Shown here: positions 1-64,000 of the stretch, in pieces
Position numbering within the stretch: position 1 is the stretch's first letter
Layout of the letters: every line of letters begins with the position of its first letter
Assembly (NCBI GenBank): GCA_030295235.1
Contig: AP026142.1
Span: 248,001-312,000, forward strand
Direction of reading: 5' to 3'
Origin: Fistulifera solaris
Taxonomy: Eukaryota > Bacillariophyta > Bacillariophyceae > Naviculales > Stauroneidaceae
DNA length: 64,000 nucleotides
Notes under the pieces: generated by a model
What the model was told of the DNA's origin: nothing
What the model saw: only the letters and a program-made list of their open reading frames with translations
Databases searched by the model: none
Program-made: the position numbers and the translations under genes

Positions 1-217
1 ATAAAACCCGAAGCCGACAGCTAGACTATGCAAGAGCTATGCATGAACAACCGTCCGATAAAGCTATGATTAATCGTTCGATTGCGGATTCACCCTCACT
101 TTACAAACACGTATTAATCAAGGAACTGATTGCTTTAACTATGTTCGCCTTATTGGAAGGATATTAGCTCAAAGAAAGAGCTACCGTATTTTTCCATGAA
201 AGCACCGGGTCTATTAT

Positions 218-960
218 TTAGTAGTCGTTATTGATCATCCATTCCACAAATTTATCGTCCTCCTCTTCCAACTGTTCTATTTGGAGGTAGTTCCGATTCG
301 GTCTGATGCGTGACCATGGTTTTCGATGCTTGTTTGCTAATCTGAACTTCTCGAATTGGGAGAAGAACTCTCGGTGCATCGCGGCGTCCATCAGAGAGAG
401 TTCTGCCATGTCATCAAAGTGACACATGCCACGAATTCGACGAAGCGATCCAAGAATAAGCAATCCAAGCACTATACCGGTCGGATCCATTTTTGCTGGT
501 CTCCACTGCGCAAACTCGGGAGAATTCAAGATCTCTTTCTTGAAACTGAGAAAGTCTTCGTACGGTCCAAATCGTCTTTTAAACTGAGCCAGCTGTCCCT
601 TACTCATATCGTGATCGACAAGGTGACAAATATACCAAGTGGACTTGAGAGCTTTTCAAAGAAGTGCTTGGACAGATTCTTTGTTTGCTGGATTGTCCTC
701 CGTCGGCTCCTCTTTGCTCGAATTTGGGGAGACGGTTTATGGATGAGATTACTGGGAGCAGACGATGGATTTGTGACGGTGCCCGTGTTATTGATTTCGC
801 AAAGGCGACGGTCTTCCATCCTTGCCTTTTTGCACGGTCGATTGAAGGCTGGCGCAAGCTCTTCCTCATCATGCTCTTCGGCATTTTCGTTAGAATCCTT
901 GCGGTTGTCGTCGTTACGTAGATCGTTCATTATGCTCTGTGTAGCTTCCGTATCATACAA
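218..960 (-). pseudogene. Harbinger-like transposase N-terminal domain, fragment
   Basis: Two overlapping minus-strand frames (960-604 and 607-218) read as one unit. The first is acidic then basic (N-terminal Asn/Asp/Glu-rich stretch, KRSRRRT motif). The second holds LGLLILGSLRRIRG followed by FDDMAELSLMDAAMHREFF, which resembles the N-terminal helical part of the 'plant transposon protein'/Harbinger-type transposase family (an 'alRylgrg..fDd..e.....h..FF' pattern, from memory). The DDE catalytic domain that should follow is absent: the frame ends in an acidic tail, EEEDDKFVEW, and a stop. The frame change near 604-607 could be a very short intron, an indel, or decay. It is either a transposon relic or a host gene that kept only this domain. 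Family assignment is tentative. Confidence 0.4.
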
Positions 961-1558
961 TGTGCTTCTAACAAGGTGGAAAGAATACTGCTTTCAAAGA
1001 AGAAGCTTTGACGAAAAGGCAACAATGCTGCTGCGTATGGCTGCTCGTGTGTTTTTTCAGGATGAAGTGTCGTGCCGTGTGGCCGCGCGCCATTAAAATT
1101 CAAACTTGTCCGTTGAGAACCGGAGAACCGCGCAAGCGCAAGGCTAGTTTTGACATCAACACGGCCAAAAGTTTGCTACTGGTACTACGTACAAGGGGAA
1201 AACGGGTGTGACTATGTAACGATTAATTTTACTTAAAGACTGGGTACCGATGCGCATGAGTGAGAGACGAGCTAGGATGGTCATGAGTCAATTTAAACTC
1301 CGTGTAGAAATTTCATGTTGTTGTGTCATCGGGAGCTTTTTTTTTCAGAACATATAATGAATGATGATGATAGTTGTTGAGTGAAAGTATTCTCCTTTGG
1401 AGTAGTTTGTCGACTTCCTATTGTTGGGTGAAAGTACTTATACTTGTACCCTTGTACCCGGTAATTGGCCTTTTGACCTGTACCGGTACCGGTACCGGTA
1501 CTTGACTGACCCGTTTCTCATTGAAGCGGAAAAGCACCATTGCCATTTAATTTAACTC
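961..1558. promoter_or_regulatory. Intergenic, upstream of RABGGTB; GTACCG repeat
   Basis: No convincing gene. Small open frames here have no protein-like composition. A short palindromic tandem of GTACCG units lies at 1480-1500, about 60 bases before the RABGGTB start. The same GGTACC-rich motif recurs near 11210, 22975-23015, 44390 and 46955, always between genes. Confidence 0.5.
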
Positions 1559-2650
1559 ATGGACGAGATAAAGCTTCTGGAACAGGCACCACTCTTTTGT
1601 GCTGACAAGCATGTGAGCTACATTGTTCGCTTGACGCAACAATTGTCCTCACCCGATTCATTCGAAGGCGCTCTCACCGAGCACCTCAAAATGTCAGGGG
1701 TTTATTGGGCGCTCACTGCCTTGTCGCTGTTGACTGCGAAAAAAACGGTCGATGAACTGATGAATACCGCAGAAATAGTGGATTGGGTCATTACATGTTG
1801 GGATGAAACATCGGGAGGCTTTGCAGGCAACACGGGTCAGGATGGTCATATCCTGTATACGCTGTCAGCCCTACAAATACTGGCGTTAACAGATAATTTA
1901 AACGATCCACGCATTCAGTTTGACCGCGTTGTACGCTTTATCGCGTCTTTGCAGCAAACGGACGGATCGTTCGTTGGTGACGCCTTCGGCGAAATTGACA
2001 CTCGATTTACATACTGTGCCTTTCAGTCGCTCGCATTACTGCAGGCGCTACACGAAATTGATATCCATGCGGCAGTCAACTATCTGAAACGTACCTTAAA
2101 TTTCGACGGAGGATGTGGCGCCAACATTGGAGGCGAATCGCATGCCGGCCAAGTGTTCTGTGGGGTCGCGGCTTTGAGTATTGCGTGCCGACTCGATGTC
2201 ATTGACGGAGATCAATTAGGATGGTGGTTATCAGAGCGACAAGTAGATTCCGGAGGACTCAATGGCCGACCAGAAAAACAGGCTGACGTTTGCTACTCTT
2301 GGTGGATTCTCAGCGCTTTGAGTATAATCGGTCGTGTATCGTGGATCAGTGGAGATAGGTTGGCAGGCTACATTTTGAAATGCCAGGATGGAGACGATGG
2401 AGGCATTGCGGACCGTCCTGATGACATGCCGGATGTTTTTCATACTTTCTTTGGTGTTGCAGGACTGAGTTTGCTGGGAACTTTGCATCGAGGAGAGAAT
2501 ATAAATCGTTTCTCACGAACCATCGACCCCGTGTATGCCTTACCCAGTGACATCGTTCGAAACTTAAAGTTGCCCGGACAAGTGATGATACACGATGAGT
2601 TAGATTCGAGGCTAGCCATATATTGCACATTAGAAGAGAAAACGAGGTAG
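1559..2650 (+). CDS. RABGGTB: Rab geranylgeranyltransferase beta subunit
   Basis: Single-exon gene, 363 aa (human enzyme about 331). It is the catalytic beta subunit of geranylgeranyltransferase II, which with the alpha subunit and Rab escort protein attaches geranylgeranyl groups to C-terminal cysteines of Rab GTPases in the cytosol. The whole protein is the alpha/alpha-barrel of prenyltransferase repeats: the Gly-rich QQTDGSF, NFDGGCG and CQDGDDGGI turns are visible. The zinc ligands of the family are present: Asp243 and Cys245 in QADVCYSWW, and His295 in PDVFHTFF. The N-terminus KHVSYIVRL and EHLKMSGVYW is specific for the type II enzyme rather than farnesyltransferase or GGTase I. It is convergent with the fatty-acid synthase gene, 65 bases apart. 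The C-terminal 55 residues extend beyond the usual end. Confidence 0.95.
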   Translation: MDEIKLLEQAPLFCADKHVSYIVRLTQQLSSPDSFEGALTEHLKMSGVYWALTALSLLTAKKTVDELMNTAEIVDWVITCWDETSGGFAGNTGQDGHILYTLSALQILALTDNLNDPRIQFDRVVRFIASLQQTDGSFVGDAFGEIDTRFTYCAFQSLALLQALHEIDIHAAVNYLKRTLNFDGGCGANIGGESHAGQVFCGVAALSIACRLDVIDGDQLGWWLSERQVDSGGLNGRPEKQADVCYSWWILSALSIIGRVSWISGDRLAGYILKCQDGDDGGIADRPDDMPDVFHTFFGVAGLSLLGTLHRGENINRFSRTIDPVYALPSDIVRNLKLPGQVMIHDELDSRLAIYCTLEEKTR

Positions 2651-2715
2651 AGTAAAAGGATTAAATAAGAATGTGTTAGCTGTCTGGTGTAGTAATTATT
2701 GCCCAAATGCTGTGT

Positions 2716-4177
2716 TCAAGCTTCGTACTTCTTGAAGAGAATTGCGGCATTGTGTCCACCAAAACCAAGACTTGTGCTTAGCCCGGCCTGTACAGTCATT
2801 TCTCGTTTTGAATTTGGAACGTAATCAAGATCGCATTCGGGGTCGGGGGTCTCGTAGTTGATAGTCGGCGGTACCACGTCTCCGTGAATCGCCTTGGCCA
2901 AAACAACTGCTTCTAGACCACCAGCCGCTCCCAAAGTGTGCCCAGTAACGCATTTGGTGGAAGAAACAACCAGTTTCTTGCTGGTGGCATGCTCCCCAAA
3001 GACCGTCTTGATAGCCATGGTCTCAAATTTATCGTTGTATTGTGTCGAAGTACCATGTGCATTGATGTAATGAACCTGAGATTTGTCGAATGACTTGCAG
3101 GCCATTTCCATCGCGGCAGCAAGTCCACGACCTTCAGGTGCGGGTGTTGTGATATGATGGGCGTCACAAGTGGCACCGTATCCGACAGCTTCGCAGTAGA
3201 TCTTTGCACCGCGAGCCAATGCACTTTCTAAACTTTCCAAGACAACCACACCCGCTCCTTCGCCCATGACGAATCCACCTCGGCCAGCATCAAAGGGACG
3301 GGAGGCACCCGTAGGATTATCATTATAATCCGTATTCATGGCCTTCATGGCACAAAATCCGGCAAAAATAAGGGGTGTAATGGTCGCTTCTGTTCCGCCC
3401 GCAATCATAACGTCCGCGTGACCGTCGGCAATCATGCCCATAGCTTCGCCAATCGCATGCGTAGCACTCGCACAGGCACTTGTTACACCATAGTTGGGAC
3501 CCTTGCAACCACATTCAATGCCGATGACGCCGCTGGCTGTATTGCCCAAAAGAGCGGGGATTGTGAATGGGGAAACCTGAGTATGGGTGGTGAGAAACAG
3601 ATGTTGCCTACGTCGCTTGATTACCTAGAAAAGAATTCAAGTCGAATGTACTCACTTTCGGTCGTTCCGGTTTCTTCGCCAGCTTCAAGGTTTCTTGCTC
3701 AAAGGTTTCGGCGCCCCCAAAGGCCGTACCGACCATTACACCGACGCGATCCGCATTTTGCAATGTTTCCGGAGTATCCCCCAAGCCAGCATCTTTTAAA
3801 GCCATACGAGCACTGGCTACCGCAAAATGCGTGAAACGATCATTGGATTTGACATTTTTGGGATTTACAAAATAATCTTCAGGATTGAAATCATGAACTT
3901 CACTCGCAATTTGGCAAGGATACGCCGACGCGTCGAATCGCTGTACTTTGCCCAAACTGGACTTTCCCTCGAGACACGCTTGAAAGAAATCATCGGGATT
4001 GGTGCCACAGCCACTAATGACACCGAGACCTGTGACGACAACACGTCGCTTTTCATCAGCCATGTAAAGTTTTGTTGAGGAATGGAGTGATGTCGATGGC
4101 AAGTTTATCGGTGATGCGTGAAAACAGAATGCCGAAGAGGCCGAAAGCACCAATAGTGTTGCTGAAATGAATTTCAT
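2716..4177 (-). CDS. fabF: Beta-ketoacyl-ACP synthase II, plastid (FabF/KAS II)
   Basis: Two exons, 4177-3656 and 3576-2716, around a 79 nt GT-AG intron; 460 aa. It condenses malonyl-ACP with acyl-ACP in plastid type II fatty-acid synthesis. The chosen start (4177) gives a hydrophobic signal peptide ending at SSAFCF, with Phe after the cleavage site as in diatom plastid presequences, then a Ser-rich transit region; the mature enzyme begins near RRVVVTGLG. An earlier ATG at 4210 would put polar residues before the signal peptide. Catalytic residues: Cys209 in TSACASATH, His348 in NAHGTS, Lys382 and His387 in [12 protein letters not shown]. The splice joins PERPK to VSPFTIP, the expected family sequence. 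Confidence 0.95.
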
Positions 4178-4753
4178 TGTCAAGCAGAGGTTGTAGTGCG
4201 GATGAAACAAGTCTACTGAGAAGTTCTGGTTATGTTAAGGACGTTGTGACGATACGATAGGCAACGAGAAGCGAGCACCTCCGATCTCCGATCTGAGAAT
4301 GAGCACCGACTGAAAACTGAAACAATTTGGCTGTCGTCGTCACTTTTTCACATGAGACACACCGTCAAAAGAGGACGCACATTATTTTCGCAACGGTCTC
4401 ATTTGGCGGAAAACATGTGATGGGAGTACGTACGTGTTTCACGACCCGGATGTTACGTCCCAAAATAGACTATGGGAGTTTAAGTACAACCAGCGACGTA
4501 ACAAAGAAGACTCACAATAGTGAATCCCGAGTTCGTTGGTATTTACTTTGAAACCTAGAGTGAAATGTCTTCCAACGAAATGTGCCGTCCCCCGTCCCCG
4601 CGATCCAGACGTTCTCCATCACCATCACCGATGCCAATCATTGCAACAAATCATCGTATGTGCCGAAAGTCATTCTATACTACACAACACACGACCCAAA
4701 GAGGCTTAAGGGAGTCAAGTAAACGGAGAGTGAAAGAAAAAGACTTCTCAACG
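4178..4753. promoter_or_regulatory. Bidirectional promoter region, fabF / NhaD
   Basis: Divergent intergenic stretch between two plastid-protein genes. No supported coding sequence; open frames inside (for example 4327-4551) have no recognisable composition. The two genes may share control (inference). Confidence 0.4.
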
Positions 4754-7012
4754 ATGTTACTGTATAAATTCATCGCCTCTTGGCTGCTTTCAGCGACAAC
4801 GACAAATGCGTTCGCACCTGTGCTCACTGCACATAGATTGGCTCATCGGCCGCTTTCCCCTTTGCTTCCACCGCTTCTCCTTTGATGGAAGAGAGCAGTA
4901 TGATCACTCCCGAAGGTTTTGGATTTTCCGCCCCGGTCCGTCGTATTCTGAAAGAATCGGGTCGAGGATACCACAAAGCGAAGGCGAGCGATACGGTCAT
5001 TGATGTCATGCAAGCTATTACGGTTGGAGCTTACGATGTAGCGTTGGTATACGATGAAAAAGAACTCGTGGGACTTTTCACAGAAACGGATTATATTCGA
5101 GTAAGTGACAGCATCTTTTCATCAAGACGGATGATCGGTGCAATCTCTCAACTCCCTCCTTCCAGTTTTCGACTCAACGATCGGATCAAGCCACGACAGA
5201 TAAAGAGTCGGCAGAATATTTGTTAACCGCCGTTCGAGAGTACGTCACTCCTGCTGCGGAACTTTTGACACTCAGCCCCGATCAGACGGCCAATGTAGCG
5301 ATTGCTACCATGAAACGTGATAACATTCGTCATTTACTCGTGGCCGATCCGGTTCAAAACCAAAAATTAACCAAAGATAGCTCCATATTGGGGATCATTT
5401 CCTTGCAAGATGTCATGGGGTGCATTCAGAAAGATGAAAGACTCAGTTTGCAGACTCTGGCGCAGAAATACCCCAACATGAGTGTCCTCGATCAGTATCG
5501 CGAGCAAATTAAAAGCGACGCCAACAAGGCGGCGGCGGATCCGGAAACGGTAAAACAGGATATTCTCAAATTTGGTGCCGCAGCATTGTTTGGAGCTATC
5601 TTGCTTTCGTTCTTGACACGTGTTCCGCTTTTGGAGGATTATGCCAGCTCGGTCATGATCGGTTTGTTTGTATTGGGCTACATCGGTATCATCTTCGAGG
5701 AAGTCCTGGAATTCAACAAGGCGGGTATTGCTTTATTGATGAGCACTGGCTTGTGGATCACGTACGCGGACTTTTATACCGGTGATCCGAATGGAATCGC
5801 TTCCGAGGCCGTCCTAGAACAATTGAAAGATCAGCTTGCCGAAGTCTCCGATGTTTGTTTCTTTTTGCTGGCTGCTTCTGCTATTGTAGAAGTTGTTGAC
5901 GCCCATCAGGGTTTCAAAGTTGTCACCAATCAGATTAAAACAACGTCCAAAAAGTCCCTCTTTTGGGTTATTGGTATCCTGACCTTCTTCCTATCTTCTA
6001 TTCTCAACAACCTGACCGTCACCATTGTCATGGTCTCGTTGTTGCGAAAATTAATTCCCAGTGAAAATGACCGCCGCTTGTTCGGTGCCATGGTGGTCGT
6101 CGCGGCCAATGCGGGTGGAGTGTGGACTCCCATTGGGGACGTTACGACGACGATGCTGTGGATCAATCATCAGTTATCCACGATTCCCACGGTCACCGAA
6201 CTCTTTCTCCCGTCCTTCGTTTGTTTGGTATCATCACTGGCGTTCTTAGTCGGTCAAGTGGAAGAAGATGGCAGTTTGGAGAATGCCATGACCGAAGCGA
6301 CGCCATTATCTCCTCGTGGTCAGTTGGTATTTGTAAGTGGCATTGTCAGCCTTTTAAGTGTCCCCGTCTTTGCAGAGTTGACAGGTCTCCCGCCTTACTT
6401 GGCCATGTTGACTGGTCTGGGAGCTATGTGGACTCTAACTGACATTATTCATATGGGGGAAGAGGATGAAGGGTCTGAGCAACTGAAACTCCCGGCGGCT
6501 TTGGAACGAACCGATGTTGCTGGCATTTTGTTCTTCTTGGGTATTCTTATGAGCATTGGAGTCCTCGATAAGAGCGGATTATTGAAAGATTTGGCAGTTT
6601 ATTTGAGTGATACGTTGCCTAGTCTGGATATCATTGCCACTGTCATCGGCTTGGCTTCTGCCTTGATTGATAATGTTCCATTGGTCGCTGCGACCATGGG
6701 CATGTATGAATTGGCTGATTACGGTACCGATGATCGTCTGTGGCAGTTGATCGCCCTTTGTGCCGGTACAGGCGGTTCCATCCTTGTCATTGGTTCGGCA
6801 AGTGGTGTTGCTTTGATGGGCTTGGAAAAAGTCGACTTTTTGTGGTATGCCAAAAGGTCAGCATTGGAGCTGCCGTTGGTTATTTTGCTGGCATTGCCAC
6901 CTATCTCCTTGAAGATGCTGTGTTACACGGATCCAATTTGTTTGCTGGAATGCTACCACAAGCAGCGGTAGCCGCCGATTTGATTCAGCAACAAATTGGT
7001 GCAGTAATGTAG
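4754..7012 (+). CDS. NhaD-type Na+/H+ antiporter with CBS pair, plastid-targeted (NHD1-like)
   Basis: Proposed exons 4754-4819, 4894-5100 and 5166-7012, about 706 aa corrected. Exon 1 encodes a signal peptide ending NAFAP, the diatom plastid motif. Joining it to the body needs a 74 nt intron with a weak donor (4820-4893); without it translation would start at 4882. The second intron (65 nt, 5101-5165) is clear. Domains: two CBS motifs (about residues 40-95 and 115-185), then about 11 membrane segments with NhaD signatures SSILNNLTVTIVMVSLL, GGVWTPIGDVTTTMLW and DNVPLVAATMGMY. Plant NHD1 is a chloroplast-envelope Na+/H+ antiporter; a CBS pair in front is unusual and suggests nucleotide control. 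The frame breaks at the A4 run 6852-6855; one added A restores WYAKKVSIGAAVGYFAG and the end at 7012. Confidence 0.85.
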
Positions 7013-7043
7013 GTAGCTAATTTCGTAATCAAAGTCCATGATT

Positions 7044-10000
7044 TTATTTAAGCATGAAAAGGGGGTCGTTGTTGTCATTCGGACTGCGGTTAGGTGGTGG
7101 TGGCTGTTGTTGCTGTGGCTGCGTTGATTGCTGCATCATGTGCTGATGCCGGGCTTGCATCTGTTGCATCTGCTGAGGCGTCATTCCTGGCGGATAGAAG
7201 GGTTGCTGATAATTTTGATTGGGAGGTCCTCCTGCTTGTTGCGCTTGTTGTTGCTGCATCATTCTAAATTGAGCCATCTGTTGGGGGTGTATTGCTGTTG
7301 TTGCTGCTGCTGTTGCTGAGACCTTTGTGATGTCTGTTGCGGTTGTGCCATTTGCCGCTGGGTTTGACCGTATTGATAGGGCATCATAGGTATAGTACCT
7401 GCTTGCGATGGTCGACGATTTGCGCCTGTTTCGCCTTGAGATTTCTGCGTCCTCGGTGCAGGCGCTGGAGCTTTTACGCCAGAGGTGCTCCGCTTCTTGG
7501 GCTGTTGCTTTGCAGCAGCTTTGGCAGCTTTTGGTTTCGCATTCGATGGTACCGACATCGTGCTAGGCATGGGAGGCGCCGGCACAGGCGTAGAAGTTGT
7601 AGCCGGTTTTTTCTTTTTCTGGCTGGCAGTCGAAGTAGACTGACGTTCGGTTGCTGTAAGTGATTTTCGCTTAGTAGGCGTATTCGTTGATAGCGGTATT
7701 TGACGCACTGAGAACGTATATCCAAGCTTCATATCTACTTCGTTGAGATGAAGAGGATCCCCAATGGTGAATGGTTCTGAAAAACATTGTGAATGTGAGC
7801 GCAATCGTCAAATCTTTTGAAAATCTGTTCCGCTTCTAGTTCTACAGGTACTTACGACTGGTAACACTGACCAATGGTTCGGCGGGGCTTGATGCAGTAG
7901 AAAATAGTGTTTGTGGCAAAGCTAGACAGCGAAGATGTGAAGTTTCTAAGAGAGACGCTGCTTGTCGACCAGGCGCTGATGCAATTTCAGAGTACAAGTG
8001 CTCAAAAATTGGAAACGTTTGCGCGCGTGGAAGAATTGATTTAGCTTGATGCGTATCACGTTGAACTCCAAGATCAAGTTGCCATCCGGGTTCGCCCCAG
8101 GCCTCATTGGACTTAGCTGGCGGAATCACAGAGAGTTCCTCGGTTGCAGCTGGGTGCATGGCCAGTAAAAATAGCTGCTCTGCCTTGATGAGTTCCTTCT
8201 CCTCCGCTGCCAATTTTCTCATTTTTTCTATGACTTGATGCTGTTGTCTTTCGGAAGTAGAAAGGCCCTCCATAGTTTTTTCTCCTTTCTTAGAGGACAG
8301 TATGTCATGGGTCGTAGATCTCAGTTCATTGATTAGACTTTCCTCCGTTGGTCGAAGAATAATTTGTTGCTTTCTACGGTGCATTTTATGCCATATACTC
8401 TTTCGTAGAGGCATAGGTAATTCGGGAAATACTTGAGCACCGGAGTTTGTAAAGCTGTTCGTTTGCTTCTGGTGAGCTTGCTCTCGGCGCTTCTCCGCTG
8501 TTCGCCTTAAGATATCCACCGTCTCTTTTATCCGAACTGATGCTTTCTCCGCATTCAATGCCATATCTGTCTTAAGTGCTTGCGAAGTCGCTGATGCCTG
8601 AACATTCATTCTAGCTCCTTTTTTCTTTTGAAGCGCTGCAGCGGCAACTGTAGCATTTCTCAAGGCTGTTTTCGCGTTCGTTCTCAGTTTTTGCACCTTA
8701 GCCTTTATTTCGGTCATCTTCTGTGATACAGCTTGCTCTCGACGTATAGCCTTCTCGAGCATGGTCTTATATTGGACTGTTGCTTTCATCAGCTCTTGTC
8801 TATCTCTTGGATTAGTAGTCTGTAGTGGATTTCCGTCTGAATAATCATGTCAGTGAGCATTTCGCTTATTAGCGCAAAGAAACTTGTGCTGCTTACCGGG
8901 TCCCAAATAATTGCGAAATTTGGTACGAAATTCATCTTGGCATCTCCTTGCTTTTGCCACCTCTTTTGCAGTACTTTCAGCTACAGAACGACATTCCTTT
9001 TCTTCATTCTCAGCGAGGCTGGCCTGTCGCTCAACTTCGGAGGCCAATTCATTCAATTCGTTATACTTTTTTTCTAACTCTTCAATTCCCGATTCTTCAC
9101 GCTCTCGGGCTGCAACTGCGCGCTGAAAGGATGCTACCTCCTCACTGACGCGTAAATCAGAAAGAATACAGCGAACTTGTCCACCTTGTGCTGTCTCAGT
9201 GTCTCGAAAGCTCCTCGTGCGGTCAAATATTGTTGGTATTTCTCCACAAACGATTGACTCTAGAAAGTCGAATGCTTGCGTTCCCCAAGGGATGAATTCC
9301 TCACGAGCTGCCGAGCTGCCAGTTGCCATATGTTCTGAAGACGGCTGGGAAGACCCGGTGCGTTTGTCGTCTTCTTCCGTTTTCATCACTGACACCCAAA
9401 TCCCTTCATTGTGGATTTCCACGGACAGTTGTCGTTTTGTCTGACTCATAACGCCTTTGCGGTGCTTATGGCGCGACGCGGCGCCGGATGGTTCGTAAGG
9501 TGATGTTTCTAGCCATAGCTGTTGTGACTTTATTGGCATTGGTGGATTGAATTCTTCTCTTCCCTCCATACTATGTCTTCCCAATTTGCTTTCCTCCGAC
9601 TCGCCATTGTTCGTGGCCCCTTCACTCTCCTCGGCGCCCTTCGTCAGATCATTTCGTTCTTTGACAATCCGCTGTATGTGCCGTTTCAGATATCTCTGAC
9701 GAACTTGCTGAAAGTGACTCGAGAGCTTGGCAGCAAGCTTCTGGCGGCTCTTCTCTGCGTCTTTGATTTTCGTCTCGTGTTGGGTTCGTATTTTTTGTTC
9801 CTCGCGACTGTAATCTGCGTCTGTTTTCTGCTTCAATTCGTCTGCTTTCTTCTTGAACTCTTGCTGCTGCCTTTGGTGCTTCGCTTGTAGCTGGCGCAAT
9901 ACGTTCTGCCATTCGACGGAGGCAATATGCTCAGGAATCTGTTGTTGCTGAACTCTCTGCTGATGACTTTGTGCGGCTACTTGCATTTCTTTTGCTGCCT

Positions 10001-11029
10001 TCGCTGTAAAATTTTCATACTGTTTGTTACCTTCTGTTGATTGGCTTCCAGCCGCTGCTGATACATTCCCTGAAGCTTTTGGAGATCACGCTTTTCCTCT
10101 TGCTCGACGCGTTGAATGTATTTATTGATATTCCGATCTGCTTGCTGCTTTTTTTCCTCCATTTGCTCTGCCATTATACGTTCGATCGACGCACGGCCTT
10201 CTCGATCCTGTTGTTCGATTTTCCTCAGCTCGAGGCGAATTTCTTGTTCTTTCCTTTGTTGTAAGAACTTTTGGTACGCCTCCGACTGCTCTTCGTGCGT
10301 CTCGTCGTAAAACTCCATGAACGTTTCATTGTCGTGATAGTTGTAGTCGTCCTTTTGATCCCACCATATATCTTTGGTTTGATTTTTGCAAGACGTCTAG
10401 CTGGGTGGAAGGATCATTCTTGATCTCCTTGTCTTCGTCCTCAGTGGATACAGTGTGTAGCAGTTTTATCGATATTCTTGCTTCTGGCTTGGATGAAGCA
10501 ATTACTTTCATCTTCTTTTTCAGAGGTCTTCGAAGCACAAATTCATCAAAAGCATCGACCAGGTCTTCTTGACTTGCCGAAATACGACGAATCTTTTTCT
10601 TTTGAGGACCATTGTTTCCGAATTCGTTGTAGGTCTGTTTTCTGATAAAATTATTTCTTTTTCTTGTTCCGTTGTACAGTTACCGTCATGTTCTGTGGGA
10701 AGATTCTTTACTTGTTCTTTTTGATCCGTGATATTTTTAGTGCTGAACTGGTGTGCTGTCACTTCGCTTGGATTGTCGACGACAGAATTGGGAGTACTTT
10801 CGGCCTCCACTTTGGCGGTTTGGTTTTCCTCCGACATGTATATTTTCTCGTCGGGAGAGCTTTCTACTGGTTCCGAAGATTTCAAAGCTTCCGCTGCGGC
10901 CGCAAGTCCTCCCTCCAGTGACTTTTGTTGCAAGGAAGAAACGTCTGCATCGGTATGTTCCGATGAAATCGGTTGCGGGAGAGGCGATGGGTCCCCATGT
11001 TCCGCCGGTGCACTCGGTGTTTCTTCCAT
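7044..11029 (-). CDS. Long coiled-coil protein with Gln-rich tail, unknown function
   Basis: Multi-exon gene converging on the antiporter (31 bases apart), about 1,150-1,200 aa. Exons inferred: 11029-10712, 10634-10452, 10396 to about 8870, about 8810 to 7860, and about 7775 to 7044; introns include a clear 77 nt one (10711-10635) and a less certain 55 nt one (10451-10397). Two frame breaks look like missing single bases: near 10030, and the G5 run at 7283-7287. In order: acidic Ser/Glu N-terminus; basic KKKIRRIS; conserved-looking WWDQKDDYNYHDNETF; more than 400 residues of charged coiled coil rich in Gln, Lys and Glu; a globular region (PGWQLDLGV, FEHLYSEIA); PFTIGDPLHLNEVDMKLGY; a Lys/Ala/Pro basic stretch and a Q/M/P-rich tail. 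I do not recognise the family. Composition (basic, Q-rich) would suit a nuclear scaffold, but that is a guess. Confidence 0.7.
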
Positions 11030-11460
11030 TTTGCTTTCGAGCTTATTTTGATGATCTCGAATGTGTTGGAAAGAATGACTACAAAGTAGGTAGCTTTCAG
11101 AGGAAATGCGGTGTTTTATGATATCGACATACCGCAGAAACGGAAGGGTGCAAGGCGGTACGAGTTTTACAAGTGTGCTTACAAAGTCTGTTCCCGATCT
11201 GTACCGGTACGATAATTGTAACCCTTGGCTGTATAATTATTTCAACGTTCGATAATAACCAACAACGGAGTATAACAAAAGAGCTTAGAATTTAGAATAC
11301 CTGGTCTGATAATGACAAGTGCAAAGTTCTTTTGCTCCTTTCTGTCCTCTTCATCCGCCAGGTCGTGCTCTCTATCAGTTTGATGCTGATATGGCGGACG
11401 AATTTAGTTCAAAAGTTCATCTTGTCTAGATTTTGTTTCCGTCTATCCAACAAACGAACC

Positions 11461-12631
11461 ATGTGGGAAGGTTGTTCGAAAATCGAAGATATGTGCCTCT
11501 TTTGGGATGTACCTACCGCTGATTGCGATTCTATCGTCAATATTAGTTTACGTCCTGTGCACTCGTCCGGCGGAGAAAGCGTATCAGCTGCTTCCATGCC
11601 TTCTTCTTCGTCAAATGAAATCACGCCCGCAACAATCAACGACACACCAGAGTCTGTGCTCCAATTCGAACGAGCTCTTCGCAAAGCGGAACATGCAAAA
11701 AAAGGCAGGAAAAGATCTGAGTGCGAGTGATCTCAAAATCATTTACAAAGATGACCATATCATCGTGGTGGTAAGAAAAAATGGAGCAGCTTTGCTTGGC
11801 ACTAGGCTCGCCGCTTCTCATTATTTTCTCGGTCCTTCGTTGTATATTTCAAAGACCAAACCACCTGGTGTGCTCACTGTACCGGGATTACATTCACGGG
11901 CAAGTATACTAACGTTGATTCACGACTTGTTCGGAAACTCCAATACATCTATGGATCGGATGATCGTACACCGCTTAGACATGGATACCAGTGGACTGGT
12001 TCTGTTTGGATTGAACGCACAAATTACGAAAGCGCTGCATGCCCAATTCCGTGATCGCATCGTTCAGAAAGAATACGAGTGCTTGGTTGTGGGCCATTTC
12101 CCCGCCGGCGAGTATTTACTGGATATACCGTTGCAGCGGGATCATCAGCACCCTCCGTTCATGCGCGTTTCGACTCCCGCTTCGGAGCAAGAAGCCGGTG
12201 CTGTTCTTCGTGATTTACAGGCCCATTCGGAGAAGCGCAAAAACTGGAAACATCCGCAACCCAAACCCAGTCGAACCCGAATACGTGTCATCGAACACGG
12301 ATTGTTTCACGATAAATTGCCTTATACACGATTACGTTTGGAGCCTATCACAGGACGGACACATCAATTACGAGTTCATTGTGCCGCTTTGGGGTTTCCC
12401 ATCGTGGGCGATCCCACGTATGGATTGTACGGTGAAGCAGCATCCGGTGGGGGGATCGACGGGCTTCTTGTATGGAATGGTCCAGAACGACCTGATGTTG
12501 TTTTACAGCAGGAATTTCTGAAAGAGTACCGCCCGAATGACAATCCGATGTGTCTGCATGCAGCTTTCTTGCAAATCCAACACCCGATCACCGGTGAATC
12601 TATGTCCTGGAATGTGCCTCCTGATTTCTAA
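11461..12631 (+). CDS. RluA-family pseudouridine synthase
   Basis: It isomerises uridine to pseudouridine in RNA; target unknown. Exon 2 (11855-12631) carries the family core: KPPGVLTVPG, HRLDMDTSGLVLFG with the catalytic Asp in HRLD (about residue 145), YTRLRLEPITGRTHQLRVH and FPIVGDPTYG. An 84 nt intron (11771-11854) lies in frame with no stop, so it could be mistaken for coding; splicing joins IIVV to TKPPG as in relatives. The N-terminus is uncertain: a Ser-rich protein-like stretch (SAASMPSSSSNEITP, LQFERALRKAEHAKK) lies in a different frame and connects only if the A7 run at 11698-11704 is one base too long. A start at 11461 then gives about 361 aa. No S4 domain is seen. Confidence 0.85.
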
Positions 12632-12881
12632 GATGAATGAATCGTGTCGCAACTCATCAGTTGGTAGCTCAATTAGGCTACCCCTGATACTTTGCTTCAA
12701 TTCCATTACAAGTTTTAACTTATCATAAGCTATTAGGAAACGCATACCGCTTCGAATAATAGTCAGCCTCCATGAAGGTAACATAATCCTTCGTCTACTA
12801 TGTACGCAAACATTCTAGTCGTGTTTAGTCGTCGTGATTCGTGATCAAGCAACTGTGGACCCAAGTCAGTCTTGGAGCTTG

Positions 12882-13047
12882 TGACGCGTCATTGTTGTTT
12901 CGATCGAAAACGAATGAATTTGCGCGTGTGCTGACGTCAATCTTCTCCTTCGCTTTTTTGGCTACTGTTGTGCAAATACAACCTTGGAGGACTGACGTCA
13001 TGCCTGAAAGTTCAATGTAGTGCTACATATTACGTGGACTGATGTCA
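12882..13047. promoter_or_regulatory. Cluster of four CRE/CCRE-like elements upstream of carbamoyl-phosphate synthetase
   Basis: Four elements at nearly regular spacing: TGACGCGTCA (12882-12891), TGACGTCA (12932-12939), TGACGTCA (12993-13000) and TGATGTCA (13040-13047), 50, 61 and 47 bases apart. They lie 360-520 bases before the ATG at 13404. The region 12632-13403 has no gene and serves only this downstream gene. Elements of this type (TGACGT/ACGTCA/TGACGC) are the CO2/cAMP-responsive elements known from P. tricornutum carbonic anhydrase promoters, where bZIP factors bind. Function here is inference. Confidence 0.6.
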
Positions 13048-13403
13048 TCTTCAATGTGCAATTGCACCATTGTACTGACTAAGAAAAGAAGGTTCGCAGA
13101 ATACGTTCTAATGTGTAATGAAAACCGTGTGACACGTTTTGGACACTGATTTGTTAGTCTCATTCTACAAGCTCATAACCTGATGAGACGAGAACGGAAT
13201 CACAAGCCAAGAGATTTCTCGTCCTATCCCAAAATCCCAGAGCGGATCCACGACCTTTTCCACAAGAACACAAGTGCCACAAGTCGCATCATTATTGCAT
13301 GCGTGTTGGCCATCGGCAATTCTTTTGCTGTTTGTTGTCATCCTACCTTGTCTTTCACAAAGCCACTCAAGTACATTCTTTCAGTAAAATCATAAAACTC
13401 AAC

Positions 13404-16400
13404 ATGTCGAAAGATCCAATTGATGTCTTTGACAAGCAGGTACGTTTCGAAAGATTCGTCGTCTTGCTGGGTCGACCTCGCCTTGTCCTCATCTTCTTTT
13501 TCTAGGGTGATCCTGCTGTCCTCTACCTAGCTGATGGTTCAGCTCCTATCCAAGGAAAGTCTTTCGGAGCTGCTGTTGACATTTCGGGTGAGGTTGTGTT
13601 CAACACCGGCATGGTTGGTTATCCAGAGGCCCTGACGGATCCGTCGTACCGAGGGCAGATTTTGGTGTTGACCTATCCTTTAGTGGGAAACTACGGTGTT
13701 CCAGACTTTTCTGTCAAGGATAATCACGGCCTCCCGAAGTACTTTGAATCGTCGGAGATTCATATTTCCGGTCTTATTGTGAGTGAATACTCTTTCGAGC
13801 ATTCTCACTGGGCCGCTTTCAAAAGTTTGTCGGATTGGTTGGTCGAGAACAATATCCCGGCCCTGTATGGTGTGGATACTCGTGCGCTTACGAAGAAACT
13901 TCGTGAACATGGATCGATGTTGGGTCGAATTGCTGTGGTAAGTTGAAAATCGCGCGAAATTGGAACCAGATGATGTGTTGCATCACTCAACGTCTTTTTC
14001 CGACAAAGAACCCGGCCGTTATCGAAGATTCCATCGACCTTTCGTTATTTGCTGATCCCAACAAGCGCAACTTGGTGGCGGAAGTGTCCACGAAGGAGAT
14101 CGTCGTCTACAACAAAGGGGCTACTCCTCGGATTATCGCGTACGATTGTGGAATGAAATACAACATCATTCGCTACCTTGCCGAGACTCACAAAGTCCAA
14201 CTAACGGTTGTTCCTTTCAACTATAATTTGAAAGAGAACCCCTCCAAGATTGAATGGGACGGTCTTTTTCTTTCCAACGGACCTGGAGATCCAACCATGT
14301 GCCCCGAAACGATCGCATCGATTCAGTATGCTCTAGCCCTCGAGGACCCCAAGCCCATTTTCGGTATTTGCTTAGGCAACCAGTTGCTGGCTTTAGCTGC
14401 CGGTGCGAAGACGTACAAAATGAAGTATGGCAATCGTGGTATGAACCAGCCAGCGATCGATTTGCGCACAGGTCGCTGCTACATCACTCCCCAAAACCAC
14501 GGTTTCGCCGTCGACACCGCCTCTCTGCCAGAGTTTTGGAAGCCTCTTTTTTTGAACGCGAATGACTTGACGAACGAAGGCATTGTGCATACCAGCAAGC
14601 CATTTTTCAGTGTTCAATTCCACCCTGAAGCTAGTGGTGGGCCCACGGATACTGGCTTCCTTTTGAGAAGTTCGTTGGTCATGTCCGTAAGATTCCGCAA
14701 CCCCTTGTCCTGCAGGATGGACTCAATTTCGAGCGCAAAAACTACAAAAAAGTCCTACTGGTCGGTAGTGGAGGTCTCAGTATTGGACAGGCTGGTGAAT
14801 TCGACTACTCTGGAAGTCAGTGTATCAAGGCGTTGAAAGAAGAGGGAATCGAAGTCATTTTGATCAACCCTAACATTGCCACTGTTCAGACTTCTCAAGA
14901 GAAAGAAGACAAGCAAAGTCGTGCAGCTGATCGTGTTTACTTTTGCCAATCCAACCAGACGTTGTCATGGATATCATTCATAAAGAGCGTCCCGACGGAA
15001 TCATTGTTTCGATGGGAGGCCAAACCGCATTGAATGTGGGTATTGAGCTCTGGCGTCGAGGAGAGCTGCAGAAGGCCGGAGTCGAAGTTCTTGGTACCCA
15101 AATCCCGGTTATTGAAGCTACTGAGGATCGTGAGATCTTTAGCGAGAAGCTCAAAGAAATTGGCGAAACGATTGCTTTATCCTACAGCGCCACAACTATT
15201 GATGAAGCTATCGAAGCTGCGAATAAAATTGGCTACCCGGTTCTCATCAGGGCTGCTTATGCCCTCGGTGGTCTTGGTTCTGGCTTTGCGGCCGACGACA
15301 ATGAGCTAAGAGATATGGCGGCTAAGGCTTTTACAACCAGTAGTCAGATTTTGATTGATCAAGATTTGCGAGGCTGGAAAGAGCTCGAGTACGAGGTTGT
15401 CCGTGACGCTAGCGACAACTGCATTACTGTGTGCAACATGGAGAACTTTGATCCCCTCGGTATCCACACGGGAGATTCTATCGTTGTGGCGCCCTCGCAA
15501 ACACTCACGAATAGCGAGTACTTCATGTTGCGTCGTACGGCCATCAAAGTTGTCAGACATCTCGGAATTGTCGGAGAGTGCAACATCCAATACGCCCTTC
15601 ATCCTGAAAGCGAGAGATATTGTATCATTGAAGTCAACGCACGTCTTTCTCGCTCGTCTGCACTTGCCTCAAAAGCGACGGGTTATCCCTTGGCTTACGT
15701 CGCTACTAAGATTTCTCTCGGCAAAGATCTTGTATCGATTCGAAACTCAGTGACGAAGACAACCACTGCCTGCTTTGAACCGAGTTTGGACTATTGTGTT
15801 GTGAAGATGCCTCGCTGGGATTTGAAAAAGTTCTCCCGAGTGAGCAATAAGTTGGGGTCGTCAATGTTGAGTGTCGGCGAAGTCATGGCTATCGGACGGA
15901 CATTCGAAGAGGTCATTCAAAAGGCATGTCGTATGGTGAATCCTTCCCTTGATGGTTTAGAAGGTACTGATTCGAACATGATTGACAGCTCCGCTGATTT
16001 GGAGACGAGTCTCAAGACACCAACAGATACGAGGTTGTTTGCAGTGCAGAAGGCTCTAGAAGATGGATGGTCGGTTGACAGGGTGCATGATTTAACCAAG
16101 ATTGATAGGTGGTTCTTGAACAAGTTGCTTAACATTGCACGCATGCGAAATGCTGTCAAGCAAATCGGTAGCCTTCCGGCACTTGTCGCAACTAACGGAG
16201 GTGAGCGCCTTCGAGCCCTCAAGATAGCAGGTTTCAGCGATAGACAGGTACGTCAATGATAGTCTCCGTCTGCATTTGTTCGCCGACCAGGGAACTTACA
16301 CTTCCCGATCAATCCATAGATCGCTCGATACGTCGGGGAAGCTGCCGGTATCGAAGGAGAGTCTCGAGTGCGGGAAGAGAGAAAGAATTTGGGAGTCCTT

Positions 16401-18203
16401 CCTGTCGTCAAACAAATTGATACGCTTGCAGCCGAATTCCCAGCTCAAACGAACTACTTGTACGTGACCTATTCAGGTGACACCGACGACATCCCTGAGT
16501 CCACATACTCCTCCGAAGCTCGTCCGAAATCGTCTGGATCGTATCATCGCCGGGCTCGATCCTACTCCAACGCTGAGGCATCGAGATCTTTGACCGAGGC
16601 GAAAGACCGTGGTGTTGTTGTTCTTGGTTGCGGTGCATACTGCATCGGCTCGAGCGTCGAATTCGATTGGTGCGCCGTGTCTTGTGTTCGACAGCTTCGA
16701 AGCGAAGGTTTCAAGAGCATCATCATCAACTACAACCCCGAGACGGTGAGCACAGACTACGATGAGAGTGACCGCCTGTATTTCGAGGAATTGAGCACGG
16801 AACGTGTCATTGATATTTATGAACGCGAAGCCGCTTCTGGTGTCGTCGTATCGGTTGGTGGGCAAATCCCGAACAACCTTGCCGGTCCTTTGGCATACTC
16901 TGGTGTCAACATTCTCGGAACGAGTGCTGTAGACATCGAACGCGCCGAAGATAGAAAGCAATTCTCGGCCATGCTTGACTCCATTGGAATCAGACAACCG
17001 GAATGGTCTGTGCTTTCGTCGACAGAGGAAGCAATCGCGTTCGCCCAGAAGGTCAAATTTCCGGTTTTGGTACGACCTAGTTTCGTCTTATCGGGTGCTG
17101 CGATGCGTGTGGCAGCAGATGAGACACAATTGCGCAACTTTCTTGCCTTGGCCACTGAAGTCGGTAACGACAAGCCGGTGGTCGTTACGAAGTTTGTCGT
17201 CAACGCTAAGGAAATTGAGTTTGATGCTGTTGCCAATCAGGGACACATTCTGAACTATGCCATCGGCGAGCACTTGGAGAACGCTGGTGTACACAGTGGT
17301 GACGCTACAGTGATTTTGCCGGCTCAAAAGCTTTATGTGAGCACGATCCGTCAAGTGAAGAAGTACGCCAGTGCAATCGCGAAAGCCTTGCGCATCACAG
17401 GTCCTTTCAACATTCAGTTCATGGCCAAGGGCAATGAAGTTCAGGTTATCGAGTGCAACCTTCGCGCGAGTCGTACTTTCCCTTTCGTGAGCAAGACCTT
17501 AAATCACAACTTCATCTCCCTTGCCACCCGAGCCATGGTTGGTGTGAAAGCCTCTCCGTACAAGATCTCTTTGCTGGACATAGAGTACGTCTGCGTGAAG
17601 GCGCCCATGTTCTCATTCACTCGTCTTCGAGGAGCAGATCCAACACTCGGTGTTGAGATGGCTTCTACTGGAGAGGTTGCATGCTTTGGTGAAGATGTAC
17701 ACGAAGCTCTGTTGCAATCGATGCTTTCCACCAATTTCAAGTTGCCCAAAAATCGGACAATTCTTTTGTCGATCGCAAGTGAAGAGTTCCGCCACGAATT
17801 TGCCGAGTCTGCCGTCATTCTCGCTGGTTTGGGTTACAAGTTGTATGGAACACCAGGAACTGCTAAATACTACCAAGATGTAAAGGGCCTCTCGATTATT
17901 TCGGTCCTGAAGTCTGAATCTGAATCCGACGATGGACCTGGAACAGCAGTAAACGAGATAAAGCAAGGAAATATCGATTTGGTGATTAACCTTAGCGAAG
18001 GGTCGACCCGTCGTGAGGAAGTGACATGTGGATACATCATCCGTCGCGCGGCTGTTGACTTTGGGGTTTCTTTGATCACCGATGTCAAATGTGCCATCGC
18101 GTTGACCGAGTGCTTCGAACGCGGAATGGATGTGGAGAGACCTGCTCCTCAGCACATTGGAGAGTTCTACCAAATCCCTACGATTGGATGGTCGAATAAT
18201 TAA
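13404..18203 (+). CDS. Carbamoyl-phosphate synthetase, glutamine-dependent, single chain
   Basis: It makes carbamoyl phosphate from bicarbonate, glutamine (or ammonia) and 2 ATP, for pyrimidines or the diatom urea cycle. Exons 13404-13439, 13506-13937, 14009-16247 and 16320-18203; introns 66, 71 and 72 nt. Order: small-chain N domain; class I glutamine amidotransferase with triad Cys277 (GICLGNQ), His361 and Glu363 (FHPEAS); two ATP-grasp synthetase halves ([23 protein letters not shown], and the second [10 protein letters not shown] half); C-terminal MGS-like regulatory domain ([10 protein letters not shown]). No ATCase or dihydroorotase is fused. Two T4 runs (14661-14664, 14941-14944) each lack one T; adding both makes exon 3 divisible by three and the protein 1,530 aa, as expected for the family. 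An in-frame upstream ATG at 13299 would add 35 residues resembling a targeting sequence. Confidence 0.93.
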
Positions 18204-18560
18204 TATCTATACTACAAAAGTAACTAGTGAAAAGAAGTGATGAAGAAACTCATGTTGGTCGGGTACGTTTTCATTATAACTAATTAGAATAATGGATTTT
18301 GATGTTTTGAACTTGTCTTTCATATTCATAGCTCTTCTATTTGTCAAAGCGAACTGACCTAATCCAACATGTGAAGTCTCGCCTCTTGGCGGGCTCCTTT
18401 GACGAAAATTACAGGGAACTGATATGGTTGCTTTCTAAGGTAGGCCATGAAGATGTTAGATACAGCGATCGATACAAACTAAGCTACAAAAGAATAGGAC
18501 AAAAGTAGGACCAAGTTGTTGATTAATTGGCTTGCTTTATGTAACACACTAGACAGCGAA
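18204..18560. other. Intergenic, convergent 3' ends
   Basis: AT-rich spacer between the 3' ends of the carbamoyl-phosphate synthetase and ATP synthase epsilon genes. Nothing coding is seen. Confidence 0.5.
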
Positions 18561-18861
18561 TTACTTTCCCGCTTGTTGGATGTTTGCTACGGGAAGTTTA
18601 GGCCCCTGCTTTCCTGCTTCCCACACCGCAGCGTTGTAACCGTACGCTTCTTGAGCCATAGCTCGCGTCTTGGCTGGCTCCTTCAACACCGATCGCATCG
18701 TTCCTGCTGTCTTGTTGATGTACTGCAATTTCCGAGAGTGAGACGAAGAGTCCTTTAATCACGACTTTTATTTACAACGATCAATTGAAACCGAGTGAAC
18801 GAAGCGAAGGTTACCCGTGGCGTTGTTACTCTCTACTTCGTCTTACCTGGAGATACGACAT
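18561..18861 (-). CDS. ATP5E: Mitochondrial ATP synthase F1 epsilon subunit
   Basis: A 58 aa protein from two exons: 18861-18847 (only five codons, MSYLQ) and 18722-18561, split by a 124 nt intron with GTAAG donor and TTGCAG acceptor. The product begins MSYLQYINKTAGTMRSVLKE and continues AKTRAMAQEAYGYNAAVW. This matches the small mitochondrial epsilon subunit pattern (Tyr-x-Tyr/Ile near the start, a short helix ending in hydrophobic-LKEP/LKPE, then a basic-aromatic tail), normally 50-70 aa. In the F1 sector it sits in the central stalk with gamma and delta. It is too small for an ordinary open-frame scan, and the plus-strand frame at 18516-18758 is its shadow. Splice sites, length and composition agree; the family call rests on pattern memory, not alignment. 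Confidence 0.75.
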
Positions 18862-19394
18862 GCCGGCAACACGCCAAAAAGTTGTCACTGGAGTTGAGCT
18901 CATAGTATAGATGTTTATTCAGTTTTGAAGGAAAGGTTTACAAAAGATAAGCAACAGCGGGGTTGACTTGTTACACTTCGCACGATGTCGGCGGCGCTGT
19001 TCGCCCTGGTCGCATCGTGGTCGGCTGTCCAACATGTAACGCGTGCCTGCGTCGTCAAACGGGTGGCACTGTAGACTTAAAGTACAATTTGACATTTGAC
19101 TAAGGGAATGTTTACTCTAAATAATGACCGATGACTGACAGACAAACAACATGACGAGTGACGAGTGACGAGACGACTAGAGAGTGACTTGCGGGACTTG
19201 ACTCCGCTTTACCTAAAAAATAATATTCCGTACGCGCTAGGAGCTCCTAAAAAAGTCTATAAAGTTATAGAGCAAATTTATTTCCTAAGAAAAGATTCGC
19301 TGCTTTCATGACGGAAAACTTGCCTTTTGGGAAACAAAAGGATACAGACCTTTAAAAACTCTTTTTTGACACGTGCAATGTCTGCCATGCGTGA
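18862..19394. other. Intergenic
   Basis: Upstream of ATP5E and downstream of APE2. It contains a short imperfect TGACGAG tandem (about 19151-19175) and an AT-rich stretch near 19215-19280. No gene recognised. Confidence 0.4.
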
Positions 19395-21083
19395 TCATTT
19401 CTCAACCTTTTTAAAATGGTGAAGTATACTGTTCTTACTGATTGGTTTTTGACGCTTGTTGGCAGAAACAACATTCTGAGTTCTGTTCAGGGTCTGAAAT
19501 GTTGTCGTCTCAGTAATTGTACTAACCATTCCTGCTCTAAAAAAGGAAGCGATGGTTTGTTGCTTTTTGTGAGGTTGAGCTTTCCGTGTTGCAATGTCCT
19601 GCTCTTCAAGGACGAGAGGCGTATTGCTGGACAACGATAAGAGCACCTGGTCCCGCTCGAGTAACAGTGATATTGCAATATGATCCGAAAACGAAGGAGG
19701 TGTGTAAATCATCCCCGTGTGGGGTGAACCGAACTGGGTGTCAAGGACTCTTTGTGAAACGTCGGTGATTCCTCCTCCTTCAAACGAAACTGGCTCAAAT
19801 TTGCCGTCTGCTGTTGCAGCTTTTAGAGCTGCGTTTTCACTCAAAGGGTCAACTGAGGCAGGGTCTCCATAGGATCGAAGCGAAGAAACGTCTCCCTTGG
19901 CCACAAAATCCAACAACGGCTTGTCAATAAGTGTGTAATCGATCCGGATACCGCTGTTCACGTATCGTTGGTTCGTAAACTGATCCCAGCACGTGAAGCG
20001 GGCTTCCGCAGTTGGATAGAAATGTCTCATGGGATCCACCATTCCGTCTTCTTCGAGAAGTTTATTGAGCCATCGCCGAGAAGGAGATACATGTGACACA
20101 TCACCATCATCCATCGCAATTTGCCTCTGGAGCTCATCGTTCCACCGGACCGAAACAATTTTTGCCATTAACTCGGCAAGTATACCAACTGACACGGTAT
20201 TTGCTTCTTTTGCTACTATGCATTCACCTGTAGTTGGATCTTGGTACGATTTCTGCTCGAAGTTATACTCATGATGACAGTGCTCTGTTGTCAGTTCATG
20301 TTTTCCTAGGTACACTTGACTTCCATCCGGTAACTGAACAGCCAAACGATATTTTTCAAATTGCTGCTTTGTAAGGGTGTTTGTTGTTTTTGTCGGAATT
20401 GCCTTTGCCGTAGAAATAACGGAACGTATCGTGGCCCAATGTCGTGCTACGTCTCTTTTCCAATCCGAAACAGACAACCCCGATTCGACTTCTTCTTGGA
20501 TCAAACTGATTCTTACAATTCGCTCTTTCCACGGAATATCCAGTTTTGTGTGCGTAATATTCAGATCCCCGACGAGCATTTGTGGTTTCTTCGTATCCTT
20601 CCGTTTCTGTTGCATGGCTCGTCGCAGCGCGTGCAAAAATTCCATTTTCACCACATACCCGTTCCCCGAAGCCGGTACGTAGACATTCCAGAGACAAAAT
20701 CCTCCATGATCCGTCATGACACATCGTCCTTGACGATCCAGGTGTTCGACACCCAGCGGAGACGCATCCGCCGTTCGCACGGTCCCTCGTTTCGCGTAAG
20801 TGACAACTCCATTGAGTCCTTTTTTCTTGGAATCGACACAACACGACCAGAAAGATTCATAACCGGAGGCATGTGAGCACCGCTTGGGTTCGGATCGATT
20901 GGAGAGTTGTTCCTTGGGGATTTTGTGTTCCTGGAGACAAACGATATCGGCACCGTGTCGTTCGAAGAAGACGCCGAGTGGGCATTTGTTCTCTTTCTTT
21001 TCGGAATCGCTGAGTGGATAGAATTCGTGGATGCGATTGACTGTTGTGCTCAGACCGGCTACATTCCAGCTGAGAATGAGCAT
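19395..21083 (-). CDS. APEX2: AP endonuclease 2 (exonuclease III family) with PCNA-binding box
   Basis: Single-exon, 562 aa. It cleaves abasic sites and removes 3' blocks during base-excision repair in the nucleus. The exonuclease-III fold is intact: Asn7 in LSWNVAG, Glu52 in CLQEHK, Asp173 and Asn175 in VGDLNITH, Asp467/His468 in FSDHIAIS. The insert with DIPWKERIV and the long C-terminal extension are APE2-like, not APE1-like. A PCNA-interacting box QQTIASFF is at about 508-515, and a weaker PIP-like NSILHHF near the very end (about 551-557). The C-terminal GRF zinc finger of animal and plant APE2 is absent: the protein stops after the second box. It is divergent from the P450 gene. Confidence 0.92.
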   Translation of the reverse strand: MLILSWNVAGLSTTVNRIHEFYPLSDSEKKENKCPLGVFFERHGADIVCLQEHKIPKEQLSNRSEPKRCSHASGYESFWSCCVDSKKKGLNGVVTYAKRGTVRTADASPLGVEHLDRQGRCVMTDHGGFCLWNVYVPASGNGYVVKMEFLHALRRAMQQKRKDTKKPQMLVGDLNITHTKLDIPWKERIVRISLIQEEVESGLSVSDWKRDVARHWATIRSVISTAKAIPTKTTNTLTKQQFEKYRLAVQLPDGSQVYLGKHELTTEHCHHEYNFEQKSYQDPTTGECIVAKEANTVSVGILAELMAKIVSVRWNDELQRQIAMDDGDVSHVSPSRRWLNKLLEEDGMVDPMRHFYPTAEARFTCWDQFTNQRYVNSGIRIDYTLIDKPLLDFVAKGDVSSLRSYGDPASVDPLSENAALKAATADGKFEPVSFEGGGITDVSQRVLDTQFGSPHTGMIYTPPSFSDHIAISLLLERDQVLLSLSSNTPLVLEEQDIATRKAQPHKKQQTIASFFRAGMVSTITETTTFQTLNRTQNVVSANKRQKPISKNSILHHFKKVEK

Positions 21084-21406
21084 TGTTTTACAAAGGCGAA
21101 GGACTCGGTTGTACGGGGTAATGAAAATGAAAATGGAGATGCTTTCAGTTTCCAGGTTTTGCGGATTGTGAATTGCGATGCAACATGCAACGCGCGTGCA
21201 AGGGGTGAAAACGAACGGAATGGATACGTACTAAATATAGAAAGTCCTAAAGACACTCCGGTACCCATTTTCTTGACGGTTGACGCAAGGTCGGACAGGA
21301 AAAAATGCCTTGATTATTTTTTCTGTTTGCAAATAAATGCGACCATGATGATCCTTGATACGTTTGACGTTTGATAAGCGCCCTCCATTTTCAATACAAG
21401 TACTAC
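21084..21406. promoter_or_regulatory. Bidirectional promoter region, APEX2 / P450
   Basis: Divergent spacer of about 320 bases. The open frames present overlap the 5' UTRs only. No specific element recognised. Confidence 0.35.
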
Positions 21407-22824
21407 ATGAGCACCCCTTCCGATTCTGACATCTTTGTTTTGTACGCGACGGCCTGTTCTGTCGTCTTATCGACACTTTACTACATCGCGACACGACACC
21501 CACGTTCAAACGTACCGAATGCTCCGTTTGACATTCCCCTCTTAGGCCACGCGTTGATGTTTCGGAAGAATCCAAATGACTTTTTTCGCAAAGCTAAACG
21601 AATGGTGGGTTCTGTTTCCGTATCAATTTAGCTGGTCGTCGTATGATCATGGTGACATCTCCCGCTGTCATGGAACTGGTTACTGCGACCCCCGAAACGA
21701 GCTTGTCATCAGAAACGGCAGTGCGTGAGATCGGATTTGATTATACCCTCGGCTTGATCAATGTTAAAGAAGGCACACACTTTCATCGCAAAGTCTTGAA
21801 AAGCGATGCGCACGCGGCATTCTTGAAGAGAGTCATGTCGCTAATACAACATTCGTTTGAAACGGAACTCTCTAAAACCCATTATTCGGCAAACAAAGGT
21901 CGTGTCGAAGTTTCTGATTTATTTGTATTTTCACGCTGATGTTTTGTACGGGCTTGTCTAGTAGCGTTTATTGGTAAAAACTTGGAGAGTGACCCTTTGA
22001 TTTCAGATGTAATGAAACTTATGGACCGAGTCGAAGACGCAACAGCCAAAGCGGCCGTTTTACCCAGATATCTCGCCATACCTCTTGTGCTAAGACCGGT
22101 TCAAGCTCAGCGGCTACAGCTACAGAAGCGAATTGTTGCATTGCTTGAACCAATGCTACAATCAACATTAGCAGAAGGGCCCTGGTTGGACCAATTCCGA
22201 CATCTCCCCAACAACGTCAAGCAGCTGTGGCTGCGGAGCTTGTTATCGGATTACTCTTTGCTGCTCACAAGAACCCATCAAAAGCAGCAGCTCAATCTCT
22301 TGTTTATGTTTTTACAGTACAGTGAGAACAACTTGGACCTCCAAAATGAAGCCAAGCTCGTTGCCCGAGGAGAGCTGCCGGATCGCACGCAGCATTTATA
22401 CGCCAACGTATGGGAAACGCTCCGGCCTACCAGCTTATCGATTGGATCCATTCGAACTGTTATGTGCGACAGCTTTAAGGCAACTTCGGAAGATGGCACA
22501 ATCTACACGTTTCAAAGGGAGACTCGGTGTGTCGCCAACAATGTCATGGACACGGATCCCTCAAGGTGGAGCGATGCGTCCAGCTTTTTGCCCAGTCGGT
22601 CTCTGGAAAAACATCCACCATATATGGTTTTCTCAAGAGGGGTACACAAATGCCCGGGTGAAAGAATTGCGATGACCATGGTGCAGATCATGTTGGCTCT
22701 GTTCCTGGATCGGAATGCCCGGGTAGAGGGCCCTGTCCCAGGACTTGACTTTGAGAGAGCCACTGTTGCTCAGCGTGCTGGTCCTGTGCGAATTTCTCTG
22801 GACCATCGAGGATCATCTTCTTGA
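21407..22824 (+). CDS. Cytochrome P450, frame-broken
   Basis: Membrane-anchored haem monooxygenase, substrate unknown. From the ATG at 21407: N-terminal anchor (SDIFVLYATACSVVLSTLYY), Pro-rich hinge (NAPFDIPLLGHAL), an FRINLAGRR beta-1 segment, ExxR motif in WETLRP (K helix) and haem-binding loop FSRGVHKCPGER with the axial Cys (pattern FxxGxxxCxG). Two disruptions: at 21615-21617 (T3) one T must be added to pass from RMVGS into FRINLAG, and 21925-21962 changes frame twice around a coding-looking YFHADVLYGLV with two in-frame stops. The second site is not explained by a normal intron: a 63 nt GT-AG candidate (21899-21961) would delete a conserved-looking stretch. So this may be a real pseudogene or a poor consensus. 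The C-terminal half is clean. Confidence 0.8.
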
Positions 22825-22956
22825 GTACATGGTATTGGTATTCATTCGAATGTCGCACGGATGTGGTGTTCGTTATCGGTCAGTGCATCTTTATCTTTAG
22901 CCTTTAGCTCTCTCTGGCCATCGACAGTAAGGCTCAAAGTGAGCTTTTCACTTTAG

Positions 22957-23021
22957 TTTAAGAAGTTCGGATACCGGTACCAAGATTTAAGAAGTTCCGG
23001 ATACCGGTACAGGTACCAAGA
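22957..23021. repeat. Imperfect direct tandem repeat with GGTACC palindromes
   Basis: Two copies of a unit starting TTTAAGAAGTTC(C)GGATACC and ending GGTACCAAGA (22957-22985 and 22986-23021); the second copy has an internal insertion. It lies in the 230-330 base spacer between the P450 and methyltransferase genes. Confidence 0.75.
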
Positions 23022-23152
23022 TTTTCGAAGAACTCAAGATTTTCTGGTCGCTCTTTTCATTGCAGTTGTCAAATTATGCGAACCGCTTCATGAAAGAGAA
23101 AGATTATCGCCTTTCGGCACGGATATCACCGTGTCATCAAAAGCCATTCATC

Positions 23153-24297
23153 ATGTTCTTTCGCAAGTTGTCTACATGCTTTATTCCAGCATATTCCTAC
23201 CGCATAAGTCGCTTGACAAGCTCGATGAGTATCGCGAAAGGTCTTCTGGAGGCTCACTCAGATGCCGGCAATCGTATCGCTGGCACAGGAATCGCTGGTT
23301 CGAAACCACTCTTGCTCACTGGCGATGAGTTTCAGGTTTCCAATGATGGAATTGCGCGCAGCTTGTATGAGATTGACGGCAGCTACTCCATCGCCATCGA
23401 AGAGCTCTATGATTTGAAGCACAACAAAAGAATTTTGTCGTTCGTCAGCAGAGCAGTTCGCAACTGTCGAGCGAAAAAGGAATGGATGTACTCTCGAGAA
23501 ATGCTCGAGGTGTGGTTCCGTTGGGTAGGTGTTTGGCAGCGGTCGAAATTCAAGAGATTGAGGAGCACGATTTGTTTCTTGGTGAAGCTGGCACAGGGTC
23601 AACAACATGGGAATCGTCAATCGCAATGGCATTGTTCCTTCACGAAAATCCCGAGGCTCTTCTCGGTGACGTTGTTGAAGTGGGTTGTGGAGTTGGTTTA
23701 GGAGGCATTTTGAACGCATGGACGAAATATTCGTCGCCTTTCATGTCTTCCTTAGGTGGATCGATCACCTTGACAGACGGAAATGATAAAGTGTTGACGC
23801 AGTGCCGAGAAAACTTGACCTCAAATTGCAGTTTATTTCAATACAACTATCATGACATATCCACCAGAAAATTAGAATGGCACGAATATCCTGGAAAATG
23901 CAACTCCATGCGGGCATCCTTTGATACTGTGGTTGGGTGCGACTGCGCGTATCGGTACAAGGACATCGATGCGCTTAGCGAGACCATGAGTGATCTTTTG
24001 GCGCCAGGTGGAACAATACATTTCTTTGCACCTTACAATCGAAGTACTTTATATGATTTGATACGCGCTCTGAAAGACGGTCTCGGGTTAAACGTTCTCC
24101 TGGATTGGATTGACCTAAATCGATACCGTTTGAAACCAGGATGTCGAAGCAAATTGCCAGGCGAAACTATCTCATTTGAGGACTGCCTTTACGCTTCAAA
24201 AGCGACGGCAAAAATACTTCATATTATAGCATCGAAAAAGATCGAAAGCGGTAGTGTAGCAAATTTAAACACACGTGACATGCACGCTATCGATTAG
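23153..24297 (+). CDS. SAM-dependent methyltransferase (METTL/Methyltransf_16-like)
   Basis: Probable class I methyltransferase of the small-molecule/protein-lysine type. The C-terminal part shows the Rossmann features: TWESSIAMALFL, motif I VVEVGCGVGLGG, an acidic post-II SITLTDGND, and motif IV FDTVVGCDCAYR; GTIHFFAPY is the beta-5 strand. The N-terminal part (IAKGLLEAHSDAG, ITG and LLTGDEF) is in another frame up to MYSREMLEV; adding one base around 23511-23518 joins it to VPLGRCLAAVEIQEIEEHDLFLGEAGTG, the typical lead-in of Methyltransf_16 enzymes. Start uncertain: Met at 23153, with Met at 23060 or 23225 possible. The early basic, Ser/Tyr-rich residues could be an organelle presequence. 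Substrate unknown. Confidence 0.75.
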
Positions 24298-24395
24298 ATC
24301 TCAAATCCGTGCCGTTTAATGCATGAAATCCATATCCAGATTCATCGGTCGCATACGCACTAACTTCTCGTCATCTCTGTCAATCAATGTCAGAT

Positions 24396-27300
24396 CTATT
24401 CTAGTGTTTTTAGGAGAGAAAGGATTTCATCCACTGACTTCTGCAAACGCTCCACTCGATCTTCTAAGCCTTTCAAATCCTCGACAGTCAGAGTCGAATC
24501 CCGCAAAATCATCTTAGGCTGCGGTGCTGGTTGAAAGAAACGGTATAAAAGCAAAGCAGCAATGCAGAAGCCAGCAATTGTAATGAAGGTCAACGGGAGA
24601 GCTGGTTTTCGTTCGCTGGACCTCATAGTTTCGTCAGGGCCTGTAGCATGTGATTCAGTCGGCGCTTCCGTTCCTCCAGCTTCGATACACGCTTTTCGAA
24701 CGTAATCGAACAAGTTCCGGTGCACCGCTGAAGCTTCTTCAATGGCGCTAGAACGAATCTTGCTTTTCAGGATTGTACTTTTGCGGAATGTCACGGCAAC
24801 CCCAACCTCGACGAGAATGCCATTTTGGCTGCTGCTCCGAGCTACCCACCTCACTTCCACAAAGAAGCATTCAGAGTATGGAATGCCCTCAAAATCAATA
24901 GTCATACTCATCACACATTTTTCCTGATTTTCTAACCGGCAGAATTGGGTCTGAAAATGAAAGGTGAATGCGACGATATTCTTTCAATGCTTATATGTCC
25001 TTTCTGGTATCGAATGTAGACGTACCTGCCTAACTTCCGCAACTGGTGGTCCGATGTAGAGATGAGTTTTCCTCTTCACTCTGTACTGAACGGAGCGCTT
25101 TTGATCGTATTGCTCCTTATCCGATGGGTTTTGGCATTTGGTGGGGTCCCAAGAACCCACCTCTACATCTAGACAAGTCTCCTTGAGCCACGTTTCGTAC
25201 AGAGACTTCTCCCATACTATCTCGTAGAACCGCTGCACAGATATATTATTCAGATGGCGGCTAAAAACTTGGTCCATTCGCTCTAAAATTTTGTCCGGAA
25301 AAATTGTCTTTGTCTCAATATCACCCGTAGATGTGCCTTCAACATGGCTTATCTGTCTTAGCACTTTCTCATTCTCAATAACTTTCAATTTCACCTTGGC
25401 TCTATTGACGCTGTCTGTAAGTATCTCAAAAGCCTGCTGGGCACGCAGAAATCCGTGTGTGCCAAAATCCATCGTTACCTTGCCGTCTGTGTTCTGAACA
25501 AGAACACGGATAAATTCACGGCTGCTCTTCCATGAAACTGCTTTTAATTCGAGTCTATTGATTTCCAGGTCCCATGTGTAGTGAAACGCGCTTTCCTTTC
25601 CAACTTGAAAACCAGAGGGCTGTTTCAGATAGGAAAGCTACTCCGTAAGAAATGTCCAACATCTTGTCCATATCGCCCAATGAACACGGAAAGTACATGG
25701 GTTTTACTCCTTCCGACGGTTTGTCAATATCGTGCTTATCGGTCCAAAAGTACGACAGGAAGAGGTCGGTGGTTGCCCCGCGACCAGATGCTTTTCGGTG
25801 GCGTCGTCGAGTCCTTTTCCGAAAAGTTAGCTTCTCACGTATCGAGTCATGCACTCCTAACATCCCATTGCCGTTTATGGGCAGCCCCATCCACTTACTT
25901 ATCTGCCCGTCTGTATCATCTCCACCCCCCATAGATATTGAAAGCAATTTGTCGTCTTCGTCCTGAGATCTACTCTTACTCTTAGCTACTGCCGAATCAT
26001 TCTCTCCACCCAAATATGAGCTGTCATTAAAACTAGAGTCCTCCATTGAAATGTCGCTTTCCATGCAACCCTCATCTACAAAAATTTCTTCTCCATTCTC
26101 AGAAAGTTCGTTGCTTTCATAACTTGTCAGAATTTTGGCAAGGATCGGTGTCGCAACTGTGAGTGCGTTGCTCGCAATAGCAGGGTTTTCACCATGATGT
26201 TCTCCACAGAAGTCAGGGAATTCTGCACAGTAATGAACTGCTCTGCTATTCATAGCATCGACGTGTAGCTGCGGTGAAATCTCCGAAGTATTGACCGACG
26301 AGGCGCTAAGTGTTCTCTCGCATGATGAAATTATTAGCGAACCGAGCTGTCCTATCACTGTATTCATTTCCCCCCAACCGCCTTCATCTTCTTTGTCAAA
26401 TTGAGCACTTAACCGTTCTGCGTTGTCGCGGTACTTGTCACATAAGCGCTTCACTTCTTTACTTGCGGAATCCAAGACCTGACGAGACTTAACCTCCTTC
26501 TCATCAGCTTGTTCTAAATTGTTTTGAGCCAAGCTCGCTCTGGTTGACGGGTTCAACATACTCAAAGCATGTTCTCCGCCATTTGGTAAGGCAGACAACA
26601 TAGTTGCAATATGCCTCGAAACGTGTTTGTTAACAGACGACGGGCTCGAAGCTTCACTTTCTTTGTAATCGATCGAAGAGACTCTTTCTCGCGCTTTCGC
26701 TTGCTCATCTGTCGTCAGAAGGTATAGCTGACGAGCTCTTGATTTTCTGTGCGCTGAATCGCAAAGTTGCTTGTAAAGCATCTCCTCGCTATTCGACGCA
26801 GCAGTCAGCAACTTGTCTCCATACGTGATAGTGTTGGAAATGTGCGTTCGAGATAACTGTCGCACTTCCAAGGCACAGGAACTCGCTGCATTTGCTTCAA
26901 CAAAAATGTAAGACGAAATCCCATCCAAAAGTTCCACAATATGTGTTGCATCTCGATCTTTGAGTTCCCCGCAAACTGTCTGCAAGCTTTTCATTTCGGA
27001 TTCATTCTTCAACGAAATTTCATTCAAGGTTTTACTCAAAGCATCAAACCCAGAAGAGATGTATTCGATAAAAGCAGCGAGAACACGAAAGTGCTGGACC
27101 CTAGCCGCTCGATCCGCGACCCGTGACCGAAACGTATCTCGGAGAATTCCTATCTCTTCCGGAAGTCCTAATGTTTCCGCATCCATCACTCCCGATCCTT
27201 CTTCGTAACGAGACGAGTTGCTAGACGACGATCGTCTTCGGACATGTTTGGAAATATCTCTTCTTTCTTCTTCTGCTCCTGCTATGCTCGCTACGATGTC

Positions 27301-28207
27301 TTTCTTAACACTATGTATGACCTCTTGTGCTGTTTGTTGCAGTGACTGGACTCCTAAAGCAAGTGCTGACGTCGTAAAATGCATACGATGATCTTCCAGG
27401 AGTTGCAGCGACTCGAGAGCTACTTTCTCCATCTCTCTGCATTGATCGCTCGCTGCTTCTACCCATTCCTTAAATTTTGAGTAACGAAGCTTTTGCTGTT
27501 GTAAATCTTCACACATACTCTTCAAAGAGACGGGCATATTTCTTTCACTAGTTTTTCCGTTTGCTATCCATTCTCGTGCTGCTTGTTCTGCCGCCTGCAA
27601 AGATCGATCGTAGGTTTTCGCAAGTCGTTCCGTACTTTGACGAACGAGAACGCAGGTTCGCCGACTGGCAAGATATTTTTCACGAATACCCTGCAACGTG
27701 TCCGAGTACGCTTGTAGCAAACTTTTGAACGGTATGCCGATCTCCGTTCGCAGCGAGTTGGCAAGCTTCGATGTACTACCGCTCCAAAAGACCAACGATT
27801 GTTGAACATCGGAGGCATCTCTACCAATTTCTTTCAAATACTGCCCTGCTTTTTAAGAGTGATTGTGAAAATTCATCATAAGCACGCGATACTTCGAGCA
27901 ACAAAACAGTAGCTCGGCCGTAAAGACCGGTCAATGTACGACCTCGTTCCACGAGTGCAAGAAGGACGCAACCGTGTTGCGCTTCCTTGGTTCCAGCAAC
28001 AATATCTTTACAGGGAGAGAAAACATCTGAGGAAGGGCTTCTTAGAGCAGTTGCCCACTCAATTTTTTTCTCCTTTTCATGAGAACTGTCCTCAGGAGTC
28101 GATGCGTCGCCTTTTTCTTCACTATTTTCTGTCCTTTCTTCCGTTTGCTCAGCAATACTATCGGATATTGGCCGATCCAGAGGCGTGGTCTCTATAACCT
28201 CGGGCAT
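24396..28207 (-). CDS. BAR-GRAM-VASt-TM protein, membrane-contact-site sterol/lipid transfer candidate
   Basis: About 1,244 aa corrected; exons 28207-25026 and 24950-24396 around a 75 nt intron. Order: acidic N-terminus; a long helical BAR/F-BAR-like region (residues about 90-430, YDEFSQSLLK to SIDYKE); disordered acidic linker; a GRAM/PH-like domain (FLSYFWTDK, YFPCSL, FHYTWDLEINRLELKAVSW); a VASt domain (ISVQRFYEIVWEKSLYETWL to TFRKSTILKSKIRS); a transmembrane helix about 1180-1199 (TFITIAGFCIAALLLYRFF); and a coiled-coil tail. Yeast Lam1/Lam3 also pair BAR with PH and VASt domains and act in sterol transfer at ER-plasma membrane contacts. Two frame changes (a T5 run on this strand near 27853, and near 25610) each need one base fewer; exon 1 is then divisible by three. 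Confidence 0.85.
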
Positions 28208-28676
28208 CTTATGTGTATGTGACGTGATTACGGCAGAGTGGATATCAAGACGCCAGAGCTGTCTGAATCACCATGGTGGTTTTGCGAGACGTCGAATTAT
28301 CATCGATGGATAAAATTCGATGACATGTTTCAGGATATTCGCGAAAGATCCGTGATCCGTGATTCGTCGAGTACATTCATTGGCTATAGTCTCAATTGTA
28401 GTTAGAGGAGAGACGACCGTATCACCGACGTATTTTCTACTGTACAGCTAAAAGAACAGAGCTAACGACACCGAAATAATAATTAATACCAGATTCTCAT
28501 TGCTTGGCGCTTTGGGATTGTGGACCGTTTTCTCACATCAAGCAATTCTTTCTTGTTCTGGTCGACCATTTGGTGTAGAGCGACAAGATTCCTATCTATG
28601 AGGCATCTTTTCTTTACGCAGGTCTCTCAGCGACTGTATGCAATATTTTCGAAACAAAAATCCTTGTCGCCAAATT
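28208..28676. promoter_or_regulatory. Intergenic, upstream of BAR-GRAM-VASt gene
   Basis: About 470 bases between two minus-strand genes: the 3' side of the beta-propeller gene and the promoter of the BAR protein. No coding sequence supported. Confidence 0.4.
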
Positions 28677-30130
28677 TCATCGAATCATAAAATTGAGCGT
28701 TAGCATGCATACTGCCGGAACCGTTGCAAGAGGAGATAAATCCATGGCTGACGAAGCATTCGCTATTGTCTCGGAACCTTGATGGGATGGAGCACTCGTT
28801 CGTGTCGGCATTCCTATTGGTGCGCTCTCGGGTGTATCCGTGGGGACGACTGCTTGGTCCTCATCCGTCAAGAACCCGAATGCGTACCCAGTTGCACCGA
28901 TCGAAACAACGCTTCCAGCCAGTAATAAGCGAGTTCCGTTCGTAGAAAGCGACATAGAGGAGGGAATGAAGCCACCCGGAAAGTTGCTAAATCGCCAAAT
29001 GAAATCCGACGTCAAGGCATCCGCACGCACCAGGTCTCCACTACAAGTAAAAGAATACAACGAGGAACCATCCGGGCTTAAAATTGCCGGGATAGTCGGG
29101 CAGAGCGTGGCACGCCATAAAATACGGTCTTCAGGGATAGAATATGCTTCTGTCACTGCATTCAAGCTGTTTGCTACGTAAATAATTTTCCCATTGGGAG
29201 AGATCAGCGGACTGAATTTTGAAGCTATTCCAGCGAGTCAAGTTAGATAGGGCATGGTTGAAAGCGACTTCAAAAATGCGTTTACTTACCGTCCGCTATT
29301 TGATCCGTCACAATTTCAGCTGGAAAGAAAAGAAAGTCAGCTTGGCTTCGATACAAGCCACGGCTGTCACCCGTCCGTAACGTATATACATACTGTTGAT
29401 CCGGGCTAATTACCAAGCCGACATTGGTCGTTTCTCCTAGTATTGGTCCACTAGATCCTGTCAAAACACCGGAAGTTAGGTTGTGGACGGTCAATGGGTA
29501 TCCTTTTTCCGTCGCCTGGTTCACAGCGAAAAGAAAGTCGTCTGTGGCAGCCACTTGGTCGGTCTTCAAGTCCGTCGCAGACCATAGCATGCGACCAGTG
29601 GGATCGAGGACGACGATCCCGTCCGTCATACTGCAATAAACAATAGTATCGGACGTGGAATTCTTGGACTGAGGTACAATTAAGGGTGGCACTCCCTTGT
29701 TGGATTGACGGGCCAAACTGTTCGACCACACTACACCCAGGCTCTCAGTCGACACACCATGAATTCCAACATTTTTTTCCCGATCGGCCCGAAAAGGACT
29801 CACCACCAACATCCTTTCGTCGCTCGTGAGCGAGCAAGCGCCCACTTTGCTGCGACCCGACGTAATCAGCTTCGAATTGACAATTTCACCCGTCTTGGAC
29901 TTCATTTTATATACCCATGATTCCGATGAGCTACCGACGCCGATGGGACGATTGATTGTCAAATAGATACTACCATTAGCATCTCCTGCGATCCCTTCAA
30001 TACTTGAATCTTTGATGCTCGCGTTAAAATAGATTTTTGGAGATGGTAATCCCTGGCCCGACGTGACTGGAATCGGAAGACTGAGAACGCCGACGAAGAA
30101 ATGAAGGATGTTCGGTATCCTCGTTAACAT
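28677..30130 (-). CDS. Secreted PQQ-type beta-propeller protein, possibly GPI-anchored
   Basis: 462 aa; exons 30130-29290 and 29224-28677 with a 65 nt phase-1 intron. N-terminal signal peptide (ILHFFVGVLSLPIPVTSGQG). The body repeats a beta-propeller blade pattern resembling PQQ/WD-like sheets: GDANGSIYLTIN, SWVYKMKSKTGEIV, DTIVYCSMTDGIVVLDPTGRM, SPNGKIIYVANSLNAV and SPDGSSLYSFTCSGDL, all with a strand, a Gly turn, then an aromatic. A Ser/Thr/Pro-rich stretch precedes a hydrophobic C-terminus (ATVPAVCMLTLNFMIR), which would suit a GPI signal. No dehydrogenase active-site residues could be identified, so an enzymatic role is not supported. It probably acts at the cell surface. Confidence 0.75.
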
Positions 30131-30656
30131 GGTGCAGACGTGTCGTTGTGTTTCGTCGGGCGAGATGAAAGGTCAGTTGTCGTGTTTGCTTTTGCCGGCA
30201 TGCACCTGAGTTACCTTGAATGAATACTTGTTTGTCTCTTCCAATCGCTCTTGTTCTTGAGGCCTTAACGCAATAATTGTAATGTCTTGTTATTCGGTGC
30301 CTTTTTGTTGGCATCGGCATTATTCGGTTTGTATAATCGTCCCTTCAAGGAAAATACTTCAATGCGCACTGTATTTGCTACTGTAAAGCAGTATCGCACT
30401 GGTGGCTTTTGAGTTCCTGATAAATCAACCACGGTACTCATATACAACATACTACGTAGATCGGTACAACATAGGCTTTCAGTCACAAAAGCTATGTCAT
30501 CATACTTCTTGACGTCATTCTCCTCTACCATGGGCCTTCCAAGAGACAGTTCAAATACATGGTATCATTTATTTTGTTACAATTAGTCGAATTATCTGAA
30601 TTATCAGCGCTCGTCCAATTTTTCTTTTTCTCGTTAAGACCCGTGACCACCAAAAA
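30131..30656. promoter_or_regulatory. Intergenic with CRE element and doubtful 88-codon frame
   Basis: Upstream of the beta-propeller gene. A perfect TGACGTCA lies at 30510-30517, about 380 bases before that start. A minus-strand frame at 30531-30265 (88 aa, beginning MVEENDVKKYDDIAF) has fairly protein-like composition but no recognised domain; I leave it uncalled. Nothing else seen. Confidence 0.3.
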
Positions 30657-31620
30657 TTAACCAAGCAAGGTTGATTTGTATCGAAGCCCGTAACCGTCTT
30701 CGTACACACCCAGTGCTCCCGCACGAAGAGCCCAAGCGTTCTTCCCGGTACCACTGACAACTTGCTTCATATCGCGAAGAAAAATGAGCTGCTGCTGCAG
30801 ATCTTTCGGGATATGCGGGCATGTGTCGCAAAGGTGCGTATTGGACATGCTCAATGCCATCTGGTACACTCCCTCGAGTTTCGATGGGAAATAGACCGCT
30901 CCTCTCGTGCGCTTGTCCGGTGGTACAAGCGCGCAGTGCATACAGCGGATACCCACTTGCCCTACGACAATGGGTTTGTTTCGTCCTTGTGCTGCCGCCC
31001 GGCTTTCCTGCAATAATTGAAATGTAAGATGACGATGACGACTCATAAAGAATTTCCCCCAAATTTTGAATTATTCTCACTTCCTCATTTGCTTCGAAAA
31101 ATTGAATTTGTTTTCGAAGGAGTACATGATAGTCTATTAGGAACGCAGTAATGGAGGCACGTGAGGAATCCGTCTTGCAATCGCACTTTGAACTTAATCA
31201 TAAGTTGAGCACTTACCAGTCAAATACTTCCCATCGCACGATAGATAAAGCATATTTGGAGGTCGTCCTGTTGTAAAATAATGGAATAAAACAGGATTAG
31301 CAAGTAAAAAACGGCGCGAGGACCAGCAACAAAATCGACGATCTCAACAGTGTAGTTTTCCTGGTATTTGATTGACAATGCCCAGTGATGATCCGTCTTT
31401 TACATGAATCATGGAGCAGTAATTCAAACTATTGGCGCGCACCTGTCATTATATGTTCGATGGATGGAGTAATAACGCTGGGAGATTCCTCGGGCTCGTT
31501 TTCAGTCAAAGCCAGCCATTCATCATCGGCTAGCGCCATCATATCCTGTTCCATTTCATTATCCAGGGGTGGCTCGGTGTCCATCTGCATCTGGTTACCT
31601 TCATACATTGCAGCTTCCAT
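30657..31620 (-). CDS. Diatom-type Cys/His domain protein, unknown function
   Basis: The first exon starts at 31620 with an acidic Met/Glu/Asp-rich stretch (MEAAMYEGNQMQM, EWLALTENEPEE). A middle exon probably encodes RPPNMLYLSCDGKYLT (GTAAGT donor at its end), and the last exon runs to 30657. The last exon holds VVGQVGIRCMHC, RGAVYFPSKLEGVYQ, NTHLCDTCPHIP and WALRAGALGVYE. This CxxC-YFPxxL-H-CxxxP arrangement recurs in many diatom predicted proteins (memory) and may be a small metal-binding domain. Exact splice phases between the last two exons do not fit, so an indel or different splice site is likely. Probably nuclear or cytosolic; no function is assigned. Confidence 0.55.
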
Positions 31621-32323
31621 GATTGAATCGATTATAATATGATTTCGGGGTCTGTCTTCGATCGGGAAGGTTTTTGTTCACCACAATCAAAGCCGCAAAT
31701 GAACGCTTTTGGCCGCCTGCGGATGCGGATGCGAACTACGCCGTTTTCTTTCGGCATCGCGGACTTTTTTGGCGCGTGGGGCAATTGTAAGTTTATAAGC
31801 AACCAATTAGAGTCATTTTGTGAGACTATTTTTTTAAAGTTGTGACTTCTTTATCATTAGATCTACGAAATTCGGAGTACATACTTGATATAATTACACT
31901 AAGTACTAAGTACGAAGTGTTGGGCACTACTTCAAATAAGAGACAGTTTAGATTTTAGATTTAGAATTTGTCGAGATTCGAGCGTCGAGCTTCGAGCGAC
32001 TAGCAGGGTGCTACTACTGTTTGAACTACAAAGAACACAGATGTCAGAAAGCGAAGTGATAAAGCTGTTTTTGACGTCACATATATGTAAATTTCAAGTA
32101 AACGTCAAACGAACAATTCTGGCCGCCGCGCCGCCGCCGGATTGCGCGCGTCTGTCATTCGTTCACCAAATTGACTCGATCCTGCTCGATCCGACGATTT
32201 TTTTCAAACAAACAAAAAAAAAAGAAACTCTCTCTCATCACGCACCCGATAGCATGTATCACGCCCTGGAAGCAGGCAATCAATCCCACAACTGCCTTTT
32301 TCTCTCCACTCGTTCACACAGCC
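31621..32323. promoter_or_regulatory. Bidirectional promoter region with CRE, upstream of TPP2
   Basis: About 700 bases between divergent genes. A perfect TGACGTCA is at 32072-32079, some 245 bases before the TPP2 start. Short direct repeats of TTCGAGCG-like sequence lie near 31975-32000, and an A11 run at 32213-32223. No gene seen. Confidence 0.45.
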
Positions 32324-35300
32324 ATGTCATTTCCCACTGAAGACTTGGTGCCGAAGAAGGAAACGAATGTGTGGAGCTTCTTGCAGCAAAATCCTCAGTA
32401 TGATGGACGAAATGTCCGAATTGGCATTTTGGATACAGGCATTGACCCTGGAGCCTCGGGACTGTTTTACATGGCCGATAATGTGACACCCAAACTCGTG
32501 GATATGGTGGACTGCACGGGTTCCGGGGATGTGGACGTATCTTACACGAGTACGGCAGTGTGGGTCGAAGATCACTGGGAAGTCACTGGTTTGTCGGGGA
32601 GGACCTTGCAACTAAGCGGAGACTGGACGTTTGTTGCTTTTCCCAATGGAAAGAAGACTAATAAGAAAAAGAAGAATGAAGATGATTTAGACATAAAATC
32701 GGCTGAGAAGGACGAAACGACGACCAAAACTGCTCCAGTGCGTCTCGGTATCAAACGAGCCTACGAACTCTTTCCCGAGCGGTTGACGACTCGCATCAAG
32801 GAAGACCGCAAACGAATTTTTCAAAAACACCTGGACAAGTATATCGCGCAAGTACGGGGTGAACTGACTACTTGTAAAACCAAAACGCCGGAACAAACGA
32901 AAATTCGTGACGATCTCCAATTACAACTGGATGTGCTAACCTCCACGGATTGGATCTCCGACCCTGGTCCCCTATGGGATTGTGTCGTATTTTATGACGG
33001 TGTGGATTATCGTGTTGTCATTGATGGCGAGGAAACGGGGGATTTGAAGCAATTCAAGCCCATGACGTCATTTGCGAAAGAGCGTCAGTTTGGAACTTTC
33101 AGCGTGGTGGATCAGTTCAATTACGGCGTTAATTTCTACAACGACGGCAGTATTCTTAGTATTGTGACAGACGCCAGTCCTCACGGAACTCACGTGGCAG
33201 GGATCGCGGCCGCCGCAGAAGGGGAACGCAGTGGTGTGGCTCCAGGTGCGGAACTTGTATCTCTCAAAATTGGCGACTCGCGATTGGGGTCGATGGAAAC
33301 AGGAACATCTTTGACGAGAGCCATGATCGAAGCTGTTCGGCTCAAGTGTGATATTGTCAATTTATCGTACGGAGAAGGTTGCAAGATACCGAACAGTGGG
33401 CGGTTCGTCGAGCTAGCGGAGGACTTGGTTTGGAAGCACAATATTGTTTTCATTGCAGCTGCAGGAAACAATGGCCCTGCTCTTACGACTCTCGGAGCAC
33501 CTGGTGGAACAACATCGGCAATTATTGGTGTTTCAGCGTATGTTTCCCCTGAGATGATGAAAGCATCTTATGGCTTCGTCAGCCCTAGAGATGAAAGTCA
33601 TATTGGCACAACCTACACATGGAGCAGCGCAGGCCCGACTGCAGATGGAGACTTCGGCAATAATATAACGGCACCTGGAGGAGCAATCACTTCTGTGTCC
33701 AACTGGTGTTTACAGAAATCGCAATTAATGAATGGCACGTCGATGGCGTCACCACATGCAACTGGGTGCGCGGCTTTGCTAATATCTGCTTGTAAAGCGG
33801 AGAACATTCCTGTAACACCAGAACGAATCAAACGCGCATTCGAAAATACAGCCTCGCAGCTGCCACATTTATCTGTAGTCCAACAGGGCTGCGGTATCAT
33901 TCAAGTTGATAAGGCTCTCGAATACCTTCGAGAACACAAATCTGATGCTACGCAGGACGTTTTCTACGCCGTGACGGTAAACAATAACGGGAGAGGAATT
34001 TATTTGCGGCAAATGGCACACTCTCTCGCTCGTCAAAGCTTTTCCGTTGAAATCGATCCCAGGTTTGAACGAGAGGATAGAGTGAGCAAAGACGTTCAAC
34101 AACGGAAACTTGGTTTTGAAATGGAATTCAAGTTGGAGGCGTCGCAACCTTGGGTCACAGCACCGGATTACTTGATGTTGATGAACAATGGAAGATCATT
34201 CAATGTTGTAGTAGATCCAACTAATCTTGATCCTGGTCTGCACACAGCAATGGTTCTAGGTTATGCCAAAAGATCGGAAAAAATTGAACCCATGTTTCGT
34301 TTGCCTATCACAGTGACAAAGCCGCATCCAGTCGAACGCCGTATTGAACTGGGAGTGCTCAGTTTTGAACCAGCAGAAATAAAGCGATTTTTTGTTGTAC
34401 CTCCTCGAGGGGCGACATGGATGGATATTACGCTCCGTGATCACCGCGAAGATTCTGACGTATCTTCAAGACTTTTCGTCCTGCATGCAGTACAACTTCT
34501 GCCGCACTTTGCGTGGAGAGATCATGAGAAGCACGTTTCGCTCGCTTTATTACCCAATCAAACCAATGTCACTAGCATAGCTGTGGAAGATGGTGTAACA
34601 TGTGAGATTTGTGTGGCGCGATACTGGTCAACAATCGGCGACACCCAAATCGATGTTTCAATTCAATTTCGAGGCGTGCGGCCTGTGCCCGACTGCGTCA
34701 ATATACGTGCAGGAACTCATGGTTCTTTGCTTCGACTTCATAATGATTTACAAGATGAAGCCGTTAACCCAAACGCGAGTTTGAATAAGTGGATGACTCC
34801 CATTCGCCCGAAGACAGAATCAATGGCTTCACCCCTTGGCGTACGTGATACACTGCCATCTTGTGAGCGTCAGATCTATGAGCTTGTGCTTGATTATGAA
34901 TTTGAGCAGGAAGAGAAAGGATCGTTCACTGCTCGCGCGTATCCCTTGCAGGATGTACTTTACGAGTCAGCCTTCGAAAGCCAGATGATGCTTTTCTTCG
35001 ATGCGGATAAGATGTATCTGGGAGCCTCTGATGCTTACCCTAGGGAAATCACCGCTTCGAAGGGGACCGTATTATTGCGAATCCAAATCCGTCACGATGA
35101 TCCTGTCAAGCTGTCAGCCTTGAAAGAAATGGTTGTTTGGATCGAGAGAAAGATTGAAAAGGAGATATCGCTCTCAGTTTTTCCTACAAAAGAAGCGTCG
35201 GTGAAGGGGTGCGGCTCGTTCAAAAAGACGACTGTACGTACGGGATCTTCCGTGGCAGTGTACATTGCAGAGCCGCCCCAGACAAAGTTGCCTTCTGGCT

Positions 35301-36170
35301 GCAAAGCAGGTGACATACTATCAGGCATTGTCACCTTTGGCGGTGAGAGCAGCAGTGCGGCAGGCTCTGGAAAGCGGCCTGGCGGGTATGCTATTTCGTA
35401 TTTTGTTGGTCCCAAGTCAAAAAAGCCATCCAATGAAAGCGATGTTCCCGAGCCCAAGGATGAACGAACGCCCGAAGAGAAAATGGCGGAAGCAATTCGG
35501 GACTTGAAAGTTGCCCACCTCGGCAAAGCGATCAAACAAGACGAAGATGAGGAAATATTCACAAGAATGTTTGCTTCGATTCAGCAGGAGTATCCTGACC
35601 ATCTTCCTTTGTATGTTGCAAAGCTTAGGTATACTGATGGAAATAAACGACGGGCCGAACGGCTTGCAGGGGTGGTGGGCGCTTGCGATGAAATAATATC
35701 ACGAATAGCGGAGCACGAGCTAGCATTGCACTTTGGGTGCAAAATCGATACCGACGATCCAAAAAGCCGTCAAGGAGCGCGAAGATATGAAAGAAAAGAA
35801 GTCATTCTTGATTGAAGCACTGGTACGAAAGACGCTGGCGTACGCTGATATGGAGACAAAGGACGCAGGCGAAAAATTTGATGCTACCTTGCAGCATTTA
35901 AAGCTTTGGGCTGATGTCGAGTCCTCAGATAAGTATGCTACTCTGTTTCTCGTTCGTGAAACCCGAGCGAGCAGGTATGGAAGCGTGCTCAAAACAATCA
36001 ACAAACTTCTTACAAAGGACGCCAAAGACGACGCTATCAGGCCACTGAGTAAAGGTGAATTGTTCACACGTCGTTCTGACGCATTCGAGAAACTTGGGTT
36101 CACTTTACTCAAGGAATATGACCGATCAAACCGTGTGGTTGCTGCGCCGAAATCTTACATGTTGTTTTAA
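32324..36170 (+). CDS. TPP2: Tripeptidyl-peptidase II (giant subtilisin-family exopeptidase)
   Basis: About 1,281 aa corrected (human 1,249). It removes tripeptides from oligopeptides released by the proteasome, as a giant cytosolic spindle complex. Start taken at 32324: MSFPTEDLVPKKETN aligns with the family's LLPKKET start; the frame is open further upstream to 32171, but those residues are not family-like. Triad: Asp37 (ILDTGIDPG), His287 (SPHGTHVAGI) and Ser473 (NGTSMASPH), with oxyanion Asn in AAAGNNGPA and the long D-H insert typical of TPPII. The frame ends early at 35815; treating the A5 run 35761-35765 as one base too long continues KIDTDDPK into AVKEREDMKEKK and the helical C-terminus to 36170. 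It is convergent with a secreted subtilase 55 bases away. Confidence 0.95.
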
Positions 36171-36225
36171 GACTCACCTGGATCAGTGTAAGACTGTACA
36201 AAAAAGAACTTTATCTATTTTAGTA

Positions 36226-37758
36226 TTACATACATCGTCTAGAATTGCACTGCATGCTGCAGCATTGAAGGTTGATAAGGCAGCGTTGCCCAGTGTCTCC
36301 TCGAAGAAGGCAAGTACTGCGCGAATCATCGTTATAGCATCTCTGTTTTCTCGCAATGCTATTGGCTCGCTTACAGATGTGCCCCTTACAGCAATCCGAA
36401 TCCCGCAGACAGTCTCGTCCCCACATGTCATCCAGACATACGGGCCCTAATGGCTCCAGCGAAACAGGGATGTGCGCCAAGCGATTGTTGTCGAAAATGC
36501 CCATACCACTGATCACATCCACTTTTGTGTGGTTAAGGAGTACTTCTTTCACATCCATCGGATCCACTCCCCTTTCCAAATGCAAAGCCACAATCCCTGA
36601 AACATGTGGCGCGGCGAACGAAGTTCCTTTCAAGGTAGCGGTTCCCGAAACCCCGTTTCCACCAATACTGGCGGAAGTGATACCATCACCAGGTGCCCAC
36701 AAGTCCACACACGGACCATGATTGGAGAAAGAAGCCCGTGCATCCTGTTTTGTGGTAGCTCCTACCGAAATACTCAAGGAAGACGCCGCGTAGGTTGAAC
36801 AAGCGTTGTTGAAACCGTTGCCGGCCGCCGCCACAATGACGGCACCCGAATCGACGACTCGTCGCTGCGCATCTTCCAGGGCTTGCGAAAATTCTCCCTG
36901 AAAGGACATGTTGATGACACGTTTCCCCGTCTCGGAAGCAACATAGTCCAATGCAGCGAGAATGGCACTTTTTGGACTAATCAAAAAGTAAGGCACAGAT
37001 CGATCGACATTTCAACGGATCGAGAGCCAAAACGTACCACGACCCGTTTCGACACACTTTCAAGGCTTTGAGATGAATGTTTTTGGCGATTCCATACGTC
37101 GTTCCACCAATGGTACCGGCCACATGTGTACCGTACCCGGTATCATCTTCACAGGCAGTGTCGTCGATAAAGTTTTGCAAGCACGCGGCGCGACCCAGAA
37201 ATTCCGCATGTTGAACGAAAATTCCGGAATCGAGTATATATGCACTCACCCCTCGACCCGTGTATTCTAAAAACAATAATGACAAAGTGAGAGGACATTG
37301 CCTAATATGTGCGAGATGGACCCGTTTTTCCTAAGACTGTCGTACCGTACGTGTACGAGTTGGATAAAGGTAATTCGTCTTGATCCACTCGATCCAGTCC
37401 CCAAGGAGGGACGTCTTGCTTTTGGGAAAAGGCCGTCGTGTATTCTGTGTTCTAATGGAAAAGAAAAATCATGAGGAAAAAAGCGAAGCACAAAGCATGT
37501 GCCAAGGACGTACCTGTTCGATAAACGCCACGGCATCATCGTCAAGAAGATCCGTAAGCTCTTCTTGCGACAGCTCAACAAGAAACCAAGGCTGTCTCTC
37601 GACGGTGGACGTTCGTAAATTGTTACGTGATGGTTGGAGGACCACAATATATTCATTCGTTAGGATCGTGTCAGCGACGGCCCTCCGTAGTTTGGGGTGT
37701 TCCTCTTGCGCGCCAGAAAGATAAAAAAAGCCACAAGACACAATAAAATAGAAGACAT
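36226..37758 (-). CDS. Secreted proteinase-K-like subtilase (S8) with Cys-rich C-terminus
   Basis: Four exons (37758-37514, 37451-37346, 37266-37038, 36976-36226) with introns of 62, 79 and 61 nt; 443 aa corrected. Signal peptide (SSILLCLVAFF), I9-type propeptide (NEYIVVLQPS to DDDAVAFIEQ), PWGLDRVDQ lead-in, then the catalytic domain: Asp in AYILDSGI, His in YGTHVAGTIGG, Asn in VAAAGNGF, Ser in KGTSFAAPHVSG. The tail has about 14 cysteines in repeated C-x(5-6)-C-x(4-5)-CC-x(3-4)-C spacing (DCLRDSDCCKGHIC, LINLQCCSMQC), like a knottin or disulfide-rich binding module. The A7 run at 37724-37730 lacks one base; restoring it joins the signal peptide to the body and makes exon 1 exactly 82 codons. 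Likely an extracellular endopeptidase. Paralogue at 48108-49861. Confidence 0.9.
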
Positions 37759-38041
37759 GGTATCATTTGCTGAGAATGGAATGATATAAAGTGCTTTCCC
37801 AAGGGAAACACGGTTGGTTGTCGACGCGAGACAAGGTGGAAAACAAGTGGCGTAATGTATTGTGTTTGTTTGGGTTTTCTCTTTCGAGCGAAACGGAGGA
37901 GAAACTGATGACCTTTGCCGTGTTCCGCGTGCTACTCACATTACGCCCCCAAAAGGCCCAACAAGAAAGCTATTGCAGTCGAAGAGGAAGAGTGCTGTAA
38001 CAAAGAAGATTGTTTATCTAAAAAATAAATCATAGAATGCC

Positions 38042-38115
38042 GCTCCCGTAGCTCAGCTGGTTAGAGCGTGGGTCTAATAAACCCAAGGTCGTGTGTTCGA
38101 GCCACATCGGGAGTA
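38042..38115 (+). tRNA. trnI-AAU: tRNA-Ile (anticodon AAT)
   Basis: A complete 74-base cloverleaf: acceptor GCTCCCG (38042-38048) with CGGGAGT (38108-38114) and discriminator A; D arm GCTC/GAGC; anticodon stem TGGGT/ACCCA with loop CTAATAA (anticodon AAT at 38076-38078, T33 in place); five-base variable region; T arm GTGTG/CACAT around TTCGAGC. No encoded CCA and no intron, as usual for a nuclear gene. A T5 run at 38118-38122 just after is a good Pol III terminator. Confidence 0.97.
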
Positions 38116-38117
38116 CG

Positions 38118-38122
38118 TTTTT
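38118..38122 (+). terminator. Pol III T-run terminator
   Basis: TTTTT two bases after the tRNA 3' end. Confidence 0.8.
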
Positions 38123-38215
38123 CTTTTGAGAATTTCCTGTCATTTCATGATAAGTATTCATTCCATTACAAAAGTTTGAACCTCGTCTAACTTTTATACA
38201 TCCCGCTACAGCATC

Positions 38216-39216
38216 TTAATTGGCTTGACAATTCCGCCAATCGGGTGGAAGCATGGGTGCAACCACGGTCGTGTTGGTTCCGTTGACGAACTCTTGAATG
38301 CCATCAATATAGCAGTCCATGTACGAGCACCATTGACTAGCACTCAAATACAAGGAATAGCCACACGTCAATACTGGATCTCGTCCATAGACCGCAATAC
38401 CGTTCATGTAGGCACCCCAACACCACGCCATGACGGCGCGACTCCACCAAACGTCAAAATTACAATGCATGCCAATCAACCAACCGGCAAACCAGTGATG
38501 GAAATGAAAATAGGGTGATGATAACAGGGGGAGCAAAAAAACCGTGACGGCCAGTAAGAGCTCGATGACTTTTTGCACCAACACTTCGTGATGTACCGCA
38601 TAAAGGACGTGTTGCCACACCACTTTCACCACCAACACCGCCGCGCCCGCCACAAAAATCCACAAGGCCACGGGCCAAGTGCAATGAACTTCATATAGTG
38701 TAAAGGAATGCTGTAAAAAGGTAAAGGACGTAATGTAACTTGAATACAGATTGGCCAGTGCCGCCCACAAAAGCCAAGCGGCGTGATCGACTCCATTTTG
38801 CAAATGCAATCGACCCACAAAGAAAAAGACGATTGCATCCGCGGCAATCAAATTTCCTTCGTACACGAGCACATTGTGCAATGTCAAATGTCCATCATAT
38901 TCCCAATCCATCCATCGCACTACATGAAATAAGACAACGATTCCTACCGCCGTGAAGAACAGAAATTTGAGCAATTTGACCGTGGTCGGGCCTTCCAAAA
39001 GGGAATACCCGCTACCGCAAATCGATCGTCGGGAAGGAGGGTTTGATAAAATGCGTGTTCCCAGGATGAAGTAGTTGGAGTAGGAAGAACGTCTTCGTCT
39101 TCTTCTTTTTCTTCGTCACCCTCTTCGACGCGGGCTACCGTCCGATACACGTGTCCCTGTTTTCTACGACTTTCCGGTGGATCAACTCGTATCACGCCAT
39201 CGACCGTTCGATCCAT
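38216..39216 (-). CDS. Diatom multi-pass membrane protein, unknown function
   Basis: 333 aa corrected. Acidic, basic-patched soluble N-terminus (residues about 1-75, with EEGDEEKEEDEDVLP), then about seven membrane segments (LLKFLFFTAVGIVVLF, LIAADAIVFFFVG, WLLWAALANLYSS, WPVALWIFVAGAAVLVV, VIELLLAVTVFLLPLL and others). The conserved-looking C-terminal core is HFHHWFAGWLIGMHC, WSRAVMAWCWGAYMNGIAVYGRDP and a terminal Cys-rich CGYSL/CSYMDC segment, which could bind metal or haem through its His cluster. I remember similar His-rich 'YGRDP' proteins in diatoms but no function. The two frames join if the A4 run 38997-39000 gains one base (PFLEGPTTVKLL); the length then divides by three. Confidence 0.7.
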
Positions 39217-39431
39217 GTTTATTGTGTCCGAAACAAAGCTTCTATTTATTTATTTGGTTGTCTCGACAAGCCGAGGCGCTTCCTTCCGAGAGTTTTTCGC
39301 ACGCGTCAGTCAAGGACAAGCATGACTGCAGAGTGAGTCTTAGGCAAGCGTGATTCGATAACAAAACAGCGAAACATAGAAACAAAGAGTTATTGAGATA
39401 CAACGAAAGGAATGAGACTGCCTATATATGT

Positions 39432-42400
39432 TTAGGAAGAAAGAGATTGAACTTTATTCGGCCATGGATTTGATTCTGTGTCATTCGTAACTGTCACAAG
39501 CCATTGCAATGAAAATCGATACGAGACAGTCTCCTTCTGAATTACATTCAATCGAAGTTTTTGAAGGTTGTAAACACCGGTGGATGTGACTAGAGCTTGG
39601 AATGGTATGGAAAGTTCTCCATCTGCATCCAGCTTATTCTCAAGGCTCACAGGTCCACTAAAGTGCAAAGACTCGGTCGCTTCCAACGAAAATTCAAACG
39701 ACACGGATGCTTTCGTCAGACGATTCTTCAAGTGAACTTGGAAAGGTATCGTAGCCGGTCCGGTCACAAAATCATGGGACAGTCTCGACGGATAGCTGGC
39801 GGTGACCAAAATGGGACAGCCTTTGATATCCATTTTAGGGCGCACAAAGAGATCGCGAACAAAAAGAGCTCCCCGGATCGCACTGTTTTTACAGTGCCAC
39901 GAAAGAATCAGATGCACTCGCTCTTCATCGACATTACGGGGACAAAGCTTTCGAACCGACGTCGCATCTACTACGAGCTCTGCTGGTTCAGTATCGGATT
40001 CCTGGCCTGTCAAAGCAGTATTGGCGCGTCGAATTTGAGCAATGGAACGTGGTTGTTGGTTCGAGGCATCATGAGCTGCTTCCGCGCGGGCGAGCGCTAT
40101 CCTGTGCTTCGTCAAGGTATCTTCAAAAATGGCGTGTGCACTTTCCAGACACAAAAAGCTCACAAGCGAATCCGAATCGTTCAATTGCTGCGGAATAGGC
40201 TTCAAGAAATCAGATTGGCTTAAGACCGAATGTTTGGATCCGTCGTCACCAATGGGAAGGACTCGGAAATGCGACGCCACTCGTTCTTGCCAACCAAGTT
40301 CCACAACAGATTCGTCAAATTGACCTTCGAATGGGATAAGTTGATAATTCCAACTAGCCAACGAAACCTTGCTGACGGCTATATTAGTATCATCTGGCGA
40401 GTCGGTTCGATTGTTCGCAACCTCCAGTGACAGTGTGTTTTCACTTGATATTCGGTTGGAGGGAACCAGGGACGTAGCTAGTGTTACGGAGGGGTATATA
40501 TTCACTTCAAACATCTTCTTCAACCACCTAAATCGACCCCTCTCATTCTCGTCGTCACTGAGTAGCTCATATCGAAACAGCATGTACAAGCCCTGTTTGC
40601 CACTCTGGGGTGTTCGCATCTCTATCGGGACATCTATCGATTCTCCAGGATAAAGGTTTCCTTCTTTAAGCGGGAAACTCATCAATGTTCCCGATGGACC
40701 AAGTGAGTTCGGAACACCGTCATGCTGTTGGGTTGACTTGTGAAGGATCCGTATCCAAGGAATATTTGTTTTTAACGTAGCGTTCGTGGCAGGCGCTGTA
40801 CCAATATTTTCCACCCGAAGAATCCACGGCCTTATCTGCCCTTCCAAGGCTGGACCGACGGGAGCTGATTGTTGAGCGGGCAACAGTTCTATAGTGAGAC
40901 AGGGCATCCCTCTCTCGACCTTTGCTCGTAGAAGCATGGGTTCACCGCGCACACGGTTGGCACGATTGGCGCGAGTATTTTGCAGCAGTCTTCCTTTGAT
41001 TTCAAATTGGTGATAAACCCAAACGGCATCGAATAAGCGGAAACGGACTCCTAAAACTTCCAGATCACCTTTCTCCAAGGGACATATTCCAAGAGCAATC
41101 CTTTTCGAGCCTTCCGGGTCCAGTGTGGCATTTGCTTTGGTAACGACAAAAATGGGGATGCCTCCGCTGCTGCTTTCCATCTTCCTTTCTCATCCTCACC
41201 AGATCCAGACGAAAGACGACAGAAATCGGCAATCAAAAACTCTTCTTGTCCACTTTGAAAGGTCCACTTTGGTTGTTCATTGTAGGAAACTAATTGAGTG
41301 ATAGAAATTGCATCTTCGTTCGTACAGCAGATATCTGCACTCGTCATTTTAGCGACGAGTTGAATATCGTTCAAGTCGACTGGTATACCCAGAGGGTTCT
41401 TCATAACAAACTCAATAAAGTACGGCTCTCTTTGAGCTCTGATTGGTGGCATTTCTCTATAGGACGCAGAGCGTTTCGCTCGCTCTTCCCTACTGCGATT
41501 CAAATGTTCCTTGTCAATTTCGGTTATTACTTTCCGGATTTCTGGATCATGAATAGACCGCAACGCAGTAGAAATGACATCATTGTCAACCTTAGCCTTA
41601 TCTTCTTTGACGGCGCGGAGCTCGGCGTTAGTGCAAAGCATCAATTCGTCCCATATCTCTTCACTACCTCGATGGGCCTCACCGAGGTCAGGGACATTCT
41701 CTTTTGTCTGTGGTATGAAGCTTCTTCAGCCAGAACTGCCACGGAATGATCGTCAATTAAGGGCAAATTGACGTGGAGCAATTCCAACACTCTAGAGGCC
41801 CCTTTCGTGTAACGAACAACTTGCACAATTCGATCTAGCTTCTCTTTCCGTATCGCATCGCGCTGAAGTCCGGTCAGGTGGGAGGGTGCTGCCAAGCGGT
41901 CTGCACCAGCAAGAGCCTTCTTTGGGTAGTCGCTGCAAATTTCCAACAAGTTATTTACGTATTTTTGTTGCGATTTAGTAGACACGCGTCCACCTTCGGA
42001 ACATCCAACCAATTTCCCATATAATTGCAAAGCAATCGCCATGCGTCCCATAGAAAAAAGCTGAGCCGCTAGTGCCGATCGTATATGATTATGCAATTCA
42101 TCCCAGTTCCCATCACGATAAATGTACAAAGCCGATGTGAAACATCGAAATGCGTGATGATTTTGTTCCGCCGATCGATACATGTGACCACTCATTAACA
42201 TATGAAATGCGTACTTGCGATACAACTCGGCATGAAAATAATGAGCCGAACCCTGTTCCAGTAACACCGCCGCTCCTAGTGCATTCTCGTTCGACGATGC
42301 CGATGCCAATAGATCCGCTACTTCGAGATGACGTCCGGTAATCACATTTTGCGTAGCGGTCAATACTAGACACAGTCGCGTAGCGAGACGCGTCGACAGG

Positions 42401-44172
42401 GAAGCGGCAGCGACTCGTCCACTAACGCCGACTCGTTCTTCTTCGGCCGCACGACTGTAACTCCACATGGCATTTTCAATCAATGAAAAAATCTCTCGGG
42501 CTCGTCCATAGGCGTCCATATGATATAAGCACAGCGCCATCAATTCTTGCACACTGGCATAATGAGCGTGTGCTTTGTCTTGTTTCAAGTCATCTTTGAT
42601 CAACCGGTAAGTCCCGTACGCTTGTTCATAATCCGCCACAAGAAAAAGCGTATCGGCCAGCAAACGCGTTTGATTCTCCACGGTATCAAATTTGTATCGA
42701 ACGACATCGGTGCCCTTGCCCGCATTTTCGTCAATGGACTCCGATTCTTTCGGTTTCCCCGTCCGCCAAAACGACTTGAGCGCATTCCGCACACCTTTCT
42801 TTCGTTCACTGACTACCGCATTCAATGTCGCAATCCGATGTTCCAACGCCGGCAACAAAGCTTCTACCGCCAAACTGGTCAAGAATTGTCGCAACGACGC
42901 CCGGTCGTTCATGGACAAACAGTTCCCCAATTGTCCTCCGCCGCTCCACAAATCACTGGTTTCTTCGGTCGCTAATTGACGCGCCGTTTCCAACGACAGA
43001 CTGTTGATCCGCACGACCGCCGACGCGGCTCCAAATTCTTTCCTCAAGTCCTGTTGTAAGGATTGTTCATTCCAATTCTGTGCCCCATCGACATTGTCGT
43101 GCAAGACCAAGACTTGATGTTGCAATGCCTGCGGATTCATGAGACCATTTTGGAACGCCGTGGGCAAATAGAACTGCGAGGCACGTAAGGCGCGAACCGT
43201 CGCGAGCGCATCTTCGTGCGTCGTCGCCACCAACAAACACAAGGCCGGACAATGAAACAAATCGTGCGGCGCATCCTCGGTCGATTCATCCAGGGCTTGT
43301 CGATACCGTTGCAACCACGGAATCGTCAAGGGTGACGTCAAATCAAAGGCGTCTTTGTGAATTTGATCCAATTGACGTTGTCGTTCCTCGTGTGTGACGG
43401 ACAATAAGGAAGGCGACTCGTCGAGCAGCAGATTGTCAACTTGATCTTCCAATAAGCACAATTCGGATTCTAAATTCCCGTCAGTGGCATGAATTTGGGC
43501 CTCTCGCGACAATGAATCCGCCGCTTCTGTGTCGTTCATGGTCTGAAACTCTTCGACGAACCGAATTTGGAGATCCTGCCACGTCAAATTCAAAAAGCGT
43601 GCCAACGAACGAAAAGGTGGTATTGTGGGTGGTGATTGATTGTTTTGGTATCCTGCGAGCATATGGTTGTAGAGTCCCTGCAACAGATCGACCAATCGCA
43701 AATCATTTTTATGAGCTAATTGATGCGCGGATTCGGACGCCAGAATCAAGACCGGCAAATGTCGATGACGTCGGGCCAAAAGTGGATGAGGAGGTGATGT
43801 TTTGGATAATTTGGCTTTGGGTGGAGGTGTATTAGAAGTAGTCGTAGTCGTCGTCGTCGTCGTCCTCGTTGGTGCATTCGGAGAAATGTTGACTGTTGCA
43901 GGCGGCAGAGAAGACTTGTTTGAAGTAGTAGAAGTCGTGGGTACTAATTTGGGTGGAGGCGGTAGAGAACCCGAGGTGGTAAACAAAGAAGACATTCCGG
44001 AAGTCGTGGCGGAAAAATTCGCCGATGGTGGTGCACTGGAAAGACCAGGAATCGGAACGTTAGTGTGATGTGGTTCATTCTGGGGTGCGGCTGCTGTTGC
44101 TTTATTGTTTGTTGTATTCGCCACTCTCGGAGGAGGTGGTAGCGTTCCCAAAGGACGAGAAGGATTCGTCAT
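39432..44172 (-). CDS. TRAPPC8: TRAPP complex subunit 8 (Trs85/TRAPPC8)
   Basis: About 1,580 aa corrected, no intron. TRAPPC8 is the specific subunit of the TRAPPIII Rab1-activating complex in ER-Golgi traffic and autophagy. N-terminal 150 residues are Pro/Ser/Thr-rich with a poly-Thr stretch (near 43830-43865). Next comes the TRAPPC8 core: RKKGVRNALKSFWR, ENQTRLLADTLFLVADYEQA, TYRLIKDDLKQDKAH, and a TPR-like region (RCFTSALYIYRDGNWDELH). The C-terminal third has beta-sandwich modules (RPWILRVENIGTAPATNA, CHCKN-like LSWHCKNS, TVTNDTESNPWP). Two single-base gaps, near 41666 and near 41180, break the frame; adding one base at each gives a continuous chain and a length divisible by three. It lies 281 bases downstream of NUP85 on the same strand. 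Confidence 0.85.
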
Positions 44173-44453
44173 GTTTGCAGCAATTTAGCATTCAATAATG
44201 AATTATAGTTTCATTATCAAACAAGTTATAGTCTACATCCCCTTGCGAATTTTGTTGCTCTTCGTCAAAAGTTGCGGGCGGCGCATGCAGCGACCATGGA
44301 CGAACCTTCAACTTTCTATTACTTGTTACGCGATAGTGTTTTTCATTCGGTATTCCTTTCATTAGGTATTATTGGTCTAAAGTTCGTACCGGTACTTGAC
44401 TAAATCTACGTGCTGCATCAACTCTTTTTACTTTTTTAGTTCACCTTTTCGGT

Positions 44454-46757
44454 TTACGAATCCAAAAGCTCTTCCACCAAACGTTGCTGCACATCCAAAC
44501 TGTAACGATGCATATTCGAAGTGTTAATGTTCGATCTCGAGTCGCTATCGCCGTCCTGTTGTTTCTTGGCTTTCTTGGCATTCTCGAACATGAAGGCCTT
44601 GGCCAAACCATGGGCCAAGGCCGTCTCGATCGAAGCGATCGTCGCGGGATCCATAAAACTATTGGAAGAATGCAATTCGGCATATTCCGACAATTGTATG
44701 AAGCGCTCCATGAGTACACGAATGCATTTCGTATCCAGCTTAGCGATATCCGCTTCAATGGCTTGCTGCGCAATGCGCATTACATGCCAATGCCATGTTC
44801 GCAACAAACCAACACCATTTTTCGAGTCCCCTTCCAAGAGTTGCAATATTGAATCATTCATCTTTTCGTCATTTTGATCTAAAGATGCCACCAAATCCAT
44901 GGAATGCATCAACCACATTGCTTCGGGAATATCCTGGATACGGGGACCCAAGGCTTCCACGACAGCTTCTCCCACCACTTTGGCGTCCGCCAATCGCGTG
45001 ACTTCCGTTTCACTTACAGCCAGTGCCAAACGCAAAATCGTTTCGACCGTATCGATGCACAACAACGAAAGAGCCCGAGAGCAGGCTCCCAATGCACGAT
45101 TTTCTTTCAACACCAACGATTCCAGTTCTACTCCTTCCCATAACACCCAAACGGCCGTGGCGAAATCCAATCGCTCCATGCATGGACGATACAACGACAG
45201 GAGCATCGTCGCGGTCGCATCGAGTATTTGCAAACTCTTGCGTTCAATCAACGGACGGACCAAAGATACCATGGCACGGGCGTAGCGTTCCGTGGTGGGT
45301 GCATAATGCTCCAAGATGTCCGCCACCCATGTTCGAATGCGTTCTTCTTCGGAAAAAGGCAACAATAGGCGCACCGACAGTTGCACACCCAAATCGCCGT
45401 GTTCCGTCCGCGCCAAAGAAGACCTGATCGCATCGGCAGCATCGCACAAGAAATCGATTCTCCGTTCCACTACCGATTCTCCTTCCAAAATGCTGGCATC
45501 GACAAACACATTACACAACAACGCCAACTGCGGAAGAAAAATATTAGAATTGTTCTTAAAACACACATTCCATTTTCCTGTTCATTCAAACACACTCACC
45601 AACACGGCCGGCAAAGCCGCTCCTGTTCCGGCTCCGTAGACATACAACAAATGCAAGGCTTCACCCGCATTCCCTTCCATGACTTGCAACAAGGCTTGGT
45701 CGACTTCTTTGGTGTTGACGAACGATTGCGCCAACGCACGCGCCCGACGACTGACGTGTTGCAGATGCGGTTGACGGTACAACAACTCCACCAACAATGC
45801 TTCTTGCCAACTATCACACGGTGCTTCTCGAATATCACCCGACAAAATGGCAAGCAGCGGAGCCAATTCGGGAATGTGTCTCACGAGCGACGAACGAACC
45901 TGTTGGACATAATTTTGCCACCGTTTGTGTTTGCGGAGTGCCGCTTCGGCGTGAAAGGTGAGGGGTACATCCACACCGTGATTCGTAGGGTTCGTAGTTT
46001 CCCAAAATTGATAGTCGTGGGAATACACCTCGAGATCTTCCACTACGACTGCTTCGACTTCATCTATTTTTTCCGCATCCGGATCATAGAAATGGGTCCG
46101 ACCCCCGGGGATGGGTGCGAGTAGTAACAAATCACGCACAACCAGGAAGCTTTGTTCGATTTCCCGCATCGTTCGCGCATACTCTCGATCCTGGACCGTT
46201 GTATTTGTAGCTGCCACGTACAGAGAATGCTTCGATAGCAACCGCCAAGCTTCTTCCAAACATCCGTGCATGACGAATTTTAATAGCAAGGACCAGTATC
46301 CTTCCCACTGTTCCGGTTGAGCCGCTTGCAGCATGTTATCATATTCTGGCATCAAGTTGGGCAACGAAGGCAAATGATGATGCCGCAGATAGCGCACCGT
46401 CTCGGCGGTGGAAATGGAACCGCCCAGAACGATTTCCGACAAATGCAACACCGCCAGGTTCAATTTCAACAAATCCAAATCCAAAGTATCTTCCGCAGCG
46501 TCATCAATACATTGCGAAAGGACCGCACGATAGTGTTGCAGTGTTTCGGGAAGAGTTCTTTTCGTCGTTGTAGGAATCAATTGAATCAAGGCCGTCAATT
46601 CATGACTATAACATCCCGTTCCGGTCCCCGCTTGCAATGTATGCACTTGGCCCTTTTGTAGTATTTGGAGGGCGGAAGGACGGGTCGGATCCCACGCTAT
46701 GGTTGTTGTTGCTGTAGTTGTCATTGAGCTTGGCACAAGGAATTTTTTAGAGAACAA
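44454..46757 (-). CDS. NUP85: Nucleoporin Nup85-like, Y-complex scaffold
   Basis: 743 aa; exons 46757-45600 and 45527-44454 around a 72 nt intron (GTGAGT donor, CCGCAG acceptor), joining LPAVL to LALLCNVFVDA. It is almost wholly alpha-helical. Segments resembling the ACE1 fold of Nup85 are WEGYWSLLLKFVMHGCLEEAWRLLSKHS, ALLQVMEGNAGEALHLLYVY and WHVMRIAQQAIEADI, ending in a Lys/Gln-rich tail. Nup85 is a structural piece of the outer ring of the nuclear pore. The family call rests on the helical pattern, size and the 'E-YW-L-G-W-LL-HS' signature; another ACE1 protein is possible. Met at 46724 is an alternative start. Many TTG/CAA microsatellite-like codons. Confidence 0.65.
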
Positions 46758-47161
46758 CTGCTAATGCTAAAAAATAATAATGATGATGATAAAGAAGAGT
46801 TTTGCCGCATTGCCTCGGACTCGCAATCCTAACGATCGAAACGACGTTACTCCGTATTATGCTTAGCTTCCCGATGACACACGGACGGGTCTATAACTCT
46901 TTCTTATTTATAGACGACGAACAGACGTTGACAACTACCGTGCGTGTTGAATGACCGGTACTTGTACTATAGTATTGCAGTGTTCAACGAGTCAGTCGTA
47001 GCATACTCCTTTGGTCGTACTGTACTGTGATTTTTCCTTGTCGGCTTGGACGAAAACGACGACCATGATGTTTCTTCAGACGAAGATCCTAGAGCTATCT
47101 CAGCCCGTCATTATCATTAATCTCCATCTTGAATCCCTTCTACTAATTATTCTTTAGAAGA
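46758..47161. promoter_or_regulatory. Bidirectional promoter region, NUP85 / ASPH-like gene
   Basis: About 400 bases between divergent genes. A GGTAC-rich fragment (ACCGGTACTTGTAC, 46955-46968) is present. Nothing coding seen. Confidence 0.35.
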
Positions 47162-47443
47162 ATGAAACGAAGTCGGTTGTTGTCGAGAAAGCCGTGGAGC
47201 AGTCGCTTCTTTTCGTCACACTCGAGTGATATCATTCAAGGTCCATCCTTGTTACGCACTTCGGTCTATCGTCCGTCTCCGTCCTTGGTCGCTTTGCCCG
47301 GTTTACGGTCGTTGCCGTTCTGGACGCAACTCGATATGGAAACGCAACAAACACGCGTCGCGTATCAAGATCCGCAAATCACGCACGCTGTACAATTTCT
47401 CGAACAACACGCTGCCGACATTGCGAACGAATATCAAACTGTC

Positions 47444-47478
<35 letters not shown>

Positions 47479-48034
47479 GCCCTCCAGTGATTATCCTCAT
47501 ACCACAGAACATCACAAATTGCATACAGGACAATGGGACTGGCATTCCTTTGTTCAGAAGGGACAAATTCAATCCGCATTTGCGCAACAATTTCCTGTGA
47601 CAGCTTCTCTATTAGTCCAACTGAAACACGAAGGAATGTTGTTTACCGGAACACCGTTCGGGTATGCGTTTTTCTCCACCCTGCATGCTTCCTCCAAAAT
47701 TGCGGCACATACGGCACCGATGAATTTTCGTTTGCGCGTTCATTTGCCCCTCCAAGTGCCCAAACACACCCTTACTACTACTACTTCTACTTCCACCGAA
47801 CGACCGGCCTGTGGGATACGGGTGGGACCCGTGACACGAACGTGGCAAGAAGGAAAAGCCCTCGTGTTGGATGATTCCTATGAACACGAAGTATGGAATG
47901 ATACGGCAGAAACAAGAGTCTTGTTGTTGGTGGATTTGTGGCATCCCGATATCACTTTACAGGAACGAAAGGAGATTGTGGCCTTGTTTGATCATGCACA
48001 GCAACAGGGATGGTGGTCGCATCAATCCAAGTAA
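47162..48034 (+). CDS. Aspartyl/asparaginyl beta-hydroxylase-like dioxygenase
   Basis: 290 aa, single exon. Fe(II)/2-oxoglutarate dioxygenase of the ASPH family (hydroxylation of Asp/Asn in proteins or other substrates). The second half has the fold's signature: SKIAAHTAPMNFRLRVHLPL (first iron ligand His), CGIRVG, RTWQEGKALVLDDSYEHEVWN (second His; Asp-Asp in DDSYEH) and RVLLLVDLWHP (2-oxoglutarate-binding Arg). The usual 'H-T/S-G' after the first His is HTAPMN here. The N-terminus is Arg/Ser-rich (RSRLLSRKPWSSRFFSSHS), like a mitochondrial presequence. An 11-residue poly-Asn tract (AAC repeats) interrupts residues about 95-105. Substrate unknown. Confidence 0.82.
47444..47476 (+). repeat. 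(AAC)11 microsatellite coding poly-Asn
   Basis: Eleven perfect AAC codons inside the dioxygenase gene, between the N-terminal segment and the catalytic core. Length variation would alter only the poly-Asn loop. Confidence 0.9.
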
Positions 48035-48107
48035 AATGAAACAGAAGGTTCCTACGGGTTGTTATTAACTATGTATAGGACACTCTTTCAACCTGCAGCC
48101 AAACAAC

Positions 48108-49861
48108 TCACCACGCTTTGCAATTTCCAGCCATGAACCGAAACACTCGTCGTCGACGACATTGGTGACCTGGACAACATCCGCGATTGGACCAACACAA
48201 TTGGTTGAGGCGTGTACAAGCGGGTTTTATGATAGTGCGTTCCGATGGTTGAGGTGTAGTCGAGGGACTCAAAGATGGTCGCGGTGATGGTGCCGCCGAA
48301 GGGGCTTCACTTGGAGATTGCGTCGGTGATACGCTCGGTTCATAGGATGGAACCTTGGTCGGTCCAGAAGAAGGCGGTACGGAGGGTGTAGTCGTCGGGG
48401 CTTTACTGGGAAATTGGGTTGGCGATGAACTTGGTTCGTGTGATGGGAATGAAGAGGGTTGAAAAGTTCTGGACGGCCCCAAGGAAGGGGTGTAGGAGGG
48501 TTGCAGTGATGGTTGCTTCGAAGGCGATGCCGATGGCCGGAGTGTAGGAAAAGGGGTGGGATAAAGGGTTGGTTCGATGGAAGGACGATGGGAAGGGAAT
48601 ACCGAGGGTATCATACTGTCCGTAGGTGTTACCGAAGGTGCTACGCTGCTCGTCGGAGCAATGGATGGAACTTGCGATGGACTTGCGCTGATGTGTTCTT
48701 GCGTCAAATACAACATCAAATTTGGGGATCCGGTACGTAGATTACTCAACGTTCCTACCACAGCGCGTGACCGCAATACCGTATAAATATCCGTGAAACT
48801 CGAGAAGCCTTCTTGCAGCAACATGGCGACCGCACCGGCGACAAAAGGTGCGGCCTGCGATGTGCCTTGCTTCGTGTCCGTGGCCGTATTCGAAGAGATT
48901 CCCGCCGAAACAATGTCGACCCCCGGTGCCCAAATGTCCACACAACTTCCATAGTTTGAAAACGATGCTTTAAAGTCTAAAGCATCGACGGCCCTGACCG
49001 AAATGGCGCCCGAGCTTCGTGAATACGTGTTACAGGCATCGACATTCCAATTCCCTGCCGCTAGAACCACAATGACGCCCGCATCGCGGGCATTGGCAAT
49101 GGACGAATCCAACGAAGAGCTGGAAGATCCCTGAATACTCATATTCACGACTCTTTTCCGGATTGATTTATAACATGACTCAGACCCGTCAAGATATTGG
49201 ATAGCGAACACGATCCATTATTGTCGCACACACGGACACTTCGAACATTCGCTTCTTTCGCCACTCCATACTTGGTTCCCGCACAAATGGCGGCCACGTG
49301 CGTCCCGTGCCCATTGCCGTCCGCGCAAGCATTATTGGAGCTAACGACATCCCGCGAACACACCGCCCGACCCCCAAAATCTTGGTGTTGTAGGCGAATT
49401 CCTGTGTCGAATACATAAATATCCACCCCTTTCCCCGTGTAGCCGTACCCAAATTCTTGATCGAGTGGTAAATCGATTTGATCAATGCGATCGAGTCCCC
49501 AATTTGCCGGATTGTATTGATAATTCGCTATGGTAAAGACGATATTTTCTTCAATATAGATGACACGATCATCGTGTAACAAACCAATCAAAGCAAAGGC
49601 CGACAATTCCGCCGCAAAGCCTGGAATGCCTTTTTGATAAAAATGTTGAATGTGCGTTTGGTCACGGTACGCGCTCGTCATTTGTACAGCATCAACAGCA
49701 GTCGCAGTTTCGTGCAATACGACAATGTATTCTCCCGGTATCACGTTGGTCGTTAAGGCGCGGCGCAATTTCGGATGCGCACCAATCCAATCCTCTTCCT
49801 CCTGACCGATCACCACCTGACGAAAGAGGCGGAAAACGAGCCAATAGCACCATCGTCGCAT
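48108..49861 (-). CDS. Secreted proteinase-K-like subtilase (S8) with PSxxP stalk and Cys-rich tail
   Basis: 584 aa corrected, no intron. Signal peptide-like start (WCYWLVFRLFRQVVIG), I9 propeptide (GEYIVVLHET to RVIYIEEN), then the catalytic domain: Asp in IYVFDTGI, His in NGHGTHVAAICAG, Asn in LAAGNWNV, Ser in QGTSQAAPFVAG. After the protease comes about 140 residues of PSxxPS/SPSxxP repeats (48240-48680), a stiff O-glycosylatable wall-anchoring stalk typical of diatom secreted proteins, and a C-terminal CxLNQLCWSNRGCCPGHQC knottin-like module. The frame breaks at the T4 run 49154-49157; one added base joins NQSGK to RVVNMSIQG. Paralogue of the gene at 36226-37758, which has four exons and no stalk. 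Confidence 0.9.
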
Positions 49862-50682
49862 TCTCTCGAACGGATATACCGCTTATCGTGACATGATGAT
49901 ATGTTTTTTTTGTTGAAGCTGTGTGCTTGGTGCAATCAAATGAAAATATATATGTTGATTCTTAAATAATGCTATTTGCCGATCAATCAATCAATCATAA
50001 CAACGGGGAACAATAATAAAACACGACATTTTTTACGACTTTTTCCTCCCCAGAAACACGACAAGGGAAAGGGAAGTCGACAGTCTTTGGGCACTAAAAA
50101 AATCGACTATAAGTGCTTCTGTCAACCAACAGCGATCGATTAGGATTTCATGTGTCTCTGTCCGCCAAGGCTCTATGATCCAAGTGTCGATGGAACCGGT
50201 ATGACGAATGACTACAGGCCAAATAATGTAACCTTAACCCCAGTCGGTGGACGTTCCTCCATTTTCTTCTACTGGTAAGCTAGAAGAGAGAGAGAGAGAT
50301 GACCCAGCACCAATCAGAACGTCTAGAGTGGCACGGACCCTGAGCTGTATGTTGGCTACTAGAGAGTCGAGGTCACAATGGTCCTGGTAATATGTTTTGG
50401 CAACGATTCTTCATAAGCTAGACATTGACGAAAGCAAGACTTGACCTATTTCGGTCCAGCGTCGCGCTATGTTACATCATGATGGCTTTCGTTCTTGAAA
50501 ATGAACAATCGGTGCTGAACAAGAGTGAGTTATTGACAGGGACTTATCCTCATTTCAAGCTAGTGACAAGCAAACAAACTTGGAATCAAAAATGACACAT
50601 ATCTCTGTATCAGCTTTTTAAAAATAGGGGGTCATTCATCATCATATTATTATTATTGTTGATGGTAGTAGTAGTAGTAAGT
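49862..50682. other. Intergenic, with microsatellites
   Basis: About 820 bases with no supported gene. It contains an AG dinucleotide tract (about 50284-50300) and trinucleotide repeats (ATT, GTA; 50640-50680) running into the uS4 3' end. Confidence 0.5.
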
Positions 50683-51504
50683 TTACTCATCATCATCACC
50701 ACCCGCCGCACGCGCCGCCGCACGTTTGCGAGCCAGACGACCGGGAGGACCTTGTCCGTAGGGAGAGTTGGTGGCAAAGTCAATGTGCTTTTCCGAAGCA
50801 GTTCGCACATTGAACGAGGGCACGTTGACCACTTGGTTGCCCACACGAATGTGACGTTGGCGGATCAAGACACGGGCGTGGTGGATGCTCTTGGCGAGGC
50901 CCTGCTTGTAGACGGCGGTTTGTAGGCGGCGTTCCAACAATTTCTGCGTTGTCAGCTGCAAGACGGCATCGAGTTCGAGTTCATCGTCGGCCAAAAGTCC
51001 GTATCGGTTCATGCGACGCAAGAGAGCGGCACCCTCGAAAATACGTTTGTTGTCGCTGGGATCGAGAGTCAACAGAGTACGAGCGGCCTTTCGAAGTTTG
51101 GCCAAAGCGAACTGGACACGCCAGATTTCACGTTTGCAGCGCAAACCGTATTCTCCTACTAAGCGGAGTTCTGCGTCAAGACGTTCCTTTTCGAAGGGAC
51201 GACGGGGCGTCTTGTACGTCTTTCGGTCTGTTGTTCGGAAAATAATACAAGTTCACAATGTTAGAAACCGAATTAGCAAACACAGTAGGAAGAATGATTC
51301 AAGGGCTTTTTATGCTTGAGAATTGGAAAGGAAAGAAGAACGAATTCACGATGAATGTGTGTTCTTCATATCTTAACATTGCCGGTTGACGAGAATCTCC
51401 GGTCCGCAGCAAGTCGCTTGAACCCAACCACGACGACTCCTTTTTTCTCCAGCTTTCGCATCCATGAATAACTTACAATTGCGGTGGATGGCGTTTTTCG
51501 GCAT
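50683..51504 (-). CDS. RPS9: 40S ribosomal protein uS4 (RPS9)
   Basis: 190 aa; exon 1 is 51504-51477 (28 bases, MPKNAIHRN plus one base), exon 2 is 51227-50683, with a 249 nt phase-1 intron. The joined start [20 protein letters not shown] continues [27 protein letters not shown], the conserved uS4 sequence, followed by the S4 RNA-binding fold ([41 protein letters not shown]) and a basic-acidic tail GGDDDE. It binds 18S rRNA helix 16/18 and helps decoding fidelity. The first intron is the longest complete intron in this window other than that at 63259; ribosomal-protein genes often carry a long first intron. Confidence 0.97.
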
Positions 51505-51944
51505 GGTTCGTTGTTATTTTCTATTGAGGTGCTAACTGCTACAGCAACAACTGAGTTTTCATCAACAACACTGGCGGATACTGCGGGCTGCGGGCCTGCA
51601 TAATTATTTGGGAACAAGGCGAAGTAACGCAGTAAGCGGTAAAATCGAGGACACGCAAGAATGTCGCAGAAACATTATCACGACACTACAGCAAAGTCTA
51701 ATGGGTACCACTGCGTTTTGCAGTGAGGAGGAGTACATTTCGTCGCTGATGATGTAGTTCTCGTGAATCGATTCACCCAAGAATGATACTCCGTGACTTT
51801 TCTGAAGTACTTTAATACTTCTGTAACATACGGAGTAAACGTTTGAAGACCTCTCACTCTCTCTCTTATCGGCCACTGACAAGCTTGTTATTTATGTTCT
51901 CTTCCTTCCCATCAAACCTTCGTTTGTTAGTATCAGTAGTATGA
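51505..51944. promoter_or_regulatory. Bidirectional promoter region, RPS9 / glycosyltransferase
   Basis: Divergent spacer of about 440 bases; open frames inside lack protein-like composition. No specific element seen. Confidence 0.35.
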
Positions 51945-53162
51945 ATGACTCGTTTGGGCAAGAGTCCTGTTTGGAAACACCGCAAGACCAGTATGAAGCC
52001 CCTCTTGGTTTCGTTCAGTCTATTAATTGCGGCCGTGGCCTTCCTCAACATTTTGGTTTCCCTGAAAATCACATCACCTGTCCCAAAAGTTCCCTCCGAA
52101 TTGGTTCAACGAAGGAGCAACTCGACCTTGCAACAGAAAGATCCGTATCAAGTTATTTTCCCCAACGCCAATCTTCCTCCGTACACGGATTTTGCACCTC
52201 ATTTGAATGTGATTTGGAGTCGGGGATGGTACAACGCCGTTTCCTTACCGAAAGGTGTGCCCATGAGTTATTACAATGACAAAGGACGGACCGATATGAA
52301 AACCAACAACAATATATTGGCGAAAATCTTTCAAGCGGATGATGTGTGTCGTGCCGAATATGTTTGGGTGCGGGGACGTGATCTTGGATGGTTTGCGACG
52401 ACGTTGTTGCCAAAATTGCAGTGTCAAATCAATTTGATTACTTCGGATGCCCCCAATGATGTCCCAAAGAGCCTGGTGGGTGGACATCAAGTCTTGAGTT
52501 CGGACAAGATCATCAATTGGTACGCTCAAGACAAGGCCTCGGACATTGACAAAATCAAGCCCATTCCATTGGGAATTCCGATTCACTACGGATTCTCCGG
52601 TTCGCCCAACAGTTTGGATACCATTGAAAAAATGACCGATATTCGACAAAATGCACCCATTTTTGAAGAGCGCAGTCGCACAATTTACTACGACAAGGGC
52701 ACCATTGGTGGGTCTGGTCGTCGCACCATTGAACGAAGAGACGCTTTCAAAAAGTTGGAAAAATGCAACAATATACGAATCAACTCTGAAAAGGAACACG
52801 CACTGGAGTTTTGGAAAACACTTTCGTCGCATCAATTTGGAGTATGTGTGACGGGTGTTGGTTGGGATACCTTTCGCATTTGGGAAATGTTATTCTTCGG
52901 AGTGATTCCGATTGTCAAATCTTCGCCTCTGGATCTATTACTCATTCCAGCTCATGTCCCGGTTCTCATCGTCAAGGATTGGTCCGAGATCTGCAATTTA
53001 TCGGATGCAAAATACAATGAACTCATTGAAAAGTATCAAGGATGGATACAAAACGCTCATTACTGGCTGGAGCCGTCACTATGGATACCGAGAAACCAGA
53101 CTCGCATGGATCAATTATGCAAGGACTCGCCCGGATGTGAACAAAGGAAACTAAAGAATTGA
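51945..53162 (+). CDS. Type II membrane glycosyltransferase, exostosin/GT47-like
   Basis: 405 aa, single exon. Short basic cytoplasmic tail, one transmembrane anchor (about residues 17-40, LLVSFSLLIAAVAFLNILVSL), a Ser/Gln stem, then a lumenal domain. The C-terminal FWKTLSSHQFGVCVTGVGWDTFRIWEMLFFGVIPIV followed by PVLIVKDWSEI is the sugar-nucleotide half of an exostosin-like GT-B fold (the pattern of short 'C..G.G.D..R.wE.l..G.iPi' motif). The N-terminal half (PLGIPIHYGFSG, RTIYYDKGT) fits too. It probably acts in the Golgi on cell-wall or glycoprotein glycans; donor and acceptor unknown. Confidence 0.7.
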   Translation: MTRLGKSPVWKHRKTSMKPLLVSFSLLIAAVAFLNILVSLKITSPVPKVPSELVQRRSNSTLQQKDPYQVIFPNANLPPYTDFAPHLNVIWSRGWYNAVSLPKGVPMSYYNDKGRTDMKTNNNILAKIFQADDVCRAEYVWVRGRDLGWFATTLLPKLQCQINLITSDAPNDVPKSLVGGHQVLSSDKIINWYAQDKASDIDKIKPIPLGIPIHYGFSGSPNSLDTIEKMTDIRQNAPIFEERSRTIYYDKGTIGGSGRRTIERRDAFKKLEKCNNIRINSEKEHALEFWKTLSSHQFGVCVTGVGWDTFRIWEMLFFGVIPIVKSSPLDLLLIPAHVPVLIVKDWSEICNLSDAKYNELIEKYQGWIQNAHYWLEPSLWIPRNQTRMDQLCKDSPGCEQRKLKN

Positions 53163-53255
53163 ATATTAGGTGTATTCGCACGGTGTAACAAGAGGGATAT
53201 TGGAAACTTTTGCCGGTTAAAAAATGTAAAAGGTTGAGCCTCTCGGTCGTTTCTA

Positions 53256-55056
53256 TTATATATTGATCGACGGCGGAACAAGAAGGTTGTTGATTTCATA
53301 AACAATGCCACGGAAAACAAGTCCCAATTGACGGTTCCTGTTGTCGTTGAAGAAAATTGCCGCTGCCTCGCGACGCAATCTTACATCTTCTCCTTGCCAA
53401 GAGACTATTCTTGTCGTCGTTCCCACTGGCAGTGTTTGGAAATTGATCAAGCGCACGAGTACGTGATAAAGAACCACTTGTTCGTTAATGTTGGCATTTC
53501 GAGGATCTCTCAAGAAGTTGAACGTATCATCCGGGATACCCACATCGGTAGGGGCAACAAGCGATCGGTCTTGTGTTGTTTGGAAAAACTCCTCAGCGTC
53601 AGCGGCAACGATGAGCGTGATGAACCTACTAAACGCTCCGGACTCGTCCATGTACGAGTATAGATTCAAAACAGCCGAAGGAGGCAACAGTACGCTGTCT
53701 ATATTGTGCAACACACCATCCGTAGCTCGTCGATCGGGTCGCACAATTAATGAAAGAACCGGTGATGACGTCACAACTCGGATCGAATCGTCTAGTTCGT
53801 TGTCGAACGATGTCGAGCCCCTGCTAACATACGTAGTTCAGTATCATTATCTGCCAGAGTATTCAAATCACTTAGGAAATAATCGTTGGCCACCAAATGG
53901 TACGCAACGAGATCGAATAAATGAAGCGCATAGTTTTGGTCAGAAACAAGAAGATCCAAATATTCGGGGTCAAACCCGGCAAATGCCGCATTCGTCGGGG
54001 CAAACACCGTATATATTTCGGTTGCCGGAGAGAGAATGTCGTCAATGCCGGACGCAACGATCGCCGTTTCAAAAACTGAAAGCTGAGGGTCGACTTGAAT
54101 AAGCTCAAGCAGTGTTCTGAAATCCGTCGGGGAACTCGATGGCGAGGTCGTCGGGGAAGTCGTCGGGGAACTTGTTGGAGATACAGTAGGGTTTGTGGTT
54201 GGGGATGTCGTCGGGGAACTCGACGGAGATCTACTGGGCTGCGGCACTGGCACCGGTGCGGGTACTGGAACTGGCACCGGTACGGGCACAGGAGCCGGAA
54301 CTGGAGCCGGTACGGGCACAGGAGCAGGCACGGGAGCCGGAACTGGAGCCGGTACGGGCACAGGAGCAGGTACGGGAGCCGGTGCGGGCACAGGAGCAGG
54401 TAAGGGTGCGGGCATAGGAGCAGGTACGGGAGCCGGAACTGGAGCCGGTGCGGGCACAGGAGCCGGTACGGGAGCCGGAACTGGAGCCGGTACGGGCACA
54501 GGAGCAGGCACGGGAGCCGGAACTGGAGCCGGTACGGGCACAGGAACTGGAGCCGGTGCGGGCACAGGAACTGGTACGGGAGCCGGAACGGGCAAAGGAA
54601 CAGGGACGGGTGCGATAACCGGTGATGAGGGCGTCGGTACCGTGGGTGTTGGCACAGGAGCAACTACCGGCATCGAAGGAGTCGGAAGAGGTGCAATGAC
54701 GGGTGAAGGAGCTATCGGAGAAGGCATCGGAAGGGGTGAAACCACCGGCGACGATGGCAGAGGGGCAACTGCCGGCGAAGATGGCACAGGGGCAACTACC
54801 GGCGAAGATGGCACAGGGCAACTACCGGTGCCGATGGAACCGGAACTGTTGGTGGAACAACTGGGCTTGGTGTTGGCAAAGACATGCTGCTGTCGATTTG
54901 GAGATATCGCATCCAAAAAGCGCTATCCCGGCCTTCATTTTGTTCATCGTGCTTAGTCTTGGTTTGTCTCAACCTACTTTCCGCTGTGACCTGATTTCTC
55001 AGAGAGACACTCAATAGAATAGAAATTGAAAGAGAAAAAGACTTCATGGCTGTCAT
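53256..55056 (-). CDS. Secreted fasciclin (FAS1) protein with Pro-rich PVPA stalk
   Basis: 600 aa corrected. Start at 55056 gives a signal peptide ([19 protein letters not shown]). Then a long low-complexity stalk: APVPSSP, then PVPAPVPV repeats, then SPTTSPT repeats. The stalk is followed by two FAS1-type domains, one with [11 protein letters not shown] and [11 protein letters not shown], and a second with [17 protein letters not shown] and [10 protein letters not shown]; both carry the FAS1 'H2 YH' motif. FAS1 domains mediate adhesion between cells or to extracellular matrix. Two frame breaks: G3 at 54816-54818 and C4 at 53818-53821 each need one more base; the first falls in the near-identical repeat unit that supplies the missing base, and the total then divides by three. 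Likely an extracellular or frustule/wall adhesive protein. Confidence 0.85.
54236..54610 (-). repeat. Pro/Val/Ala hexapeptide tandem repeat tract
   Basis: About 375 bases of hexanucleotide-like repeats (GGAGCC/GGTACG/GGCACA units) encode PVPAPV. All three minus-strand and several plus-strand frames stay open here, which creates long shadow frames. Confidence 0.85.
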
Positions 55057-55661
55057 AGCGATTTCTTTGCTGAAACAAAGCTTCGCATGGAAGTTATGTC
55101 TTTTTTCTTCATGTCCAAAAAAATGAGCGAGTGAAATGGAGGTGCGCGAAGCGCGCCAGGCGGACAAAGAGTTTCCTTACATAAGAATACCCTTGCCGAC
55201 GCAAAGGCGCGAACATTGAATTTCCTAAGTGAAGTGACTGGCGTCACGCAACTTTGTGCTTACTACGCTATACAATGACTCCTTTCGACGTTTCGTATCT
55301 TAAGTATTTTCTTTCCATTTTTGTATCGCCTGTACTCTACTAGGAACTGATATCCTCTTTTCTTTTTAGTAAAAAAGAACCGGTACGATGTATCTTTCCA
55401 TTGTCTTTTCAGCAATAAAAAACAACTGGGACTTATGACTGGTGACTGACTTGTGACTGATGACTGTGATGAAAAACGCAGAAAGGTGTCGTTGTTCTTT
55501 TTGTAGGCTTTTGAAGAAGACTAATTTGAGTGAATGGATCACCACAATCAAGAGCTGAAAAGTATTTACTTCGATTCTTGTTGAAAATAAGGTTGAAAGT
55601 CAGTTGATGAAATAGAAACTCAAGTAAGCAAAGGGCGGGCAACATCTTTTGCAACGAAGAA
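55057..55661. promoter_or_regulatory. Bidirectional promoter region, FAS1 / papain-like gene
   Basis: About 600 bases, no gene. A TGACTGGTGACTGACTTGTGACTGATGACTG stretch is better described as a TGACTx tandem at 55436-55467. Confidence 0.35.
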
Positions 55662-57665
55662 ATGGACTCTCCCTCGACGATTCGATCTTCGACATCGCGT
55701 CGAAGCTTGCACCGCAAACCGCCATCACTCTCTCGCTATCAATCGAAGCCTATCACAAAACATTATGAAGTCAATAATCAGATTTTGAAAGCGTTTGACA
55801 CGAATTACGAGCAGAAACACTATGACGTGGCGTATGCCTTGGGCATGCAATTTGTGGAAACGGCTTTGCTCGAAATACCCAAACATGGTTACTTTTACAG
55901 TCAACGACACGAAAGGGATCGTATGCAGAGTGCATTGGATGCTGTTCGAGTGACACAAACATTGCAAGAGCTCGAGACAAGCGTACAAATCCCTCCGACA
56001 GCGCGATTCCGCGTCGAACGTTTGGCACTTTTGGCCCTGGAACAAGTGGAGCAAGCGAGCAACGACCAAGCGTGCACGGCATTGGAGAGTGCCAAGACCT
56101 TTGAGATACATCGTGCGCAGACAGAAGCGGAATTAAAACAACAGGACCAAAAAGAATCCAGCTGGGCATGTGAGCCGCTCTTGGCATTAGCGGAAAGTCT
56201 TTCTGGATTGGCATTGAATCCTTGTTGCGATCGACAACAACCGTCTCAGCAATCAGCTTCAGCTTTGCAACCAGCTCCTTTAAAGAAAAGGCTTAGTCTT
56301 ATAGAAGATGATTACGTTCCACCCAAGTCAGTACCTCCTCCCAAAAAACCTCCATCGCCGTCTTCCCGAATACGTTTGCTTCCAGAATCACCCACGGCGT
56401 CAATTATACGTTTTAATTCGGATTCACCAATCAGTTCACAAATACGCTTGACTCCAGAATCTCCAACAGTCCGCTTCAAGTCGGAGTCACCGACGGGCTC
56501 ACAATTACTCTTGAATCCAGAATCTTCGTCATCTAATCTAAGAATACGCTTGAATTCACTGGAATCTCCAACTGCAAATACAACCACAATACGCTTGGGC
56601 TCGGTGCGCGAGCAGAAGCTAGAACCACCGGGACTCAAAAGGTCGAAGCAATCGGCAGCGTCAATTGAATCCACAGAATCGGATCTTGAAAGAGCGTTGT
56701 TCTTATCCGGTCTTGAGATATCGTTTCTCGATATCCCTCCTCCTTTGTTGCCCGAATCATCCGTGTCCATGTCATTGATAGAACTACAACGCACCAAATC
56801 CCAGGAATCATCCTTTGGAATGGGTAAATCTCAGATTCTTCAGTTTCAGACCCTTTGTTCTCTTTACCATGAAGACTTTGGGGCATCCATTCGGGAGGGT
56901 CGCATATGGATCAGTTATATTAACACGTATCAAGGACGCATGGTGGCCTCCACGAACGGATGTACGATTATTGCGCCTTTGCTGTGCATGCATCATTTGA
57001 TTGAGACCGATGGCCCTCTCCCTTATTCGGGAATACCGGATGATGACATTGAACAAGCGATCGATAAAGAAACTCCCATCATCCTGACCGAACTCCGACA
57101 GGAACTTGGTTTGTTGGAACATGCCTTCTTGATCCCTTCGGACGCGCACCATTACTTGATTCAAAACGGACAGCTTTCGGACAAGCAGTTTTTGACCGTT
57201 CTCGGTGGTAATGTGTTGGATGATTCGCACCTCCAAGCGTTTGTGGACGCGCTCCGTGATATTGAGCACAAGTACAAGAAAATGGCCGCTACTTTCTACT
57301 TTCATGAGCATGTCATCTCGATCTTACAAGTACGCAGATCATCGACGGTAACCTGGTACGATGTGATCGATAGTTTACCATCCAAAGAATTTTTAAAATG
57401 GCCCGAAGAAAGCATACAGGAGTTCCACATTCGATATGGGTTAAGCTTATCGGAAGAAGAGTTTTTTCAAACTTCGCTACTTCGAACGGCCCGCATACGT
57501 TGCACCAATGCCGATGCGTTAACTACGTGTCTCCGGTGGTACGCTTGCAGTAAATTTACCCACGACAACATCAAGTTCATAGACCAGTATGCCTGGGATG
57601 AAAAATCGTGCGATTTTGACCCAAGGGTTTTTCAAGGCTTTGTTTGGATAGACCACCCGCAATAA
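55662..57665 (+). CDS. Probable papain-like cysteine protease with MIT-like N-terminus
   Basis: 667 aa, single exon, unknown to me as a named family. Residues about 40-180 form helices with a MIT/TPR-like look (YDVAYALGMQFVETALLEI, RFRVERLALLALEQVEQA). Then comes a disordered linker with near-repeats (LLPESPT, LTPESPT, SDSPI), then a globular C-terminal domain. That domain has a candidate catalytic Cys in TNGCTIIAPLLCMHHL, a His in TFYFHEHVISILQV and an Asp in TWYDVIDSLP, spaced and ordered like papain-fold/deubiquitinase-type enzymes (Cys-His-Asp). Similar proteins occur in stramenopiles (memory). Catalysis is inference. Confidence 0.55.
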   Translation: MDSPSTIRSSTSRRSLHRKPPSLSRYQSKPITKHYEVNNQILKAFDTNYEQKHYDVAYALGMQFVETALLEIPKHGYFYSQRHERDRMQSALDAVRVTQTLQELETSVQIPPTARFRVERLALLALEQVEQASNDQACTALESAKTFEIHRAQTEAELKQQDQKESSWACEPLLALAESLSGLALNPCCDRQQPSQQSASALQPAPLKKRLSLIEDDYVPPKSVPPPKKPPSPSSRIRLLPESPTASIIRFNSDSPISSQIRLTPESPTVRFKSESPTGSQLLLNPESSSSNLRIRLNSLESPTANTTTIRLGSVREQKLEPPGLKRSKQSAASIESTESDLERALFLSGLEISFLDIPPPLLPESSVSMSLIELQRTKSQESSFGMGKSQILQFQTLCSLYHEDFGASIREGRIWISYINTYQGRMVASTNGCTIIAPLLCMHHLIETDGPLPYSGIPDDDIEQAIDKETPIILTELRQELGLLEHAFLIPSDAHHYLIQNGQLSDKQFLTVLGGNVLDDSHLQAFVDALRDIEHKYKKMAATFYFHEHVISILQVRRSSTVTWYDVIDSLPSKEFLKWPEESIQEFHIRYGLSLSEEEFFQTSLLRTARIRCTNADALTTCLRWYACSKFTHDNIKFIDQYAWDEKSCDFDPRVFQGFVWIDHPQ

Positions 57666-57773
57666 AACTGCTCTTGTGTCTCTATTCCGTTAATCTATAA
57701 TGGCAAAATACCAAATTAAACGCTAGTATATCTATTGAAAGAAATCGCTTGACAATTTGTAGGAAATATTTCT

Positions 57774-58592
57774 TCATAGCGGATCAATATCGGCCAGAAT
57801 TCTTTGCAACTCGGCATCGTTCAGCTCTCCGCCATTAGATGGCACCTCGTGGTCAACAACGTTGAGCCGTCGGGCTGCTATCTCATATGGATCCACTCGG
57901 TTACCCCAATCATCACGAGGATGAGGCGGGTTGAGCCAGAACGAGCCCGGCGTCGCAATATCGTCAATGGAAAAGTCCACAACCTCGCCCACCACCGCAT
58001 CCGCCAAGGTGTCATTGTCGTTGGAGTCCAGTAACAATCGTACCACTCTCATTCCGGCCGCACGGGCCGCTCTCGTTTGATCCAAAGTGTGTGTAAGGAC
58101 CACCGATCGCTGCGGTAACGGATGCCGTTCCGGTTCCAAATGCTGTCGTCTCGCGAATCCAGAGGATCCCCCAAAGGCTTTAGGCTGAATTGACAGGGCT
58201 TCGAGAGCCCGTAACAAGTCCCTGGGATTGGGAGGGACTTGCGTTTCGGTCAGCAACACTTGAAGATCGCCAATCGGAAACATCAGATTTTGTTGGACGT
58301 TATCCTGTATTGTTGTGTCGTCTTCCACGAGCATTATCACGGCGGTGTCATCCTCTCGACATTGTTCGACGAGTTCATCCAGACCGCTACGCCAGGAGGA
58401 ACGGGCTTCATTCCAAACTACGGGAGATCCATACAGTATTAATGCTTCAGGCAAATCGATGTTCCTGACCATCTGACACACTAATTGACTACATGGATGT
58501 GATCGTCGCACAACGAAGGAACATGCCATCGAAACAAGGCAGCAAAATTGGAGAACTCGCCATCGATCTTTGCGCGTAAGTGTTAGAAACAT
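57774..58592 (-). CDS. HAD-like hydrolase-related protein, possibly plastid
   Basis: 272 aa, single exon. The N-terminus has a hydrophobic segment ending in ACSFVV (a signal peptide with Phe near the cleavage site, reminiscent of diatom plastid presequences). The body is alpha/beta: PEALILYGSPVVWNEARSSW, DDTAVIMLVEDDTTI and LTHTLDQTRAARAAGMRVVRLLL, the latter like the motif-III/IV end of HAD phosphatases. But the motif I DxDx(T/V) is not evident, so an inactive member or another Rossmann-like fold is possible. No close relative remembered. It is convergent with the gene at 55662-57665, 108 bases apart. Confidence 0.4.
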   Translation of the reverse strand: MFLTLTRKDRWRVLQFCCLVSMACSFVVRRSHPCSQLVCQMVRNIDLPEALILYGSPVVWNEARSSWRSGLDELVEQCREDDTAVIMLVEDDTTIQDNVQQNLMFPIGDLQVLLTETQVPPNPRDLLRALEALSIQPKAFGGSSGFARRQHLEPERHPLPQRSVVLTHTLDQTRAARAAGMRVVRLLLDSNDNDTLADAVVGEVVDFSIDDIATPGSFWLNPPHPRDDWGNRVDPYEIAARRLNVVDHEVPSNGGELNDAELQRILADIDPL

Positions 58593-59033
58593 TTTATGAA
58601 GCCTTGTAGTGGATAAATCTACACGTTAACTTCTTGTCAATGATGCGCTTGTTCAAAGTCTTCACGCCGTCGAAATGTGGAATTACAAGCGCGTGACGGT
58701 GTGACAAGGACATCGAGATGCGCGTCAACAAGAAACGCACTCCAAATGCTCACAGTCTGTCTTCGATTGTGACTTCTTTTTATTTAGATGATGTTTGAAA
58801 TTCTGCAGCATTGTAAATGTCTTTCCCGCCATTTCACGAAATCCTAATTAGGCAAAAAAATTTCGAGGTCCCACTCAATTCGCTAAGTACAAAACTCAAA
58901 TAGATGCTCTGACGCCGGCCCACCTCCTCGCCGAAACCAAGTAAATCCAAGAACTCACTCATCTTTCGCGACAACAATCTTCCTTTCCAAAAAAGTGAGG
59001 TATCGTCTCAGTTTGTTCCTATCACTCATTACC
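58593..59033. promoter_or_regulatory. Bidirectional promoter region, HAD-like / FAS1 gene
   Basis: About 440 bases between divergent genes. No coding region or known element recognised. Confidence 0.35.
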
Positions 59034-59983
59034 ATGACTTCTGGGTCTGTTATTTTAGCCTTCCTACTTGTGCTCGCCCAGTCAACGGCTATGCAGAGTG
59101 TCATCGAGATTGCAAATTCGGGTGAATTTTCGGTTCTCAACACCCTGCTCGAACACACTGCAGAACCAGAAGGCGAACTCTTTTGCAAAGTATATTTCAA
59201 GAGAGTCGGCCCCTTACGTTATTCTTCGCTCGTGATGCTGGGTTTTCCGAATTAAAAGCATCCCAGTACTTGGCGAAACTGATGCTTCCCTCCTATCGCA
59301 TGCATCTTTATAGCTTGATGTCCTATCAAATTGCCGACCAGTCCATGAGAGAGGTTCTAGAACAGCCACCCGACCAAAATAAACCTTTCTTAACTAAGAA
59401 TCTTTGTGGTGCGAACATTGTCATTTACAGAGAAACGGACACTACTGTCATCGTGAATACGGCAAATAAGGAAAGCCCAGCCGTCATGGAAAATCCGATA
59501 CCCACAAGCGACAACGCCATCGTCGTCCCAACCGACAATGTGATGTTTCCCAACTGGATCACGATGGATCTGTATGCTTTCATGGTTGAACACGATGCGT
59601 ATACATCCATCAGCACCTTTACTACCTTTTCCTCCTTGTTGATCGCTGGCAACATGGACGACACAGTGAGAGAAAGCACCGATTTGACTTTGTTTGCACC
59701 CGTCAATCAGGGCTTATCCGATGAGCTAGTGGAAGATCTGTTAGAAAGACCCGACGCTCTGGCCGACTTTCTGAAGCATCACATGGTGTCGGAAGTATTC
59801 AACGTGCGCGACTTGACAGAGGTGCAGCTACTACATACCGTTTTAGGAGAATGCGTCCTTGTCAATCCGACGGAAAAGCGCGGTGTACTTATTGGTGAAT
59901 CACAACTGAAGGGATACCAGCTTGTGCGGGAAGGAATTCTGTACAAAATGAGTGATGCCTTGATTCCACCATCATGGCGATAA
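59034..59983 (+). CDS. Secreted fasciclin (FAS1) domain protein
   Basis: 316 aa corrected. Start at the first ATG in frame (59034) gives a signal peptide (SGSVILAFLLVLAQSTA). Two FAS1-like units follow: SVLNTLLEHT, LTLFFARDAGFSEL, LYSLMSYQIAD and then VMVE-like YAFMVEHDAYTSISTFTTF, LTLFAPVNQGLSDEL, FLKHHMVSEVFNV, LVREGILYKMSDALI. The frame breaks at the T4 run 59181-59184; one added T joins EGELF to LQSIFQESRPLTLFFARD, and the total divides by three. No Pro-rich stalk, unlike the FAS1 gene at 53256-55056. Adhesive extracellular role inferred. Confidence 0.82.
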
Positions 59984-60130
59984 TTAGCGAATAGAAGCAA
60001 ACGCCAAGTACCATATTGGCGCTTTGAAAGCAGCCTCAATGTGTTTGCAAATACTTTATTTATATAAACCCTTTTGATAACTTACACGCATCTTACTAAG
60101 TTATTTCTTTTTTTCTACGAACACCAGTAT

Positions 60131-60584
60131 TTATCCCCGAACCATGGCCTCCTTCTGCGTGAGACAGAGGCCGCATCTCGGATAGAGCGTCAGTCCGGCA
60201 ACGGACACTGCCACTGGAACTTCTTCGTTGCAAGGCATAGCACACGACATAACAGCACAGCAAGCGTGAACTTGTCCATTGATGATGCTGCATCCATCGC
60301 ATTCGGGCTTGCACCCGACGCAACAAAACGGAAAGAGCAGAGGCGCGCCAGGTTTGCAACACAGTTCTGCATTGCAGCAGCAAACACCAGCCTTTATTGA
60401 TAACGTGGAGGGTGAGCTATAAAAGTCGCACAATTAATTGGTTCAAATCGCCACACAATGAACCACTCACTTTTCCCGAGCATCCCCAACAATCGCAAGC
60501 CGGGTAGACAGAAAGGTTTACACAGCAAAGTGCGCAACAGAGAATGACTTTCTCCTCATCGACAGCATCGTCATGAATTTTCAT
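60131..60584 (-). CDS. Small Cys-rich protein, diatom family
   Basis: 124 aa; exons 60584-60471 and 60391-60131 around a 79 nt intron. Exon 1 encodes MKIHDDAVDEEKVILCCALC and a CDCWGC motif; exon 2 encodes clustered CCC, CC, CxxC motifs and the end LTLYPRCGLCLTQKEA. About 26 of 124 residues are Cys, with a conserved pattern seen in other stramenopile predicted proteins (memory). No signal peptide, so it is probably cytosolic or membrane-associated; metal binding or palmitoylation are possible. An alternative acceptor at the TATAG near 60420 would need one fewer base at the A4 run before the donor. Confidence 0.6.
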
Positions 60585-61087
60585 TTTTATTGTATTTGCG
60601 ACGATTGATTGAATTCAATGGCTCCAATCAAAAATGTGTTGACATTCGTTGTGTGAGAATCACAAACTTTCGAAGAAGAAAAAGTGAGACGGAGTACAAG
60701 TATCTAGTATTTATCATGTACTGTACAAGGTATCTCATTGAAATCCAGCGAACAACCGATTACTTTGTACAGCACTGTTAGTGTCGGACTGGTAACGATA
60801 GAAATACGGACTTGAATAGCTCGAAGTTGCAAGACTAAATTAAGCTGTGCAATTTCGAGTTCCAGCAGAAAAGTTGTTACCCGGAGTATATATTACCATC
60901 TTGAATCAGGCTATCCTCTAGAGACTGTTCTTCGAACAGTAATAAACGGTGATGGAGCAGCGATTTATCAGCCTGTCGACAGGTGCTCATCGAACAACAT
61001 AGTTCTGGCCAACGGAAGGACAGCAAAATACAAGACTTGTGTTTCCAACAGATCACGCGACTCCAATGCCTATTCGCGGCTCACAAT
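60585..61087. other. Intergenic
   Basis: About 500 AT-rich bases. No gene or recognised element. The open frames at 60590-60781 and 60983-61180 have no protein-like signature. Confidence 0.4.
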
Positions 61088-62389
61088 TCACGATGCCGTA
61101 AACGTAAAATGTTCTTGAAACACTTGAACCTTCTTTCGGTACTTTGGATCGAAGCGTTCTCCAAACGCAAAAACGGTTGAAGATGTTTCGGTGTCGTTCA
61201 AAAATACCCAAGCCCTTTCAATCCACGGATTCGGTTCCACATCAGGCAGATGCACCAACAATTTGTGCACGACGGGAACTGCGTTAGTCTCCAACGAGTA
61301 CGTAGTGGAAGCGGGCAAGTTCCGAAACAACCAACTCTCTTCCTCGTCCCAACATGTCATGGTCCGACCTGTTTCGTGGACTTCACAAAACGAATTACCC
61401 CTTCCCATGACCAAAGCCCGTGGAAGTATTTGCGTAAAAGTGGATCGCATCCCCGCCACCAGTACATCAGCATGCGCCAAGAGAGCCATATCCATCATAC
61501 TCGACTGCCATCCTTGAAAGCATGGTTCACCGCGATCCCACGCTTGATACGAAACACCTTGTGCCGGCCGATTCTGTGGAAGCCAAACTACGGGAATGCC
61601 GGGATATTCGCTAGCAGCATCGTGACAAGCTGTTTGTACCATTGGAATGACACGTTCGGTATCGGTCGCCAGAAACAACAAAGCTGGTCGACTCCACTGC
61701 TGTTCCGCCGTATATTTTCGCAACAAATAGCACAAGTCGTTGACAAAGGTGGTGGTATTTCCAATTCCGCGTCCCGACGCGGCAAAATGATCTTCTTCCC
61801 CATTTCCTTCTCGCACATGCAATCCAATGACAGTATGCCTATCAAATTGCTGTAGCAACGGCAGCGCCGTGCGTTTCATAAAACGATCGAGCAACTCTTG
61901 AAACAAGATACGATCGAACCTCAATTTCTTCTTCCACGGATTGTTCTTATTGTCGGTACGATAGTGCTGCGGTATTTCGACGCGCGCATTCTTATAACTC
62001 TGTCCCGCCGCATAGCCCGCGACATCGTTTCGTACTAAAATTTGTCGATTGCGATAATCCTTCCGGCTCGTTGGAGTCGTCCGTAGTATCAACCGATGTG
62101 TCCCGAACAAAAACGCAAACACGTCGATCGCCGTCTGACAGGATCCTCCATGCAATTCCATCACCGGAAGATCCAAAGTCTGAGTCAAATGATACGCCGC
62201 CGAAAGTTTACTCAGACGATGTCCCAAACCAAATTGTGCGACATAATACAATCGATTCACTTCTTCCTTCATCAATGGGTCATTGTGCGTTGAAATGTCC
62301 CAACGCGCCAGGAAAGAATATTGCGCAAACGTCAAAACAGCCACGCAACCACTCAGGACAGTGGCCGCCGCCGTGCGTCCTGATACCAT
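61088..62389 (-). CDS. NodZ/FUT8-like fucosyltransferase, type II membrane
   Basis: 433 aa, single exon. N-terminal anchor (TAAATVLSGCVAVLTFAQYS), then a GT-B-type lumenal domain. Family marks: AQFGLGHRLSKLSAAYHL (nucleotide-handling N-part), IGLHVREGNGE (the HxRxGD-type motif of alpha-1,6-fucosyltransferases and NodZ), PALLFLATDTERVIP and VAGMRSTFTQILPRAL (donor-binding C-part, as in 'GtrsSTFS'). It probably transfers a deoxyhexose from GDP-sugar to glycans in the Golgi. Donor and acceptor not determinable. Confidence 0.75.
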   Translation of the reverse strand: MVSGRTAAATVLSGCVAVLTFAQYSFLARWDISTHNDPLMKEEVNRLYYVAQFGLGHRLSKLSAAYHLTQTLDLPVMELHGGSCQTAIDVFAFLFGTHRLILRTTPTSRKDYRNRQILVRNDVAGYAAGQSYKNARVEIPQHYRTDNKNNPWKKKLRFDRILFQELLDRFMKRTALPLLQQFDRHTVIGLHVREGNGEEDHFAASGRGIGNTTTFVNDLCYLLRKYTAEQQWSRPALLFLATDTERVIPMVQTACHDAASEYPGIPVVWLPQNRPAQGVSYQAWDRGEPCFQGWQSSMMDMALLAHADVLVAGMRSTFTQILPRALVMGRGNSFCEVHETGRTMTCWDEEESWLFRNLPASTTYSLETNAVPVVHKLLVHLPDVEPNPWIERAWVFLNDTETSSTVFAFGERFDPKYRKKVQVFQEHFTFTAS

Positions 62390-62730
62390 GATCCTACTGC
62401 TATTTCATTCTTCCTGTCTTTGCGGAAGGAAAGCACAACGAATAATTATTTATAAATAAAAGAAAAGAAAAAAAGAAATCATCACAACCAAAGGCAGAAG
62501 CGGATTTGTTGACAACCTCCTGCTATTACGTATTCATACTACAGCAAAAAGGGAACGACGTGCAAAAAGTAATGCAAAGGGGCACCTGGGTGTGCGGTCG
62601 ACGGGAAGACAACACGGTAGATTGCATGATTATTATTACTCCGTTCATTTCTCTTTTTTTTGCTTTCTATAATATTATTTGTTATTTCAACCGGAGGTCA
62701 TTTTCATTATTTCAGAATCATCGATTAACA
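62390..62730. promoter_or_regulatory. Bidirectional promoter region, fucosyltransferase / HVA22-like gene
   Basis: About 340 bases between divergent genes, with A-rich and T-rich tracts (62455-62480, 62648-62690). No coding region recognised. Confidence 0.35.
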
Positions 62731-64000
62731 ATGGATTCTTCTTGTTCTTCCCTACAACGACTGTTAACTCCCGAACAAGCCACTGCGGCGTGTGATACAT
62801 GGCGTCAATTCTACGAACAGGTCTGGTTGCCCTTGCACATTCCGACGAGGACCGTCTGGCAGCAAGCCTGGTGGCTCGCCGTACAAGATACCCGCGAGGC
62901 TACGGCCAGTAGTGTTCATTTTTGGATGTTGACGTTACGACCGTTTGTGCTGTTCGTGCGCATGACACTGCAATGGATACTACAAATCATTTGGAAGTAT
63001 GTCATTGTGAAAGGCATTTCGCAACAAGGTGTACATTATGTCAAGACAGCGGCTCGACGTTGGTATCGATGGCAGCGGTCTTTGACACGCGAACAATTGG
63101 TGATGGAATTGGTTCTAATCGTCTTGGTGCTGGCTCTTTATTATTTGCACCGTTTCTTGCAACGACAAACCTATTTTCAGAGACTATCGGCGTGGGTTCG
63201 AGCCAAAATGCGTGTGTTGCAACTCTACTACGACCGATCGAAGCGTGCGACTGCCAAGGTACGTACGTTGGTGTGATGGTATTATTTTGTTGGAAACGAT
63301 AGAAGTACTTTGGCACCCAATGTCGATCCTTATTATTTCGGGGATGTTCATCCGTGACTCGCTTATTCGGGAGCGAGCGCGCATGTCACCTTTGTATATC
63401 TGTACTTATACGTTTGGGCTTGTGAATTTTCCGTTGCAAGTGTCGCTTCTCCTAAGTAACTCCGTCGACCCGAATGTTCACCATCGCGAAAAGCGCATCC
63501 TTTTGGTTTCATTATTGTTTTCGATCATCTTCACTCAAACTTCAAATTGTATTCTTGGAACAGGCCTATGAACGCACTGTACGGAAAATTGCCACAACAT
63601 CACTGCGATTGGCTGTCATGATGCCTCATTTGCTGTTTTGGGGATTTGCGGCGGTGACCAAATGGTTATTACCGTCCTTGTTTCAGTGGCTCGCGTGTGA
63701 TACGGCCCTCCTTCCCGTTTTAAGGTTATGGTATCCTGTCACGGCGACCCTTTTGTTGTTGCACGACATGAAATTAGTCAATCAACAACAGCTCAAAACA
63801 ATAGCCAGTACTGCTACACGAACGCCCCAGCGGAAAACATCGTCGTCGACGCCTCGGACGCCACTGTTGCGCATGTTTCCCCGAACGACTCCCGCCTCGG
63901 AACCCCGAAAACGTCGAGAAGTGAACGAAATGAAGGAGCGCGAAACATATTGGCTCCAATTTTGGTTGACGAATGCGGCATTTTTGTGCGGAAAAGGTGT
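62731..64000 (+). CDS. HVA22/REEP-like membrane-shaping protein, partial
   Basis: Truncated by the right window edge. Exon 1 62731-63258 (176 codons), intron 63259-63563 (305 nt), exon 2 from 63564. Amphipathic and hydrophobic helices throughout (HFWMLTLRPFVLFVRMTLQWILQIIW, ELVLIVLVLALYYLH). Exon 2 has PVLRLWYPVTATLLLL and YWLQFWLTNAAFL, resembling the YPV...sYWlvy pattern of the TB2/DP1/HVA22 family (ER tubule shaping). The Arg/Trp-rich loops and unusual length of exon 1 are not typical, so the call is tentative. Continuation beyond 64000 is needed. Confidence 0.45.

Follow-up and report, generated by a model that had tools for sequence, protein, structure and literature searches.

Single-base frame breaks in conserved genes of a Fistulifera solaris assembly as likely homopolymer errors of the long-read consensus

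Our results indicate, with a probability of about 97%, that the frame breaks in conserved genes of Fistulifera solaris are errors left behind in the consensus of a long-read assembly of nanopore type. The one-letter breaks are present in the assembled sequence, but they are almost certainly assembly errors and most likely no biological feature, and the diatom itself most likely has intact genes. A long-read consensus with homopolymer error was also the explanation favoured by the first-pass annotation of this DNA. It is supported by two comparisons: the breaks that could be tested are absent from another F. solaris assembly, and plastid DNA that was assembled twice differs between its copies in the same manner.

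In the proposed mechanism, base calling and consensus building would report runs of identical bases as one base too short or too long, and the loss of a base would be commoner than the gain of a base in the miscounted runs. The same error would then appear in both homeologs, on other chromosomes and in the plastid.

Frame breaks in the window and its homeolog

The window is the whole stretch of 64,000 nucleotides that was analysed (C33:248001-312000), in an F. solaris assembly of 61 contigs and 51.7 Mb. This species is described as allodiploid in a passage of PMC13276009. A subtilase search of the genome suggested that contig C33, which carries the window, pairs with C32 as its homeolog. The two contigs are ~81–91% identical over aligned blocks, and C32:246001-316000 can be aligned to nearly the whole window in such blocks of 81–91% identity. 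Coding stretches were located by the excess of synonymous differences between the window and C32. In this alignment, we viewed all 19 places at which the first-pass annotation had put a break, and we listed every gap in the coding stretches whose length is not a multiple of three.

The first-pass annotation had claimed about 18–20 frame breaks, and the open frame indeed changes at all 19 listed places. At 15 of the 19, the homeolog stays in one frame. Eleven places (6852, 7283, 11698, 14661, 14941, 21615, 27853, 35761, 49154, 54816 and 59181) are at most 6 bases away from a length difference with the homeolog not divisible by three, and the frames at 7283 and 11698 were read directly, which confirmed both. 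The breaks are thus real features of the assembled sequence, but some of the positions assigned to them were off by up to ~90 bases. Those displaced by ~35 to 90 bases are ~23514, which lies at 23425, ~25610, which lies at ~25566, and ~41666, which lies at 41701-41703. At 37724, in a run of seven, the window shifts frame and the homeolog does not, but the alignment is locally messy. The window also has breaks that had escaped the first-pass annotation, for instance at 22205.

At the remaining four places (~10030, 38997, ~41180, which corresponds to site 41152, and 53818), both homeologs shift frame together, without a length difference. The change at 10030, in the stretch 9990-10030, is the least clear of these shared sites. 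The first-pass annotation had named programmed -1 frameshifting as an exotic alternative. If slippery runs caused ribosomes to shift by -1 or +1 in a programmed manner, so that full proteins were made from broken frames, frame changes at short A or T runs, as found at several sites, and frame changes kept in both homeologs, as found at four, would be understandable. However, such signals would be expected to be conserved, whereas the homeolog is in one frame at 15 of the 19 sites. This alternative fails because these 15 sites are unshared and because intact versions exist wherever a comparison could be made, and we regard it as extremely unlikely. That one of the shared changes at 10030, 38997 or 53818 is a real programmed frameshift, kept since the subgenomes split, is very unlikely.

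The homeolog carries breaks of its own. The one-sided single-base differences are evenly distributed, with 14 that break the window and 14 that break C32, and the genes for TRAPPC8, tripeptidyl peptidase II (TPPII) and carbamoyl-phosphate synthase (CPS) are each broken in both homeologs, at different points. This even distribution is relevant to another explanation, in which one homeolog of each gene is being lost after allopolyploidy and genuine mutations have broken the redundant copy. An allodiploid genome in which 15 of 19 sites are unbroken in the other homeolog is what such gene loss might produce. Yet, pseudogenisation should concentrate the breaks in one copy and should not disrupt both copies of TPPII, TRAPPC8 and CPS, nor would single-base changes at runs be expected to dominate as they do. 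Moreover, unbroken versions of both genes that could be compared are found in another assembly. Synonymous differences dominate beside the breaks (65 to 4 in CPS), but this counts little against gene loss, because the stretches were chosen for their synonymous excess; very recent gene loss would leave no trace in synonymous counts. All in all, we consider pseudogenisation exceedingly improbable.

Affected genes

The CBS/CitMHS transporter gene (5220..6971, plus strand; identified by Pfam and the C32 alignment) has a run of four A at its break at 6852, where the homeolog has five. It is followed by two coding stretches on the minus strand, both delimited by the alignment with C32 and by their frames. 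One is rich in glutamine (7049..7807), and its homeolog is 13 bases longer at the break at ~7283-7287 and stays in one frame; the other (8855..10396) contains the shared frame change near 10030. The RNA pseudouridine synthase gene (11507..12631, plus strand; Pfam and C32 alignment) has an A run at 11698 that is one base longer in the window than in the homeolog.

The CPS gene (13506..18203, plus strand) takes its extent from coding stretches, with Pfam support for 13943-16259. Its breaks at 14661 and 14941 are both C-TTTT-G, each one base shorter than in the homeolog, and the homeolog has its own break opposite window position 14607. Furthermore, at ~16230-16320 both homeologs change frame without a length difference. 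Such shared changes, here and at 10030, could be taken to mean that introns or gene boundaries were mistaken for frame breaks. However, the breaks amount to exactly one base relative to known proteins at the sites that were compared, which leaves no room for an intron, and the two frames overlap or adjoin at the sites whose frames were read. Hence, we attach a negligible probability to this explanation, although an intron may be involved at 10030.

The cytochrome P450 gene (21467..22824, plus strand; Pfam for 21982-22824, otherwise the C32 alignment) is one base shorter than its homeolog at 21615 and at 22205, and one base longer at 22308. In the coding stretch at 23060..24297 (plus strand; C32 alignment), the A run at break 23425 is one base shorter than in the homeolog, and in the coding stretches at 24989..27997 (minus strand) the window is one base longer at each of the breaks at ~25566 and 27849. 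The TPPII gene (32171..36167, plus strand; Pfam and C32 alignment) has an A run at 35761 that is one base longer than in the homeolog, while C32 has three breaks in this gene, all at other positions. A TPPII protein from a metagenome (P0121) reads through the window break at 35761 and through three further breaks in C32.

Two subtilase genes are found on the minus strand. The first (36226..37762; Pfam for 36226-36996) has its break at ~37724, in the run of seven, and the second (48108..49861; Pfam) at 49154. The two genes (36226-37762 and 48108-49861) lie on the same strand, ~10–12 kb apart, in both homeologs. Between them are a gene without Pfam match (38216..39115, minus strand), whose frame change at 38997 is common to the homeolog and has a C-TTTT-G context on the coding strand, and the TRAPPC8 gene (39432..44172, minus strand; Pfam), with breaks at 41703 and 41152.

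Two fasciclin (FAS1) genes complete the series. The first (53261..54922, minus strand; Pfam and C32 alignment) has a G run at 54816 that is one base shorter than in the homeolog, and at 53818 a frame change at a run that is common to both homeologs. The homeologous open reading frame of this gene (L014:7950-9446) contains a long repeat rich in proline, valine, alanine and serine. The second (59064..59983, plus strand; Pfam) has a C-TTTT-G break at 59181, one base shorter than in the homeolog.

Single-base gaps at homopolymer runs

In the coding stretches, we found 63 gaps between the window and C32; the length is divisible by three in 29 and indivisible in 34. Nearly all of the latter (30 of 34) are single bases. 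Fourteen of these 30 fall in stretches that are open only in C32, and thus break the window; 14 fall in stretches that are open only in the window, and thus break C32; and 2 occur where both copies were scored as coding. The density amounts to 14 single-base breaks per 39.5 kb of coding stretches in the window, or ~1 per 2.8 kb, with the breaks shared by the homeolog excluded.

The first-pass annotation had placed the breaks mostly at homopolymer runs, and our counts agree. Of the 28 one-sided single-base differences, 24 have a run of three or more at a distance of at most 2 bases, which holds for ~33–34% of random coding positions. For runs of four or more, the figures are 18 of the 28 and ~9%. 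The four outside runs of three are at window positions 4837 and 5110 and at C32 positions 284730 and 290593. The last of these is absent from the published protein, though it lies outside runs; the other three may result from the alignment or from introns.

Comparison with a separate assembly

Comparison with an independent assembly had been proposed in the first-pass annotation as a check, and all six testable breaks turned out to be absent from the proteins of the matching copies. These six breaks, one in the window and five in C32, belong to two genes, the subtilase (P0002) and TRAPPC8 (P0241). The subtilase protein FisN_14Lh138 (584 aa) matches the window over 582 residues with 1 mismatch and without a gap across 49154, where the window is one base short relative to this protein. 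FisN_14Lh138 is 91% identical to the C32 subtilase. The latter, which has no visible break, is identical to its own published F. solaris protein at 581 of 581 residues.

A similar picture emerged for TRAPPC8. FisN_14Hh135 (1563 aa) agrees with C32 at 1558 residues, free of mismatches and gaps, and the remaining 5 residues fall on five single-base shortfalls in the C32 gene. The shortfall at residue 998 is also found in the window, at site 41152. The published protein reads through this shared site, which shows that the same error can strike both homeologs. In total, the window copy of TRAPPC8 has two breaks relative to FisN_14Hh135. The gapless match of the published subtilase and TRAPPC8 at the six matching-copy sites, 41152 among them, is a further argument against programmed frameshifting.

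A predicted intron cannot bridge a single base, and hence the sequence from which the FisN proteins derive must have another length at these sites. The contigs of these proteins measure at most 485,476 and 514,140 bases, compared to 854,523 for C33 and 848,469 for C32; since they are shorter, the proteins come from another assembly. This is probably Fsol_1.0 (GCA_002217885.1), the F. solaris assembly to which we take the FisN locus-tag prefix to belong. By extension, the sites for which there is no protein comparison probably share the homopolymer-error cause.

Plastid DNA assembled twice

The plastid contig C60 (232,645 bases; loci L022-L037) is largely an inverted duplicate about a central stretch. 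Over 50.3 kb of this duplicate, we counted 164 indel events between the two copies, of which 141 involve one base and 153 are located in runs of three or more. Only 8 columns are mismatched over the same 50.3 kb, all of them where there is a gap or a shifted run, and no mismatch was found away from these. A further 3.3 kb of the duplicate has 2 gaps and no mismatch. The gene psbB is present twice in C60, and the positions of its breaks differ between the copies. Plastid DNA that was assembled twice thus differs in the same manner as the nuclear homeologs, which programmed frameshifting would not explain.

Six-to-five is the commonest class of run difference in the plastid (55 cases in A and T), followed by five-to-four (45). 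In 151 of the 164 events, it is the same arm that is shorter, which implies that the two copies are of unequal quality, so that their error rate need not equal that of the nuclear contigs.

The first-pass annotation had also pointed to a context in which many of the runs stand between C and G. This was borne out in the plastid comparison, where 7 of the 15 five-base A or T runs that are preceded by C and followed by G are shortened, compared to 36 of 334 with other flanks (Fisher p = 0.0008). It did not extend to a depletion of such runs in nuclear DNA: relative to C-T4-G, C-T5-G was no rarer in the 168 kb of nuclear sequence examined than T5 relative to T4 with other flanks. The context bias therefore rests on the plastid comparison.

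Breaks elsewhere in the genome

Genome-wide, a gene was scored as broken when abutting matches were found in different frames, and the best candidates were scored. Among these best-scoring candidates, breaks were found in 8 of the 21 nuclear Cpn60/TCP1 genes and in 5 of the 33 subtilase loci, and split matches were also seen for HSP70. In the chaperonin pairs on C3/C4 and C25/C26, which are probably homeologous, both sides are broken, at different places. Likewise, the C38/C39 pair (86% identical) shows single-base length differences inside a subtilase.

These results are a warning, as gene models and pseudogene counts derived from the assembly would be affected. Comparison of homeologs alone would miss the shared errors, and could mistake other errors for gene loss after allopolyploidy.

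Comparison with other long-read assemblies

The platform was probably Oxford Nanopore, with short-read polishing either absent or incomplete. In line with this, a section of a 2025 paper (PMC12159174) cites Fsolaris_ONT_v03reference (GCA_030295235.1) as well as the older Fsol_1.0. Its row for F. solaris gives 62 sequences and a size of 52 Mb. Judging by species and size, Fsolaris_ONT_v03reference is probably the assembly studied here, which has 61 contigs and 51.7 Mb. Nanopore assemblies of other diatoms, Thalassiosira and Phaeodactylum, are described in an excerpt of PMC8147415 as polished with Illumina reads; in their state before this polishing, they are among the nearest counterparts of the present case.

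According to an excerpt of PMC12007338, nanopore deletions occur mostly after four to five identical bases. These run lengths are near the commonest plastid classes in our results, six-to-five and five-to-four. Short indels at runs that lead to frameshifted genes, as we observed in F. solaris, are likewise reported in the consulted parts of PMC12007338, PMC8812927 and PMC9262707. In these sources, as far as those parts go, the organisms are bacteria or have small genomes. In contrast, the homeologs and the twice-assembled plastid of F. solaris provide internal controls within a single assembly.
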